Source: Cymodocea nodosa
Taxonomy: Eukaryota > Streptophyta > Magnoliopsida > Alismatales > Cymodoceaceae
Assembly (NCBI GenBank): GCA_036874045.1
Contig: CM072343.1
Span: forward strand, 13,908,001 to 13,972,000
Reading direction: 5' to 3'
Length of the DNA: 64,000 nucleotides
The notes under the pieces were generated by a model. That model was not told the DNA's origin. It saw nothing but the letters and a program-made list of their open reading frames with translations, and made no database searches. The translations under genes were made by a program, and so were the position numbers. Shown one piece after another: positions 1-64,000 of this stretch; positions within the stretch are counted from its first letter, which is position 1, and each line of letters begins with the position of its first letter.

Positions 1-950
1 ATCGTCCTCCTTTATTTGATGGAATACATTTTGAATATTGGAAATATAGGATGACTGTTTTTCTTCAAAGTATAGATCATAAGTTGTGATTCATGATTTC
101 TAAACCATATACTCTGTTAACTACTCCTTATAATACTTGGACAATTATTGAAAAAGAAAATGAAACTCTGAATGCTAAGGGCTTAAATATTCTATTTTGT
201 GCATTGAGTTATGAACAGTTCAGTAAAGTGTCAACATATAAATCTGCTTATGAGGTGTGGCATGCATTAGATGTTTCATATGAAGGTACTTCTCAAGTTA
301 AAGAGACTAAAATAAACATGTTGATTCATAAGTATGAACTCTTTAAGATGCATGAAGACGAAAATATTTCTAAGATGTTTTCCAGATTTCTTGATGTCAT
401 AAACTCTTTAAAATGTTTAGGAAAGAATTTTGAACAAAAGGATTTGGTGAGGAAAATTCTCAGATCCCTAAGTTCTAAATGGTCTCAGAAAGTAACATCA
501 ATTGAGGAATCACGAGATTTAAATGTATATACTATGAATGAACTTATAGGAAACTTAATAGCTTATGAAGTTCAATTAAATGAATCACTAAGTCAAAATA
601 AACTAAAAATGAAGAAAGAAATAGCCTTCGAAATTAATTCAAATTCTGATATATCTACTAATTCTGACGAGGATTTGATTTTGCTAACTAGGAAATTCAA
701 GAATGCATGGAAAGCTAGGAAACAGCAAAGGAACAAAAATGATAAACCGTCAACGTCAAAATCATTAAATGACAAGAATTCTTCATCTAGAAAGTATGTA
801 TGTTACAACTGTAAGAAACCTAGACATCTTTCTCCAAATTGTCCTATGAAGAAAAATGAAAAGCAAAGTAGGACAAATCAGAAGAAGATGGCTCAGAAAA
901 CTCAAAAAAAAGTTTTACAAGAAAAAGGCTTTGGAGGTCACTTGGGATGA
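1..950 (+). pseudogene. gag: S1 gag (capsid/nucleocapsid), 5' partial, frameshifted
   Basis: Gag packages element RNA into cytoplasmic particles. The UBN2-like copia gag core runs from the window edge to about 600, followed by an acidic stretch and a basic region ending in a CX2CX4HX4C knuckle at 801-842. A TGA at 87-89 replaces a TGG that is intact in S2 and S4. An extra A in the A-run near 904-911 (eight As here; one A, a G and five As in S4) shifts frame and ends the ORF at 950. In S2 and S4 the gag start lies about 200 bp after the LTR. Family assignment is firm; the copy is not functional. Confidence 0.9.
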
Positions 951-2180
951 CACGTCTGAAGAGTCTGAATCTGAAGAATCAGCATTAAAATCTTCACATT
1001 CAGAAGGAAAATAATTGTTAGAAGACATTGCTCATGTGTACTTCATGGCAGATGAGTCTAAGGTAATATTTGATCTTGAAAGTCATTCAGATTTCAACTT
1101 TGATGAATTATTATGTGCTTATCATGCATTATTACAAAAACTTAAAGTATGTAACTGGAAAATAAGAATATTAGAAAATCTTCATCCATTATGGAAGAAG
1201 AAAATTGTTTCTTGTCCACTACTTTAGAAAAGTTTAAATGTGATAATGAAAATTATTCTAGAGATTTGCAAAAATTTAGATTTAATGAATGTATCTTGCA
1301 TGAACAAATACAGAATATAAATGTTGAAAAATTAAAGATAGAATCTGAAAATAAAATGTTGAGAAACAATATAAATGAACTTGAATTAGAGATAGATAAA
1401 TTAAAACTGAGAGAGCAAGATTTAAATTCTACCATTGAGAAATGAAATTTAAGTCAAACTAAGTTAGACAAACTAACTAGTACCCCTGCGGTGTCTTATA
1501 AATTTGGCTTAGAATTTGATTATCCTGAATATCCTGAATCTCAAGCCAATAAAGGATTTATTAGTTGCAGTTCAAGTAAATCTAAGACTAAAATTCCTTT
1601 TATTATGAAACAAAGTAATAAATATGTATAAGTAGGTACTTCAAGGGATGAATCATGTAGTAATAATATAAATCAATGTGATTTGTCAAATTGTACTTCT
1701 AACATGACTATAAATGTTTCTAAAAATATTGTTTCTTGTTCTGGAAATTCAGTTTCTAATGTTTCTAAAATTTCAGACAATTGTAGAAAACTGAAAAATC
1801 AGAAACCTGAGCATGTAATTCAATACACTAGTATTAGACCAATTACTCATTCTGCATGTGATAAAACTAAAAATTCTTGTGCAGAAAAAGATTTTGTATG
1901 TATGGAAAATGTTAATACAACTACAAAATCTTGGTATGAACTTACTGAAATGTATGAGCATGACCAAAATAAATTAAAATCTGATAAAAATCCGTTTGGT
2001 CTTGCTTATACTACTTCTGAAAACAAAAAGAATGATTGTAAAAGTAATAATGCTATATGTGAGTATGAAGCTAATGATAAATCAATAGTACTTACAACTA
2101 ATAAGAATATAAATGATAATGTTAAACTATTTTTAAACAAAAAGAAGGAATATGCGTTTAATGAACTTGGTCCTCAACAA
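951..2180 (+). pseudogene. S1 gag-pol linker with coiled coil
   Basis: Between knuckle and protease is a long low-complexity stretch rich in Asn, Lys, Glu and Ser, broken by stops near 1012, 1225, 1443 and 1629 and by frame changes. Residues encoded at about 1290-1445 form a strong heptad-like coiled coil (alternating Leu/Ile with Lys/Glu). Extended Gag proteins with coiled coils are a known trait of Sireviruses and have been linked to dynein light chain 8 binding; whether this copy has such a motif is not shown. The same coiled coil recurs in S4 at 50345-50640. Confidence 0.75.
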
Positions 2181-5100
2181 CCAAAATGGATCTTGGACAG
2201 TGGAGCGTCAAGTCACATGACTGGACAGAAAAGTCTATTACAAAATTTAACAAATACCATGAAAGGAAGTGTAACATTTGGAAACAAAAGCAATGATAAA
2301 ATCATAGGTATGGGCAATGCTCAAATAACTCCTACTTGTGTTATTTAGAATGTACTATATGTAGAAAACCTAGGATTTAATTTGCTGAGTGTCATAAAAC
2401 TAACTGAAAATGGATATTATGTAGTGTTTGAAGATAATGTATGCAAAATAATTGATAAAAATACAAATGAAATTAAGTTTATTGCTAAAAGAAAAGGTTC
2501 TGTATGCATTTTATCTTTACCTTCTGGTACAGTTGATTTAAATTCATGTTTGCTAGCTGAAACTAGTAATGTATATCTATGGCATAGCAGGATTGGGCAT
2601 ATAAATATGAAATTGTTACATAAACTATCTAGAAAACATTTAGTGAGAGGTTTACCAAAGATTAAATACTCAAATGACTTTATGTGTGATGCATGTGAGT
2701 TAGGTAAACTTCACAAAAACTCTTTTAAATCCAAAACTGATATTTCAAGCAAGAGAGTCTTAGAACTTATACATATGGATCTATTTGGACCAACAAGAAT
2801 CATGAGTCTTGGTGGTAAACGGTATGTATTTGTTTTAGTAGATGACTTCTCTAAATACACTTGGGTATATTTTCTAGCATCTAAGATAGAAGTTTTTGAA
2901 AAATTTAAAAGGTTTTGCAATTTTGTTCAAAATGAGTAAAGTGTCTCTATTCAAAAACTTAGGAGTGATCATGGAACTGAATTTGATAATGATCAAATGG
3001 ATAACTATTATAATGAGCATGACATTGATCACAGATTTTCTTTTCCAAGAGCACCATGTCAAAATGGTGTTGTTGAGAGAAAGAATAGATCACTTCAAGA
3101 AATGGCCAGAACTATGTTGATTAAACATAAGTTACCTCAAAATCTTTGGGCTGAAGCAGTAAATACAACTTGTTATGTTATTAATAGAAGTCATTTAAGA
3201 CCTCATGTTAATAAAACTCCTTTTGAAATTATGTTTAATAGGGTTCCAAAAATTTCCTATATGAAACCATTTGGCTGCAAGTGTTTTATTCTAAATACTA
3301 AGGATAAAAGGGATAAATTTCAAGTCAAATTAGATGAAGGAATTTTTGTAGGTTACTCTACTAGAAGTAAAGCCTATAGAGTATATAACAAGACTTCTAG
3401 GACTATTGAAGAAACCCTCCATGTAAGCTTCAATGAAAATTCTTTTAGAGAATCTCAATCTAAAGCTAATAATGTTGATTTGATCAATCTTCCAAAAGAG
3501 TTAGAGATCAATAGAGAGATTGATGATTTATCTGAGAAAATCAAAAATATGAACTTAAATGATCAAACTAATGATGAAAGTGATGTACATTCAAATGTTG
3601 ATGAGAATATTGAGGAAAATCAGAGAAATTGGCGTTATTCTTCATCACATCCCATTACTCAAGTCATTGGTAATATTAATGAGGGAGTTAAAACTAGAGC
3701 TTCAGTAAATTTAAATAGTATGTGTATGTTTGTTTCTATGGTGGAACCAAGGAATATACAAGAAGCATTATCTGATGAAAATTGGATAGTGGCAATGCAA
3801 CAAGAACTAAATCAATTCATTAGAAATGATGTATGGGAATTAGTCTCTCTACCAGAAAATCAGTCCATAATAGGTACAAAGTGGATATTTAGAAACAAAA
3901 CTAACGAAACTGGTCAAGTTATATGGAATAAAGCTAGATTAGTTGCACAAGGGTATACACAGGAAGAAGGATTAGATTATGATGAAACATTTGCTCCTGT
4001 GGCTAGGTTAGAAAGTATTAGAATATTATTGGCCTATGCTTGTTATATGGATTTTAAATTATGTCAAATGGATGTAAAGAGTGCATTTCTAAATGGTTTA
4101 ATTAATGAAGAAGTCTATGTAAAACAACCACCTGGATTTGAAGATATTAAAAATCCTGACTTTGTGTATAAATTGAAGAAAGCCTTATATGGTTTGAAGC
4201 AAGCACCTAGATCATGGTATGAAAGATTGTCTACTTTTTTAATAGAAAAAGGCTATATCATGGGAAAAGTGGATCATACTCTATTTATTAAGAGAGATGG
4301 TAAAGATCAGATTATTGTTCAAATATACGTGGATGATATAATCTTTGGAGCAACCTCTGATAAGTTGATAGAAATATTCTATGAAGAGATGACTAATCAG
4401 TTTGAAATGAGTATGATAGGAGAACTTTCATATTTTCTAGGACTTCAAATTAAGCAAATGGATAAAGGTATATTTTTAAATCAGGAAAAATATGTAGATG
4501 AAATGCTTAAGAAATTTAATTTTAATGATACAAGGATTCGCGGAACTCCTATGAGTACTACTTTAAAGATAGATATTGATGACATAGGAAAATCTATAGA
4601 TCAAAGAAAATACAGAAGTATGATTGGTTCTTTACTTTATTTGACTTCTAGTAAACCTGATATTATGTTTGCTGTGTGTGTTTGTGCTAGATTTCAATCT
4701 AATCCCAAAGAATCACACTTAATTGCAGTTAAAAGAATATTTAGATATATACAAGGAACTAAAAATTTCAGACTATATTATTCTAAGGATAGTTCAATAG
4801 ATCTTATAGGATATACTAATGCTGATTATGCAGGATCTAAATCTGATAGGAAGAGTACCAGTGGCACATGTCAATTATTGGGAAATAATTTGGTGTCATG
4901 GTTTAGTAAAAAGCAAAACTGTGTAGAACTTTCTACTATAGAAGCTGAATATGTTGCTGCTGCACTGTGTTGCACTCAGATTCTATGGATAAGGCAAACT
5001 TTAGAAGATTTTGGATTATCTTATGATACAATTGAGATTTATTGTGATAGTAGTTCTGCAATAAATCTTTCCAAAAATCCTGTATTACATTCAAGAGCAA

Positions 5101-5276
5101 AGCATATAGAGGTTAGACATCATTTTCCAAGAGATAACATAATTAAAGGAAAAATTAAATTAGAATTTGTGTCTAGTAAAAATCAATTAGCTGATATATT
5201 TACAAAACCTCTAGACGAAAATACATTCTGCAACATTAGATTAAATTTAGGTATTTGTAGGTTATGTGATGTGTAA
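2181..5276 (+). pseudogene. pol: S1 pol: protease, integrase, RT, RNase H
   Basis: Encodes the replication enzymes. In order: aspartic protease with DSGASSHM (D at 2196-2198); GAG-pre-integrase HHCC zinc-binding segment at about 2578-2705; integrase core with the first Asp near DLFGP (about 2778) and the ERK glutamate region near 3070; copia RT with YVDD at 4326-4337; RNase H with the NADYAGSKSDRKSTSG block (about 4815) and the AKHIEVRHHF block near the end. TAA at 5274-5276 is the natural stop. Stops at 2346-2348 (TAG) and 2937-2939 (TAA) break the frame, but 2997-5276 is open for 759 codons, so decay is recent or slow. C2 encodes a diverged relative. Confidence 0.93.
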
Positions 5277-6360
5277 AATGCTTAAACTCCACATAAAAAG
5301 ATAAATATTATTGATGATGTTGTTCACCTCATAGATATTATATACTTATCATAAATATCTAAAGTAATATCTAAACTACTGCTTAAGATACTATGTATTT
5401 ATTGTAAAATCATAGTAGTATCTTATTGATTTTAAGTAGTTTATCAATTTTAATGGTTTTTACGATTTTAAGTGAAAGTGTAAATGAAAAACATTAAATA
5501 CTTCTAACATTCTGAAATTTTGATTAAATGTTTTCTTTGAATCAAGGAAAATGCATATGATCATGCATAAATTTGACTTAATTGATTAAATTTGTAGAAT
5601 AAGTTATATGTAACTCATCTTAAACTGTTAATCAAAAGTATAAGCTTATTGAAACTGATTCATATTCTCAATACAATCATAGAAGTAAAAATTGTATGAG
5701 ATTTGTGTTTTATTGCATCTGTATAATGAAATACATATATATTGTGCTTAAAATGAAAAGTGCTTACAAAGTGAAAATCTTTGAGAGTTTATTGATCAGT
5801 TTTATCACGAGCCTTTTATACTTGAGCAGATAGGTATGTAAGGATTGTTGTCCTGAAAAAGGATTCTTTAAATTTGGCAACCTAAGGTCATGATCAGATT
5901 TGGGATTGTTGACTGAATGCTCATTACACGGGTCCATTAGAAAGCTCTTGTATGATTCAAGCTTTTCAACTTAACTTTTAAAGAAAATTATCAATATTCC
6001 CTATTTTGAAAAAAAAAAAAATTTGTTTCATTAATTACAGATATCTTTGAATCGCATATAGTTTCTACCAATATGACTACTGATTTATTGAATCAACATT
6101 AGTACTTTTGAAAACGTTTATTTGAGATACATTCTTTTATTCTCCTTGAATTAATCACATTTAGTTCAAAGTTGTGTTTTGATTCATATACAGTAGGAAT
6201 TGATTTTGGAAATCATTTTTGATGATGTCAGAATAACGAAAGTGTCTGAAAGGAAAATTTAAAAGTATAGTTATACTTAACATCTATTGTCACTACAAGT
6301 ATATTTTGTATTTTGGTTGAATATATTTGAAGTATATTTGTAGGGGGAGGATTAACAATG
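5277..6360 (+). other. S1 post-pol noncoding tail, shared with gypsy family G
   Basis: No ORF of note. From about 5540 onward the sequence aligns by eye with the reverse complement of the tails of G-L (about 23340-24300) and G-R (about 50930-51900). The best block is 5700-5960, including GGTATGTAAGGATTGTTG and the bases around CAGATTTGGGATTG. The tail ends in a purine tract TAGGGGGAGG at 6341-6350, and the C2 tail has a comparable GTAAGGGGAG the same distance after its pol. A shared RNA function (packaging, 3' processing) is possible but unproven. Confidence 0.75.
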
Positions 6361-6820
6361 TCGAAAACAGATTAATATATTTTAGAATACAAATCTTACT
6401 TAATTTGAATTAATGTCCTCTTAAAATCTTGATGAAATAATTTAAAAAGACAAATAAACTATTCTAGATTCAATGGACAAAATGTTCAAATAGTTTACAA
6501 TGTTCTCAAGATAATGTTAAGTTTAGCATGTGTGTTGTTTTCAGAACGTTTTAGTTGGAAGCATCCGAAACTTGTTTAAGTGTACTAACTAGATGTTATA
6601 TTAGATAAGGTAACGTGTAAAACTGCCTCTAGACAACGTTTTACTTGTTAGGTTAGTTAACTCAATGAGTTATACTTGAATATTTCGGGTACCTTGATTG
6701 AATAAGCTTTATTCAATATTTATTTAATTTCTAAACCCGACTTCTCTTCACGTTGAGTTATACGCCTAAAAAACCCTATTTAAACACTTATTACACGGGC
6801 ACTTAGGTTATTTGTAAACT
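6361..6820 (+). promoter_or_regulatory. Putative internal promoter region before S1 ORF2
   Basis: Noncoding. It holds motif copies TTAACTCAATGAGTTA (about 6657) and ACGTTGAGTTATA (about 6750), then a TATA-like CTATTTAAAC near 6769-6778 about 45 bp before the ORF2 ATG. The G elements place the same kind of motif cluster and an A/T box ahead of their ORF2, which suggests that ORF2 has its own promoter. This is inference from arrangement; a splice leader is an alternative. Confidence 0.4.
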
Positions 6821-9136
6821 TTGTCAAGAAAATCTTTCCCGCTTGTTGCTGTTACAACCTGCGACGATGGTCTCCAAGTTCTACAAAGGTTGTGGCAGAG
6901 GAAAAGGCAAATCAGAGGAGATGTACAAGGAAAAGAAATAGAGAATGACGAAGTTCCACGTACTTGGTTTAAGAAAATATTTCGAGTGGACAAAAGGTTA
7001 GTAGAAATTTATAGTGAATATTTCTTTCCTGAAGGTATACTAAATGAAGTTAGACAAGAACTCCAAAATACTGATGCTAGTATTACATACATGGGGATTC
7101 GAAGTAAATTTGATAGAGAATACAGAATGAAATGTGCTGAGATTGCATTTTTGGAACAGTATGCAAAATATTTGGAAAAAGGTGTAGGTTCATCAAATAG
7201 AACTCCTCAAACTCCTATAAATGGTACAAGACTACATGCATTTGAGGAAGAGCATGAATCTGCTATCCCTACTCTTTTATATTCAAAACAAGTAGAATCA
7301 AATATTGCTGTAGACAAAACAAAAGTTGACAGTCTTCGAAAGGCCGTTGCAATAGAAAGTGCCTTAGAAGAATTAAAGTAGAACACTTTTATAGAGCAAT
7401 TTGAAAAGAAAACAACAATACTTGAAGAGGAGAAACAGAAATGTTATAGTAGAAGGAAAGTCAAAAAAATTATGTCTAAGGAAACAAAGTCTATTGAAAA
7501 AGGAAAATCAGATGAAAATTTATTTTCAACGGACAATGTAGGTCTAGACATTGTACCGTATTGTGCATCTGATAAACTCATCAGTTCTGAACACACTGAA
7601 ACTGATGAAGATAATGAGACTTTATTTTCCCTTGCTAGAAAGCTTGAGAAGAAATACAAGTCAAATATGAGCTCAAGTTTTTCTATTAGTACAAGTCCTG
7701 ATGATGCAGAAATTGACAAATCAGAGCATCAGGCACCTGACATTGAACAAGTTATTGCAGATATAATTGACAATGTTGAAGTAGTAACTAGTTCACAGGC
7801 TGAATTGTCTAAAGTAGCAGATATTGAAAATGTTACGACTCCAGAAGAGCTAAAAGTTAACCATCCTTCTTCAGAATCTATAGAAGCAGAGTCTGAGAAT
7901 TCACATCATGAATCAATGGAAATATCTGTTGAATAGCATGAACAATTACAAACAGATACACCGGTTGTAGAATTTGTGGAAAAATTGAACTCTGAACATT
8001 CTATAGAGACTGAACAGATGAATGTTGAGCATATTGACAATGCTCCTAACTCTGTTGAAGCTGAAGAATCAAGCTTACTTGAGCAGCTTCAAGATAATAT
8101 TTTGGAAGAGGAACAACATGACATTCATTTTGAAGAAGAGGTTCCTGAAGATGAATTAGACTCTAAATCACGGCTTCAGGTATCACCTTCTTTGTGTACA
8201 ATATTACAAATTCAAGGTAATACAATTCATTTTAGATCTGAAGAAGCATTACAGAAATACAATAATCTGATTACATGTCAGATTCTACATGCTTGTCCAA
8301 TAAAGTTCAGAAATTTGATGGAAATGAGAGATCTATTTGAGTTTCAAGGCCTCATAAAATTCTTGCCAGTAGGAACCAAATGGAAACAATACACAAAGCT
8401 TATTGTAGCTTTTTATAGCAATCTAGTCAAGAATGGAAATTTTCTAAAAACTCAAATAAATCAACATGAGTTTATTTTGTCTCTTGAATTAATTTTTGAA
8501 GTTTTGGGATTAAAGAATGAAGGTGTTGTTGTTATGAACAGATTTGACATGATTAGACAACTGGAATGGAGCATTCATTCTTTATCAAAAATTCCAGATG
8601 TATATTCTGAAATGAGATTAATGGAAAATCTGAATGTAGAGGCAAGGTTTATTGCAAATATATTGCATGCAAATTTATTTTAAAGAGTTGGACACAATTT
8701 GGAAGTCAGCAGAAACTATTTATATGCAACTTATGGCCTGCTGAATAGAATTCAAATAAATTGGTTTGATGCTTTTATGTCTCAACTACAGCATATGAGT
8801 TCAAAGTTATTTTATGGTGATGTTGTATGTAGAATCCTTGCAAGCCAATTGACTTTATCCTACTGGCCCTCTAAAACTAAAGGCATGAGAGCATTTAGTG
8901 TTAAAGATTTGCAAAAATTCCAGGCCATGCATAAACCTCAACGACAACATCAACAACAACCTGATTATATAGACCATATACAACAACAACAACAAAGTTA
9001 TTCAGTTCAAGCAGAACAGCAAACCCAGCTACCTCCTGACTTAGATGTAGTGCTTAACGACATCAGAAATGATATTAGGCATCTAGGAGATAAAATATGT
9101 AATGCTATAAGTGATATACTTAGGAGGGGTCGATAA
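6821..9136 (+). pseudogene. S1 ORF2, env-position protein with plant-transposon-like domain
   Basis: One 772-codon frame broken by in-frame stops at 7379 (TAG), 7934 (TAG) and 8681 (TAA). The N-terminal part has a charged helical region; the middle is acidic and low-complexity (about residues 200-440). The conserved domain (about 445-710) contains DLFEFQGLIKF, FYSNLVKNGNF, LGLKNEG, a conserved IANIL and INWFDAFMSQL...LFYGD. The C-terminus is Gln-rich with a short helix. The domain aligns collinearly with ORF2 of the gypsy elements G-L and G-R and resembles the putative plant transposon protein domain (Transposase_32 type) by its FY-NL and LGL-NEG blocks; that name is my recognition, not a search. 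No signal peptide or clear membrane span was seen, which argues against a true envelope protein. Confidence 0.75.
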
Positions 9137-9634
9137 CTATTTTTGTTTGTTTCTAAATACAAAATCTAATGTTTGTATTACTTGTTTGATTCATTGAACA
9201 ATACATTTTTCTGTAAAAATGTTCAATTATTATTCTTGTTTACAGAAAGAGTTGTTGTAATTCTCTTATATATATATATATATATTCTCTATAATTATCT
9301 TTTTGATTAATGACAAAAAGGGGGAGAAATATTATAAAAAGATGATTATGATCTTAATTGCATATATATATTATAAAAGGAGATGCTATTTAAATGGTTA
9401 TTGTAATCTGACAAATGATAATTAGAAAACTGATACTTATATAATTATTGACATCTGAGAATTTTAGTTTTGAGAGGTAAAATTTACACAAACAATAGAA
9501 ATAAGCTTAAGTGAACTTAAGTCAACAAACAAGTTTGTTGAATTAAAAGTTAACCCAACGAAGATGCTTTGTTGAGTTAAACATATTTCATAATTGATTT
9601 AATATGGTTTTGTCATCATAAAAAAGGGGGAGAT
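9137..9634 (+). promoter_or_regulatory. S1 3' UTR with two purine tracts
   Basis: Tract CAAAAAGGGGGAGA at 9315-9328 and tract AAAAAGGGGGAGA at 9621-9633, the second ending two bases before the LTR. The latter should prime plus-strand DNA. Multiple polypurine tracts are a known Sirevirus feature. Also present are a TA repeat near 9267-9285 and TTAACCCAACGAA/TTTGTTGAGTTAAA motifs at 9550-9582. Confidence 0.8.
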
Positions 9635-10822
9635 TGTTGAGTATTTTTGTTTTGATGATGTGTGCTGAATGAATATAATCATATTTGCTCAATTACTATT
9701 GCTTGTGAAAAGAAATTAAAATCATCAATTAATATAGAAAAAGCTTACTAATATAAACACTTGTCTGTATTGGATCTGAAGTTAATAACTAGTCGTTTCG
9801 TTGCATTAATTTCTCATTTAGCTAAACGTTAAGTTAACGTGTGTTTTTATTGAAAAGCATGATATGTTTTAAAGTTATATCTTCTGTATCATGAATAGTG
9901 CACGTTTAGACAACTCGTTAAGTTAGAGTTTTGTTTGTTTAGAGGTCACGTGAGAACTCATTAAGTTAGAAGTTTAAAGGTTAAAATAGGTCACGTGATA
10001 ACTCATTAAGTTAGTGAGTAAAAGAGGAGACGAACTCGTTAAGTTAGTGTTATACACGTGGTGAAATTATAAGTTACGAATGTTATATTGTATCACGTGA
10101 GGTGCACATGTTTAACTCGTTAAGTTAACATAACTAAATGCGTTGAGTTGCTATATTGAACACTAAGGCAACACGTTAGGTTAGCATTATAAACTTAAGT
10201 TGTTATTTTTGCACGTGGTAAAATTCTTATTATAAAAACATTTGTTTATTACTGAATCGGTGAGTTAAAGTTTTTCTTCGGAGACTTACAGGCATAACTA
10301 TCCGAAAGGTAACTTAAGTCATGTTTTCAGGTATTGACACGTGTCTCACTAGTTTTATAATATAAAGTGTTTTTCGATGACTTACATCTGTAACTATCCG
10401 AAACTTAAATTGTTTTCGGTGAGTTATCGTTTAACCTTCCGAAAGAAAGGTTAAGCTGGTTCGTTGAGTTAGCATAACACCACAAACTTAGTTTGTTGAG
10501 TTAGCTGCAATACTTGTCACGTGAAATGGCACATGAGGAACTCGTTAAGTTAGAAACGTTAAGTTATATATATATACTTGTGTTACTCGTTTAGTTAACA
10601 TTAAAGTAACAACTTCTTATTACACTGATGAAAAATTTTTGGATGAGAAAGTTTATTTTGTAGGAAATTTTTTAGAGATCTCGGACTGATGATTAAAGAA
10701 AATTCAAAATATAAACGTGGGTTAGAACGTGTGTGTTTCGATGAAGGAAAAAGAAAAGACGTGGAGAAGTGGAAAACTGGTAGTGGTTAAACGTGAAGGA
10801 TATGCATGAAATGAAGATACAG

Positions 10823-10830
10823 TATAAAAG
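10823..10830 (+). promoter_or_regulatory. TATA box of the S-family LTR
   Basis: TATAAAAG, identical in S2 (16483-16490), S3 (35069-35076) and S4 (48347-48354), placed directly downstream of the motif-rich U3. Transcription should start about 25-35 bp downstream, just before the hairpins. Confidence 0.75.
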
Positions 10831-10855
10831 GCATAGAATTCTCGTTGATCAAACT

Positions 10856-10934
10856 ATCCTTGCACACAAAACGAAAAATCTTTTCAAGGATCAAACCATC
10901 CCTGCACACCAAAAGAAAAATCTTTTTCAGGGAT
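10856..10934 (+). other. Two tandem RNA hairpins in the LTR R/U5 region
   Basis: Stem 1 pairs ATCCTTG (10856-10862) with CAAGGAT (10885-10891). Stem 2 pairs ATCCCTG (10898-10904) with CAGGGAT (10928-10934). In S4 stem 1 changes to ATCCCTG/CAGGGAT (48380-48415), a change on both sides that keeps pairing. S2 and S4 also show G-U variants. S3 keeps only one hairpin. The covariation supports a real structure near the 5' end of the transcript. Confidence 0.6.
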
Positions 10935-11384
10935 CAAAAACACCTCTTCGGGCAAAATCTCTCAAGTGGAAGAAAATTTAGTGAACCATAAAAAGGTAAG
11001 ATTTTTGTCACTGAAGATTTGAAGTATCAGAAGAAAACAAATTCGGTGAAGCATAAAAAGACAAGATATTCGTCATTGAAGAATTGCTGAAGAAGAAAGA
11101 AGAAGAAAGATCTCAAACAGGGAGAAATATTTTAAATTCCGCAAATTAGTTTTCTCTGTTTGTAGTTATGAAATTGTATAGATGAAACATGGTATCGAAA
11201 TATAATTGCATCTACAATTTCTGAGGAGAATTGAATTGTATAGTGTAATTGAAATCTTGAATAAAAATGATTTTATGAAAACAATGTCTCGACTTGTTTT
11301 TGAGTTTTAAAGTTTCAATTATATTTCAGAAAATATTAAAAATACACAATTTACCCCCCTCTGGTGTAGCCATACGATCCTACA

Positions 11385-13182
11385 TCAAGGATGGAGATCA
11401 AGCTCCACCACTTGGAGCCTCTATAAAAGGAGGGGCAAGGCCAACATTTCAGCTCTCTCTCTCATTGGATTCACTCCCTCATTCTTGCAAGTCATCAGCC
11501 CCCAACACATCTTCAAGCCCTCGTGGGAGGTGGCGCTCTCCCCCCTCTCGTGAAGCTCCAAGGAAGAAAGCAAGGTTTGGCTGACCTTCCTCTCTTCTCC
11601 TCTTGGTGGTTGCTGGTAGGAGGACGGCTAGGGCACTCTTTCCAAACCTTGTGGGTGCTGTGTGGAGCACATTTCCAGCCGTGCAAGTGTCTCCCTTCTT
11701 CCGTGGATCACTCCTTGTAGAAGAAAGGTAAGGGTTGTGGACTTGAGGTGGATGACTCCTTGTTCTTGGTGTTTGGTGTTGCTTGAAGACCTCCCGCTTT
11801 CGGAAGAGAACTTGTGTGGTGACAGCCACGAAATTCTTGGCTAGGAAGACGGCTAGGAGCAAATCTCTTGCAGCATTCTTCTCCAAAACAAGCTTGGACT
11901 TTAAGGTAAAAAGGATTGAAGTGTTTGAGTTCTCTAGGTTTTCATTTCTTTGTATAGGTTGTGTTTGTTGTAATTTCAGTAGGTTAATAATATTTTTTAG
12001 ATGTTGTAGTTGTAGTTTTAGATATAGTTGTAATGTTATCTTATAGTTTAATCATAGAACTTTAATTTCAATAGCATATTATGTTTAGTTTCAATGAATG
12101 AACGCAAAGTTTGGTTGAACCTTGTGAATGAATGTACATAGTTCTTTTTGTTTATGTATGATATTACTAATCTGATGATTAACCCTATTTGTATATTTGT
12201 AAATATTGTAAATACATGTGTGTTAGATGTGTCTATTCTTGACTTCAAGTTATTTTGAGGTGATTCAATAAAATACCATGGTGATAGTGTAGATTTTAAT
12301 ATTGTGAGTGAAAAAATTGATAACTGTTCTCGGATTTACTGTTTTACAATTTTGATGTGATTGTTCAGAGGGTTTTCGTTATCATTTTTTCACGTTTTTT
12401 GGACGCCCAGACAAGCTCTTGAAGAGTAGGTTGCAGTCATGAGTTTTAAAGAATTGTTTAGGGATGTTTCAGATGAGTTATCGATTTTATTCAATGGATG
12501 CGCAACTGCTCTGTTTTTCTGTCGGAATTTAGATTTTTCTGTGTTTTGTGAAATAACTTTGAAGGGGTTCTGAATTAAATATTTGCATGAATTTTCATGG
12601 GTTTTTATTTCAAGAGGTTATCTGTAAAAGCCCTTTGATTTCAGGCAATTTCATCAAGTATTGAGAAAGTTATGGTAGTTTTAGTTATCATCTGCAATTC
12701 TGTATTGTTAAACTACCGAATGCACGTCTGTGATAATCTTGGTGTTTACAGGGCTGTACTTAATATTTTTGAATGAAATCAATTCAAGTTGCCAGTCGAT
12801 CCATAGATGTTTCGATCAGTGTTTTTTATGTGATTTTATAAGCAATAGGATGGAGTAGGAGTTTGAAGGAAATGATGTAAAATCCTGTATTTTCAGCCAG
12901 AATTTGTAGCATAACATTCCTATGTAAAGATGAATGAATCATGTGTAAAGAGTATTTTGAATCAAACTTTGATCATATTTTCTAATCCCTGTTTTGGGCT
13001 CCTTGGAAATATTTTGTAAAAGCCAAATCCTTGTGGATTCGACCCGTACTCATCGGAGTATATTACAATTGCATCATGCGCTTGCGGTTATTTTAAAATG
13101 AGTTTTGAGTTTAATGTTTTATCATTTTTGTCCCTTTGTGAGTTTTAAGATCTTATTTTGGGGACAACAAAAAACTTCAACA
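11385..13182 (+). repeat. A1 LTR, 5' truncated
   Basis: Contains CTATAAAAGG (TATA 11422-11429) and ends TTCAACA directly before AGTTTTTGGCGCC. The bases near 13030-13075 (GTGGATTCGACCCGTACTC and GCGCTTGCGG) are the typical end of Athila LTRs. The left part is missing where S1 inserted. Several ORFs of 60-135 codons on both strands of 11290-12050 lie in LTR sequence and show no coding features. Confidence 0.85.
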
Positions 13183-13188
13183 AGTTTT

Positions 13189-13206
13189 TGGCGCCGTTGC
13201 CGGGGA
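13189..13206 (+). promoter_or_regulatory. A1 primer-binding site
   Basis: TGGCGCCGTTGCCGGGGA six bases after the LTR, the standard Athila-type site (tRNA-Asp is the usual assignment). It fixes orientation and LTR end. Confidence 0.85.
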
Positions 13207-13962
13207 TTTGGTTATGTTTTTACAGAATTTCTTTGGTGTTTTTAACGGATTTTTGAAAAGTAATGATTGTTTGTGTGTATATTCTTTTGTGTTATGTGTA
13301 TTTACTTGTTTTAATGTGTAATTCAATTTGTTTTGTTTGTAATATATATTCTTGATATACCATATTATTCCTTCATATTCAGATAGGTTTTGTCAATAAT
13401 AAGTGATAATTTGAAATCAGTAGTCAATAGGACATACCTCTTATAGGAAAGTTTAAGTGTATAGTATTTGTAATTATTCTGAAATGCAAACTTGTAACCG
13501 GAAAATTTAATTTTACTGTTTTCAAGACTTGCTGCGAATTTTTTCTATATTTTTCCTGTAAATTTTAGTTTAAGATGTTTCTATAGAGTATTTGTATGCT
13601 TAATTCGGACTTGTATGTAGAAAGTTATGATTTTTCGAAGGCAGACTAGCATGCAGTTTCAGTTTGAAAATAGATTCATTAGTTAACCTAAAATGAATTG
13701 GGAAATTGTTGTATAGGTAATCTTGTAATTATTTTGCATTATTCTTTAATTTTCTTCATTTAATTATTATTTATTCTTTCATTGTGTAGTCATTCTTTTA
13801 TTTAAAATGGATTAAAGTTACTGACTTGGTTGCTACTTTGTGCAAATCTAACTAATAGTGAATCACTTGAAGAGTGAGAAAAATTAAAAACAAAGGCTGG
13901 TAAAGATTAACTTAGTCGTTGAATCTTTATTTTCTTTGTATCTAAATTAGAGCTTATTTGCC
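13207..13962 (+). other. A1 leader
   Basis: About 755 bp of AT-rich untranslated DNA between primer site and first ATG. I see no gag core and no other motif here. Confidence 0.6.
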
Positions 13963-15466
13963 ATGGATGATTGGTCAAGCCAGGTTGATGAATATTATGG
14001 CTATGATGAAAATGATTTTATGCCATCATGTTTTTCTTGTTTTGCAAATGATCATGTTACTAGTGAATGCCCAAATGATATGACTCATGAACAAAATTTC
14101 AGCATGCTATGTAATGTGTTAGAATATGAAAATAAGTATATACCATGCATGAAACATGATTCATATATTCACCATGATTTACCTAATTATGCATATGCAT
14201 CTTCTAGTAAATCTGAAAATTCTTATCATGCATCAAGTATAGATCTAAGCAAAGATATAGATAGATTTAATGCAATTATGGACAGCATTGCTAAAGAGAA
14301 ATCTGTTAGTAGTTATGGTAAGGATGTTTTTCATGTTGATCCAATTGATTTGGATGCAACATGTGGCGACCTTGGAAAACAAATGGATGCATTTGCTACT
14401 TTAAGGTCAGGTAAGGAAGTGAGTAGGAATAGTGGTGAAATTCCTTTATCCATGAGTCCTCTAGAGCCTTGTTGCAATCCATCTAGAGTAGAAATTTCTG
14501 AAGATCCTATAGTTATCTCTAGAAGTGATAAGGGTAAGCAAGTAGCCAATGCCCCAATAGAATCATCTACTAGTTCTCCTTACCCTACTAGACATAGAGT
14601 CGAATCAGGAGGAGACAAATTAGATAAGATTAGAGAAACCTTTGAGCAAATGAGAGTGAACATACCTTTATTGGAATTAATTCAACAAGTTCCCTCACTT
14701 GCTAAGTTCTTAAAAGATCCGTGTACTAAGAAGAGAGCTAGGAAGATACCCAAGAGTGTAAACTTAGCGGAAGCAAGTAGTTTTTATTTTTATGACTATA
14801 TCCCTAGAAAGTTTAGTGATCCTAGGACTCCTACTATTTCATGCATTATAGGAAAAACTACTTTTGAAGGAGCTTTATTAGACCTAGGAGCTGTAGTGAA
14901 TGTTATGCCTTCTAGCATTTATGAAGAACTAGGGTTAAACTGCTTGCAACCAACAAGAATAGTAATTCACCTAGCTGATAGATCTTTTAGGACACCTCTT
15001 GGAATAGTGGAAGACCTCCTGATTAAGGTTCAAGATTTTATATACCCTATAGACTTCATAGTTATAGAAAACCGTCCAGTTGTAGACCTTAAGAATAGTG
15101 CCTCATTAATTTTAGGTCGTCCCTTTTTAGCAACAATTGATGCTTATATTGGTTGCAGGGAAGGTTTTATGCAGATCACATGTGGAGATCAGAAGTCGCA
15201 ACTAAATGTTTTTAATGTGGAAAGTGGCATGCGAGATCAATTAGAGGAAGAATTTGAAGTTAACCTGGTTGATGTGTTTGAATAAGTTAAAGATTCTTTT
15301 GAAGAGGACGAAGCCAACCTTGATGTTGACATTGATGAAGACTACTTTTCTGTATCAAGTGATTTTGAAGATGACACTTTCATTGAGATCAACGAAGCTA
15401 ACCAAGTGGAAGTGGCTGAATCAAATAAAGTTGAGCTGGCAGAGCAAGTTCAACTAGAATTGAAAC
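13963..15466 (+). pseudogene. A1 5' ORF: zinc knuckle and aspartic protease, no gag core
   Basis: The ORF starts MDDWSS and carries a CX2CX4HX4C knuckle at 14029-14070, a Ser-rich linker, then a retropepsin domain with DLGA (D at 14881-14883) and LILGRPFLAT. A TAA at 15283 (probably from CAA) interrupts it, after which the frame continues acidic to the S2 insertion at 15467. The usual Athila gag core (NWRN block, long helical capsid) is absent before the knuckle. A2 shows the same start arrangement. This 5' product would therefore be nucleocapsid-protease-RT, with capsid supplied from elsewhere. Confidence 0.8.
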
Positions 15467-17048
15467 TGTTGAGTATTTTTGTTTTGATGATGTGTGCTGA
15501 ATGAAAATAATCATATTTGCTCAATTACTATTGCTTGTGAAAAGAACTTAAAATCATCAATTAATACAAAAAAAGCTTACTGATATAAATATTTGTCTGT
15601 ATTGGATTTGAAGTTAATAACTAGTCGTTTCGTTGCATTAATTTCTCATTTAGCTAAACGTTAAGTTAACGTGTGTTTTTATTGAAAAGCATGATATGTT
15701 TTAATGTTATATCTTCTGTATCATGAACAATGCACGTTTAGACAACTCGTTAAGTTAGAGTTTTGTTTGTATAGAGGTCACATGAGAACTTGTTAAGTTA
15801 GAGGCTTAAAGGTTAAAATAGGTCACATGATAACTCGTTAAGTTAGTGAGTAAAAGAAGAGACGAACTCATTAAGTTAGTGTTATACATGTGGTGAAATT
15901 ATAAGTTACGAATGTTGTATTGTATCACGTGAGGTGCACATGTTTAACTCGTTAAGTTAACATGACTAAACACGTTGAGTTGCTATATTGAACATTAAGG
16001 CAGCGCGTTAGGTTAGCGTTATAAACTTAAGTTGTTATTTTTGCATGTGGTAAAATTCTTATTATAAAAACATTTGTTTATTACTAGTTCGTTGAGTTAT
16101 CATAACACAACAGAGATGGTTCGTTGAGATAGCATAACACCACAGACTTAGTTCGTTGAGTTAGCTACAGTACTTGTCACGTGAAATAGCACATGGTGAA
16201 CTCGTTAAGTTAGAAACGTTAAGTTATATATATATACTTGTGTTACTCGTTTAGTTAACATTAAAGTAACGACTTCTTATTACACTGATGAAAAACTTTT
16301 GGACGAGAAAGTTTATTTTGCAGGAAATTTTTCAGAGATCCAAAACTGATGATTAAAGAAAATTCGAAATATAAACGTGGGTTAGAACGTGCGTGTTTCA
16401 ATGAAGGAAAAAGAAAAGATGTGGAGAAGTGGAAAACTGGTAGTGGTTAAATGTGAAGGATATGCATGAAATGAACATACAGTATAAAAGGCATAAAATT
16501 CTCGTTGATCAATTTATCCTTGCACACAAAATGAAAAATCTTTTCAAGGATCAAACCATCCCTGCACACTAAAAGAAAAATCTTTTTCAAGGATCAAAAG
16601 CACCTTCTCAGGGAAAATCTCTCAAGTAGAAGAAAGTTCAGTGAAGCATAAAAATGTAAGATTTTCGTCACTGAAGATTTGAAGTATCAGAAGAAAGCAA
16701 ATTCGGTGAAGCATGAAAAGACAAGATATTCGTCATTGAAGAATTGCTGAAGAAGAAAAAGAAGAAGAAAGATCTCAAACAAGGAGAAAAGTTTTAAAAT
16801 TCCGCAAATTAGTTTTCTCTGTTTGTAGTTAAGAAATTGTTTAGATGATACATGGTATCGAGTTATAATTGCATCTACAATTTTTGAGGAGAATTGAATT
16901 GTATATTGTAATTGAAACCTTGAATAAAAATGATTTTATGAAAACAATGTCTCGACTTGTTTTTGATAATTAAAGTTTTCAATTATATTTCATAAAATAT
17001 TAAAAATACACAATTCACCCCCCTCTTGTGTAGCCATACGATCCTACA
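15467..17048 (+). repeat. S2 5' LTR (1582 bp)
   Basis: Starts TGTTGAG and ends CCTACA. It differs from S1 and S3 in the distal U3: the TATCCGAA module is replaced by about three tandem copies of a 36 bp unit built on GTTCGTTGAGTTA (16085-16170). TATAAAAG at 16483-16490. Confidence 0.93.
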
Positions 17049-17050
17049 AG

Positions 17051-17062
17051 TGGTATCAGAGC
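17051..17062 (+). promoter_or_regulatory. S2 primer-binding site (tRNA-Met type)
   Basis: TGGTATCAGAGC, two bases after the LTR, complementary to the initiator Met tRNA 3' end; standard for plant copia elements. Confidence 0.92.
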
Positions 17063-17248
17063 TTTGTTAATAATCTTTGATATAAAATAGATACCAACTT
17101 ATGTAATATCATTGCTTATTCTACCTTCCTTGTTTATAAATAGAAATTAATATCTGAGCATACGTTTAACTTTCTTGATTTAAGGCTCAAGTTGTTTTAA
17201 AGTTTTTAGATTGTTTAAAATCAAATAGGTTGAAAAATCTAAGGTAAA

Positions 17249-18199
17249 ATGGCTACTGGAAATGGTAATTTTTCTTTATATGAAGGCCAAAATCTTAATC
17301 GTCCTCCTTTATTTGATGGAATACATTTTGAATATTGGAAATATAGGATGACTGTTTTTCTTCAAAGTATAGATCATAAATTCTGGTTCATGATTTTTAA
17401 ACCATATACTCCATTAACTACTCCTTATAATACTTGGACAATTACTGAAAAAGAAAATGAAACTCTGAATGCTAAGGGCTTAAATATTTTATTTTGTAAA
17501 TTGAGTTATGAACAGTTCAGTAAAGTGTTGGCATATAAATCTGCTTATGAGGTGTGGCATGCAATAGAAGTTTCACATGAAGGTACTTCTCAAGTTAAAG
17601 AGACAAAAATAAACATGTTGATTCATAAGTATGAACTCTTTAAGATGCATCAAGACGAAAATATTTCTGAGATGTTTTCCAGATTTCTTGATATCATAAA
17701 CTCTTTAAAATGTTTAGGAAAGAATTTTGAACAGAAGGATTTGGTGAGGAAAATTCTCAGATCCCTAAGTTCTAAATGGTCTCAGAAAGTAACATCAATT
17801 GAGGAATCACGAGATTTAAATGTTTATACTATGAATGAACTTATAGGAAATTTAACAGCTTATGAAATTCAATTAAATGAATCACTGAGTCACAACAAAC
17901 TAAAAATGAAGAAAGAAATAGCCTTCGAAATTAATTTAGATTCTGATATATCTACTGATTCTAACGAGGATTTGATTTTGCTGACTAGAAAATTCAAGAA
18001 AGCATGGAAAGTTAGGAAACAGCAAAGGAACAAAAATGATAAACCCTTCTCATTGATCAATTTATCCTTGCACACAAAACGAAAAATCTTTTCAAGGATC
18101 AAACCATCTCTGCACACCAAAAGAAAAATCTTTTTCAGGGATCAAAAACACCTTCTCGGGGAAAATCTCTCAAGTGGAAGAAAGTTCAGTGAAACATAA
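17249..18199 (+). pseudogene. gag: S2 gag N-terminal part fused to LTR-derived frame
   Basis: This 316-codon ORF starts MATGNGNFSLYEGQN and is intact across the gag core to about 18044, without the knuckle. At the deletion joint it reads in frame through the hairpin region of the LTR, giving a basic tail with repeated HTKRKIF units, and stops at 18199. The S4 start at 49107 confirms the ATG. A truncated capsid of this kind could in principle interfere with particle assembly; nothing shows that it is expressed. Confidence 0.85.
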
Positions 18200-18596
18200 A
18201 AAGGTAAGATTTTCGTCACTGAAGATTTGAAGTATCAGAAGAAAGCAAATTCGGTGAAGCATGAAAAGACAAGATATTCGTCACTAAAGAATTGCTGAAG
18301 AAGAAAAAGAAGAAGAAAGATCTCAAACAGGGAGAAAAGTTTTAAAATTCCGCAAATTAGTTTTCTCTGTTTGTAGTTATGAAATTGTTTAGATGATACA
18401 TGGTATCGAGTTATAATTGCATCTTCAATTTCTGAGGAGAATTGAATTGTATATTGTAATTGAAACCTTGAATAAAAATGATTTTATGAAAACAATGTCT
18501 CGACTTGTTTTTGAGAATTAAAGTTTTCAATTATATTTCATAAAATATTAAAAATACACAATTCACCCCCCTCTTGTATAGCCATACGATCCTACA
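18045..18596 (+). repeat. S2 3' LTR remnant
   Basis: About 550 bp corresponding to LTR sequence downstream of the TATA box, ending CCTACA and followed by the GAAAC duplication. Confidence 0.9.
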
Positions 18597-18601
18597 GAAA
18601 C

Positions 18602-20165
18602 CACTACCTATAGATCTCAAGTACGTATTTTTTGGAGAATGTGAGAAGTGGCCTATTATTATTTTTGCCCATTTGACTAGGGATCAAGAAGCTGAATTAG
18701 TTGAACTGCTTAAGGAAAATAGAAGAGCTATTGGATGGACTATGGAGGATATTAAAGGAATAAGCCCTTCTATTTGTACTCATAGAATTCATTTAGACCC
18801 TAGTTATACTCCATCTAGGCAACCTCAAAGAAGACTAAATGTAAATATTAAGGAGGTAGTAAGAAAAGAAATCTTAAAATGGTTAGATCATAATATCATC
18901 TACCCTATTTCTGATAGTCCTTAGGTCAGCCCTATTCAGGTTGTTCCCAAGAAATCTGGTATTATAGTGGTTAGAAATGCTAATGATGAATTGGTTCCCA
19001 CCAGAATGCAGACTACGTGGAGAGTATGCATTGATTATAGGAAATTGAACAATGCCACCCGTAAGGATCATTTTGCATTGCCCTTTATGGATCAAATGTT
19101 GGAAAAATTAGCTGAGCAAGAATTTTATTGCTTTCTAGATGGTTATTCTGGTTACAACCAAATTCACGTTGCTTTAGAGGACCAAGAAAAGATAACATTT
19201 ACTTGTCCTTTCGGAAATTATGCATTCTGGCGTATGCCTTTTGGATTGTGCAATGTGCCTGCAACATTTCAGCGGTGTATGATGGGTATTTTCTCGGATA
19301 TGATTGAGAGATTCTTGGAAGTATTTATGGATGATTTCTCAGTATCGGGATCTTCCTTTGAATCATGCTTGGAAAATTTAAGAATGGTTTTGGAGAGATG
19401 TATAGAGAAAGATTTAGTGCTAAATTGGGAAAAGTGCCACTTTATGGTAAAACAAGGAATTGTTTTAGGGCACATAGTTTCTGGGAAAGGATTAGAGGTG
19501 GATAAAGCAAAAGTAGATTTAATAGCAAACTTGCCTCCACCTAAGACTGTTAAAGATGTAAGAGCATTTCTTGGCCATGCTGGATTTTACCGAAGATTTA
19601 TTAAGGATTTCAGCAAGATTGCTCAACCATTAAGTAGATTGTTAGCAAAGGACACCAAGTTTGATTTTTCTATAGATTGTGAAAAAGCATTTGTTAAGTT
19701 GAAAGAGGCTCTATCCTCAGCTCCTGTTGTTCATGCGCCTAATTGGTCCCATTCTTTTGAGCTGATGTGTGATGCCTCTGATTATGCTATAGGCGCAGTT
19801 CTTGGGCAAAAGGTTGATAAGCTGCCTAGAGTTATCTATTATGCAAGTAGAACATTGAATGATTCCCAGAAAAATTATACAGTAATAGAGAAGGAATTTT
19901 TAGCAATAGTGTTTGCCTTGGAGAAATTTAGACCTTATTTGGTTGGCTCACACACTATTGTTTATACTGATCATAGTGCCTTAAAATATTTGTTGGCAAA
20001 ACAAGATGCAAAACCCTAACTTATGAGATAGATTTTATTGTTACAAGAATTTCATTTGGTAATTAAGGACAAAAGGGTCTATTGGAGATTCTTCTGAGAT
20101 ACCCATCAGTGATGTTTTTCCAGATGAGCAAGTATTATCTATTAGTGCTGAACCTTGGTATGCCG
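18602..20165 (+). pseudogene. pol: A1 pol: reverse transcriptase and RNase H
   Basis: Gypsy RT with RVCIDYRKLN, the LPFMDQML block, the FMDD active site at 19324-19335 and [17 protein letters not shown]. It is followed by RNase H with LMCDASDYAIGAVLGQ and VYTDHSALKYLL. A TAG at 18922-18924 stands where related copies have TGG. Stops at 20017-20019 and downstream plus frame changes end the coding potential. The start of the segment continues the protease frame across S2. Confidence 0.92.
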
Positions 20166-20224
20166 ATATAGCAAATTATTTGGTTACAAAGAGAATACCA
20201 CCCTATTGGTCTTCTGTTGATAGG

Positions 20225-20969
20225 AAGAGATTTATATTGAAATGTAAAGATTATTATTAGGAAGAGATTCATGATCAACTTGGGGGAGGGCATTTTGGTC
20301 CTGCAAAGATAGCTGCCAAGGTATTGCAGTGTGGTTTCTTTTGGCCAACTCTGCATAAGGATACTTTTAAGTATTGCAAGCATTGCACAGCATGTCAAAA
20401 AGCCAGAAAAATGGGGAGAAGAGATATGATGCCTTTGAACCCTGTGATTGTGACTGATGCTTTTGATTTATGGGGTATCGATTTTATGGGTCCATTTCCA
20501 AACTCAAGAGGCTATTTGTATATTCTAGTAGCAGTGGATAGAGGCAATCCCCACAAGATGTAACAGCAACAAGGAAGTCTGTGCCTTTGTAAAATCAAAT
20601 ATATTTTCAAGATTTGGAGTGCCCAAAGCTATAGTTAGTGATAATGGCACACACTTTTGCAATAGAAGTTTTGAGAACCTATTGAGAAAGAATGGAGTGA
20701 CTCATAAACTTGCCACACCTTATCATCCTCAAACTAATGGGCAAGTTGAAAATGCAAACAAGTTAATTAAGCATATTCTAGAGAAACTGGTAAGTGCTAC
20801 AAGAAAAGATTGGGTTGATAAAGTGGATGATGTTTTGTGGGCATACTGTACTGCATTTAAGACTAGTTTGGGTATGTCTCCTTATAGAGCTGTCTATGGA
20901 AAAGCTTGTCACTTACCAGTAGAGTTGGAACATAGAGCCATGTGGGCCATTAAGAAGTTAAAGAAGTAA
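20225..20969 (+). pseudogene. A1 pol: integrase, truncated
   Basis: HHCC segment around GGGHFGPAKIAAK and CKHCTACQK, DDE core with [22 protein letters not shown] and [10 protein letters not shown] frameshift or small deletion near 20540-20600 separates the first Asp from the rest. It stops at KKLKK where A1 sequence ends; the C-terminal integrase domain seen in G is missing. Confidence 0.9.
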
Positions 20970-21275
20970 AGTGTGTGTGATCGATGGGTGTGGCTAGTGG
21001 GTGGAGGAGCACCGAGCTTTCTATAGGTAGTGTCGGCAATTCTCTAAAGTACCACACCAACCATCATCACCACCACCATAATCACCAACCATCGGAGGTC
21101 TGTGAGGATACTTTCCTGTTGTCGGGTCGATTCCGAGCCAAACATAGTGTTTAACAACCACTATGAGGAGTGATCGCATCGCGGGAAGGGAAGTCATTTT
21201 CACCAAGCGCCGACTCATATCTTAGGAGATCGTAAAGCTTCTAGCCTTGGTTTCGGGTTGATGCCTGTTTGTGTT
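20970..21275. repeat. Inverted fragment of the G LTR
   Basis: Reverse complement of 22155-22470 in the adjacent G LTR, leaving about 0.9 kb between the arms. It is GC-richer than its surroundings and carries the MSRRLVKM reading frame on the minus strand. It joins the broken A1 integrase on the left and lies beyond the primer-like site of the G LTR on the right. Confidence 0.8.
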
Positions 21276-21307
21276 TGGCCAGCACGACACCAGAAAACTT
21301 GTTTTGG

Positions 21308-21330
21308 ATCTCCAGCAATGCACCAGAAAA
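21308..21330 (-). promoter_or_regulatory. Degenerate primer-binding-site-like sequence
   Basis: On the minus strand the LTR end AACA is followed after a few bases by TTTTTCTGGTGCATTGCTGG, close to the Athila site TGGCGCCGTTGCCGGGGA with C-to-T-like changes. If real, this LTR once had an internal region on its left too. Confidence 0.4.
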
Positions 21331-21339
21331 ACTTGGATT

Positions 21340-23338
21340 TGTTAACTTCTGTTTTTACTTAGTTAATTTATCTTTATGCCTATTCTTTTTTTAGAAGAAA
21401 ACAAACAACCTTTCACAAAAATTAGATATTAATTCCAATTTGTATTTTAACTGCAAGTGCACAGTGTCTATTGTATTAGTGTGCAAGTACAAGTCGATCC
21501 CACAAGGAATTGCTTAAGAATTGAGAATTGTTCCATTTTTAACACTCAAATTTATATATTCAATAAGCTCTCCGTTGAGTTACAGTTATCTCAACGGACA
21601 AAATTCGTTTAGTTATGGCTAACTCAACAGACTAACCTCGTGGACTTAAGTTAACTCCATGAGCCTGCATTCCAATTTAATACTGCTATTTACAAAGGAA
21701 TTCAGCCAACCATTGGGCGGTTCCACAGATTGTAAATAACATCAATTAAGCTCTTTAATGTTAGTAAACAATGGATTTATCATTCAGCAATACTAACATT
21801 CAGATAATTCAAACAGTAACCATTAAAATCTTTAAGTCTTTTGAACGAACCAATTTCAGTAAACTGTAAAACTAAAACAAATATAAAATAGTCACAACAC
21901 GGACAAAGATAACATTAATCATAATACAACACTCAAATACAAAATACAAACACAGATAAGTTGTTTTTGGTATTTTTGTTTTAATATGAACATGGAAATG
22001 GGCGAAAGGTGAAATGTAAAGTAATCTCAGTCGATAGTAAATACTTCTGTCACTACATGTGACGCGATTACACCATTGAAAATTAAACCACTTACAACTC
22101 TGTCTCCTCTTCCTATAGAATCGCGAGTCCAGAATTGCAAGATGATCTCCTCTTCAGCATATAGGCATCAACCCGAAACCAAGGCTAGAAGCTTTACGAT
22201 CTCTTGAAATATGAGTCGGCGCTTGGTGAAAATGGCTTCCCTTCCCGCGACGCGATCACTCCTCATAGTGGTTGTCAGGCACTGTGTTTGGCTCGGAATC
22301 GACCCGACATCAGGAAAGTATCCTCACAGACCTCCGATGGTTGGTGATAATGTGGTGGTGGTGATAATGGTTGGTGTGGTACTTCAGAGAATTATCGACA
22401 CTGTCTGTAGAAAACTCGATGCTCCTCCTCTGTACACACTGGCCATACCCATCCATCACACACACTTTACTTCTTTTCTTCTTTTCTTTTATATTTCTTT
22501 AGTGGTAACTACTTCTACTTGAATGGTCAGTTGAATTTCCTTCATTCATATCAACGACGATGCTTTCTTCTCCCTTCGACGAGTGAATTCTTGTGTGATT
22601 CGTGGGATTGTGTTTATTTTCCTTCCAACTGTCTTGTTTCTGCAACCACTACAGTGGCATATTAGAAAATAAATAGTTCATGGAGTTACAGATAACTCAA
22701 CGGACTTACCTCGTTGATTTAACTATAAAACACATGCATAAATTTAACTATCCGATGCTCAAGTGCATTTTGGATACTTATAAACTTAACTATCTGATGC
22801 CTAGATGCATTTCGGATACTTACAGATAACTCACCGATATATAACTTAAGTAAATCTACCAGATCTTAACACGTGTCATCAGTAGTTTAATAATAAAAGA
22901 AACATTTCGAAGAGTTACAGGTCTAACTATCCGATGCTTAGCTACATTTTGGATAGTTAGAGATAACTTACCAAAAATCCACTTAAGACATGCATTATGG
23001 TTTTGACACATGTACTTCAGGAAATAATAAACTATTCTTTTAAAACATAACTGTTCGGTAGTTTAAACATAACTATCCGATACATGTTCAGTATGTTAAA
23101 CATAACTGTCCGAAATATCAGAAAATTCGGATACTTAAGAATTTCATAGCCTACAACTTACCGATAGTTCAAAAATGTACTAAATTAACATTAATTCCCC
23201 CAAATTAAGCAGATTCTTTAATTAAAGCATATAACAGTGCAATTATGACATAATAGCTTAATTCTCATATGATAGCTAAATATTATGCAATTAACCATCA
23301 TTTAACTGTTAATAATATGCACTTTTTCATTCTAAACA
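21340..23338 (-). repeat. G-L 3' LTR (about 2.0 kb)
   Basis: Minus-strand start TGTTTAGAATG next to tract GTATGGGGGA (23341-23350); end CAGAAGTTAACA at 21340. The TGTT/AACA ends are inverted. U3 holds repeated TAACTATCCGAT-type and CTCAACGGA motifs and GACACGTGT. TATAAAAG lies at 22486-22493. A GC-richer block follows (22100-22480). The end contains the Athila-like TGTACTTGCAC and TGTGCACTTGCAG blocks (about 21450-21510). The assigned ends come from pattern and partner copies. Confidence 0.7.
22486..22493 (-). promoter_or_regulatory. TATA box of G LTR
   Basis: TATAAAAG on the minus strand, followed by a purine-rich leader and the GC-richer block. This agrees with the orientation given by the purine tract. 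Confidence 0.55.
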
Positions 23339-23340
23339 CT

Positions 23341-23350
23341 TCCCCCATAC
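23341..23350 (-). promoter_or_regulatory. G-L polypurine tract
   Basis: GTATGGGGGA preceded by AGGGACTAGCAAAATTTAG, the usual Athila-type approach to the 3' LTR; repeated exactly at 50921-50930 in G-R. A second tract-like GAGGGGGAGG lies at 24699-24708 (52229-52237 in G-R). Confidence 0.75.
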
Positions 23351-25159
23351 CTAAATTTTGCTAGTCCCTTAGCAAACTAAGATCTAATTAATTAGTCTTT
23401 CTAAAAGTGCTAGAATTAATTCTTCTCCCTTTTTTTTCTTCTATTCAGCATAAAAACTAGTATTATCATATAGATATTCTCTATGTTTCAGTAATATTGT
23501 TTTCTCCTCTTCAACTTGCAAATATACTTAGAATATATGCAAATTACATATAAAGTATATCATCATCACATAGGTATTAATTATATTATCGTTTGTTCTT
23601 CTTTTCATCATTTGTCATCCTGAATTTTCCAATAAGATTTCTAGAAGAAATTTCAACAACATGCGAATCAAAGTACAATCCAATTCAATATGATTAAGAC
23701 AAGTAGAATAAAGAATTGTATCTTCATTAAACAACTTCAAAAGTCTATTCTAGATTCATATTTTAGCAATTCTAGATAACAGAAAATATACTCGATTCAT
23801 AAGATATCTGTATTTCACAAAATATTTGTATGTTTTTAGAACAGTATATGTATTAAATTTTTTTTTTTTTTTTTTACTTTAAAAGTTAATTTGACAAGCT
23901 TAAATCATATAGGAGCTTTCTAATGTACCCATGTAACGAGCTTTCAGTCAAGAATCTCAGATATGATCAGGATGTTATGTTGCCAGATTTCAAGAGTCCT
24001 TTTTCAGGTCAACAATCCTTACATACCTATCTGCACAAGTACAAAAGGCTCATTATCAAACAAGTCAATAAACTCTTAAAATTTCTTTTTTCTCTTTTAT
24101 TTTTTATTTTTTTCTTTTTTCTTTCACAATACAAAAACAAAACAAAACATTAAGCACATACTGTATATGTACGTATTTCATTAATACAGATGCAATAAAA
24201 CACCAATCTCATATAGTATTCCTTCTATCATTTACTGTAAATATGAATCCATAACAATAAGCTCGTACCTTTTCTGTAGTTTAATAAGAACTACACATAA
24301 ATCATTCTACAAGTTTAATTAGTTAAATTAAATGTATCTTTAATCATATGTGTTTCATTTAATCTAGAATTCACATTTCAGCTCCTTTAGGACTTCAGAT
24401 ATTTTTTTTTTTCATTAAACATTCTGATTTCATTTTAAAATCGTGAAACTGTTAAACTCATGAAATTCAGAAAAAACATAAGATACTATATCTAGATTTG
24501 CATAAATAGTAAATTCTATAGCATCTTATATAACCTTCTAAATATAACATTCAAGCAATTACAGTTTATAAAAATTTTACAGTCTCAATTATTGGATAGT
24601 TACAGCAAGTTTATTAAAATTTTCACTTTCCACAAAACTTTGTAGTACCATTTTAATTCCTTTAATTAACAAACTTACATGGCTGTTACTTTAATTACCT
24701 CCCCCTCATACCTACATTTTGCATTGTCCTCAATGTAAAAGATTTGACAATAAATACAGTAATTGTAGTAGGCATGAATACAGTTTCGTTGATTTAGCAC
24801 CTAACTCAACAAATGAGTTTAAATTTAAATTCAGGATAAGTAATCAGTTACATACCTTGTTTCGTTTATATCTCCTTCTGCATATTCCAATTTTTGATTC
24901 TGAAAAACTTTTCATTCACAGATAAAAGCAAAATATATAACAAAATAACATTTAACAACTATTGATAAATCATTGTCATGTGTGGAACCCAAGCTCCTAT
25001 GCCTTTGGTGGCTCATAAGCAAGCTAGTTGGTTTCCCAAAATAGATACCAACAAATTGGATTGATATTTTGTTTTCTTTTTTATAAAAATAAACTAAAAC
25101 TAAATTTTTTTAAAAGTATATACAGAAAACACACAACATTAAACACACAAAATCACAGC
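23351..25159 (-). other. G-L noncoding 3' tail
   Basis: No convincing ORF. Reading leftwards: a block after the F-box stop with TTGGTTTCCC and CCTATGCCTTTGGTGG (24990-25035), also in G-R; motif copies CGTTGATTTAG and CTAACTCAAC near 24787-24810; a purine tract at 24699-24708; then about 1 kb homologous to the S1 post-pol tail. T-rich runs near 23859 and 24085 are low complexity. Confidence 0.7.
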
Positions 25160-26296
25160 TTAAGAACATGATTGAAAAGTAGAAACAAATGGAATAAACG
25201 TGTCAGTCCAAGCAAACTTTTTAGGCATAGTTTTTCTTGCTATTAATTCTGTTTTAATGCAGTTCTTGTTCCTTCTTAATTTGTAAACGTGTAATATATT
25301 ATAAATTCCAAATACAAGTGTATTACCATTAATGATATGAAATGCAGAAATGGATCCTTTTTGGTTCCAAGGTAATGTAGCAATTTCTATTTCTACATCT
25401 ATTTCAATATATTCCTCTTCCCACTTCCATTCATTTATGTCTTTCATAATCCATATTTGAAATTTCATCAATTCATCCCACCATCTTATCAGACATAAAG
25501 TAGGATCATCATATTCATTATACCACATTCCTATTTGAATTTTATCGAATTCTGTAGATGGTGGTTTAGCTATATCACTCGGTATAGGTAATATTTCTAT
25601 AAAATCATCATAACTGTCTATCCTCACTATGTATAAATCAGATCCAAATGCTATTGATATATCTGTGACTAGATATACATATCCATCAAGTATGACATGC
25701 ATGCTGTTAATTAATGATTTCTGTCCTAGATATATCATAATATTTTCATTCCAAGATCTATTCAAAAAATTATACACACTTAAGCGTAAATCTTCACCCC
25801 AATTTCCTGTAGGTCTCCAATAATATAATTTTTCAAGAATTGTAGAATTTTTATCAGAAAATATTAAAGCCGACCCACAATTTACAGTTGGTACTTCATA
25901 TCTATTAGGTCTTCCTATATACCATTCTTCTCTTGTTATAGGATTTCTTATCAAAATATCAGGTAATAGACTTGCATACATTGGTCTCGTCCTGTATATG
26001 ATTAATCCTTCATCTATCCCCATAATATGATCTATTCTTTCTAATGTATTGGGTGGAATTCGAGTAGTTTCTTCCATAGGTAGATTTTCATGGTTAATTG
26101 AACTACGATTAAATGACCTTCTTATGAATCCATCTCTAATCTTAGTCATTTTTGCAGCTTGTAGTCCCTAAAAATATTTTTCTTCAATACAGTCTTTAAT
26201 TTCCTTTGATACACAACACAGCCTGCACAGATCTTTAGCTGACAAGTTACTCAGTACTTCCCTTAGTGCATCCAACGGTAATTGCATCAATTCCAT
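25160..26296 (-). pseudogene. F-box protein gene carried by G-L
   Basis: The frame starts MELMQLPLDALREVLSNLSA: an N-terminal F-box (about residues 4-45, with the LP, LREVLSNLSAKDLCRLCCVSK pattern spread over it). A TAG at 26168-26170 (G-R reads through here) is followed by 329 open codons. The C-terminal region has repeated Trp/Tyr-rich strands, as in plant F-box-associated beta-propeller or DUF295-like domains. F-box proteins join SCF ubiquitin ligases through SKP1, with the C-terminal domain choosing the substrate. No intron is visible, as expected after retrotransposon capture. It lies between gag and the 3' tail and has its own upstream motif cluster. The same gene in the same place in G-R shows it travels with the family. 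Substrate unknown. Confidence 0.75.
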
Positions 26297-26472
26297 TTGT
26301 CGATTCTGTATAACACACACAAAAATTTAGCAGAGACAAAAATTAACAAAACTACTGCACACCCTCATGGAATTAAGGCATAACTCAACAGACTAAGTTC
26401 GTTGAGTTAAGGACTAACTCTACGATACTATTAACTATAAATAAAAAAAACATATATATACAGATAGTTGCT
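26297..26472 (-). promoter_or_regulatory. Spacer between gag and F-box gene with motif cluster
   Basis: Contains TAACTCAACAGACTAAG, TTCGTTGAGTTAAGG and TAACTCTACG at 26385-26435 and a TATATATA-like run at 26452-26462. G-R has the equivalent cluster at 55195-55245. Confidence 0.5.
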
Positions 26473-27816
26473 TCATTCAGCTACCCTCCTAGAAGAGGTA
26501 TCAATTTCATTAACAGTTCTATTGATAGGGTTAGGTATTGCTTGCATTGGCAATCCTTCAGTAGGTCTAACTTCCATTGATTCCTTTTGTCTAAGTGGTA
26601 TATTTCTATTCTGATTTTGAATTACAGCATTTCCAAATACAAAATCTAGACGATTGTTTAATTGTTGGATTATCTTTTCTAATTTCTCTATTCTAGATCC
26701 TTGTTGTAGTAATGCTTTATAACTTATATTCTTCTCATTTACATTTTCTCCTCCTTGGAAATTGTTGTTTCTCCAAGATAAATTCGGGTGATTTCTCCAA
26801 TTAGGATTATGAGAATTTCCAAAGTTATCTTTCTAATTTCTAGCATAAATAATATCTAAATCATTAATGTTTGCATTCTTTTCTACTAGTTTTTGATTTA
26901 ATGATAACTCTTCTATTTTCTTTATTAATTCAGTTAATTTCACTTCAAGCATAGTACTTGAATCTATTTCATGCATTCCTCTTGGCAATATTCTTTTATC
27001 TACAATAGCTTCAACCGAGTTTTCCCACTGTGTAGTTCTTTTTGCAAAGTTTTCTAAATATGCCCATGCTTCTTCACTACATAGTTTCAAAAATCCATTT
27101 TGACAAGTAGATTCTAATAAAGATTTCATTGAAACATCTATGCCTTCATAAATTATACCTATTAATTGTGCTTTACTCATTGCATGATGTGGACATTGAG
27201 TCAGTAAATCTTTAAATCTTTCAAAGTATTTCTAGAATGATTCACCCTATTTTTGACTACACATTAATATTTCTTTTTTCTTTTTAATCGTTTGATGTGT
27301 TGGATAATATTTTTCCAAAAAAACAAAGTAAAATTCAGTCCATGCAGAAATTGAATCAGGCGATAGAGTATATAACCATCTCTTAGCTGTGTCTTTTAAA
27401 GCAAAAGGGATATATCTAAGTTTAATAACATCTATACTCATGTTTGGCATTTTCATCATTTGACAAACTTCATTAAATTCTCTAAGGAAATAATAGGCAT
27501 CCTCTCTTTCTAATCCATGAAAATGTGGCAATTGACTAATATAATTAGATTTCAGTTCAAACCTATCTCCCTCAAAGTTTGGCAATCGAATACATGAAGG
27601 TTCATCAACTAATTCAGGATACAGAATTTCTCCTAATGGTTTTTCTACTGGAGCAGCCATCTCTACGTTCTCTTTTAAAGAAAGGTTAGCTACACCCCAA
27701 AGAATTTCGTTAAAGTCCAATTTAGAAAATGTTTCAATGTGCCTCTATGTTGAATATTCCTAGGTAGGTGTTCTTACTAATCGTTTAGTGCTTAGAGAAT
27801 GAGTCCATGTGCTCAT
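26473..27816 (-). pseudogene. gag: G-L gag core, located downstream of pol
   Basis: A 447-codon frame starting MSTWTHS and ending in TGA at 26473-26475, broken by several TAG stops. The core (about residues 60-200) has SCIRLPNFEGDRFELK, the FHGLEREDAYYFLREFNEVC block, PFALKDTAKRWLYTL and FLEKYYP, diagnostic of Athila-type retrotransposon gag. The NPNWRNHPNLSWRNNN block lies after residue 330. No CCHC knuckle follows. Gag normally precedes pol; here it is the third gene, in both G copies. Confidence 0.85.
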
Positions 27817-28760
27817 AAATAAATAGCAGAAGATTAATTACATACTAGTCTGAAGCTTTCCATTCAATAAATATTTGTTGACAGATGAAGTCGAATCAGC
27901 TGCTTCTCCTTCCAGTTCCTCCAACGCTTTTCTCCTTTCTTTTAAAAGTGCTGGTAACTCGTAAATAACATTTTGTTCTATATATATAATGCACATCCAT
28001 AAAGTGAATAAATCTCATTGCAAGAATGTGTCTTGCAACGTGCATCGTGGTTCCTATTTTCATAGGTACGTGTACCACTATTAATTTCAAATTTTGATAA
28101 CCGCTAAGCCGACGAAGTTTCGTTCGTGGTTAAAAGAATAACCGTTCTGTTTAATCACGAACTAACCTCGTTGAGTTATAGATAACTCAATAGAATAAAG
28201 TCAGTTACTGTTGCTAACTCCACGAACTAACTTCGTTGAGTTATAGATAACTCAACGGAGTGACCTTATATTATATTATTGACCTCGTGGAGTTAAATTT
28301 AACTCAACGAACTTACTTCGTTGAGTTAACACTTAGCAACCTCTAAGTTTACTCCTCGTAAGTACCTCTCTACTTTATTCTGCATTCTGTTAACTAAAAT
28401 AAAGTTAAATCTATGTCATTAATGCATCATTCTAATCAAAATTCGTTTAAATTTAAACATTATACAAATATTTAACTTGCAGGTCAATTTATGTTATGCA
28501 GAATTTACATTTTACCTTGCAACATGCAGAAATTTTTCAAGCATCTATCCTGTCATTCAGCAAATTGTAAATCTGTTAAACATTCATTCATAATGTTCCA
28601 CAAATTATATAACATTCAATAAATTCTATTCATTTCACATTCAAAACACGTATGAAAAGTACATCTGAAAAATTTATATTCATTAATACGAATCAATTTA
28701 CATTACAAGTACATCATACAATTTTCATACAATTCTATACAAGTGGACGAACAATACAAT
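27817..28760 (-). promoter_or_regulatory. ORF2-gag spacer: motif array and TATA-like box
   Basis: At least six CGTTGAGTTA/TAACTCAACG-type copies at 28155-28330, then TTATATATATAGAAC on the minus strand (27978-27992), then a 160 bp leader to the gag ATG. The equivalent in G-R has ATTATAAATATAGAAC at about 56848. It looks like an internal promoter for gag. It could also be an old LTR, but I see no purine tract or primer site beside it. Confidence 0.5.
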
Positions 28761-30998
28761 TTAGTCTTTATTCCTTAGTTCATCTACTTCTTTCTGGAGT
28801 TTTTCTAATTGAACTTCTAATTGATTAATTCTCTCTACAGCTCCTGTAATTCCTCTAGAAGGTACAACTATCTCTGTAGCTACAAAATTTTTGTATTCTT
28901 TCACTGAAATGGTTATTGATTTGATCCTTTTTGATGCCCATTTCGTGAAATCAATACAATCTACCATCAATATAGGTATGAAATCTCCATAAAACAATTT
29001 CTTCTTTACTGTTCTCAGCTTGGAGATAAAAACTACAAACCAATTTATTGGAATTCTATTGACAACTGCAAATGTGGCCCATTTGACAAATTGACTCAAT
29101 TCTATGTCATGGCCTTGTCGTTGATAGACATTCTTAATTAAAATGTTAGCTATCATGTGTGCTTTATCATTTAAATGCTTCAGTCTATTTAATAAAGGCA
29201 CACCAAGATTGATAGCCAAACTGTCCTTGATTTCTTGTTCTGTCCATTCAACAGTAGTTGTGCTTTCCAAAATTTCTTGTCCTTCATTCTTTAATCCAAA
29301 AATGTTGTGGAGAAGCTTTGGTGTTATCTATACATTAGCTTCCTCCACGTTAGAAATTAATTTTCCTTCTTCTCTCAAATTTACATAAAAATAGGGCACT
29401 AGATTCTCATATACTGCATGCCCTCTTTCTTGAGAAATAAAATTCAGTAGACCTTGGAACTCAAATAAATCTTTGATTTCTTGCATTCCGTCCCAATTTA
29501 CTGGTTTACTATAAAAAATATCATAACCCCTAATCTCTTGATATTTATTATAAGCTTCCTGACTCCAAAAATGTACTTCATTCAGAACTATTGTTTCAAT
29601 CGGGTTAGGAATTTGACTTTGTTGTTCCAAAGGGGTTTATTCTTGATCTTCGTCCTCCATATGCTGCATTTGAACATGTTCTGTAGATTCCTGAATTTTT
29701 GCTTCTACTTCTATCTGTGGTGGTGAGTTGGCAGAACTCTCCACTCTGTCTTGAATTCTTTCCATAAATTGCTAAAGAGTTTCTTGCTCTTCAATGGAAT
29801 CTGCAAAGTCATTTTTGTCCAAATGGCTTCGTTCAACTTCTTCTTCATTTTTTGTTCTTTCTTCTTCCTCCTGACTACCAATCTACTCTGTAACTGTTCT
29901 TTCTAATTCTGTGGCAAATTGGGATGGAGTCACGGGCAATTCAGTTTCTACCCTAATTTCTGTTTCTTCTTCTTGTATAGGCTGCAGACTAATTTCAGCC
30001 TATTTTTCTTCTTCTCTTTGCTCTTGCTACTGCTGCTCCTACTCCTCATCAGAATTGGATAGCAGGTTTATAAAAATTGGCTCCACAAGCCCTGTTGACA
30101 TTGGTACCTCAGATTTAATCTCTTTTTGATACTCAAGCACTATCTCTTTTCCTTTCCTTCGTGTGATTAATTGTGCTTGGTCTTCCTCTTCTTCATCTAA
30201 GATTAAATCTAAAAATAAAGGCTCTACACGCCTTTGAGCCACAGGTACTAGCTCTTCCTATTTAATTTTTCCAATAATTGCTGGTCTCGAAGGACCAGCT
30301 TCAGCTTCTCTTGCAGCCCTTGATTTAGCTGTTGTCTGATACTGTTCAACCTTAATTTTGTACTAGGCCCTCAACTTTTCTTCTGCCCTTCTTCTTTTAA
30401 TGCCATCATATAAAATATGTGCCTTAGCTATAGCTATTCCTTCTTCATCACCTTGGTCTCTTGCTATTTTGACCAAGCTAGTAAACTCTTTCTCTTCTTC
30501 ATCAATTATCGGCCAAGCAAATGCTACTCGTGGCAATGGCTCTATTGGCTGAATTGGAGGTCCTCACTGTTGTTCCTTAGGAACAGGTCTTTCAGTAGTT
30601 GGTTCCTCCCGTTCTCCTGCTTGTTGCTACTGCCATATTTCCCAACTTCCACGACCAGCAATGCACCTTTTGAACCATAATTTGGCCTTACGCTGGATTA
30701 GCTCTAAGGCTACTTCATTGTTCGACCTGATTTTTCTTTCTTTACTAACTGCAATTTCTATTGCTACTCTGATTCGTGTCTCCATTATCTAGGGTATTTG
30801 TATACCACAATCTACTAACACTCTTCTTAATCTAAAAAGTTCAGATTCTAACTTCTGTAACTCTTTTTCTCTTGTCGTATTCTGAATTTTTTGCCGCGTG
30901 TGCCATTCCTCTGATTCCTTTAGAAACTCTAATGTGTCAACTGCATCTTCCTAGAACTTAGGTGTCATCTTCCTCATCGTGGACTTACACAACAGCAT
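28761..30998 (-). pseudogene. G-L ORF2, homologous to Sirevirus S1 ORF2
   Basis: About 745 codons with numerous TAG stops, most at Gln or Trp positions. The N-terminus is helical and basic (EEWHTRQKI, then NNEVALELIQRK). It is followed by acidic segments, including the repeated FLDLI/FINLLS-like units, and then the conserved domain (30240-28870 region): NEVHFWSQEAYNKYQEIRG, DLFEFQGLLNF, FYVNLREEGK, FGLKNEG, AHMIANILIKN, INWFVVFISKL, KKLFYGD. The C-terminus is a coiled coil (INQLEVQLEKLQKEVDELR). The domain is collinear with S1 ORF2 although the two elements belong to different superfamilies. Function unknown; nuclear or DNA-binding roles are speculation. Confidence 0.8.
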
Positions 30999-31537
30999 GG
31001 AATCGCTCTGATCTCTATTGTTCTAAATTCTAACTGGTTTGACGGATAATGCCCCCAAAACCTTAGGTTTTATTTTAAATAAGCCCTAAGTTTAGGTAGG
31101 TAATCGGGTCATTTCCCGAACCAACTATTGCTCTCTCATCCGCAGTCTTAGCCACAGTACTCCGTTGAGTTAAAGTTTACTCAACGAAATAAGCTCGTTG
31201 ACTAACTCAAGACTCAATGGAGTAAGCTCGTTGAGTTAAGCGTAACTCAACGAACTTCCCGTACAAACAGATATATATAATAATAATAATACTTAAGATA
31301 ATAGTTTTTCAGTTTTTACCGGTTTAACCGATACTATGTTTCGGTCAAACCTAATTTTTTTCCGATTGAACCAATACTCTGTTTCGGTAAAACCAAAATT
31401 TTTTTACTAAAAATTTAATATAGATTTTTTTATGTTCCAGTCATACCGATGGATATGGTCGGTTAAACTGTAACGCTTTTTATATTAATTTTTTATTTTT
31501 TATTTTTTTATATCTACATAAAAAAATTGATTTCTTA
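30999..31537 (-). promoter_or_regulatory. pol-ORF2 spacer with two kinds of motif array
   Basis: A cluster of five CGTTGAGTTA/TAACTCAACG-type copies at 31160-31257. Nearer to pol is a second array of GGTTNAACC-like palindromes (GGTTTAACC, GGTCAAACC, GGTTAAAC) at 31319-31475. A TATA-like TTATTTAAAATAA lies about 70 bp upstream of the ORF2 ATG. G-R repeats the arrangement at 59821-60500. Confidence 0.55.
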
Positions 31538-33884
31538 CTAAGTAAAGCTCGAGTAGTCCTCTACTCTAACTTCTTCTATAATTCTAAAGGAGTTTTTTGG
31601 TGTTTTCAGAATAGGTCTAAGTCTTTGTCCATTTACTTTAAATATATTCTGATTTTTAGGATTTTCTATTTCAATAGCTCCGCAAGGATAAATATTTCGA
31701 ACTATGTAAGGTCCTGCCCATCTAGATCTTAATTTTCCTGGATGGTTATGGAGTCTAGCCATATAAAGATATACTTCTTGTCCTATTTCAAAGCTTTTTG
31801 GAATAATTTTCCTATTATGCCAGAATTTCATTTTCTCTTTTTCTCTTATAGTGTTCGGATAAGCTTCATTTCTAAATTCTTCTAATTCAATTAATTGTAT
31901 TTTTCTATTTTCAGCAGCTTGATCTAAATTAGTGTTCAGAGTTTTTAATGCCCAATAAGCTTTATATTCTATTTCAGCTAGTAAATGACAACTTTTTCCA
32001 TATACTAGCCTAAAAGGTGACATACCTAAGCTTGTCTTATAAGTAGTTCTATAAGCCCAAAGTGCATCTATCAATCTATTAGCCTAATCTGTTCTAGTAG
32101 GATTTACTACTTTTTCTAAGATTAACTTAATTTGTTTGTTAGCACTTTCTACTTGTCCACTTGTTTGCGGATGATATGATGTTGCAATTTTGTGGTTTAC
32201 TCCATATTTCTTCATTAAGGCTTCAAAACTTCTATTACAGAAATGAGTTCCTCTATCACTGATAATAGCTTTAGGTATTCCAAATTTGGCAAATATATTG
32301 GTTCTTATAAATTGTATTACCACTTTGTTGTCATTAGTTTTTGTAGGAATAGCTTCTATCCATTTAGATACATAATCCACCCCTAACAATATGTAATTAA
32401 ATTGATTAGACATAGGAAATGGACCCATAAAATCTATTCCCCACACATCAAAGATTTCAACTTCAACAATAGGATTAAGAGGCATCATATTCCTCTTTGA
32501 TATTTTTCCTATTTGTTGACATCTTAAACAACTTAAGCAATATTTATGAGCATCTTTGAATAGTGTTGGCCAATAAAATCCACATTGTAGAATTTTTGCA
32601 ACAATTTTCACTGATCCAAAATGCCCTCCACAAGCTTGGTCATGACAGAAAGATAATATGCTCGGATATTTAGTTTCTAGAACACACCTCCTAAAAACCA
32701 AATTAGGACATTTCTTAAATAAGTATGGGTATTCCCAATAGTAATATTTTACTCTTGAGAAAAATAATTTCTTATCCTATCTATTCCAATCCTTAGGTGT
32801 TAAACCAGTAACTAAGTAATTAACTATGTCTGCATACCAAGGTGTTGTGTTGATGGTCATTAATTGTTCATCAGGAAAATTATCCTTAATTTCAATATTT
32901 GATTTTTCTATTTGTAATCTTGATAAATGATCTACAACTACATTCTCACAACCTTTTTTATCTTTAATTTCTAGGTCAAATTCTTGTAATAATAATATCC
33001 ATTGGATCAATCTAGGCTTAGTTTCTTTTTTTGCTATTAGATGTTTTAAAGTTGCATGATCCGTGTATACTATTACTTTAGCTCCAATCAGATATGATCT
33101 AAACTTTTCTAAGGCAAACACAACAGCTAATAATTCCTTTTCAGTAGTTGTGTAATTAACTTGAGCATCATTTAAGGTTTTGCTTGCATAATGAATCACT
33201 TTAGGAGATTTTTCTATCTTCTGTCCCAACACTTCTCCTACAGCAAAATCAGATGCATCGCACATTAATTCAAATGGATGGCTCCAATCAGGTGCTTGAA
33301 TTATAGGAGTTGAAATTAGGCTAGTTTTAAGTCTAAAAAATGCTTCCTTGCAATTTTTATCAAAGTTAAATGGAACATCTTTTAATAGATTAGTTAAAGG
33401 TCTAGCTATTTTGCTAAAGTCTTTAATAAATCTTCTATAAAAACCAGCATGTCCTAGAAATGATCTAATATCTTTTACTGATTTAGGTTCTGTAGGTTAG
33501 AAATTACTTTTATTTTAGCTTTATCTACTTCCAATCCTTTCTTAGAAACAACATGCCCTATGACTATTCCTTGTTTAACCATGAAGTGACATTTTTCCCA
33601 ATTCAAAACCAGATTTTTTTCCACACAACGCTTTAATATTAGGTCTAAATTGCTTAAACAAACTTCATATGAGTTGCCATATACAGTAAAATCATCCATA
33701 AATATTTCTAAAAAATCTTTAGTCATTCCAGTAAACATGCTTTGCATACACCTTTGAAAGGTAGCTGGTGTATTGCATAATCCAAATGGCATTCTCTTAA
33801 AAGCATAAGTTCCATTAGAACAGGTGAAAGTTGTTTTCTCTTGATCCTCTAATGCTACTGGAATTTGATTATAGCCTGAATACC
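31538..33884 (-). pseudogene. pol: G-L pol: RT (part), RNase H, integrase
   Basis: Gypsy RT with MPFGLCNTPATFQRC and FMDD, the connection region, RNase H ([25 protein letters not shown]), integrase zinc segment (HDQACGGHFGSVK, CLSCLRCQQ) and DDE core (VWGIDFMGPF, AIISDRGTHFCN, SGQVESANK). The C-terminal domain has WAGPYIVRNIYPCGAIEI and the frame ends RVEDYSSFT at TAG. Frame breaks occur at about 33480, 32770 and 32080. The RT continues for about 45 bp on the far side of S3 (35693-35651) and is then deleted. Confidence 0.92.
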
Positions 33885-35645
33885 TGTTGAGTATTTTGTT
33901 TTGATGATGTGTGCTAAATGAAAATAATCATATTTGCTCAATTACTATTGCTTGTAAAAAGAAATTAAAATCATCAATTAATACAGAAAAAGCTTACTAG
34001 CATAAATACTTGTCTGTATTGGATCTGAAGTTATTAAGTAGTCGTTTCGTTGCATTAATTTCTCATTTAACTAAACGTTAAGTTAACGTGTGTTTTTATT
34101 GAAAAGCATGATATGTTTTAAAGTTATATCTTCTGTATCATGAACAGTGCACATTTAGACAACTCGTTAAGTTAGAGTCTTGTTTGTATAGAGATCACGT
34201 GAGAACTCATTAAGTTAGAGGCTTAAAGGTTAAAATAGGTCACGTGATAACTTGTTAAGTTAATGAGTAAAAGAAGAGACGAACTCGTTAAGTTAATGTT
34301 ATACACGTGGTGAAATTATAAGTTACAAATGTTGTATTGTATCACGTGAGGTGCACTTGTTTAACTTGTTAAGTTAACATAACTAAATGCGTTGAGTTGC
34401 TATATTGAATACTAAGGCAACACGTTAGGTTAGCGTTATAAACTGAAGTTGTTATTTTTGCACGTGGTAAAATTCTTATTATAAAAATATTTGTTTATTA
34501 CTGAATCAGTGAGTTAAAGTTTTTCGGAGACTTACAGTCGTAACTATCCGAAAGGTAACTTAAGTCATGTTTTCAGGTCTTGACACGTGTCTCACTAGTT
34601 TTATGGTATAAAGAGTTTTTCAGTGACTTATAACCATAACTATCCGAAACTTAAATTATTTTCAGTGAGTTATCGTTTAACCTTCCCAAAGAAAGGTTAA
34701 GCTAGTTCGTTGAGTTAGCATAACACCACAGATTTAGTTTGTTGAATTAGCTACAGTACTTGTCACGTGAAATGGCACATGAGGAACTTGTTAAGTTAAA
34801 AACATTAAGTTATATTTATATACTTGTGTTACTCGTTTAGTTAACATTAAAGTAACGACTTCTTATTACGCTTGATGAAAGATTTTGGACGAGAAAGTTT
34901 ATTTTGCAGGAAATTTTTCAAAGATCCAGGACTGATGATTAAAGAAAATTTGAAATATAAACGTGGGTCAAAACGTGTGTGTTTCGATGAAGGAAAAAGA
35001 AAAGACATGGAGAAGTGGAAAACTGATAGTGATTAAACGTGAAGGATATGCATGAAATGAAGATATAGTATAAAAGGCATATAATTCTCGATGATCAAAC
35101 TATCCCTGCACACCAAAAGAAAAATCTTTTTCAGGGATCAAAAACACCTCCTCGGGGAAAATCTCTCAAGTGGAAAAAAGTTCAGTGAAGTAGAAAAGGT
35201 CAAATTTATGTCGCTGAAGATTTGAAGTATCAAGTGGATGAAAATTCAGTAAAGCAGAACCAGGTATTATTTATGTCACTGAAGATTTAAAGTATCAGAA
35301 GAAAGCAAATTTGGTGAAGCAAAGAAAGACAAGATATTCGTCACTGAAAAATTGCTGAAGAAGAAGAAAGATCTCAAACAGGGAGAAATGTTTTAAATTT
35401 CGCAAATTAGTTTTCTTTGTTTGTAGTTATGAAATTGTTTAAATGATACATGGTATCCAGATATAATTGCATCTACAATTTTTGAGGAGAATTGAATTGT
35501 ATATTGTAATTGAAACCTTGAATAAAAATGATTTTATGAAAACAATGTCTCAACTTGTTTTTGTGTTTTAAAGTTTCAATTATATTTCAGAAAATATTAA
35601 AAATACACAATTCACCCCCCTCTTTTGTAGCCATACGATCCTACA
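33885..35645 (+). repeat. Solo Sirevirus LTR S3 in G-L pol
   Basis: A complete 1761 bp LTR, TGTTGAG to CCTACA, flanked by ATACC at 33880-33884 and 35646-35650. No primer site or internal sequence follows; G-L pol resumes at once. It formed by LTR-LTR recombination after insertion. It has the TATCCGAA module at 34500-34680 like S1. TATA at 35069-35076; one hairpin only. Confidence 0.95.
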
Positions 35646-35693
35646 ATACCCGTCTAGGAAACAAAAATATTCTTGCCCTGCTAATCTTTCCAG

Positions 35694-37490
35694 GGCAAGA
35701 TATAAAATACAAAATTGGACAGATACAAATACAAAATACAAACACTCAAATACAAAATACAAACACAGATAAGTTGTTTTTGGTATTTTTGTTTTAATAT
35801 GAACATGGAAATGGGCGAAAGGTGAAATGTAAAGTAATCTCAGTTGACAGTAACTACTTCCGTCACTACATGCGAGGCGATTACACCACTGAAAATTAAA
35901 CCACTTACAACTCTGTCTCCTCTCCCTATAGAATCGTGAGTCCAAAATTGCAAGATGATCTCCTCTTCAGCATACAGGTATCAACCCGAAACCAAGGCTA
36001 GAAGTTTTACGATCTCCTGAAATATGAGTCGGCGCTTGGTGAAAATGGCTTCCCTTCCTACGACGCGATCACTCCTTACAGTGGTTGTTAGGCACTATGT
36101 TTGGCTCGGAATCGACCCGACATCAGAAAAGTATCCTCACAGACCTCCGATGGTTGGTGATAATGTGGTGATAATGTGGTGGTGATAATGGTTGGTGTGG
36201 TACTTTAGAGAATTGTCGAAACTGTCTGTAGAAAGCTCGGTGCTCCTCCTCTGTACACACTAGCCATACCCATCGATCACACACACTTTACTTCTTTTCT
36301 TTTATATTTCTTCAGTGGTAACTACTTCTGCTTGAATGGTCGGTTGGATTTCCTTCATTCATATCAACGACGATGCTTTCTTCTCCCTTCGACGAGTGAA
36401 TTCCTACATGAAACGTGCGATCGTGTTTTTTTTCCTTCCAACTATCCTGTTTCTGCAACCGCTACAGTGGCATATTAGAAAATAAATAGTCTGTGGAGTT
36501 ACAGATAACTCAACGGACTTGCCTCGTTGATTTAACTATAAAACACATGCATAAATTTAACTATCTGATGCTCAGGTGCATTTCGGATACTTATAAACTT
36601 AACTATCCGATGCCCAGATGTATTTCAGATACTTACAGATAACTCACTGATATATAACTTAAGTAAATCTACCAGATCTCGACACGTGTCATCAGCAGTT
36701 TAATAATAAAAGAAACATTTCAGAGAGTTACAGGTCTAACTATCTGATGCTCAGCTGCATTTCAAATAGTTAGAGATAACTTATCGAACTTTGTCCGTTG
36801 AGATAGCTATAACTCAACAGAGAGCTTATTGAATATATATATTTGATTGTTAAAAATGGGACAGTTCTCAATTCTTAAGCAATTCCCTGTGGGTTCGACC
36901 TGTACTTGCACACTAATACAATAGACACTGTGCACTTGCAGTTAAAATACAAATTTGAATTAATATCTAATTTGTGTGAAAGGTTGTTTGTTTACTTCTA
37001 AAAAAGGAATAGGCATAAAGATAAATTAACTAAGTAAAAACAGAAGTTAACAGTGTGAAAGTCGAAGAGTTAAACATAACTGTTCGAGTTTCAACTGAGA
37101 CATAATAAAGTAATGAAATTCAACACGTGCATAATTCTGACTTAAGGAGTTCAGATATTTTCGGATACTTATAAAGCTAACTATCCGATGCTCAGATGCA
37201 TTTTGGAGAGTTACCAAATAACTTACTGAACATTTACTTAAGATATGCATTTAGGCTTCAACACGTGTACTTCAGGAAATAATAAAATATTCTGTTGATC
37301 GTTTAAAACATAACTGTCCGGTATATAAAATATAGCCTTCCAAAATCACAAAAAATTCGGATACTTAAGAATTAAAAAACCTGTATTTCACCGATAATTT
37401 AAAAATGTACTGAATTAATGTTAATTTCCTGAAATTATGTAGATTCTTTCATTAAAACATATAATAGTTCATAATAGTTGAATTATTATA
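35694..37490 (-). repeat. G-L 5' LTR remnant with an inverted LTR-end insert
   Basis: 35735-36780 matches 21935-22980 of the 3' LTR in the same orientation, and 37060-37480 matches 22890-23260. Between them, 36785-37051 is the inverse of the LTR end (21340-21700) and stops exactly at its terminal AACA. The LTR end, primer site and first part of the coding region are missing at the 35693 joint, where repeated ACAAATACAAAATAC units occur. Confidence 0.7.
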
Positions 37491-37499
37491 TGAGAAATT

Positions 37500-38609
37500 G
37501 CTCCCCTTACATAAATGTAGTCTAAAGAATCTATGGCGTACTTAAACTAGGTTGCCAAGCCCTAATAGATTTGGCATTAAAAGGTCAAAAAGCTTACTTA
37601 AGTTGGGTACAAAGCCTTAAATAGATTTGAGTCTCTCTCTTTATTTTAAAAAAAATTATTAATTAAATAAAGAAATAAGTAGTAGATTTAACAATTTAGA
37701 TTTTCTGGCTTTTATATTATTCAGTTTACAAAAGATAATTCATAGAGATATACCTTCAGGAACTTAAAAGAGTTCAATAATGAGTATACAAACTTAAGAA
37801 AATAAATACCGTACATTATGTGTAAAGAGTAGATAATAGCAAAGAAAAATAACAAAGATTATATGCATAGATTATGGTAGGATTGTTATAACACTTGGAA
37901 AATAAATTAAGCTTGAGTACATTGCCCTCTTTTTTTTTGTTTATATATATATATATATATTTTATATTCATATTTATGTATTACCTCCCACAATATCATC
38001 TTTTTACGTGATCACAATCCATTACTTAAGGGAAAGATAACTAGTTACTCAATGACAAGTGAGAACAAGTAAAAAAAAAAAATTTTTTTTTAAATATAAT
38101 CTGAATTACTTGCTAAATGAGTTTTCAGTCAGCACATCCCAAACTAGTTGGTTTAAGTGACTAGGGTTTAAGATCCCCCAATGGAATTAATTACTCAAGT
38201 AATTGCAGATAAAAAAAATAAAACAAGATAGTAAATTAAATTAGAGGCAACTGCAAGACTTAATTTTTCTAACAGAATGTTAATAACTTTCTTTTAAAAA
38301 ACAGTACATACTTTCTATGTATTTTCCTATTAAAATATCTGTAATAGCATATACATAAGTAACAAAAATACAGTTGGCACTCACATTGAATCAAATTAAC
38401 TTTCCTTAAGTAATCTTTTCTGAAATTTTCTTAAATAAATTGACTTCAATAAAAATCAGAATTTCATAAATTCTTAACTACTAGAAAATGGTAATTCGAA
38501 AATAGATTTTTTGTTTTTGTTTTTGTTTTTTTGTTTTTAATAATAAAGAAATTAAATTCTAAAACTACCTTTTTAACAAACCAAGATGTTATGCAATGAA
38601 CAAGATAAT
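37500..38609 (-). other. C2 post-pol tail
   Basis: Noncoding, AT-rich, with a TA repeat near 37940-37960 and a T-rich run near 38510. A short block with GGGATGTGCTGACTGAAAAC (minus strand, about 38120-38140) matches the tails of S1 and G. The tail ends with GTAAGGGGAG at about 37510, as in S1 about 1.1 kb after pol. Confidence 0.6.
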
Positions 38610-41525
38610 TTAAACATCAGATAACCTACAGATACTAAGTTCTAATTGTAATTTTGAAAAGGTATTTTCATCTAAGGGTTTTGTAAATAAATCTGCTAAT
38701 TGTTCTATGGTAGGAATAAAATTTAATACTATTTTTCCTTTTATAACATTATCCCTTAGAAAATGATGTCGAACTTCTATATATTTAGCTCATGAATGTA
38801 AGACAGGATTTTTAGACAAACTTATTGTAGAACTACTATCACAGAAAATCTTAGTTGGTTCATAGTCTAAATTAAAATCTTTTAAAGTTTGTTTGATCCA
38901 TAGGATTTGAGCACAGCAAAGTGTAGCAGCTATATATTCAACTTTAGTTGTAGATAATGCTACACAATTTTGCTTTTTGCTAAATCATGACACTAAAGAA
39001 TTTCCTAATAATTGACAAGTGCCACTGGTGCTTTTTCTTTCAGACTTACATCCTACGAAATCAGCATCACTATAACCTATTAAATTTAAACAACTGTGTT
39101 TAAAGTAAAACAATCTGAAATTGATGGTTCCTAATAGATATTTAAAAATTTGTTTAACAGCAAGTAGGTGTGATTCTTTAGGATTAGATTGATATCTAGC
39201 ACAAGTACACACACTAAACATAATATCTGGTCGGGTAGCTGTTAAATAAAGTAATGAACCAATCATACTTCTATATTGTTTTACATCTACAGTTTTTCCA
39301 AAGTCATCTTTATCCAACTTGGTGATAGTGCTCATTGGTGTATTCTTTATTTTAGTGTTGTCTAACCTAAACCTCTTTAATAAATCTTGAGTATATTTTT
39401 CTTGTGAAATAAAAGTACCTTGATCTAATTGCTTAATATGTAAGCCTAGAAAAAATGATAATTCACCCATCATACTCATTTGAAATTGATTAGTCATGTC
39501 TTTCGAAAAAAACTCAACTAATTTATCATTTGTTGCTCCAAATATGATGTCATCTACATAGATTTGAACTACTAATATATCTTTTTCGATCTTCTTGATA
39601 AAAAGAGTGTGATCTGCCTTTCCCATAGAATACCCTTTTTCCATAAGAAATTTAGATAATGTCTCATACCAAGACCTAGGGGCTTGTTTAAGGCCATATA
39701 GTGCCTTCTTAAGCTTATAAACATACTTAGGATGTTTTGAATCTTCAAAACCTAGAGGTTGTTTTACATAAACTTCTTCTTTTATATATTCATTTAAAAA
39801 AGCAGTCTTAACATCCATTTGATATAATTTGAAATCCATATAACAAGCTTATGCTAACAAAATTCGTATTGATTCTAGTTTAGCAATAGGAGCAAATGTT
39901 TCATCATAATCAATTCCTTCCTCTTGCTTGTAACCTTGAGCAACTAATCTAGCTTTATTTTTAACTATATGTCCATCTTGATCTACTTTATTTCTAAATA
40001 CCCACATTGTTCCTATTATGGACTAATTTTCAGGTGGTGGAACTAGATCCCATACCTCATTTCTTATAAATTGATTTAGCTCATCTTGCATAGCTAAATA
40101 CTAAAATTCATCTTCTAAGGCATCTTCAATTTTCTTAGGTTCTAGTAAAGAAACAAATGAATAAACACCACAAATGTTGGCTACTGATGACCTAGTCCTA
40201 ACTCCTTGATTAGGATCACCTATTATTTGATGAATAGGATGAGATGAAGCATAATGCCAATTTCTATGTTGTTCCATATTTTCTATAGGTATGACATTAT
40301 TTCTTCTAAATTTTCATCATTTAAGTTTATATTTCTTATTCTGTCAAATAATCTCTCAATTTCTCTGTCAACATCATTTGGTACCATTTCTAGGAGAATT
40401 TTTGAATCAAAGTTTTCAGCATGTCTAACATCCAAATGAGAATTTTCATGAAATTTCACATGTAGGGTTTCCTCGATGGATTTTGTTGATTTGTTATAAA
40501 CTCTATATGGCTTACTTCTAATGGAATAACCAACAAAAATACCCTCATCTGATTTGGCTCTAAATTTGTCTCTTTGTTCCTTAGTGTTTAAAATAAAACA
40601 CTTACAGCCAAAGGATTTTAAATAACTTATTTTGGGAACCCTATTATACCATATCTCATAAGGAGTTTTATCTAAAATTGGTCTTAGTTGTACTCTATTT
40701 TTAACATAGCATGCTGTATGAACTACTTCTGCCTAGAGAGATAGGGGTAACTTATTCTCATTTAACATGGTTCTGGACATTTCCTGAAGTGATATGTTTT
40801 TACGTTCTACTATCCCATTTTGTGAAGGAGCTCTTGGAAATGAGTACCTATGATCTATGCCTAATTCTTCACAAAAGGTGTCCATTTGATCATTATCAAA
40901 TTCTGTACCATGATCACTCCTAAGTTTTTGAATTTTAACATTTTGCTCATTCTGAACTTTATTACAGAATATCTTAAATATTTCAAAAACTTCAGTTTTA
41001 TTAGCTAGAAAATAGACCCAAGTAAATCTAGAATAGTCATCAACTAGTACAAAAGCATAATGTTTACCTCCTAGACTGGTTGTCCTAGTAGGCCCAAATA
41101 AATTCATATGCATTAGTTCTAATACTCTTTTGCTTATTATTTCATTTAAACTTTTAAAGGATGTTTTATGTAATTTACCTAGTTGACATGCATCACACAT
41201 AAACTCTTTCGAGTACTTAGTACTAGGTAAACCTCTAACTAAATTCTTTTTAGACAACTTTTGTAATAATTTTAAGTTTGAGTGTCCTAACCTTCTATGC
41301 CATAAAATAACTTCATCCGATTTTGCAATTAAGTAAGCATTGTCTTTAATAATATCAAAAGGCAAATTCAGAATACAAACAAATCCTTTCTTGTATGCAG
41401 TGAATAAAATTTCGTTTGTAGACATGTCCATAATTTTATAGGAATCTTTTTCAAAAATTACTCTATAAAACTTCATTAAAACAGGAACACTCACTAAATT
41501 AAAACCTAAGTTTTCCACTAATAAG
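38610..41525 (-). pseudogene. pol: C2 pol: pre-integrase, integrase, RT, RNase H
   Basis: GAG-pre-integrase with LWHRRLGHSNLKLLQKLS and CDACQLGK, integrase with LMHMNLFGPT, KLRSDHGTEFDND and SQNGIVERK, then a long acidic linker with stops. RT has [19 protein letters not shown] and [13 protein letters not shown]. RNase H has [17 protein letters not shown] and a terminal block ending in LSDV before TAA at 38610-38612. Stops lie at about 40732, 39840 and 38984. Confidence 0.9.
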
Positions 41526-41569
41526 ATATCATTTATAAAGCATTTCTCAGTTACCCGAACCTTGCCAGA

Positions 41570-42967
41570 CCTAATGATCGGAGAGTTATGGAGTTAACTA
41601 TCCGAAAGAAAAAGGAAAATCAGAAAGTTAGAAAGGCTAACTATCTGAAACTTAAGTTATTCAATTAATCACGTGTAGAAATTCAGAACAGAAGCTTAAA
41701 GGATTTTTCGGAGAGTTAGGAAGATAACTATCCAACTTTTTCAGTAAGTTACAGGTATAACTTTCGGAACTTAAGTTATCCTATTACGCATGTGCAGAAT
41801 GGAGAAGCCAGCAGTTGAAAGCTTAAAAGGGAAAATCGAAGAGTTAGATAACTATCCGAAATTTTCAAAGAGAGTTTCAGTAAGTTACAATTTAACTATC
41901 CGAAACTTAAGTTATTGAAATTGCTACGTGTAGAATTCCAAAAAGAAGATCATTTAAGTTTTTGGAGAGTTAGAAAGATAACTATCTGAAATCTCAAGAG
42001 AGTTTCGGTAAGTTACGGTTTAACCATCTGAAACTTAAGACAGTGAATTTCCCACGTGTAGATTAAAAGGAACAGCTGTCGAAGAATTAAAAGAAATGTC
42101 GGAGAGCTACAGTAGTTAACTATCCGAAAGTCAGGAGCTCATTTCGGTGAGTTAATATACAAGTCTCTGAACTCTTGACATTACACGTGAGCAACTTAAA
42201 ATCTCACATGACTTAGATAACATGATATAAGTAATGAATTGGTATGTTATGGATGCTTTTCGGTAAGTTATTTTTATAACCATCTGAACGCTTGAGATTT
42301 TCGAAAGGTTACTTACTGAACATCAGACAGAACGGTAACTTACCATATTTAGGTCTGATTATTTTCCAAGTACAATAGAATATATCCGTTGAAAGAAAAA
42401 TTATGATCGTTATACCTTTGGTATAAATATGAGGAGTTTGAGAGAAGAAAAGACAGAGATAACGTATATACCACATATAGTGAGCTACACTCCAACTCCA
42501 ATTACACTCAAGTCTGCAAACAATGAAGCATATTCTAAAGATCTACTGCAAAAAAAGCTCTGTGCACCAAAACTCTGATTGAAAGACTCAAGCTGTTGGT
42601 TCGTGGCTTCAACCTAAAAGTTACATTTAGTTGTTGGTTTGAGTTTTGACCTGAAAACTCTAGAGGTTGGTTTACTGAAGTTTATACCTGAAAACTTTTG
42701 TGTTGTTGGTTCTTGCTTTGACCTGAAAGTAAGTGTGTAAGTGTTGAAACACTTAGTGAAGCCCAAGTGAATCTTGAGGGTGGACTAGCCAATTTGGTGA
42801 ACCACCTAAAACTTGCCGTGTGTTATCTTTCTCTTTTGCTTTGCATTCATTTAGTTTCATCTCATTTCATTTCTATTGAATCATTCGATTCAACAATCAA
42901 AAAGAATATAAAAAATTATACACATTCACCATTCACCCCCCCTTTGGTGAGTCTACCAATCCTAACA
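41570..42967 (+). repeat. LTR of another Sirevirus-like family, 5' truncated
   Basis: Ends CACCATTCACCCCCCCTTTG...CCTAACA, the Sirevirus style of LTR end. U3 (41570-42340) is an array of about five degenerate modules, each with GGAGAGTTA, TAACTATCCGAAA, GGTAAGTTA, GAAACTTAAGTTA and CACGTGTAGA. TATAAATA at 42422-42429. The region to 42967 includes repeated GTTGGTT...ACCTGAAA units (42595-42730). The left junction with C2 is uncertain within 41525-41575. Confidence 0.75.
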
Positions 42968-43109
42968 GTCGTTACGCCTACGAAAAGGAGCACTAGTTAG
43001 GATTTCCCTTTTGTTTTGTTTTGTATTTGAATAAAAGCTTCTAGTAATTGTCATTCTAATCATTTCCTAGTTTATATACTTGAATACTTGCTAGGGACTA
43101 GCAAGACTT

Positions 43110-43120
43110 AAGTGTGGGGG
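43110..43120 (+). promoter_or_regulatory. A2 polypurine tract
   Basis: AAGTGTGGGGG preceded by CTAGGGACTAGCAAGACTT and followed by TATT and the LTR; a typical Athila 3' junction. Confidence 0.85.
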
Positions 43121-43124
43121 TATT

Positions 43125-45730
43125 TGTAAGGAGTAAAATTGTGCATTTTTATGTGCTATTATTTGTGCTTCTTATGACTTAAATGTTAAATAATGCATGA
43201 TTATAATTGAAATATCATCACATAGGCATTTACATGAGTATGCATGATTATGGGATTTAATGACTTAAATTTGCACAACTTAGCCCTTTTGTTGATTATT
43301 GACTTAATGATCATGGGAATGAATAGTGATTATTTACTTAGATGTCTTAGATGTTTTCTTCTTGTTATATTTTAATTCATTTGCTTAAGTTTAAAGGTTA
43401 TCTCAAGGAAATAAGGTGGATGAATCTCAACCGTTGGATCTACCAAGGAAGAGATCAACTACCAAGTCTATTTAAAGGGAAGGACAACCCAAAACTAGGC
43501 TTTGTCTTCTCCTCTCCAAGCAAAAACGTGGCTCCTTCTTCTCCTTGGATTATCGACATCCAAAGCTCCTTGGAAGCAAGTCACTTCCTCTCTGGTGTTG
43601 CTGATTTTGGTGGTGTGTGGAGAGAGCAAGTTGGACCCAAGGGAGGTGTGTTCGTGGAAGCTCTAAGGAAGGACGTGGGTGCATAGAAGGTGATTTTGTT
43701 GGGTGCAACTCCCCTTCTTCTTTGGTGTACAACTTTCTTGCATGGAGGACAATAGGAACCTCTTGTGGAGAGGCCTCTTCATCTGGTTTGGAGGTGATAT
43801 GTGTGGAGAAAGCAAGGAAGGAGCCAACTAGGGCTTGGTTGGTGGACATCCATGAGAAGGAAGCTTGTTGCCTTCATCCTTTGGTGAAATCTTGAAGCCC
43901 CTTAGTATTTCAAGAGGAAAAAGTGGTGTGACAGGCCATGTTGGAGTCTTGAGGATGTGAGGGAGGCCAACTTCAGGAGCTTACTTCAAGGTGTTGGAGA
44001 TTTAAAGGTATAACTTGGAGTGGGTTGACCAAAAACTATCATTATGTTTGCATATGTTGTGTGTTATCATTGTGTTTGATGTTGTTTTTGTATTGCATAT
44101 GTCTTTGCATGTTTAGGTTTATTTTTAGTAGTATAACCTTCATTTTTATGTTGTAAAACTCTTAGTTCATTTAATGAAACTTGCCTCTGAAAATGGATGA
44201 TTTTCGTGTAGATATGTGAATACATGTAGTCAAGGTGTTTGGTTACTGTAAAGATAGAACTTTCCTTATGTTGTCTTCCTTGTAAATAGAGTTTTTCTCA
44301 ATGTTTTTCATCGATTCTTAAGCCATTTTTGTAGAGAAATAAAAGACAATTCTTTCTGTATACTTTTTTTAATTCTTTGAGCTCATTTGGTTTGATTTTT
44401 CCATTTTATACAAAGAGTGTATTCTCAGTCTGAAATCACATTTTCGATCAGTAGTTTTTTGGAAATGTCTGATACGATTTCTCCCTTTATACAAAATTTT
44501 TTAAGATCTGTAAATTGGGTTTATTAGATTGATGAGTTTACTTTCATTCAGTGTGATTTCATAGACTTTCATAAAGAATTGATAAAGTTCTCGAGTTTTT
44601 ACTGTGAGTGTGCGTTTTGCATTATTTCAAGATCGTTTTGTGCACCTCACTAGGGCTTAATGTTATTTTCAATTGAGGACGATTTATATTGTAAAATCAC
44701 CACGTCCTTTTAGATAACTTGCAACCCTTTCTAATGCATATTTTTACATGATTTTTCAATACCTATTTTGGGAGAAATCATTATTATAAGTAGAGATATT
44801 TTCTTTGATTTCGGAGAACAAGTTAGGAAGGGAGTGGATTTTTGTAGTTTCGAATTCTAGCCAAACAGAATCTTGCCCTATTTTATTCCTTTCATAGAAG
44901 ATGTTTTTCGTAGAGTTTTTTAGTGTTTATTGATTCTATTTTGTAAGAAATTTTGTGTAGATTACAGTCATGTAAATTTTGTATTTTTCCAGAATGTATT
45001 TCATTGGTTTTTGATTTTTTCTCTCAGAGGTCGTAGTAGTTTTGAATTCCTATTTGAATGCTAGTTTCAATGCTTGACGCCTAAGTGTTTCCTACACTAA
45101 AAACTTTATGGAAAGATGTTTTATTAATTTTCCATATTAGTAGTATGAGTCTTTGTTCAAAGCCCTCTGATTTCACAGGATTTCATGGAGTTTTGACTGA
45201 GATATGATTTTTGCACCAAAGGTGTGTTTCAGGAAAGTTTACAGAATGGTTCTACGCCCTATTAAGAAATCCAACACTTCTAGAGTTTTATAATGATTTA
45301 GTCCATGAAATTACTACCATTTCAAAGATAACCAATACTTTCTCTGGATTTTTCAATGTCCAGGTTGGATGTAAGGAGAGTTAGAAATTGAGCTTAATTT
45401 CTGTAATTTCAAAGACGAAACTCATTAATTCTCTTGAGTTTCCTTAGGTTTAACCTTAGGAGCTTATTGGATTTTCGGTGATATTTGAACTCTTTATTGT
45501 ATTTATGTAATTATTACCTATTAATCTGTAATTAAAGTTTTTATCATGACTTTAATGTTGTGCATATTTTGCTAAGCATTTATTTCCTTAAATTCATTTA
45601 AGACAAGCTCCTTGTGGATCTACCCGCTCTTGCATATGTTTAATAGAATAGGTACCGTGCACTTGCAGTTTATAAATGTAAAATTTGGGATTTTCATGTC
45701 TTAATTCTAAATACAACAAATTTCCTTACA
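43125..45730 (+). repeat. A2 LTR, complete (2606 bp)
   Basis: Ends TGTAAGGA and TCCTTACA are perfect 8 bp inverted repeats. TATTTAAAG lies at 43469-43477. The LTR end has CTCCTTGTGGATCTACCCG and GTGCACTTGCAG. ORFs of 90-111 codons at 43351-43895 on both strands are in LTR leader sequence and show no protein features. Confidence 0.88.
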
Positions 45731-45736
45731 AGTTTT

Positions 45737-45754
45737 TGGCATCGTTGCCGAAGA
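45737..45754 (+). promoter_or_regulatory. A2 primer-binding site
   Basis: TGGCATCGTTGCCGAAGA, a mutated form of the A1 site, six bases after the LTR. Confidence 0.75.
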
Positions 45755-46920
45755 GCTTGGTGTTTTAACAGTCTTCGAAATTGTGTTTAGTGAATATATT
45801 CCTTTATGTATTACATTTCTCTTCTAAGTATTTTACTTTCTTTTTCTTTTCTTTTTCTCGGAAGCACCATATGAGCTAAATGTATATTTAAGTGATGCTG
45901 TGAATCTCTTTTGGAATTGAAATGATAATCTTCGTGTAGTCAATTCATAGTGTTGTATGGTTTTTATTACAAAATTGTTTTAAGAATGTGATTTGAAAAA
46001 CTTTTCTAGTTTTAAGCTAGGTGTAAAATCTGAGTTTCATGATTTTCTTGAGTTGCTAAAATGTTTAAAGTTTCATTTAAATCAGTATTTGTTGAATTTG
46101 GAATTGTATTGAGAGATTTATGAATTTGTGAAGATGATGGTGTTATGCAGTTTCAGAGCAAAACTAACCTAACTGAAGTTTTTCCTTTGAAAAGATATTG
46201 CAACACCATGATTCAAAGTTTCTAGTAGTTATTTTTCTATGAAAGTACACTTTTTATCTATAATTTGAGTATTTTTGCAATAAATTTGGATGTGTAGGAA
46301 TTTCTATGTAAATTTTCAAAGTTGATAGATGAGACAGATTTCAAGATAGAGTACATTACACTTTAGAAATTGATAGTCTTTTAAATTTTTATGCATACTT
46401 TTGCACAAAAGTAGGACTACGAATTTACATGAATTGCATGGATTGATCTTGCTAAGTTAATAAATTCTATGCTTTAATTTAGTCACATGCATACTTGTTG
46501 CAAAACCCTTTCATCCAAAGTTATGTTTGTGAATAGGATAAATGCTTAAATATTCTTTTGATAAGCCTCTAATTGTTATTCATTGTTATATAGGCTGATC
46601 TAAAATAGATATGCATGAATTAAGAATTCGTAGTTAGTCATGTTATAACTATTTTCCTAGTTGTAAAATGACTTCATTACTGTTGTCAATTAGAGATTGT
46701 GGCATTTCTAAGACACTTTAGCATAAGAATGTCCCTGTTTTAGACCTTATCATGTTTATGTTACATAAAGCCATAAATTGTATGTAAAAAAAAAGGGGCA
46801 CATAGCTCACACACTCTTACAACTCCTTATGTAGATTCAACTTGTATTTTGTTACTTCAAGGAATTATTTGAAAAACTCGCTACTAGGTGTGTTATTTGA
46901 CTACTATTTCATTGTTAAGC
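45755..46920 (+). other. A2 leader
   Basis: AT-rich untranslated DNA of about 1.15 kb. No gag core, RNA gene or regulatory site recognised. Confidence 0.6.
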
Positions 46921-47291
46921 ATGGACAAACATAATGCTCTTCATGCTATTATTAAGAAACCTCTTATGCCTACATGTACAAAGTGTATGTTATTTGATCA
47001 TGAAGATGATGAATGTCCTTTTTACATGTTGAAAGAAAATGCAAATTTGCATGAGATGAATTGTAATCTCATAGGAAGTGTAGTTGGGCCAAGTGGGAGC
47101 ACTTTTTCTCATCCTTCAAGCTTTAGTGAAGATTTAGCTAAAGCTGAAGAATGTCTGAAGCAACTTAGCATGGGTAGAAGCAACCACTATCAATTGGAAA
47201 ATACTTTTGAGGGTCAACCACATTTTGGGTGAAAAATGCGTAGTGGCCAAGATGTTGAGGTGGATACCTTTGCCCTTTTGAGGTTGGGAAG
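46921..47291 (+). pseudogene. A2 5' ORF: zinc knuckle start, cut by S4
   Basis: I prefer the ATG at 46921 (MDKHNALHAI), 33 bases inside a longer frame. A CX2CX4HX4C knuckle (CTKCMLFDHEDDEC) lies at 46975-47016, followed by a Ser-rich linker. TGA at 47230-47232 interrupts. The frame then reads VEVDTFALLRLG, matching the MDAFATLRSGKE stretch of A1 before its protease. As in A1, no gag core precedes the knuckle. S4 inserted at 47292; bases before it are GGAAG. Confidence 0.75.
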
Positions 47292-48906
47292 TGTTGAGTA
47301 TTTTGTTTTGATGATGTGTGTTAAATGAAAATAATCATATTTGCTCAATTACTATTGCTTGTGAAAAGAAATTAAAATCATTAATTAATACAAAAAAAGC
47401 TTACTGATATAAATACTTGTCTATATTAGATCTGAAATTATACTAAGTTAATAACTAGTCATTTCGTTGCATTAATTTCTAATTTAACTAAACGTTAAGT
47501 TAACGTGTGTTTTTATTGAAAAGCATGATATATTTTAAAGTTATATTTTCTGTATCATGTATAGTGCACGTTTAGACAACTCGTTAAGTTAGAGTGTTAT
47601 TTGTATAGAGGTCACGTGAGAACTCGTTAAGTTAGAGGCTTAAAGGTTAAAATAGGTCACGTGAGAACTTGTTAAGTTAGTGAGTAAAAGAAGAGACGAA
47701 CTCGTTAAGTTAGTGTTATACACGTGATCAAATTATAAGTTACGAATGTTATATTGTATCATGTGAGGTGCACATGTTTAACTCGTTAAGTTAACATAAC
47801 TAAACGCGTTGAGTTGCTATATTGAACACTAAGGCAACACGTTAGGTTAGCGTTATAAACTTAAGTTGTTATTTTTGCACGTGGTAAAATTATTATTATA
47901 AAAATATTTGTTTATTATTGGTTCATTGAGTAATCTGTAACACAACAGAGTTGGTTCGTTGAGTTATTGTAACACCACGGAGATGGTTCGTTGAGTTAGC
48001 GTAACACCACAGACTTAGTTTGTTGAGTTAGCTACAATACTTGTCACGTGAATTAGCACATGAGGAACTCGTTAAGCTAGAAACGTTAAGTTATATATAT
48101 ACTTACGTTACTCATTTAGTTAACATTAAAGTAACAACTACTTATTACATTGATGAAAAATTTTGGACGAGAAAGTTTATTTTGTAGAAAGTTTTTCAGA
48201 GATCTAGGACTGATGATTAAACAAAATTTGAAATGTAAACGTGGGTCAAAACGTGTGTATTTCGATGAAGGAAAAGGAAAAGATGTGAAGAAGTGGAAAA
48301 CTGGTAGTGATTAAACGTGAAGGATATGCATGAAATGAAGATACAGTATAAAAGGCATAGAATTCTCGTTGATCAAACTATCCCTGCACATCAAACGAAA
48401 AATCTTTTCAGGGATCAAACTATCCCTGCACACCAAAAGAAAAATCTTTTTAGGGATCAAAAACACCTCTTCGAGGAAAAGCTCTCAAGTGGAAGAAAAT
48501 TTAGTGAAGTATAAAAAGGTAAGATTTATGTCACTGAAGATTTGAAGTATCAGGGGAAAGCAAATTCAGTGAAGTAGAGAAAGACTATATATTCGTCACT
48601 GAAGAATTACTGAAGAAGAAAAAGAAGAAGAAATATCTCAAACAGGGAGAAATGTTTTAAATTTCGCAAATTAGTTTTCTCTATTTGTAGTTATGAAATT
48701 GTTTAGATGATACATGGTATCGAGATATAATTGCATCTACAATTTCTGAGGAGAATTGAATTGTATATTGTAATTGAAACCTTGAATAAAAATGATTTTA
48801 TGAAAATAGTGTCTCGACTTGTTTTTAATTATTGAAGTTTCAATTATAAACGAAAATGTTGAAAAACACAATTCACCTCCCTCTTCTGTAGCCATACGAT
48901 CCTACA
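47292..48906 (+). repeat. S4 5' LTR (1615 bp)
   Basis: TGTTGAG to CCTACA. Like S2 it has tandem 36 bp GTTCGTTGAGTTA units (47930-48030) instead of the TATCCGAA module. TATA at 48347-48354, with hairpins at 48380-48415 and 48422-48457. A 65-codon ORF over the hairpins starts upstream of the TATA box and is not a gene. Confidence 0.94.
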
Positions 48907-48908
48907 AG

Positions 48909-48920
48909 TGGTATCAGAGC
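48909..48920 (+). promoter_or_regulatory. S4 primer-binding site (tRNA-Met type)
   Basis: TGGTATCAGAGC two bases after the LTR, as in S2. Confidence 0.92.
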
Positions 48921-49106
48921 TTTGTTAATAATCTTTGATATAAAATCTATACCAACTTATTTAAAATCATTGCTTATTCTGCCTTCCTTGTTTTTAAATA
49001 GAAATTAATATCTGAAGCATACGTTTAACCATCTTGATTTAAGGCTCAAGGTGTTTTAAAGTTTTAAACTATTTAAAATCAAATAGGTTGAAAAATCTAA
49101 GGTAAG

Positions 49107-50051
49107 ATGGCTACTAGAAATGGTAATTTTTCTTTATATGAAGGTCAAAATCTTAATCGTCCTCCTTTATTTGATGGAATACATTTTGAATATTGGAAAT
49201 ACAGGATGACAGTCTTTCTTCAAAGTATAGATCATAAATTGTGGTTCATGATTTCTAAATCATATACTCCATTAACTACCCCTTATAATACTTGGACAAT
49301 TACTGAAAAAGAAAATGAAACTCTGAATGCTAAGGGCTTAAATATTTTAGTTTGTGCATTGAGTTATGAATAGTTCAGTAAAGTATCGGCATATAAATCT
49401 ACTTATGAGGTGTGGCATGCATTAGAAGTTTCACGTGAAGGTACTTCTCAAGTTAAAGAGACTAAAATAAACATGTTGATTCACAAGTATGAACTCTTTA
49501 AGATGCATGAAGACGAAAGTATTTCTGAGATGTTTTCTAGATTTCTTGACATCATAAACTCTCTAAAATGCTTAGGAAAGAATTTTGAACAAAAGGATTT
49601 GGTGAGGAAAATTCTTAGATCCCTAAGTTCTAAATGGTCTCAAAAAGTAACATGAATTGAGGAATCACGAGATTTAAATGTTTATACCATGAATGAACTT
49701 ATAGGAAACTTAACTGCTTATGAAGTTAAATTAAATGAATCACTGAGTCAAAACAAACTAAAAATGAAGAAAGAAATAGCCTTCAAAATTAATTCAAATT
49801 CTGATATATCTACTGATTCTGACGAGGATTTGATTTTGCTGACTAGGAAATTCAAGAAAGCATGGAAAGTTAGGAAACAGCAAAGGAATAAAGATAACAA
49901 ACCCTCAACATCAAAGTCACTGAATGACAAGAATTCTTCATCTAGAAAGTATGTATGTTACAACTGTAAGAAACCTGGACATCTTTCCCCAGATTGTCCT
50001 ATAAGGAAAAATGAAAAGCAAAGTAGGACAAATCAGAAGAAGATGGCTTAG
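49107..50051 (+). pseudogene. gag: S4 gag
   Basis: Starts MATRNGNFSLYEGQN 200 bp after the LTR. Gag core, acidic DSDEDL segment, and a knuckle CYNCKKPGHLSPDC near 49957-49998. Stops: TAG at 49371 (CAG in S1 and S2), TGA at 49653 (TCA in the others) and TAG at 50049 (CAG in S1). It keeps the reading phase that S1 loses after the knuckle. Confidence 0.9.
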
Positions 50052-50084
50052 AAAACTCAGAAAAAGTTTTACAAGAAAAAGGCT

Positions 50085-50640
50085 TTGAAGGTCACTTGGG
50101 ATGACACGTCTGAAGAGTCTGAATCTATGGAATTATCATCAAAATCTTCACATTCAGAAGGAGAACAAGAGTTAGAAGACGTTACTCATGTGTGCTTCAT
50201 GGCAGATGAGTTTGAGGTAATATCTAATCTTGAAGTTATTCAGATTTTAACTTTGATGAATTATTATGTGCTTATCATGCATTATTACAAAAACTTAAAG
50301 TTTGTAAACTGGAAAATAAGAATATCAGAAACTCTTTATCCATTGTGGAAGAAGAAAATTGTTTCCTATCTACTACTTTAGAAAAGTTTAAATGTGATAA
50401 TGAAAATCATGCTAGAGATTTGCGTAAATTTAGATTTAATGAATGTGTCTTGCATGAACAAATACAAAATATAAATGTTGAAAAATTAAAGATAGAATCT
50501 GAAAATGAAATCTTGAGAAAAAATATAAATGAACTTGAATTAGAGATTGATAAATTAAAACTAAGAGAGCTAGATTTAAATTCTACCATTGAGAAATGGA
50601 ATTTAAGACAAACTAAATGGAATTTAAGTTCACCTAAATA
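50085..50640 (+). pseudogene. S4 gag-pol linker with coiled coil
   Basis: Acidic Ser/Glu-rich segment, then a coiled coil of Leu/Ile heptads with Lys and Glu (50345-50610), matching S1 1191-1445. It ends at the junction with G-R. Confidence 0.75.
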
Positions 50641-50645
50641 TTCTT

Positions 50646-50918
50646 TTAGCATTTAAAACATAACTGTCCGGTACATGCAATATAACTCTCCAAACTAACA
50701 GAAAATTCGGATACTAAATAATTAAAAACCAACAACTTGCCGATAGTTCAGAAATGTATTAAATTAATGCTAATTTCCTAGAATTATGTAGATTCTTTCA
50801 TCAAAGCATATAATAGTGCAATAATAACATAATGGCTAAATTTTCATATGATAAGCTAAAAATTATGTAATTAACCATCATATAATCGTTAATATTATGC
50901 ACTTTTTCATTCTAAACA
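50646..50918 (-). repeat. G-R 3' LTR start, truncated
   Basis: Begins TGTTTAGAATG beside the tract GTATGGGGGA (50921-50930) and matches 23070-23338 of G-L, with TAACTGTCCGG and TTCGGATAC motifs. Cut at the S4 junction. Confidence 0.8.
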
Positions 50919-50930
50919 CTTCCCCCATAC

Positions 50931-52700
50931 TTAAATTTTGCTAGTCCCTTAGCAAACTAAGATCTAACTAATTGGTCTTTCTAAAGTGCTAGATTTAATT
51001 CTTCATTTCACTCTTCTTTAGAATAATAAATTAGATTACTATATAGATATTCTGTATGCTTCAGTAATCTATTTTAACTTTGTTTTCTCCTCTTCAACCT
51101 ACAAATATATTTAGAATATATGTAAATTACATACAAAATATATCAGCATCACATAGGTGTTAATTATATTATCATTTTTTTCTTTTCAACATCTGTCATC
51201 CTGAATTTTCCAATAAGATTTCTAGAATTAATTTCAAGTACATATGAATCAAAACACAATCCAATTCAATATGATTAAGACAAGTAGAATAAAAAATTGT
51301 ATCTCAAATAAACAACTTCAAAAGTCTAATCTAGATTCATACTTTAGCAATTTTAGATAACAAAAAATATACTCAATTCAAAAGATATCTGTATTTCACA
51401 AAACACTTGTATCTTTTCAAAACATTATATGCATATTTGTACTTTTAAAAGTTAATTTGACAAGCTTGAATCATACAAAAGCTTTCTAGTGTACCCATGT
51501 ATCGAGCTTTCAGTCAGCAATCCCAAATCTGATCAGGATCTTAGGTTGCCAGATTTAAAGAGTCCTTTTTCAAGTCAACAATCCTTACATACCTATCTCC
51601 TCAAGTACAAAAAGCTCGTGATCAAACATGTCAATAAACTCTCAAAATTTTTCTCTTTTTTTCCTCTTTTTTTCTTTTCTTTTCAACACAGTATATGAAC
51701 GTATTTCATTAATACAGATGCAATAAAACACAAATCTCGTATATTCCTGCTCTTATTATTTACTGAAAATATGAATCCATATCAATAAGCTCATACTTTT
51801 TCTATAATTTAATAAGATCTACACATAAATCATTCTATAAGTTTAATCAATCAAATTAAACGTATCATTGATCATATGTATTTCCTTTTATCCAAAAATC
51901 AACAATTCAGCTCTTTCAGGATTTCAGATAATTTACTGAGTTTCAGTTAAACATTTTGATTTCTTTTTAAAATTGTGAAATTGTTAAACTCATAAATTTC
52001 AGCAAAAGCATAAGATACTATATCTAGATTTGTATGAGTAGTAAAATTAGTAGCATCTTATATAAGATTATAAATATAACATTTCAGTAGTTATAGTTTT
52101 AAATTTTTTTTTTTTTTTTGCAGTTTCAATTATTAGATAGTTATAGCAACTTCAACTTCCATAGAACTTTTGCAATACTATTTTAATTCTTCTAACTAAC
52201 AAAATTACATAGCTGTTACTTTAATTACCTCCCCCCCATACCTACATTTTGCATTGTCCTCAATGTAAAAGATTTCTCAGTAAATACAGTAATTGCAGCA
52301 GGCATGAATATTGTTTCGTTGACTTAACACTTAACTCAACGAACTTAATTTGTTGAGCTAATGAATAACTCCACGAATTGAGTTTAAATGTAAATTTAGG
52401 ATAAGTAATTAATTACATACCTTGTTTTGTTTGTATCTCCTTCTATATATTTCGATTTTTGATTCTGAAAAACTTTTCATTCACAGATAAAAGTAGAATA
52501 TATAACAAAATAACATTTAACAGATATTGATAAATCAATGTCTTGTGTGGAACCCAGGCTCCTATGCCTTTGGTGGCTCACAAGCAAGCCAGTTGGTTTC
52601 CTAGAACAGATACCAACAAACTGGATTGATATTTTTGTTGTTTTTTTTTTCTAAAAATAAATGCAGACTACACATAACATTAAAAACATATAATCATACT
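50931..52700 (-). other. G-R noncoding 3' tail
   Basis: Collinear with the G-L tail, including the block homologous to S1 (51480-51900), the second purine tract (52229-52237) and motif copies CGTTGACTTAAC, TAACTCAACGAAC and TTTGTTGAGCTAA at 52315-52360. No gene. Confidence 0.75.
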
Positions 52701-53279
52701 TTAAGAACATGACTGAAAAGTAGTAATAAATGGAATAAACGTGTCAGTCCAAGCAAACTTTTTTGGCATAATTCTTCTTGCTATCAATTCTGTTTCAATG
52801 CAATCTATTTTCCTTTTTAATTTGTAAACTTGCAGTATGTTATCAATACTAAATATAAGTGTATTTCCATTAATGAAATGAAATGCAGAAAGAGATCCTC
52901 TTCTATCACAATATAGTGTAGCTGTTTCTATTTCTACATCTATTTCAATATATTCCTCTTCCCACTTCCATTCAATTAGGTCTTTTATAATCCATATTTG
53001 AAATTTCTTCAATTCATCCCACCACCTTATCAGACATAAAGTAGGATTATCATATTCATTATACCACATTCCTAATTGAATTTTATCATATTCTGCAGAT
53101 GGTGGTTTAGCTATATCACTTGCTATAGGTAATATTTCTATAAAATCATCATAACTGTCTATGCTTACTATGTATAAATCAGATCTAAATGCAATTGATA
53201 TATCTATGACTAGATATATATATCCATCAAGTATCACATGTATGTTGTTAATTAATGATTTCTGTCCTAGATATATCAT
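52701..53279 (-). pseudogene. G-R F-box gene, C-terminal part
   Basis: 192 open codons matching the last part of the G-L protein, with the same end (FIPFITTFQSCS). The start and the linking 147 bp are lost at the Sirevirus insertion. Conservation of length and frame against G-L across this part is high. Confidence 0.8.
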
Positions 53280-54705
53280 ATGCCTTTTATACTATATCTT
53301 CATATGCTTAATCAACGAGAACTCTATGCCTTTTATACTATATCTTCATTTCATGCATATCCTCCACATTTAATCACTACCAGTTTTCCACTTCTTCACA
53401 TCTTTTCTTTTTCCTTTAACGAAACACACACGTTCTGACCCATGTTTACATTTGAATTTTCTTTAATCATTAGTCTTGGATCTCTGAAAAATTTCCTGCA
53501 AAATAAACTTTCTCTTCCAAAATTTTTCATCAAGTGTAATAAGAAGTCGTTGCTTTAATGTTAACTAAACGAGTAACACAAGTAGACATTAACTTAACGC
53601 TTCTAACTTAATGAGTTCCTCATGTGCCATTTCACGTGACAAGTACTGTAGCTAACTTAACGAACTAAGTTCATGGTGTTACGCTAACTTAACGAACCAT
53701 CTCCGTTGTGTTACGATAACTCAACGAACCAGTAATAAACAAATGTTTTTATAATAATAATTTTACCACGTGCAAAAATAACAACTTAAGTTTTATAACG
53801 CTAACCTAACGCGTTGCCTTAGTCTTCAATATAGCAACTCAACGCGTTTAGTTATGTTAACTTAACGAGTTAAACATGTGCACCTCACATGATACAATAT
53901 AACATTTGTAACTTATAATTTCACCACGTGTACAACACTAACTTAACGAGTTTCATCTCTTCTTTTACTCACTAACTTAACGAGTTCTCACGTGACATAT
54001 TTTAACCTTTAAACCTCTAACTTAACGAGTTCTCCTGTGACCTCTATACAAATAACACTCTAACTTAACGAGTTGTCTAAACGTGCATTGTTCATGATAC
54101 AGAAGATATAACTTTAAAACATATCATGCTTTTCAATAAAAACACACGTTAACTTAACGTTTAGTTAAATGAGAAATTAATGCAATGAAATGACTAGTTA
54201 TTAACTTAGTATAATTTCAGATCCAATACAGACAAGTATTTTTTTCAATATGCTTTTTCTGTATTAATTGATGATTTTCATTTCTTTTCACAAGCAATAG
54301 TAATTGAGCAAATATGATTATTTTCATTCAGCACACATCATCAAAACAAAATACTCAACACCAAGCAATTTCAGAAAAGGAGCTACAAACGTAAGAAGTT
54401 TGGAAATAAGACAACTAGAGAAGAAGAGATACAGAAGCTAAGCAAAGACAAAGAAAGATCAAGTTTTATACAATTCAAAATTAGTTTTCAATAAGAGCTT
54501 TATTGTTATATTCGAATTGTATATCGAACATTTTTGTATCAAAACCGTGAAGAAGGGAATTGAGCTGAAAAGATATTGTAAATTCTGTTTTTAAATAAAG
54601 AATAGAATTTCATTTACGTGTGTTTTGTGCTCTTGTTTTATTTGCTAGTATTTAATTACTAAAGACACAATTTACCCCCCCTCTTGTGATACAGACGATC
54701 CTACA
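53280..54705. repeat. Two Sirevirus LTR pieces (S5 -, S6 +) in the F-box gene
   Basis: S5 is a minus-strand S-family LTR from its exact start TGTTGAG (54360) to about 53310, past its TATA box. It carries the three-unit GTTCGTTGAGTTA array. S6 (54361-54705) is the end of a different Sirevirus-type LTR on the plus strand, ending TTTACCCCCCCTCTTGTG...CCTACA. S5 inserted into S6; a later deletion removed the S5 end, the S6 start and part of the F-box gene. The joint holds a 24 bp copy of the TATA region (53280-53303 repeats 53326-53349). Confidence 0.75.
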
Positions 54706-55117
54706 CAATTGGTACTTCATATCTATTAGGCCTACCTATATTCCATTCTTCTCATGTGAGAGGATTTCTAATTAACATATCAGGTAACAGAATTGCATAC
54801 CTTGGTTTGGTTCTATATATAATTAATCTTTTATCCATCCCCATAATATGATCTATTCCTTCTAATGTATTGGGTGGAATTCTAGCAGTTTCTTCCATAT
54901 TCAGATATTCATAGCTAATTGAACTACGATTAAATGACTTCCATAAAAATCCATCTCTAATCTTAGTCATTTTTGCAGCTTGTAGTCCATGAAAATATTT
55001 TTCTCTAACATAGTCTTTAATATCCTTTGATACACAATACAATCTACACGGATCTTTAGCTAACAAGTTACTTAGTACTTCCCTTAGTGCGTCCTGCGGT
55101 AATTTCATCAATTCCAT
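54706..55117 (-). pseudogene. G-R F-box gene, N-terminal part
   Basis: Starts MELMKLPQDALREVLSNLL; the F-box continues to about residue 45 and the frame runs through the position where G-L has a TAG. It stops at TGA near 54752. The ORF could start 66 bp further upstream, but G-L supports this ATG. Together with 52701-53279 this is the same gene as in G-L. Confidence 0.8.
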
Positions 55118-55331
55118 CTGTTGGGATTCTGTATGACATAAACAAAAATTAACAGAGACAAAATTAACATAGCTACTACACATCCTCGTGGAGTTAGGCC
55201 ATAACTCAACGGATTAAGCTCGTTGAGTTAAGTAATAACTCTACGATACTATTAACTATAAGTAAACTTACTTCTTCTTCTTTTTTTTTTATATTTACTA
55301 TATTATACATAGTTACTTCAGTTATACTACT
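55118..55331 (-). promoter_or_regulatory. G-R gag/F-box spacer with motif cluster
   Basis: TAACTCAACGGATTAAG, CTCGTTGAGTTAAG and TAACTCTACG at 55200-55245, as in G-L. Confidence 0.5.
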
Positions 55332-56664
55332 TCATTCGGTTACCCTCCCAGAGGAGGTATCAATTTCATTAACAGTTCTATTAATAGGGTTAGGTACTGC
55401 TTGCATTGGCAATCCTCTAGTAGGTCTAACTTCTATTGATTCTTTCTGTCTAGGGGGTATATTTCTATTTATATTTTGATTTTGAATTGTAGCATTTCCA
55501 AATACAAAATCTAGACGATTGTTTAATTGTTGAATTATCTTTTCTAACTTCTATATTCTAGATCCTTGTTCAATTAATGCTTCGTAATTTATATTCTTAT
55601 CATTTATATTTTCTCCTACCTGGAAATTGTTGTTTCTCCAAGATAAATTCAGGTGATTTCTCCAATTAGGGTTATACGAATTTCCAAAGTTATCTTTCTG
55701 GTTTCTAGCATAAATAATATCTAAGTCATTAACATTTGCACTTTTTTCTACTAGTTCTGATTTAATGATAACTCTTCTATTTTTTTTGTTAATTCAGTTA
55801 ATTTAACTTCAAGCATAGGGCTTGAATCCCCTTAGAAATATTCTTTTATCTACAATAACTTCAGTTGTGTTCTCCCACTATGCAGTTCTTTTTGCAAAGT
55901 TTTCTAAGTATGTCTATTCTTCTTCACTACACAATTTTAAAAATATATTCTGACAATTAGATTCTAATAAAGATTTCGTTGAAACATCTATGCCTTCATA
56001 AATTATACCTATCAATTGCGCTTTACTCATTGCATGATGTGGACATTGAGTTAGTAAATCTTTAAATCTTTCAAAATATTTCCAGAATGATTCTCCCTAT
56101 TTTTGGCTACACATTAATATTTCCTTTTTCTTTTTAATCGTTTGATGTGTTAGATAATATTTTTCCAAAAAAATAGAGTCAAATTCAGTCCATGTAGAAA
56201 TTGAATCAGGCGATAGAGTATATAACCATCTCTTAACTGTCTTTTAAAGCAAAAGGGATATATCTAAGTTTAATAACATCTATACTCATGTTCGGCATTT
56301 TCATCATTTAACAAACTTCATTAAATTCTCTAAGGAAATAATAGGCATCCTCTCTTTCTAATCCATGAAAATGTGGCAATTGACTAATATAATTAGATTT
56401 CAATTCAAACCTATCTCCCTCAAAGTTTGGCAATCGAATACATGAAGGTTCATCAACTAATTCAGGATACAGAATTTCCCCTAATGGTTTCTCTACTGGA
56501 GTAGTCATATCTTCGTTCTCTTTTAAAGAAAGGTTAGCTACACCCCTGAGGATTTTGTTAAAGTCCAATTCAGAAAATTTTTTAGTACGTCTCTGTGTTG
56601 AATAATCCTGTGTAGATATTCTTACTAATCATTTAGTGCTAGGTGAATGAATCCATGTGCTCAT
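55332..56664 (-). pseudogene. gag: G-R gag core
   Basis: Same gene as in G-L, starting MSTWIHS at 56664 with the SCIRLPNFEGDRFELK and FHGLEREDAYYFLREF blocks and an NPNWRNHLNLSWRNNN block late in the protein. It has more stops and at least two small deletions (near 56245 and 55830). No CCHC knuckle. It ends at TGA 55332-55334. Confidence 0.83.
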
Positions 56665-57555
56665 AAACTCTTAACATAAAATAAGATAGCAGAAGATTAA
56701 TTACATACCAATCTAAAGCTTTATATTCAGTAAATAATTGTTGACAAATGAAGTTGAATCAACTACTTCTCCTTCCAGTTCCCCAATGAATTTTCTTTTC
56801 TCTCACAAGTGCTGGTAACTAGTAAATAACATTTTGTTCTATATTTATAATGCACGTCCATAAAGCAAATGAATCTTGTTACAAGAACGTGATTTGTAAC
56901 ATGCAGTATGGTTCCTACTTTTATGGTACGTGTGCCACTTCTAATTTCAAATTTTGGTAACCGCTAGACCCACGAAGTTTCGTTCGTGGCTAAAAGAATA
57001 ACTGTTTAACTTAATCCATGAACTAACCTCGTTGAGTTACAGATAAATCAACGGAAAAGCTTCGGTTACTACTGCTAACTCCACGAACTAACCCCGTTGA
57101 GTTAACACTTAGCAGATTTTCTAAACTTACTCCTTGTATATACTTTTCTACTCTCCTACATTTTTCCAACTTAAATAAAGTTAAATACATGTCATTAATG
57201 CAGTATTCTAATTAAAGCTCATTTAAATCTGAGCATTATATAAATTTGTAACTTGCAATTCATTTCATGTTATGTAGAATTTAAATTTTTCTTTGCAGCA
57301 TGTAGATATTTTCAAGCATTAATTAGTTACTGTGCCTTTAATCTTGTCATTTAGCAAATTTACATATCTTTTAAACAATCTTGCATTTTGTTCAAACCAT
57401 TATATAATATTCAATATAGCTCATCCATTTCATCATTCTCAAACATGAATGAAAAATACATCTGAAAAACATACATTCATTAATATGAATAGTATACATT
57501 ACAATAACTCAGATATTTTTCATACAAATGTACACAAGTAGACGAACAATACAAT
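56665..57555 (-). promoter_or_regulatory. G-R ORF2-gag spacer with TATA-like box
   Basis: TAACCTCGTTGAGTTACAG and related copies at 57025-57110, then TTATAAATATAGAAC on the minus strand (about 56838-56853), then a leader into gag. Fewer motif copies than in G-L. Confidence 0.5.
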
Positions 57556-59820
57556 TTAATCTCTTCTCCTAAGTTCATCTACTTCCTTCTAGAGTCTTTC
57601 TACTTGTTGCTCTAATAGGTTAATTCTTTCTACAACTCCTGTAACTCCTCCAGAAGGTTCAGCAATTTCTACAGCAGCATAGTTTCGGTACTCTTTTACT
57701 GAAATGGTTCTTGATCTTATCCTTTTGGATGCCCATTTCATGAAATCAATACTATCCACCATCAGTAGTGGAATCAAATCTCCATAAAATAATTTCTTCT
57801 TTACTGCTTTCAGCTTGGAGATAAATACTTTGTACCAATTAACTTGAATTTTGTTTACAACTGCATAAGTAGCCCACTTGACAAATTAACTAAGTTCAAT
57901 GTTGTGGCCTTGTCTTTGATAAACAGTTTTTACCAATATGACTGCGATCATGTGTGCCTTTCCATTTAAGTACTTCAGTCTATTCAATTATGGCACACTA
58001 GGGTCGATGGCTATGCACTATTTAATTTCCTATTCAACCCATTCCACTACAGTTGTCTCTTCCAGAATTTCAATTCCTTCATTTCTCAGTCCGAAAATAT
58101 TGTGGAGAACCTCTGGTGTTATCTATACATCAACTTTTTTCACGTTGGAAATTAATCCTCTAGTTCCTTCTCTCAAATTTGCATAAAAGCATGGCACTAA
58201 ATTCTCATATACTACATGCCTTCTCTACTGAGAAATAAACTGTAGTAGACCTTGGAACTCAAATAAATCTTTGATTTCTTGCATTCCGTCCCAATTTACT
58301 AGTCTACTATAAATGATATCATAACCCCTAATCTCTTGGTATTTGTTATAAGCTTCCTGACTCCAAAAGTATACTTCATTTAAAACTGTTGCCTCCAAAG
58401 GGTCAGGAATATGAATTTGTTGCTCTAGAGGGGTTTGTTCTTGAACTTCCTCTTCCAAATGCTGAACTTAGACTTGTTGAAAATGCTCTTCAGATTCCTG
58501 AATATTTGCTTCTGTCTATGGTGGTGAGCCAACAGAACTCTCCACTCTGTCTTGAATACTTTCCATAAATTGCTGAAGAGTTTCTTGCTCTTCAATGGAA
58601 TCTGTAGAGTCATTTCTTTCCATATATACTTGTTCAGCTTCTTGTTCATTTTCTTTTCTTTCTACTTCCTCCTGACTACCAATCTACATTGTAACTGTTC
58701 TTTCTAATTCTGTAGCAGATTGAGATGGAGTTACAAGCAAATCAACTTCTGCCCTAATTTCTGTTTCTTCTTCTTGTATAGGCGGCAGACTAGTTTCAGC
58801 CTGTTTTTCTTCTTCTCTTTGTTCTTGCTGCTGCTACTCCTGCTCCTCCTTAGAATCGGATAGCAAGTTTACAAAATTTGGCTCTGTAGGCTCTACTGAC
58901 ATTTGTATTTCAGATTTAATCTCATCATGATATTCAGACACTATTTCTTTTCCTTTCCTTTTTCTGATTAATTGTGTCTGGTCTTTCTCTTCCTCATCTG
59001 AAATTAAATCCAAAAAAATAGGCTCTGCAGGCCTTTGAGTCATAAGTACTGGCTCTTCCTATTTAACTTTTTCTATAATTACTGGTCTCGAATGGCCAGC
59101 TTCATCTCCTTTTGCAGCAGGTTTGGCAGAAGCTTCTTGATGTTGTTCCACTTTGATTTTATATTGAGCTTTCAACTTTTCTGCAACCCTCTTTTTGTAA
59201 AGTGCATCAAATACTAGGTGTGCTTTAATCACTGCCAAATCTTCTAATTCTCCTTGGTTTTTCCCAACTTGAACCAGTTCTTCAAATTCTCTTAATTCTT
59301 CTTCATTTGAAGGCCCCATAACTACCACCCTTTCTAATGGTTTAGGAAGTGGATTTGAAGGTCCAAGCTACTGTTCCTCAGGAATAGGTCTTTCAGCAAT
59401 TGGCTCCTCTTGTCCTTCAGTTGCCTTTTCTTCATTTTCTTTCCTTTCTTGCTCCCAGATCGCCCATTTAGCTCGTCTACAGATTCGTCTTTTGAACCAA
59501 AGCCGGGACTTACGTTGGATTAATTCTAGGGCAACTTCGTTGTTTGGCCTTATTTTTCTTTCCTTGCTTACAACAATTTTCGTAATAACCTTTATTCTTG
59601 TTTCCATTATTTGAGGTATTTGTATACCCAAATCTAATAAAACTCTTCTGAAGTTGAAAAGTTTAGATTCTACCTTTTGTAGTTCTTTTTCTCTTGTCGT
59701 ATTTCTGATTTTCTGCCTCGTGTGCCATTCCTCTAATTCTTTAAGAAATTCTGAAGTGTCTATTGCCTTTTCCCAGAACTCAAGTGTCATCTTCCTCATC
59801 GTGGAGTTATGCAATGACAT
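57556..59820 (-). pseudogene. G-R ORF2
   Basis: About 755 codons beginning MSLHNSTMRKM. Helical basic start, acidic middle with FLDLISDEEE and FVNLLSDSKEE units, conserved domain with NEVYFWSQEAYNKYQEIRG and DLFEFQGLLQF, and the INWF/KKLFYGD region with stops. Premature stops are mainly TAG and fall at different CAG codons from those in G-L (for example the Gln-rich run at 58827-58850 against 30026-30048). Homologous to S1 ORF2. Confidence 0.8.
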
Positions 59821-60500
59821 AGAGTCGCTCTGATCTCTACTGTTCTAAGTTCTAAATGATTCTGCAGATAATGCCCCCAAAACCCTAAGTTTAAGATAAA
59901 TAAGCCCTAAGTTTAGGCGAGTAATTGGGTCATTTCCCACACCAACTCTCACTCTCTCGTCCATGGTATTACGGTTAACTCCACGAACTAAGTCTATGGA
60001 CTTAACTACAGTACTCTGTTGAGTTATAGTTAACTCAATGGGGTAAGTTCGATAACTTATCCTAGACTCAACGGAGTAAGTTCATTGAGTTAAGCGTAAC
60101 TCAACGGACTTCTCGTAAAGTTATATCTAATAAAAATACTTAAGATAATAATTTTTTCTTCAGTCAACACTGAAGAGCTTCCAGTCTAACCAATTCTAAT
60201 TTTATTTTTTTTTAACACTTTAAAAGTTTTCGGTCAAACCGTTACATTCCTCGGTTGAACCAAAATTACATTTTTTTTTTTTCTATCAGTTGAACCAATA
60301 CTATACTTTAGTAAAACTGACATTTTTACTAAATAATATATAGATTTCTTTATGTTTTTATGTTTCGATCAGACCGATGGATCTTGTCGGTTGAACCGCA
60401 ACAATTTTTTTGTGCTTTGGTAAAACCGATAACTCCTTTCGATTTAATTGTAACTAAGTTTAAATATATTTTTTTTTTTTTAACATAAAATGATTTCTTA
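59821..60500 (-). promoter_or_regulatory. G-R pol-ORF2 spacer, two motif arrays
   Basis: CGTTGAGTTA-type cluster at 59970-60110 (including GTTGAGTTATAGTTAACTCA) and GGTTNAACC-type palindromes at 60228-60440 (GGTCAAACC, GGTTGAACC). A TTATTTATC box lies about 90 bp before ORF2. Confidence 0.5.
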
Positions 60501-63500
60501 CTAAGTAAAGCTCGAGTAGTCCTCTACTCTTGCTTCTTCTATAATTCCAAAAGAACTTTTTGGTATCTTCAAAATAGGTCTAAGTCTTTGTCTATTTACT
60601 TTAAATATGTTCTGATTTTTAGGGTTTTCAATTTCGATAGCTCCATAGGGATAAATATTTCAAATTATGTAAGGTCCTGCCCATCTAGATCTTAATTTTC
60701 CTCGATGGTTATGGAGTCTAGTCATATAAAGATATACTTCTTGTCCTATTTCAAAGGTTTTTGGAATAATTTTCTTATCATGCTAGAACTTCATTTTCTC
60801 TTTTTCTCTAACAGTTTTTGAATAAGCTTCATTCCTAAATTCTTCTAATTCAATCAATTGTAATTTCCTATTTTCTGTAGCTCGATTCAAATTAGTGTTC
60901 AAAGTTTTTAATGCCCAATAAGCTTTATGTTCAATTTCAATTGGTAAATGACAACTTTTTCCATATACTAGCCTAAAAGGTGACATACCTAAGCTTGTCT
61001 TATAAGCATTTCTATATGCCCAAAGTGCATCTATCAATTTATAAGCCCAATCTGTTCTAGTAGGATTTACTACTTTTTCTAAGATTAACTTAATTTGTTT
61101 GTTTGCACTTTCTACTTGTCCACTAGTTTGTGGATGATATGATGTTGCAATTTTGTGGTTTACTCCATATTTCTTTATTAAGGCTTCAAAACTTCTATTA
61201 CAGAAATGAGTTCCTTTATCACTAATAATAGCTTTAGGTATTCCAAATCTGGCAATTATATTGGTTTTTATAAAATGTATTACCACTTTGTTGTCATTAG
61301 TTCTTGTAGGAATAGCTTCTATCCATTTAGATACATAATCCACCCCCAACATTATGTAATTAAATTGATTAGACATAGGAAATGGACCCATAAAATCTAT
61401 TCCCCACACATCAAAGATTTCAACCTCGACAATAGGATTAAGAGGCTGCCTCTTAATTGATATTCTTCCTATTTGTTGATACTTTAAACAGCTTAAGCAG
61501 TATTTATGAGCATCTTTGAATAGTGTTGGCCAATAAAATCCACATTGCAAAATTTTGGCAGCAGTTTTCCTTGAACCAAAATGCCCTCCACATGCTTGGT
61601 CATGACAGAAAGATAATATGCTTTGATATTCAGTTTCTGGAGCACACCTCCTTAAAACCAGATCAGGACATTTCTTAAATAAGTATGGGTCTTCCCAATA
61701 GTAATATTTTACTCTTGAAAAGAACAATTTCTTATCCTGTCTATTCCAATCTTTAGGTGTTAAACCAGTAACTAAGTAATTTACTATGTCTGCATACTAA
61801 GGCATTGTTTTGATGGTCATTAGTTGTTCATTAGGAAAATTATCCTTAATTTCAATATTTGATTTTTCTATTTGTAATCTTGATAAATGATCTGCTACTA
61901 CATTCTCACAACCCTTTTTATCTTTAATTTCTAGATCAAATTCTTGTAATAACAATATCCATCGGATCAATCTAGGTTTAGTCTCTTTCTTTGCTATTAG
62001 GTGTTTTAAAGCTAAATGATTCGTGTATACTATTACTTTAGCTTTAATCAGATATGATCTAAACTTCTCTAAGGCAAACACAACAGCTAACAGCTCTTTT
62101 TCAGTAGTTGTGTAATTGATTTGAGCATCATTTAAGGTTTTGCTTGCATAATGAATCATTCTTGGAGATTTTTCTATCTTCTATCCCAACACTGCTCCTA
62201 CAGCAAAATTAGATGCATCACACATTAATTCAAATGGATGGCTCCAATCAGGTGCTTGTATTATAGGAGTTGAAATTAAGCTAGTTTTAAGCTTAAAAAA
62301 TGCTTCTTTGCAATTTTTATCAAAGTTGAATGGGACATCATTTAATAGATTAGTTAAAGGTCTAGCTATTTTGCTAAAATCTTTAATAAATCTTCTATAA
62401 AATCCAGCATGTCCTAGAAATGATCTAATATCTTTTACTAATTTAGGTTCTAGTAGATTAGAAATTACTTCTATTTTAGCTTTATCTACTTCCAACCCCT
62501 TCTTTGAAACATGTCCCAAGACGATTCCTTGATTAACCATGAAGTGACATTTTTCCCAATTTAGAACCAGATTTTTTTTCACACAACGTTTTAATACTTG
62601 GTCTAAATTGTTTAAACATACTTCATATGAAGTTCCATAAACAGTAAAATCATCCATAAATATTTCTAAAAAATCTTCAGTCATTCCAATGAATATGCCC
62701 TGCATACACCTTTGAAAGGTGGCTGGTGCATTACATAATCCAAATGACATTCTCTTAAAAGCATAAGTTCCATTAGGACAGGTGAAAGTTATTTTCTCTT
62801 GATCCTCTAATGTTACTAGAACTTAGTTATATCCTGAATACCCGTCTAGGAAACAAAAATATTCTTACCCTACTAATTTCTCTAGCATTTGAACTATAAA
62901 AGGTAAGGGAAAATGATCTTTCCTAGTTACAGGATTTAGCTTTCTATAGTCTATACACACTCTCCAGCCTGATTGAATTCTAGTAGGTATCAAGTCCTGA
63001 CTTTCATTCCTAATTACTGTTAATCCTGATTTCTTGGGAATGACATGGATTGGACTAACCCATGAGCTATCAGAAATCGGATAAATTATGTCATTATCTA
63101 ACCATTTCACTATTTCCTTCCTGACTACTTCTTTAAGGTTTGGATTTAATCTCCTCTCAGGAATTCTAACTGGTTTAGCATTCTCCTCTAAATATATATA
63201 GTGACAGCATAAAGTTGCACTTAACCCTTTTATATCAATCATAGTCCATCCTATTGCTTCTTTATAAGTTTTTACTATATCTTTTAATTTAGCAATTTGA
63301 TCCTCTTTTAAATCTGAAGCAATAATGATTGGACATGTTCGTTTTTCTTCCAAAAATATATAGGTTAAATCAGGAGGTAAAGGTTTTAATTCTAACTGTT
63401 GTCCATCAAAAGCTAGAGCTCCTAATTGAACATCATTAATTTCTTCTTGATCTCCTTCTACATTTATGCTTTCACTTTCTTCTAAAATCTCAAAATTAAG

Positions 63501-64000
63501 TTGCCTATTTAATTCTTCTTGAATCACATCATCTAGCATATCTCCTTCATCCTCCAAAAGTCTGTAGTATGTAAGGACATTTCTAGCTCTTCAAACTTTT
63601 CTGGTTTAAAAGGTTTAATTAAGTATCCTCATTACCATATGCTAACTTCATAATTCCAGTTTTACAATTTATAACTGCCCTTGATGTTGCTAAAAATGGT
63701 CTTCCCAAAATTAAAGATGTATCATTATTTTTATGCTTAATTTGTTGGGAATCCAAAATTACAATATCAATAGAATAGATGAAGTTTTTGATTTTAATTA
63801 AGACATCCTCTATTTTTCCTCTAGGGTATCTTATACTTTTATCAGCTAATTGAATAACTGCCCTAGTAGGAGTTAAGCATTCCAATCCTAAGGATGCAAA
63901 TATATCACTTGGCATAACATTTATACCAGCACCTAAGTCTATTAAGGTTCTTTCTAGAATGGTATTTCCTATGGTGCATGATATAACAGAGATTTCAGGA
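60501..64000 (-). pseudogene. pol: G-R pol: protease, RT, RNase H, integrase (5' partial)
   Basis: Protease with DLGAG just inside the window edge and LILGRPFLAT (63619-64000). RT has RVCIDYRKLNPVTRKDHF, then a TAA where G-L has CAA, and FMDD at about 62650. RNase H has CDASNFAVGAVLG. Integrase has HDQACGGHFGSRK, VWGIDFMGPF, AIISDKGTHFCN and SGQVESANK; the frame ends in TAG at 60501-60503. A stop at about 60783 (TAG for TGG) cuts off the C-terminal domain. Upstream of protease nothing is visible, so a knuckle as in A1 cannot be checked. Confidence 0.92.

What the first reader, a model, noticed from the sequence alone, without database searches (positions are those of the whole stretch)
21340..64000. 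A gypsy family with gag moved downstream of pol and ORF2, beside an F-box gene
G-L and G-R both read pol, ORF2, gag, F-box, tail, purine tract, LTR. Known Athila/Tat elements have gag before pol. The same order in two copies with different later insertions argues against a one-off rearrangement, and no purine tract plus LTR plus primer site is seen between ORF2 and gag. Caveats: both copies could descend from one segmental duplication of a nested cluster, and sequence before protease is not visible, so a second 5' gag is not excluded.
Basis: partly seen in the sequence, partly recalled or inferred. Interest (0 to 1): 0.88.

Follow-up and report, generated by a model that had tools for sequence, protein, structure and literature searches.

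The report
Retrotransposon with its capsid gene last
In this plant DNA a family of jumping elements seems to have split its shell-protein gene in two, leaving one part at the usual front and moving the capsid part to the far end behind its enzymes, next to an F-box gene, which is not the usual order for such elements.

Summary
The order is real. On the minus strand G-L (33.9-21.3 kb) and G-R (64-50.65 kb) both read pol, ORF2, gag, F-box, tail, purine tract, LTR. Gag (67 bits) and F-box (40 bits) are genuine, and no LTR or primer site separates ORF2 from gag. Pol, ORF2, gag and F-box diverged between the copies under purifying selection while gap and tail controls did not, so this is not one dead duplicated cluster. 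Two other 5' ends of the lineage in the window (G-3, G-4) run primer site, stop-filled leader, then an ORF opening at the CCHC zinc knuckle, without a capsid domain. A related element on an outside contig has capsid, knuckle, protease and pol in one frame. The downstream gag has the capsid but no knuckle. Best reading: a split gag, nucleocapsid still in front of pol, capsid moved to the 3' end, with LTR-like palindromes before each downstream gene suggesting internal promoters. Open: no copy shows both ends (G-L lost its 5' end, G-R runs off the window), the kinship of G-3 to G-L and G-R is only moderate, and other genomic copies could not be searched.

The parts
21340..23338 (-). G-L 3' LTR, TGTTTAGAATG...AACA; palindromes then TATATAAA at 21558
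23339..23351 (-). G-L purine tract next to the LTR (PPT2)
   Evidence: read
24698..24712 (-). G-L inner purine tract (PPT1), about 1.35 kb before the LTR; G-R equivalent about 52228-52242
   Evidence: read
25160..26296 (-). G-L F-box gene (PF00646 40 bits with X at the one internal stop)
26473..27660 (-). G-L downstream gag: capsid domain PF03732, no CCHC knuckle; three TAG stops
27661..28760 (-). G-L ORF2-gag gap: palindromes AACTCAACG...CGTTGAGTT, TATATATA at 27988, intron-like GTATGT...AG (by eye); no LTR, no primer site
28761..30977 (-). G-L ORF2 (env-position ORF, 13 internal stops), about 30% aa to the env-position ORF of the copia element at 6.8-9.1 kb
30978..31537 (-). G-L gap before ORF2 with palindromes
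31541..33884 (-). G-L RT (part), RNase H, integrase; RT interrupted by a copia solo LTR at 33885-35645 with target duplication GGTAT
35650..37500 (-). Fragments of an LTR of the same family, same orientation (35732-36783 is 92% identical to the G-L 3' LTR; a 370-base start part 72%; an inverted LTR end lies at 36768-37052)
50653..50918 (-). G-R 3' LTR start, cut by a copia element
52701..55117 (-). G-R F-box gene, split by a copia LTR-bearing insertion (about 53282-54706)
55332..56508 (-). G-R downstream gag (broken by stops and frame shifts)
56509..57555 (-). G-R ORF2-gag gap, palindromes and TATAAATA at 56849
57556..59799 (-). G-R ORF2 (13 internal stops)
60504..63999 (-). G-R protease, RT, RNase H, integrase; runs off the window
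13189..13206 (+). G-3 primer site TGGCGCCGTTGCCGGGGA (18 of 18)
13963..15285 (+). G-3 5' ORF: CCHC knuckle (residue 23), LRSGKEV linker, protease; no capsid domain
18544..20966 (+). G-3 RT, RNase H, integrase (after a nested copia at 15464-18596); cut at about 20960
45737..45754 (+). G-4 primer-site-like sequence (14 of 18) after an LTR of about 43122-45730 (limits by eye)
46921..47290 (+). G-4 5' ORF start: CCHC knuckle at residue 19 like G-3, one internal stop; cut by a copia element

Best explanation
This is a family of Athila-like Ty3/gypsy LTR retrotransposons with a split gag. The 5' polyprotein keeps nucleocapsid (zinc knuckle), protease, RT, RNase H and integrase. The capsid (Retrotrans_gag) has become a separate gene behind pol and ORF2, followed by an F-box gene, then purine tract and LTR. 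Shown: the order in two copies; selection on pol, ORF2, gag and F-box; absence of a capsid domain at two 5' ends of the lineage; presence of capsid and absence of a knuckle downstream; palindromes before ORF2, gag and F-box and in the LTR. Inferred: the downstream genes are transcribed from internal promoters that copy the LTR promoter design, so that capsid is made in excess from its own messenger and not by controlled read-through into pol; the F-box protein recruits a host ubiquitin ligase to remove a host factor that limits the element (for instance of the silencing machinery); G-L and G-R themselves have the G-3 type of 5' end.
For: Domains. dN/dS of G-L against G-R: gag 0.37, F-box 0.38, pol pieces 0.16-0.33, ORF2 pieces 0.16-0.28 except one of 0.81. 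Against 1000 neutral simulations, as constrained as observed: pol 0, gag 0, last part of ORF2 0, F-box 5; six control frames in tail and gap look neutral, 198 to 817 of 1000. Identity pol 91.9, gag 91.8, ORF2-gag gap 81.2. The capsid of reference L001 finds, with significance, only the G-L and G-R gags in six frames of the window; its linker-protease finds only G-3 and G-R. L001 has capsid 170-262, knuckle 363, protease 817, RT 1168, integrase 1696 in one frame. G-3 and G-4 leaders hold 17-37 stops per frame. Palindrome core: 13 in G-L against 0.35 expected, none in any ORF. Sirevirus precedent for LTR palindromes before env (PMC2829016 section 9).
Against: No copy shows both ends: G-3 and G-4 are cut before their 3' part, G-L and G-R before their 5' part. 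Kinship of G-3 to G-L/G-R is moderate: nearer to them than to L001 in protease and integrase, hardly in RT, and in the short RT-RNase H block G-L and G-R are nearer to L001 (74 and 71%) than to G-3 (68 and 66%). The G-4 match to G-3 is weak (E 0.012). Four TAG stops are shared by G-L and G-R (3.3 expected by chance). ORF2 as a zone is less alike (77.6%) than the gaps and F-box (86.7%) no more alike than the stretch behind it (86.8%), so only codon tests speak for selection there, and ORF2 dS is raised. No TATA box was found before ORF2 in G-R. Promoters, intron and F-box function rest on sequence alone.
Confidence: 0.65

Rival explanations
1. Segmental duplication of one nested cluster: a gag-F-box piece inserted once into a dead pol-ORF2 element and the cluster was then copied, giving G-L and G-R.
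For: Both copies lie about 29 kb apart in one window; four TAG stops are shared.
Against: gag, F-box, ORF2 and pol diverged under constraint while gap and tail did not, which dead DNA would not do. Shared stops are at the chance level (4 against 3.3 expected). The LTR fragments of G-L are 92% alike, whereas the G-L and G-R ORF2-gag gaps are 81% alike, so the split seems older than the G-L insertion.
Confidence: 0.08
2. The elements have two gags: a normal 5' gag with capsid, plus an extra downstream capsid gene.
For: The 5' ends of G-L and G-R are not visible; in L001 the capsid is in the normal place; in one short pol block G-L and G-R are nearer to L001 than to G-3.
Against: Two other 5' ends of the lineage in this window have no capsid between primer site and knuckle; the downstream gag lacks the knuckle, so the two halves are complementary.
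Confidence: 0.18
3. A gag-only non-autonomous partner (as RLG_Quinta is to RLG_Cereba in wheat) inserted into an autonomous Athila-like element and lost its LTRs; the composite then amplified.
For: Gag-carrying partners exist (PMC11302176, abstract seen); an inner purine tract lies after the F-box.
Against: No LTR or primer site at the ORF2-gag boundary in either copy; an extra purine tract is reported in Athila4 and Calypso too (passage of PMC2829016). As an origin story it would still yield the capsid-last element.
Confidence: 0.12

Closest known systems
Athila clade of plant Ty3/gypsy (Athila4, Calypso, Diaspora)
   Same: RT-RNase H-integrase order, no second RNase H found, long LTRs, tRNA-type primer site in G-3, ORF in env position, extra inner purine tract
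   Different: In Diaspora one gag-pol frame holds gag with a CX2CX4HX4C finger before protease (PMC1142308 passages); here the capsid is a separate gene behind ORF2, and the knuckle stays in front in G-3 and G-4
L001/L002, Athila-like element on contigs deposited as Solirubrobacter and Geminicoccus (evidently eukaryotic DNA)
   Same: RT 64-72% aa identical over 123 columns; its capsid matches the downstream gag (E 4.5e-43) and its linker-protease the G-3 5' ORF (E 8e-52)
   Different: Canonical single 2004-codon frame, capsid first; the ORF2 piece tested has no match better than E 0.33 and the F-box piece none at E 1
Sireviruses (Ty1/copia) with env-like gene
   Same: Palindromic boxes in the LTR and in front of the downstream gene (PMC2829016); ORF2 and tail have relatives in the copia element at 5.5-9.1 kb
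   Different: Different superfamily; there it is env, not gag, that is downstream
RLG_Cereba/RLG_Quinta pair of wheat
   Same: Extra capsid supply uncoupled from pol (abstract)
   Different: Two separate elements in trans; here one order in cis
Tat elements with additional RNase H in a separate ORF
   Same: Precedent for a polyprotein domain living in its own ORF (PMC10508981 passages)
   Different: The domain is RNase H, upstream of gag or pol, not capsid at the 3' end

Membership tests
Ty3/gypsy LTR retrotransposon | Pol order protease-RT-RNase H-integrase | tested here: met
   RT, RNase H and integrase by Pfam in G-R and G-3; protease of G-3 by Pfam only below the cut-off (17 bits, cut-off 24.3) and by similarity to the L001 protease region, G-R likewise
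Ty3/gypsy LTR retrotransposon | gag (capsid) before protease | tested here: not met
   Capsid behind integrase in G-L and G-R; none before protease in G-3 nor between primer site and knuckle in G-4; the 5' ends of G-L and G-R are not visible
Athila clade | No additional RNase H and no chromodomain (criteria after PMC6317226 passages) | tested here: met
   No such Pfam match in the 30 reading-frame pieces scanned, apart from a sub-threshold RVT_3 hit that overlaps the native RNase H
Athila clade | Placement in an RT phylogeny with named Athila elements | not tested
   No named reference elements were at hand; identities only
Autonomous LTR retrotransposon copy | Two LTRs and target duplication bounding the whole order | tested here: inconclusive
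   G-L has LTR sequence on both sides in the same orientation, but no 5' LTR start and no target duplication to test
F-box protein | F-box domain above the curated score | tested here: met
   40.4 bits against 20.5 in G-L; G-R piece 19.0 bits, just below
Sirevirus-type repeated motif promoter | Palindromes in LTR and before the downstream gene; CGG-CCG core | tested here: inconclusive
   Placement met. The main palindrome core here is CTCAACG/CGTTGAG, not CGG-CCG; CCGA/TCGG words are raised in the G-L LTR (11 against 3.4 expected) and, within the range of shuffles, before ORF2 (6 against 1.8; 5 against 1.9)

The most novel reading that the evidence does not exclude
A retroelement that has turned its gag-pol genome into a set of separately promoted genes: nucleocapsid-pol at the front, capsid and an F-box protein last, each behind a copy of the LTR's palindromic promoter. 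Capsid excess would be set by transcription and not by frameshift or read-through, and the knuckle and capsid would meet only in the particle.
Probability: 0.43. Interest if true: 0.86.

Novelty: new variant of a known kind. Interest (0 to 1): 0.72.

Why it matters
Gag before pol is the common organisation of LTR retrotransposons (PMC7264820, first of three parts read) and, by general knowledge, is tied to how the Gag to Pol ratio is set. A family that splits gag and moves the capsid behind pol would show that this coupling can be dropped, would make the question of how Gag excess is controlled testable in a natural variant, and would show how a retroelement can adopt multi-promoter expression. 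Surveys that expect GAG-PROT-RT-RH-INT could miss such elements: one survey could not identify GAG in 159 of 8453 plant Ty3/gypsy elements and ascribed this likely to divergence and mutations (PMC6317226 passage). The F-box gene suggests a route by which a plant retroelement could act on host protein turnover.

Tried and rejected
Whole-genome search for other copies: the genome search gave 'busy' (16 times, always the same request). IMG/VR scans with a G-R RT piece, a G-L gag piece and the G-3 5' ORF found no relative. The fold of the F-box protein (335 residues, single sequence) was useless, mean pLDDT 33, so no fold search was made. A first neutral simulation used a wrong frame for one pol piece and pol was redone; the ORF2 and F-box results stand, ORF2 there being only its last part (29636-28764). 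A first G-4 translation was one base out of frame and was redone. Searches were rejected for length, stop codons and a sign in a search term.

Rejected readings: a chance order (domain scores and selection exclude it); an LTR or primer site hidden between ORF2 and gag; capsid remnants in the G-3 or G-4 leaders; shared stops as proof of a dead common ancestor.

In the titles and abstract starts listed I saw no element with gag behind pol; the library is open-licence PMC papers only, so this is not proof that none is in print. Seen: PMC11963269 and PMC11302176 abstract and outline; PMC7264820 first of three parts; PMC6317226, PMC1142308, PMC10508981 passages; PMC2829016 passages and section 9. 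Recalled, from no call: that the primer site fits plant tRNA-Asp; that NPGW.NHP and LRSGK are usual Athila gag words; that some plant virus F-box proteins act against silencing; the name Athila for this RT type, beyond the criteria tested.

On holding the report against the calls I added the RT-RNase H block, in which G-L and G-R are nearer to L001 than to G-3; for that reason I lowered the best explanation from 0.68 to 0.65 and the novel case from 0.45 to 0.43, and raised the two-gag rival from 0.15 to 0.18.
Full report
What is there. The window is a nest of plant-type LTR retrotransposons. Self-comparison and Pfam scans of 30 reading-frame pieces show two long minus-strand gypsy elements, G-L and G-R, that align over 23.06-33.89 kb and 50.65-62.85 kb with interruptions. 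Reading 5' to 3', both give pol, ORF2, gag, F-box, tail, purine tract and LTR start. With X at stops, the G-L gag scores 67.1 bits to Retrotrans_gag (cut-off 24.1) and the F-box gene 40.4 bits to F-box (cut-off 20.5). The F-box piece of G-R alone gives 19.0 bits, just under the cut-off.

No hidden boundary. The 1 kb between ORF2 and gag aligns end to end between the copies. It holds no LTR-length match to the family LTR, only palindrome matches of about 110 bases or less, and no primer-site match better than 10 of 18 bases. The two best primer sites in the window are at 13189 (18 of 18) and 45737 (14 of 18), both on the other strand; the next best anywhere has 12 of 18.

The order is a family trait. 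If G-L and G-R were one dead cluster that was duplicated, their differences would ignore codons. They do not. dN/dS is 0.16-0.33 for the four pol pieces, 0.37 for gag and 0.38 for F-box; five ORF2 pieces give 0.16, 0.19, 0.27, 0.28 (this last with a saturated dS of 1.7) and, for one 72-codon piece, 0.81. Keeping the observed mutation spectrum but placing changes at random, 0 of 1000 simulations were as constrained as pol or gag, 0 of 1000 for the last part of ORF2 and 5 of 1000 for F-box. Six control frames in the tail and in the ORF2-gag gap looked neutral (198 to 817 of 1000), and so did gag read in its two wrong frames (717 and 997). Nucleotide identity is 91.9% in pol and 91.8% in gag but 81.2% in the gap between ORF2 and gag. 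On the other hand it is 77.6% in the ORF2 zone, 86.7% in the first part of F-box and 86.8% in the rest of F-box plus tail, so for these two genes only the codon tests speak. Pol and gag, and less strongly ORF2 and F-box, therefore seem to have travelled together in coding elements after the copies split. Four TAG stops are shared in gag and ORF2, but with 15 and 17 TAGs on 77 susceptible codons 3.3 shared ones are expected by chance (P 0.43).

Age argument. The LTR fragment at 35732-36783 is 92% identical to the G-L 3' LTR, more alike than the G-L and G-R ORF2-gag gaps (81%), which suggests that G-L inserted after the two lineages had split. The fragment is patchy: another 370 bases of its start are only 72% alike and an inverted LTR end sits inside it, so this is supporting evidence only. 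The copia solo LTR that interrupts G-L RT has a perfect 5-base duplication (GGTAT), and a few RT codons continue beyond it before the sequence jumps into the LTR fragment (read). G-L has thus lost its 5' internal end by deletion.

The missing front half. Two plus-strand relatives show what the 5' end of this lineage can look like. G-3 has a primer site at 13189, a 756-base leader with 17-22 stops per frame, and an ORF from 13963 that opens with a CCHC knuckle (residue 23), then the LRSGKEV linker and protease, with RT to integrase after a nested copia. G-4 has a primer-site-like sequence at 45737, a 1166-base leader with 24-37 stops per frame, and an ORF from 46921 that opens with a CCHC knuckle at residue 19 and weakly resembles G-3 (E 0.012), with one stop before it is cut. 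In neither is a capsid domain found in that stretch.

An outside yardstick. A GTDB scan with G-3 RT returned two contigs deposited under two unrelated bacteria, 99.7% identical to each other, and evidently eukaryotic DNA. They carry one long frame of about 2000 codons: in L001 Retrotrans_gag at 170-262, CCHC at 363, LRSGREI at about 569, protease at 817 (20.6 bits, below the cut-off of 24.3), RT at 1168, integrase at 1696. Its capsid part finds, in six frames of the whole window, only the G-L and G-R gags (best E 7e-43; the best place elsewhere has E 0.8); its linker-protease part finds only G-3 and G-R (next E 2.3). The downstream gag matches yardstick residues 98-364 and, weakly, 398-425 but lacks the knuckle that begins at 363. 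The two halves of a normal gag are thus complementary: knuckle, linker and protease in front, capsid behind.

Kinship of G-3. In protease G-3 is nearer to G-R (51.5%) than to the yardstick (40%), and in integrase nearer to G-L and G-R (68-70%) than to the yardstick (61%); in RT the difference is small (72-74% against 71.5%). In the RT-RNase H block (65 columns) G-3 is nearer to G-L and G-R (66-68%) than to the yardstick (60%), but G-L and G-R are nearer to the yardstick (74 and 71%) than to G-3 (all). So it is likely but not proved that G-L and G-R share the G-3 type of front.

How it may work. The palindrome core CTCAACG/CGTTGAG occurs 13 times in G-L against 0.35 expected: 3 in the LTR, 4 before ORF2, 5 before gag, 1 before F-box, none in any ORF. 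In G-R, leaving out two in the inserted copia LTR, it occurs 7 times: 2, 2 and 2 before the same genes and 1 in the tail. A TATA-like box follows the palindromes before gag in both copies (27988, 56849) and in the LTR (21558). Before ORF2, G-L has TATA-like words only upstream of the palindromes and G-R has none; the gap before F-box was not scanned. In Sireviruses, palindromic boxes lie in the LTR before the TATA box and again in front of the env-like gene, 77 of 79 linker copies (PMC2829016 section 9). I infer that the downstream genes have LTR-style promoters of their own, best supported for gag, which would free capsid output from the pol frame. This is sequence inference; no transcript was seen.

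Status. Copies elsewhere in the genome were the decisive check and could not be reached. What remains open is whether a single insertion carries the knuckle-first, capsid-last order complete. The evidence makes that the best reading at about two in three. I score it a new variant of a known kind: the machinery is Athila-like, the gene order and the split are not.

Noticed in passing
5475-6344 (+): The stretch behind pol of a Sirevirus-like copia element is 75% identical in nucleotides to the tail of G-R (69% to G-L), and its env-position ORF (6818-9136) is about 27-38% aa identical in pieces to ORF2 of G-L and G-R: modules shared between a copia and a gypsy family.
   Followed up: partly
9635-11384, 15467-17048, 33885-35645, 47292-48907, 53308-54360: Five of six copia LTR stretches checked carry the same CTCAACG/CGTTGAG words as the gypsy LTR and the gypsy internal gaps; the partial one at 18047-18596 has none.
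   Followed up: partly
36768-37052: An inverted 285-base copy of the G-L LTR end lies inside the LTR fragment upstream of G-L.
   Followed up: no
20952-21271: G-3 integrase is fused in the + direction to a 300-base piece of the G-family LTR at a short shared word, then meets the G-L LTR end.
   Followed up: no
27249, 29330, 29885, 30260: In-frame stops in G-L gag and ORF2 are mostly TAG (14 of 16 internal ones); four are shared with G-R, a number that fits chance.
   Followed up: yes
L001, L002: Two bacterial assemblies with CPCC strain names hold the same 9 kb eukaryotic retrotransposon contig, 99.7% identical: evident contamination of deposited genomes.
   Followed up: no
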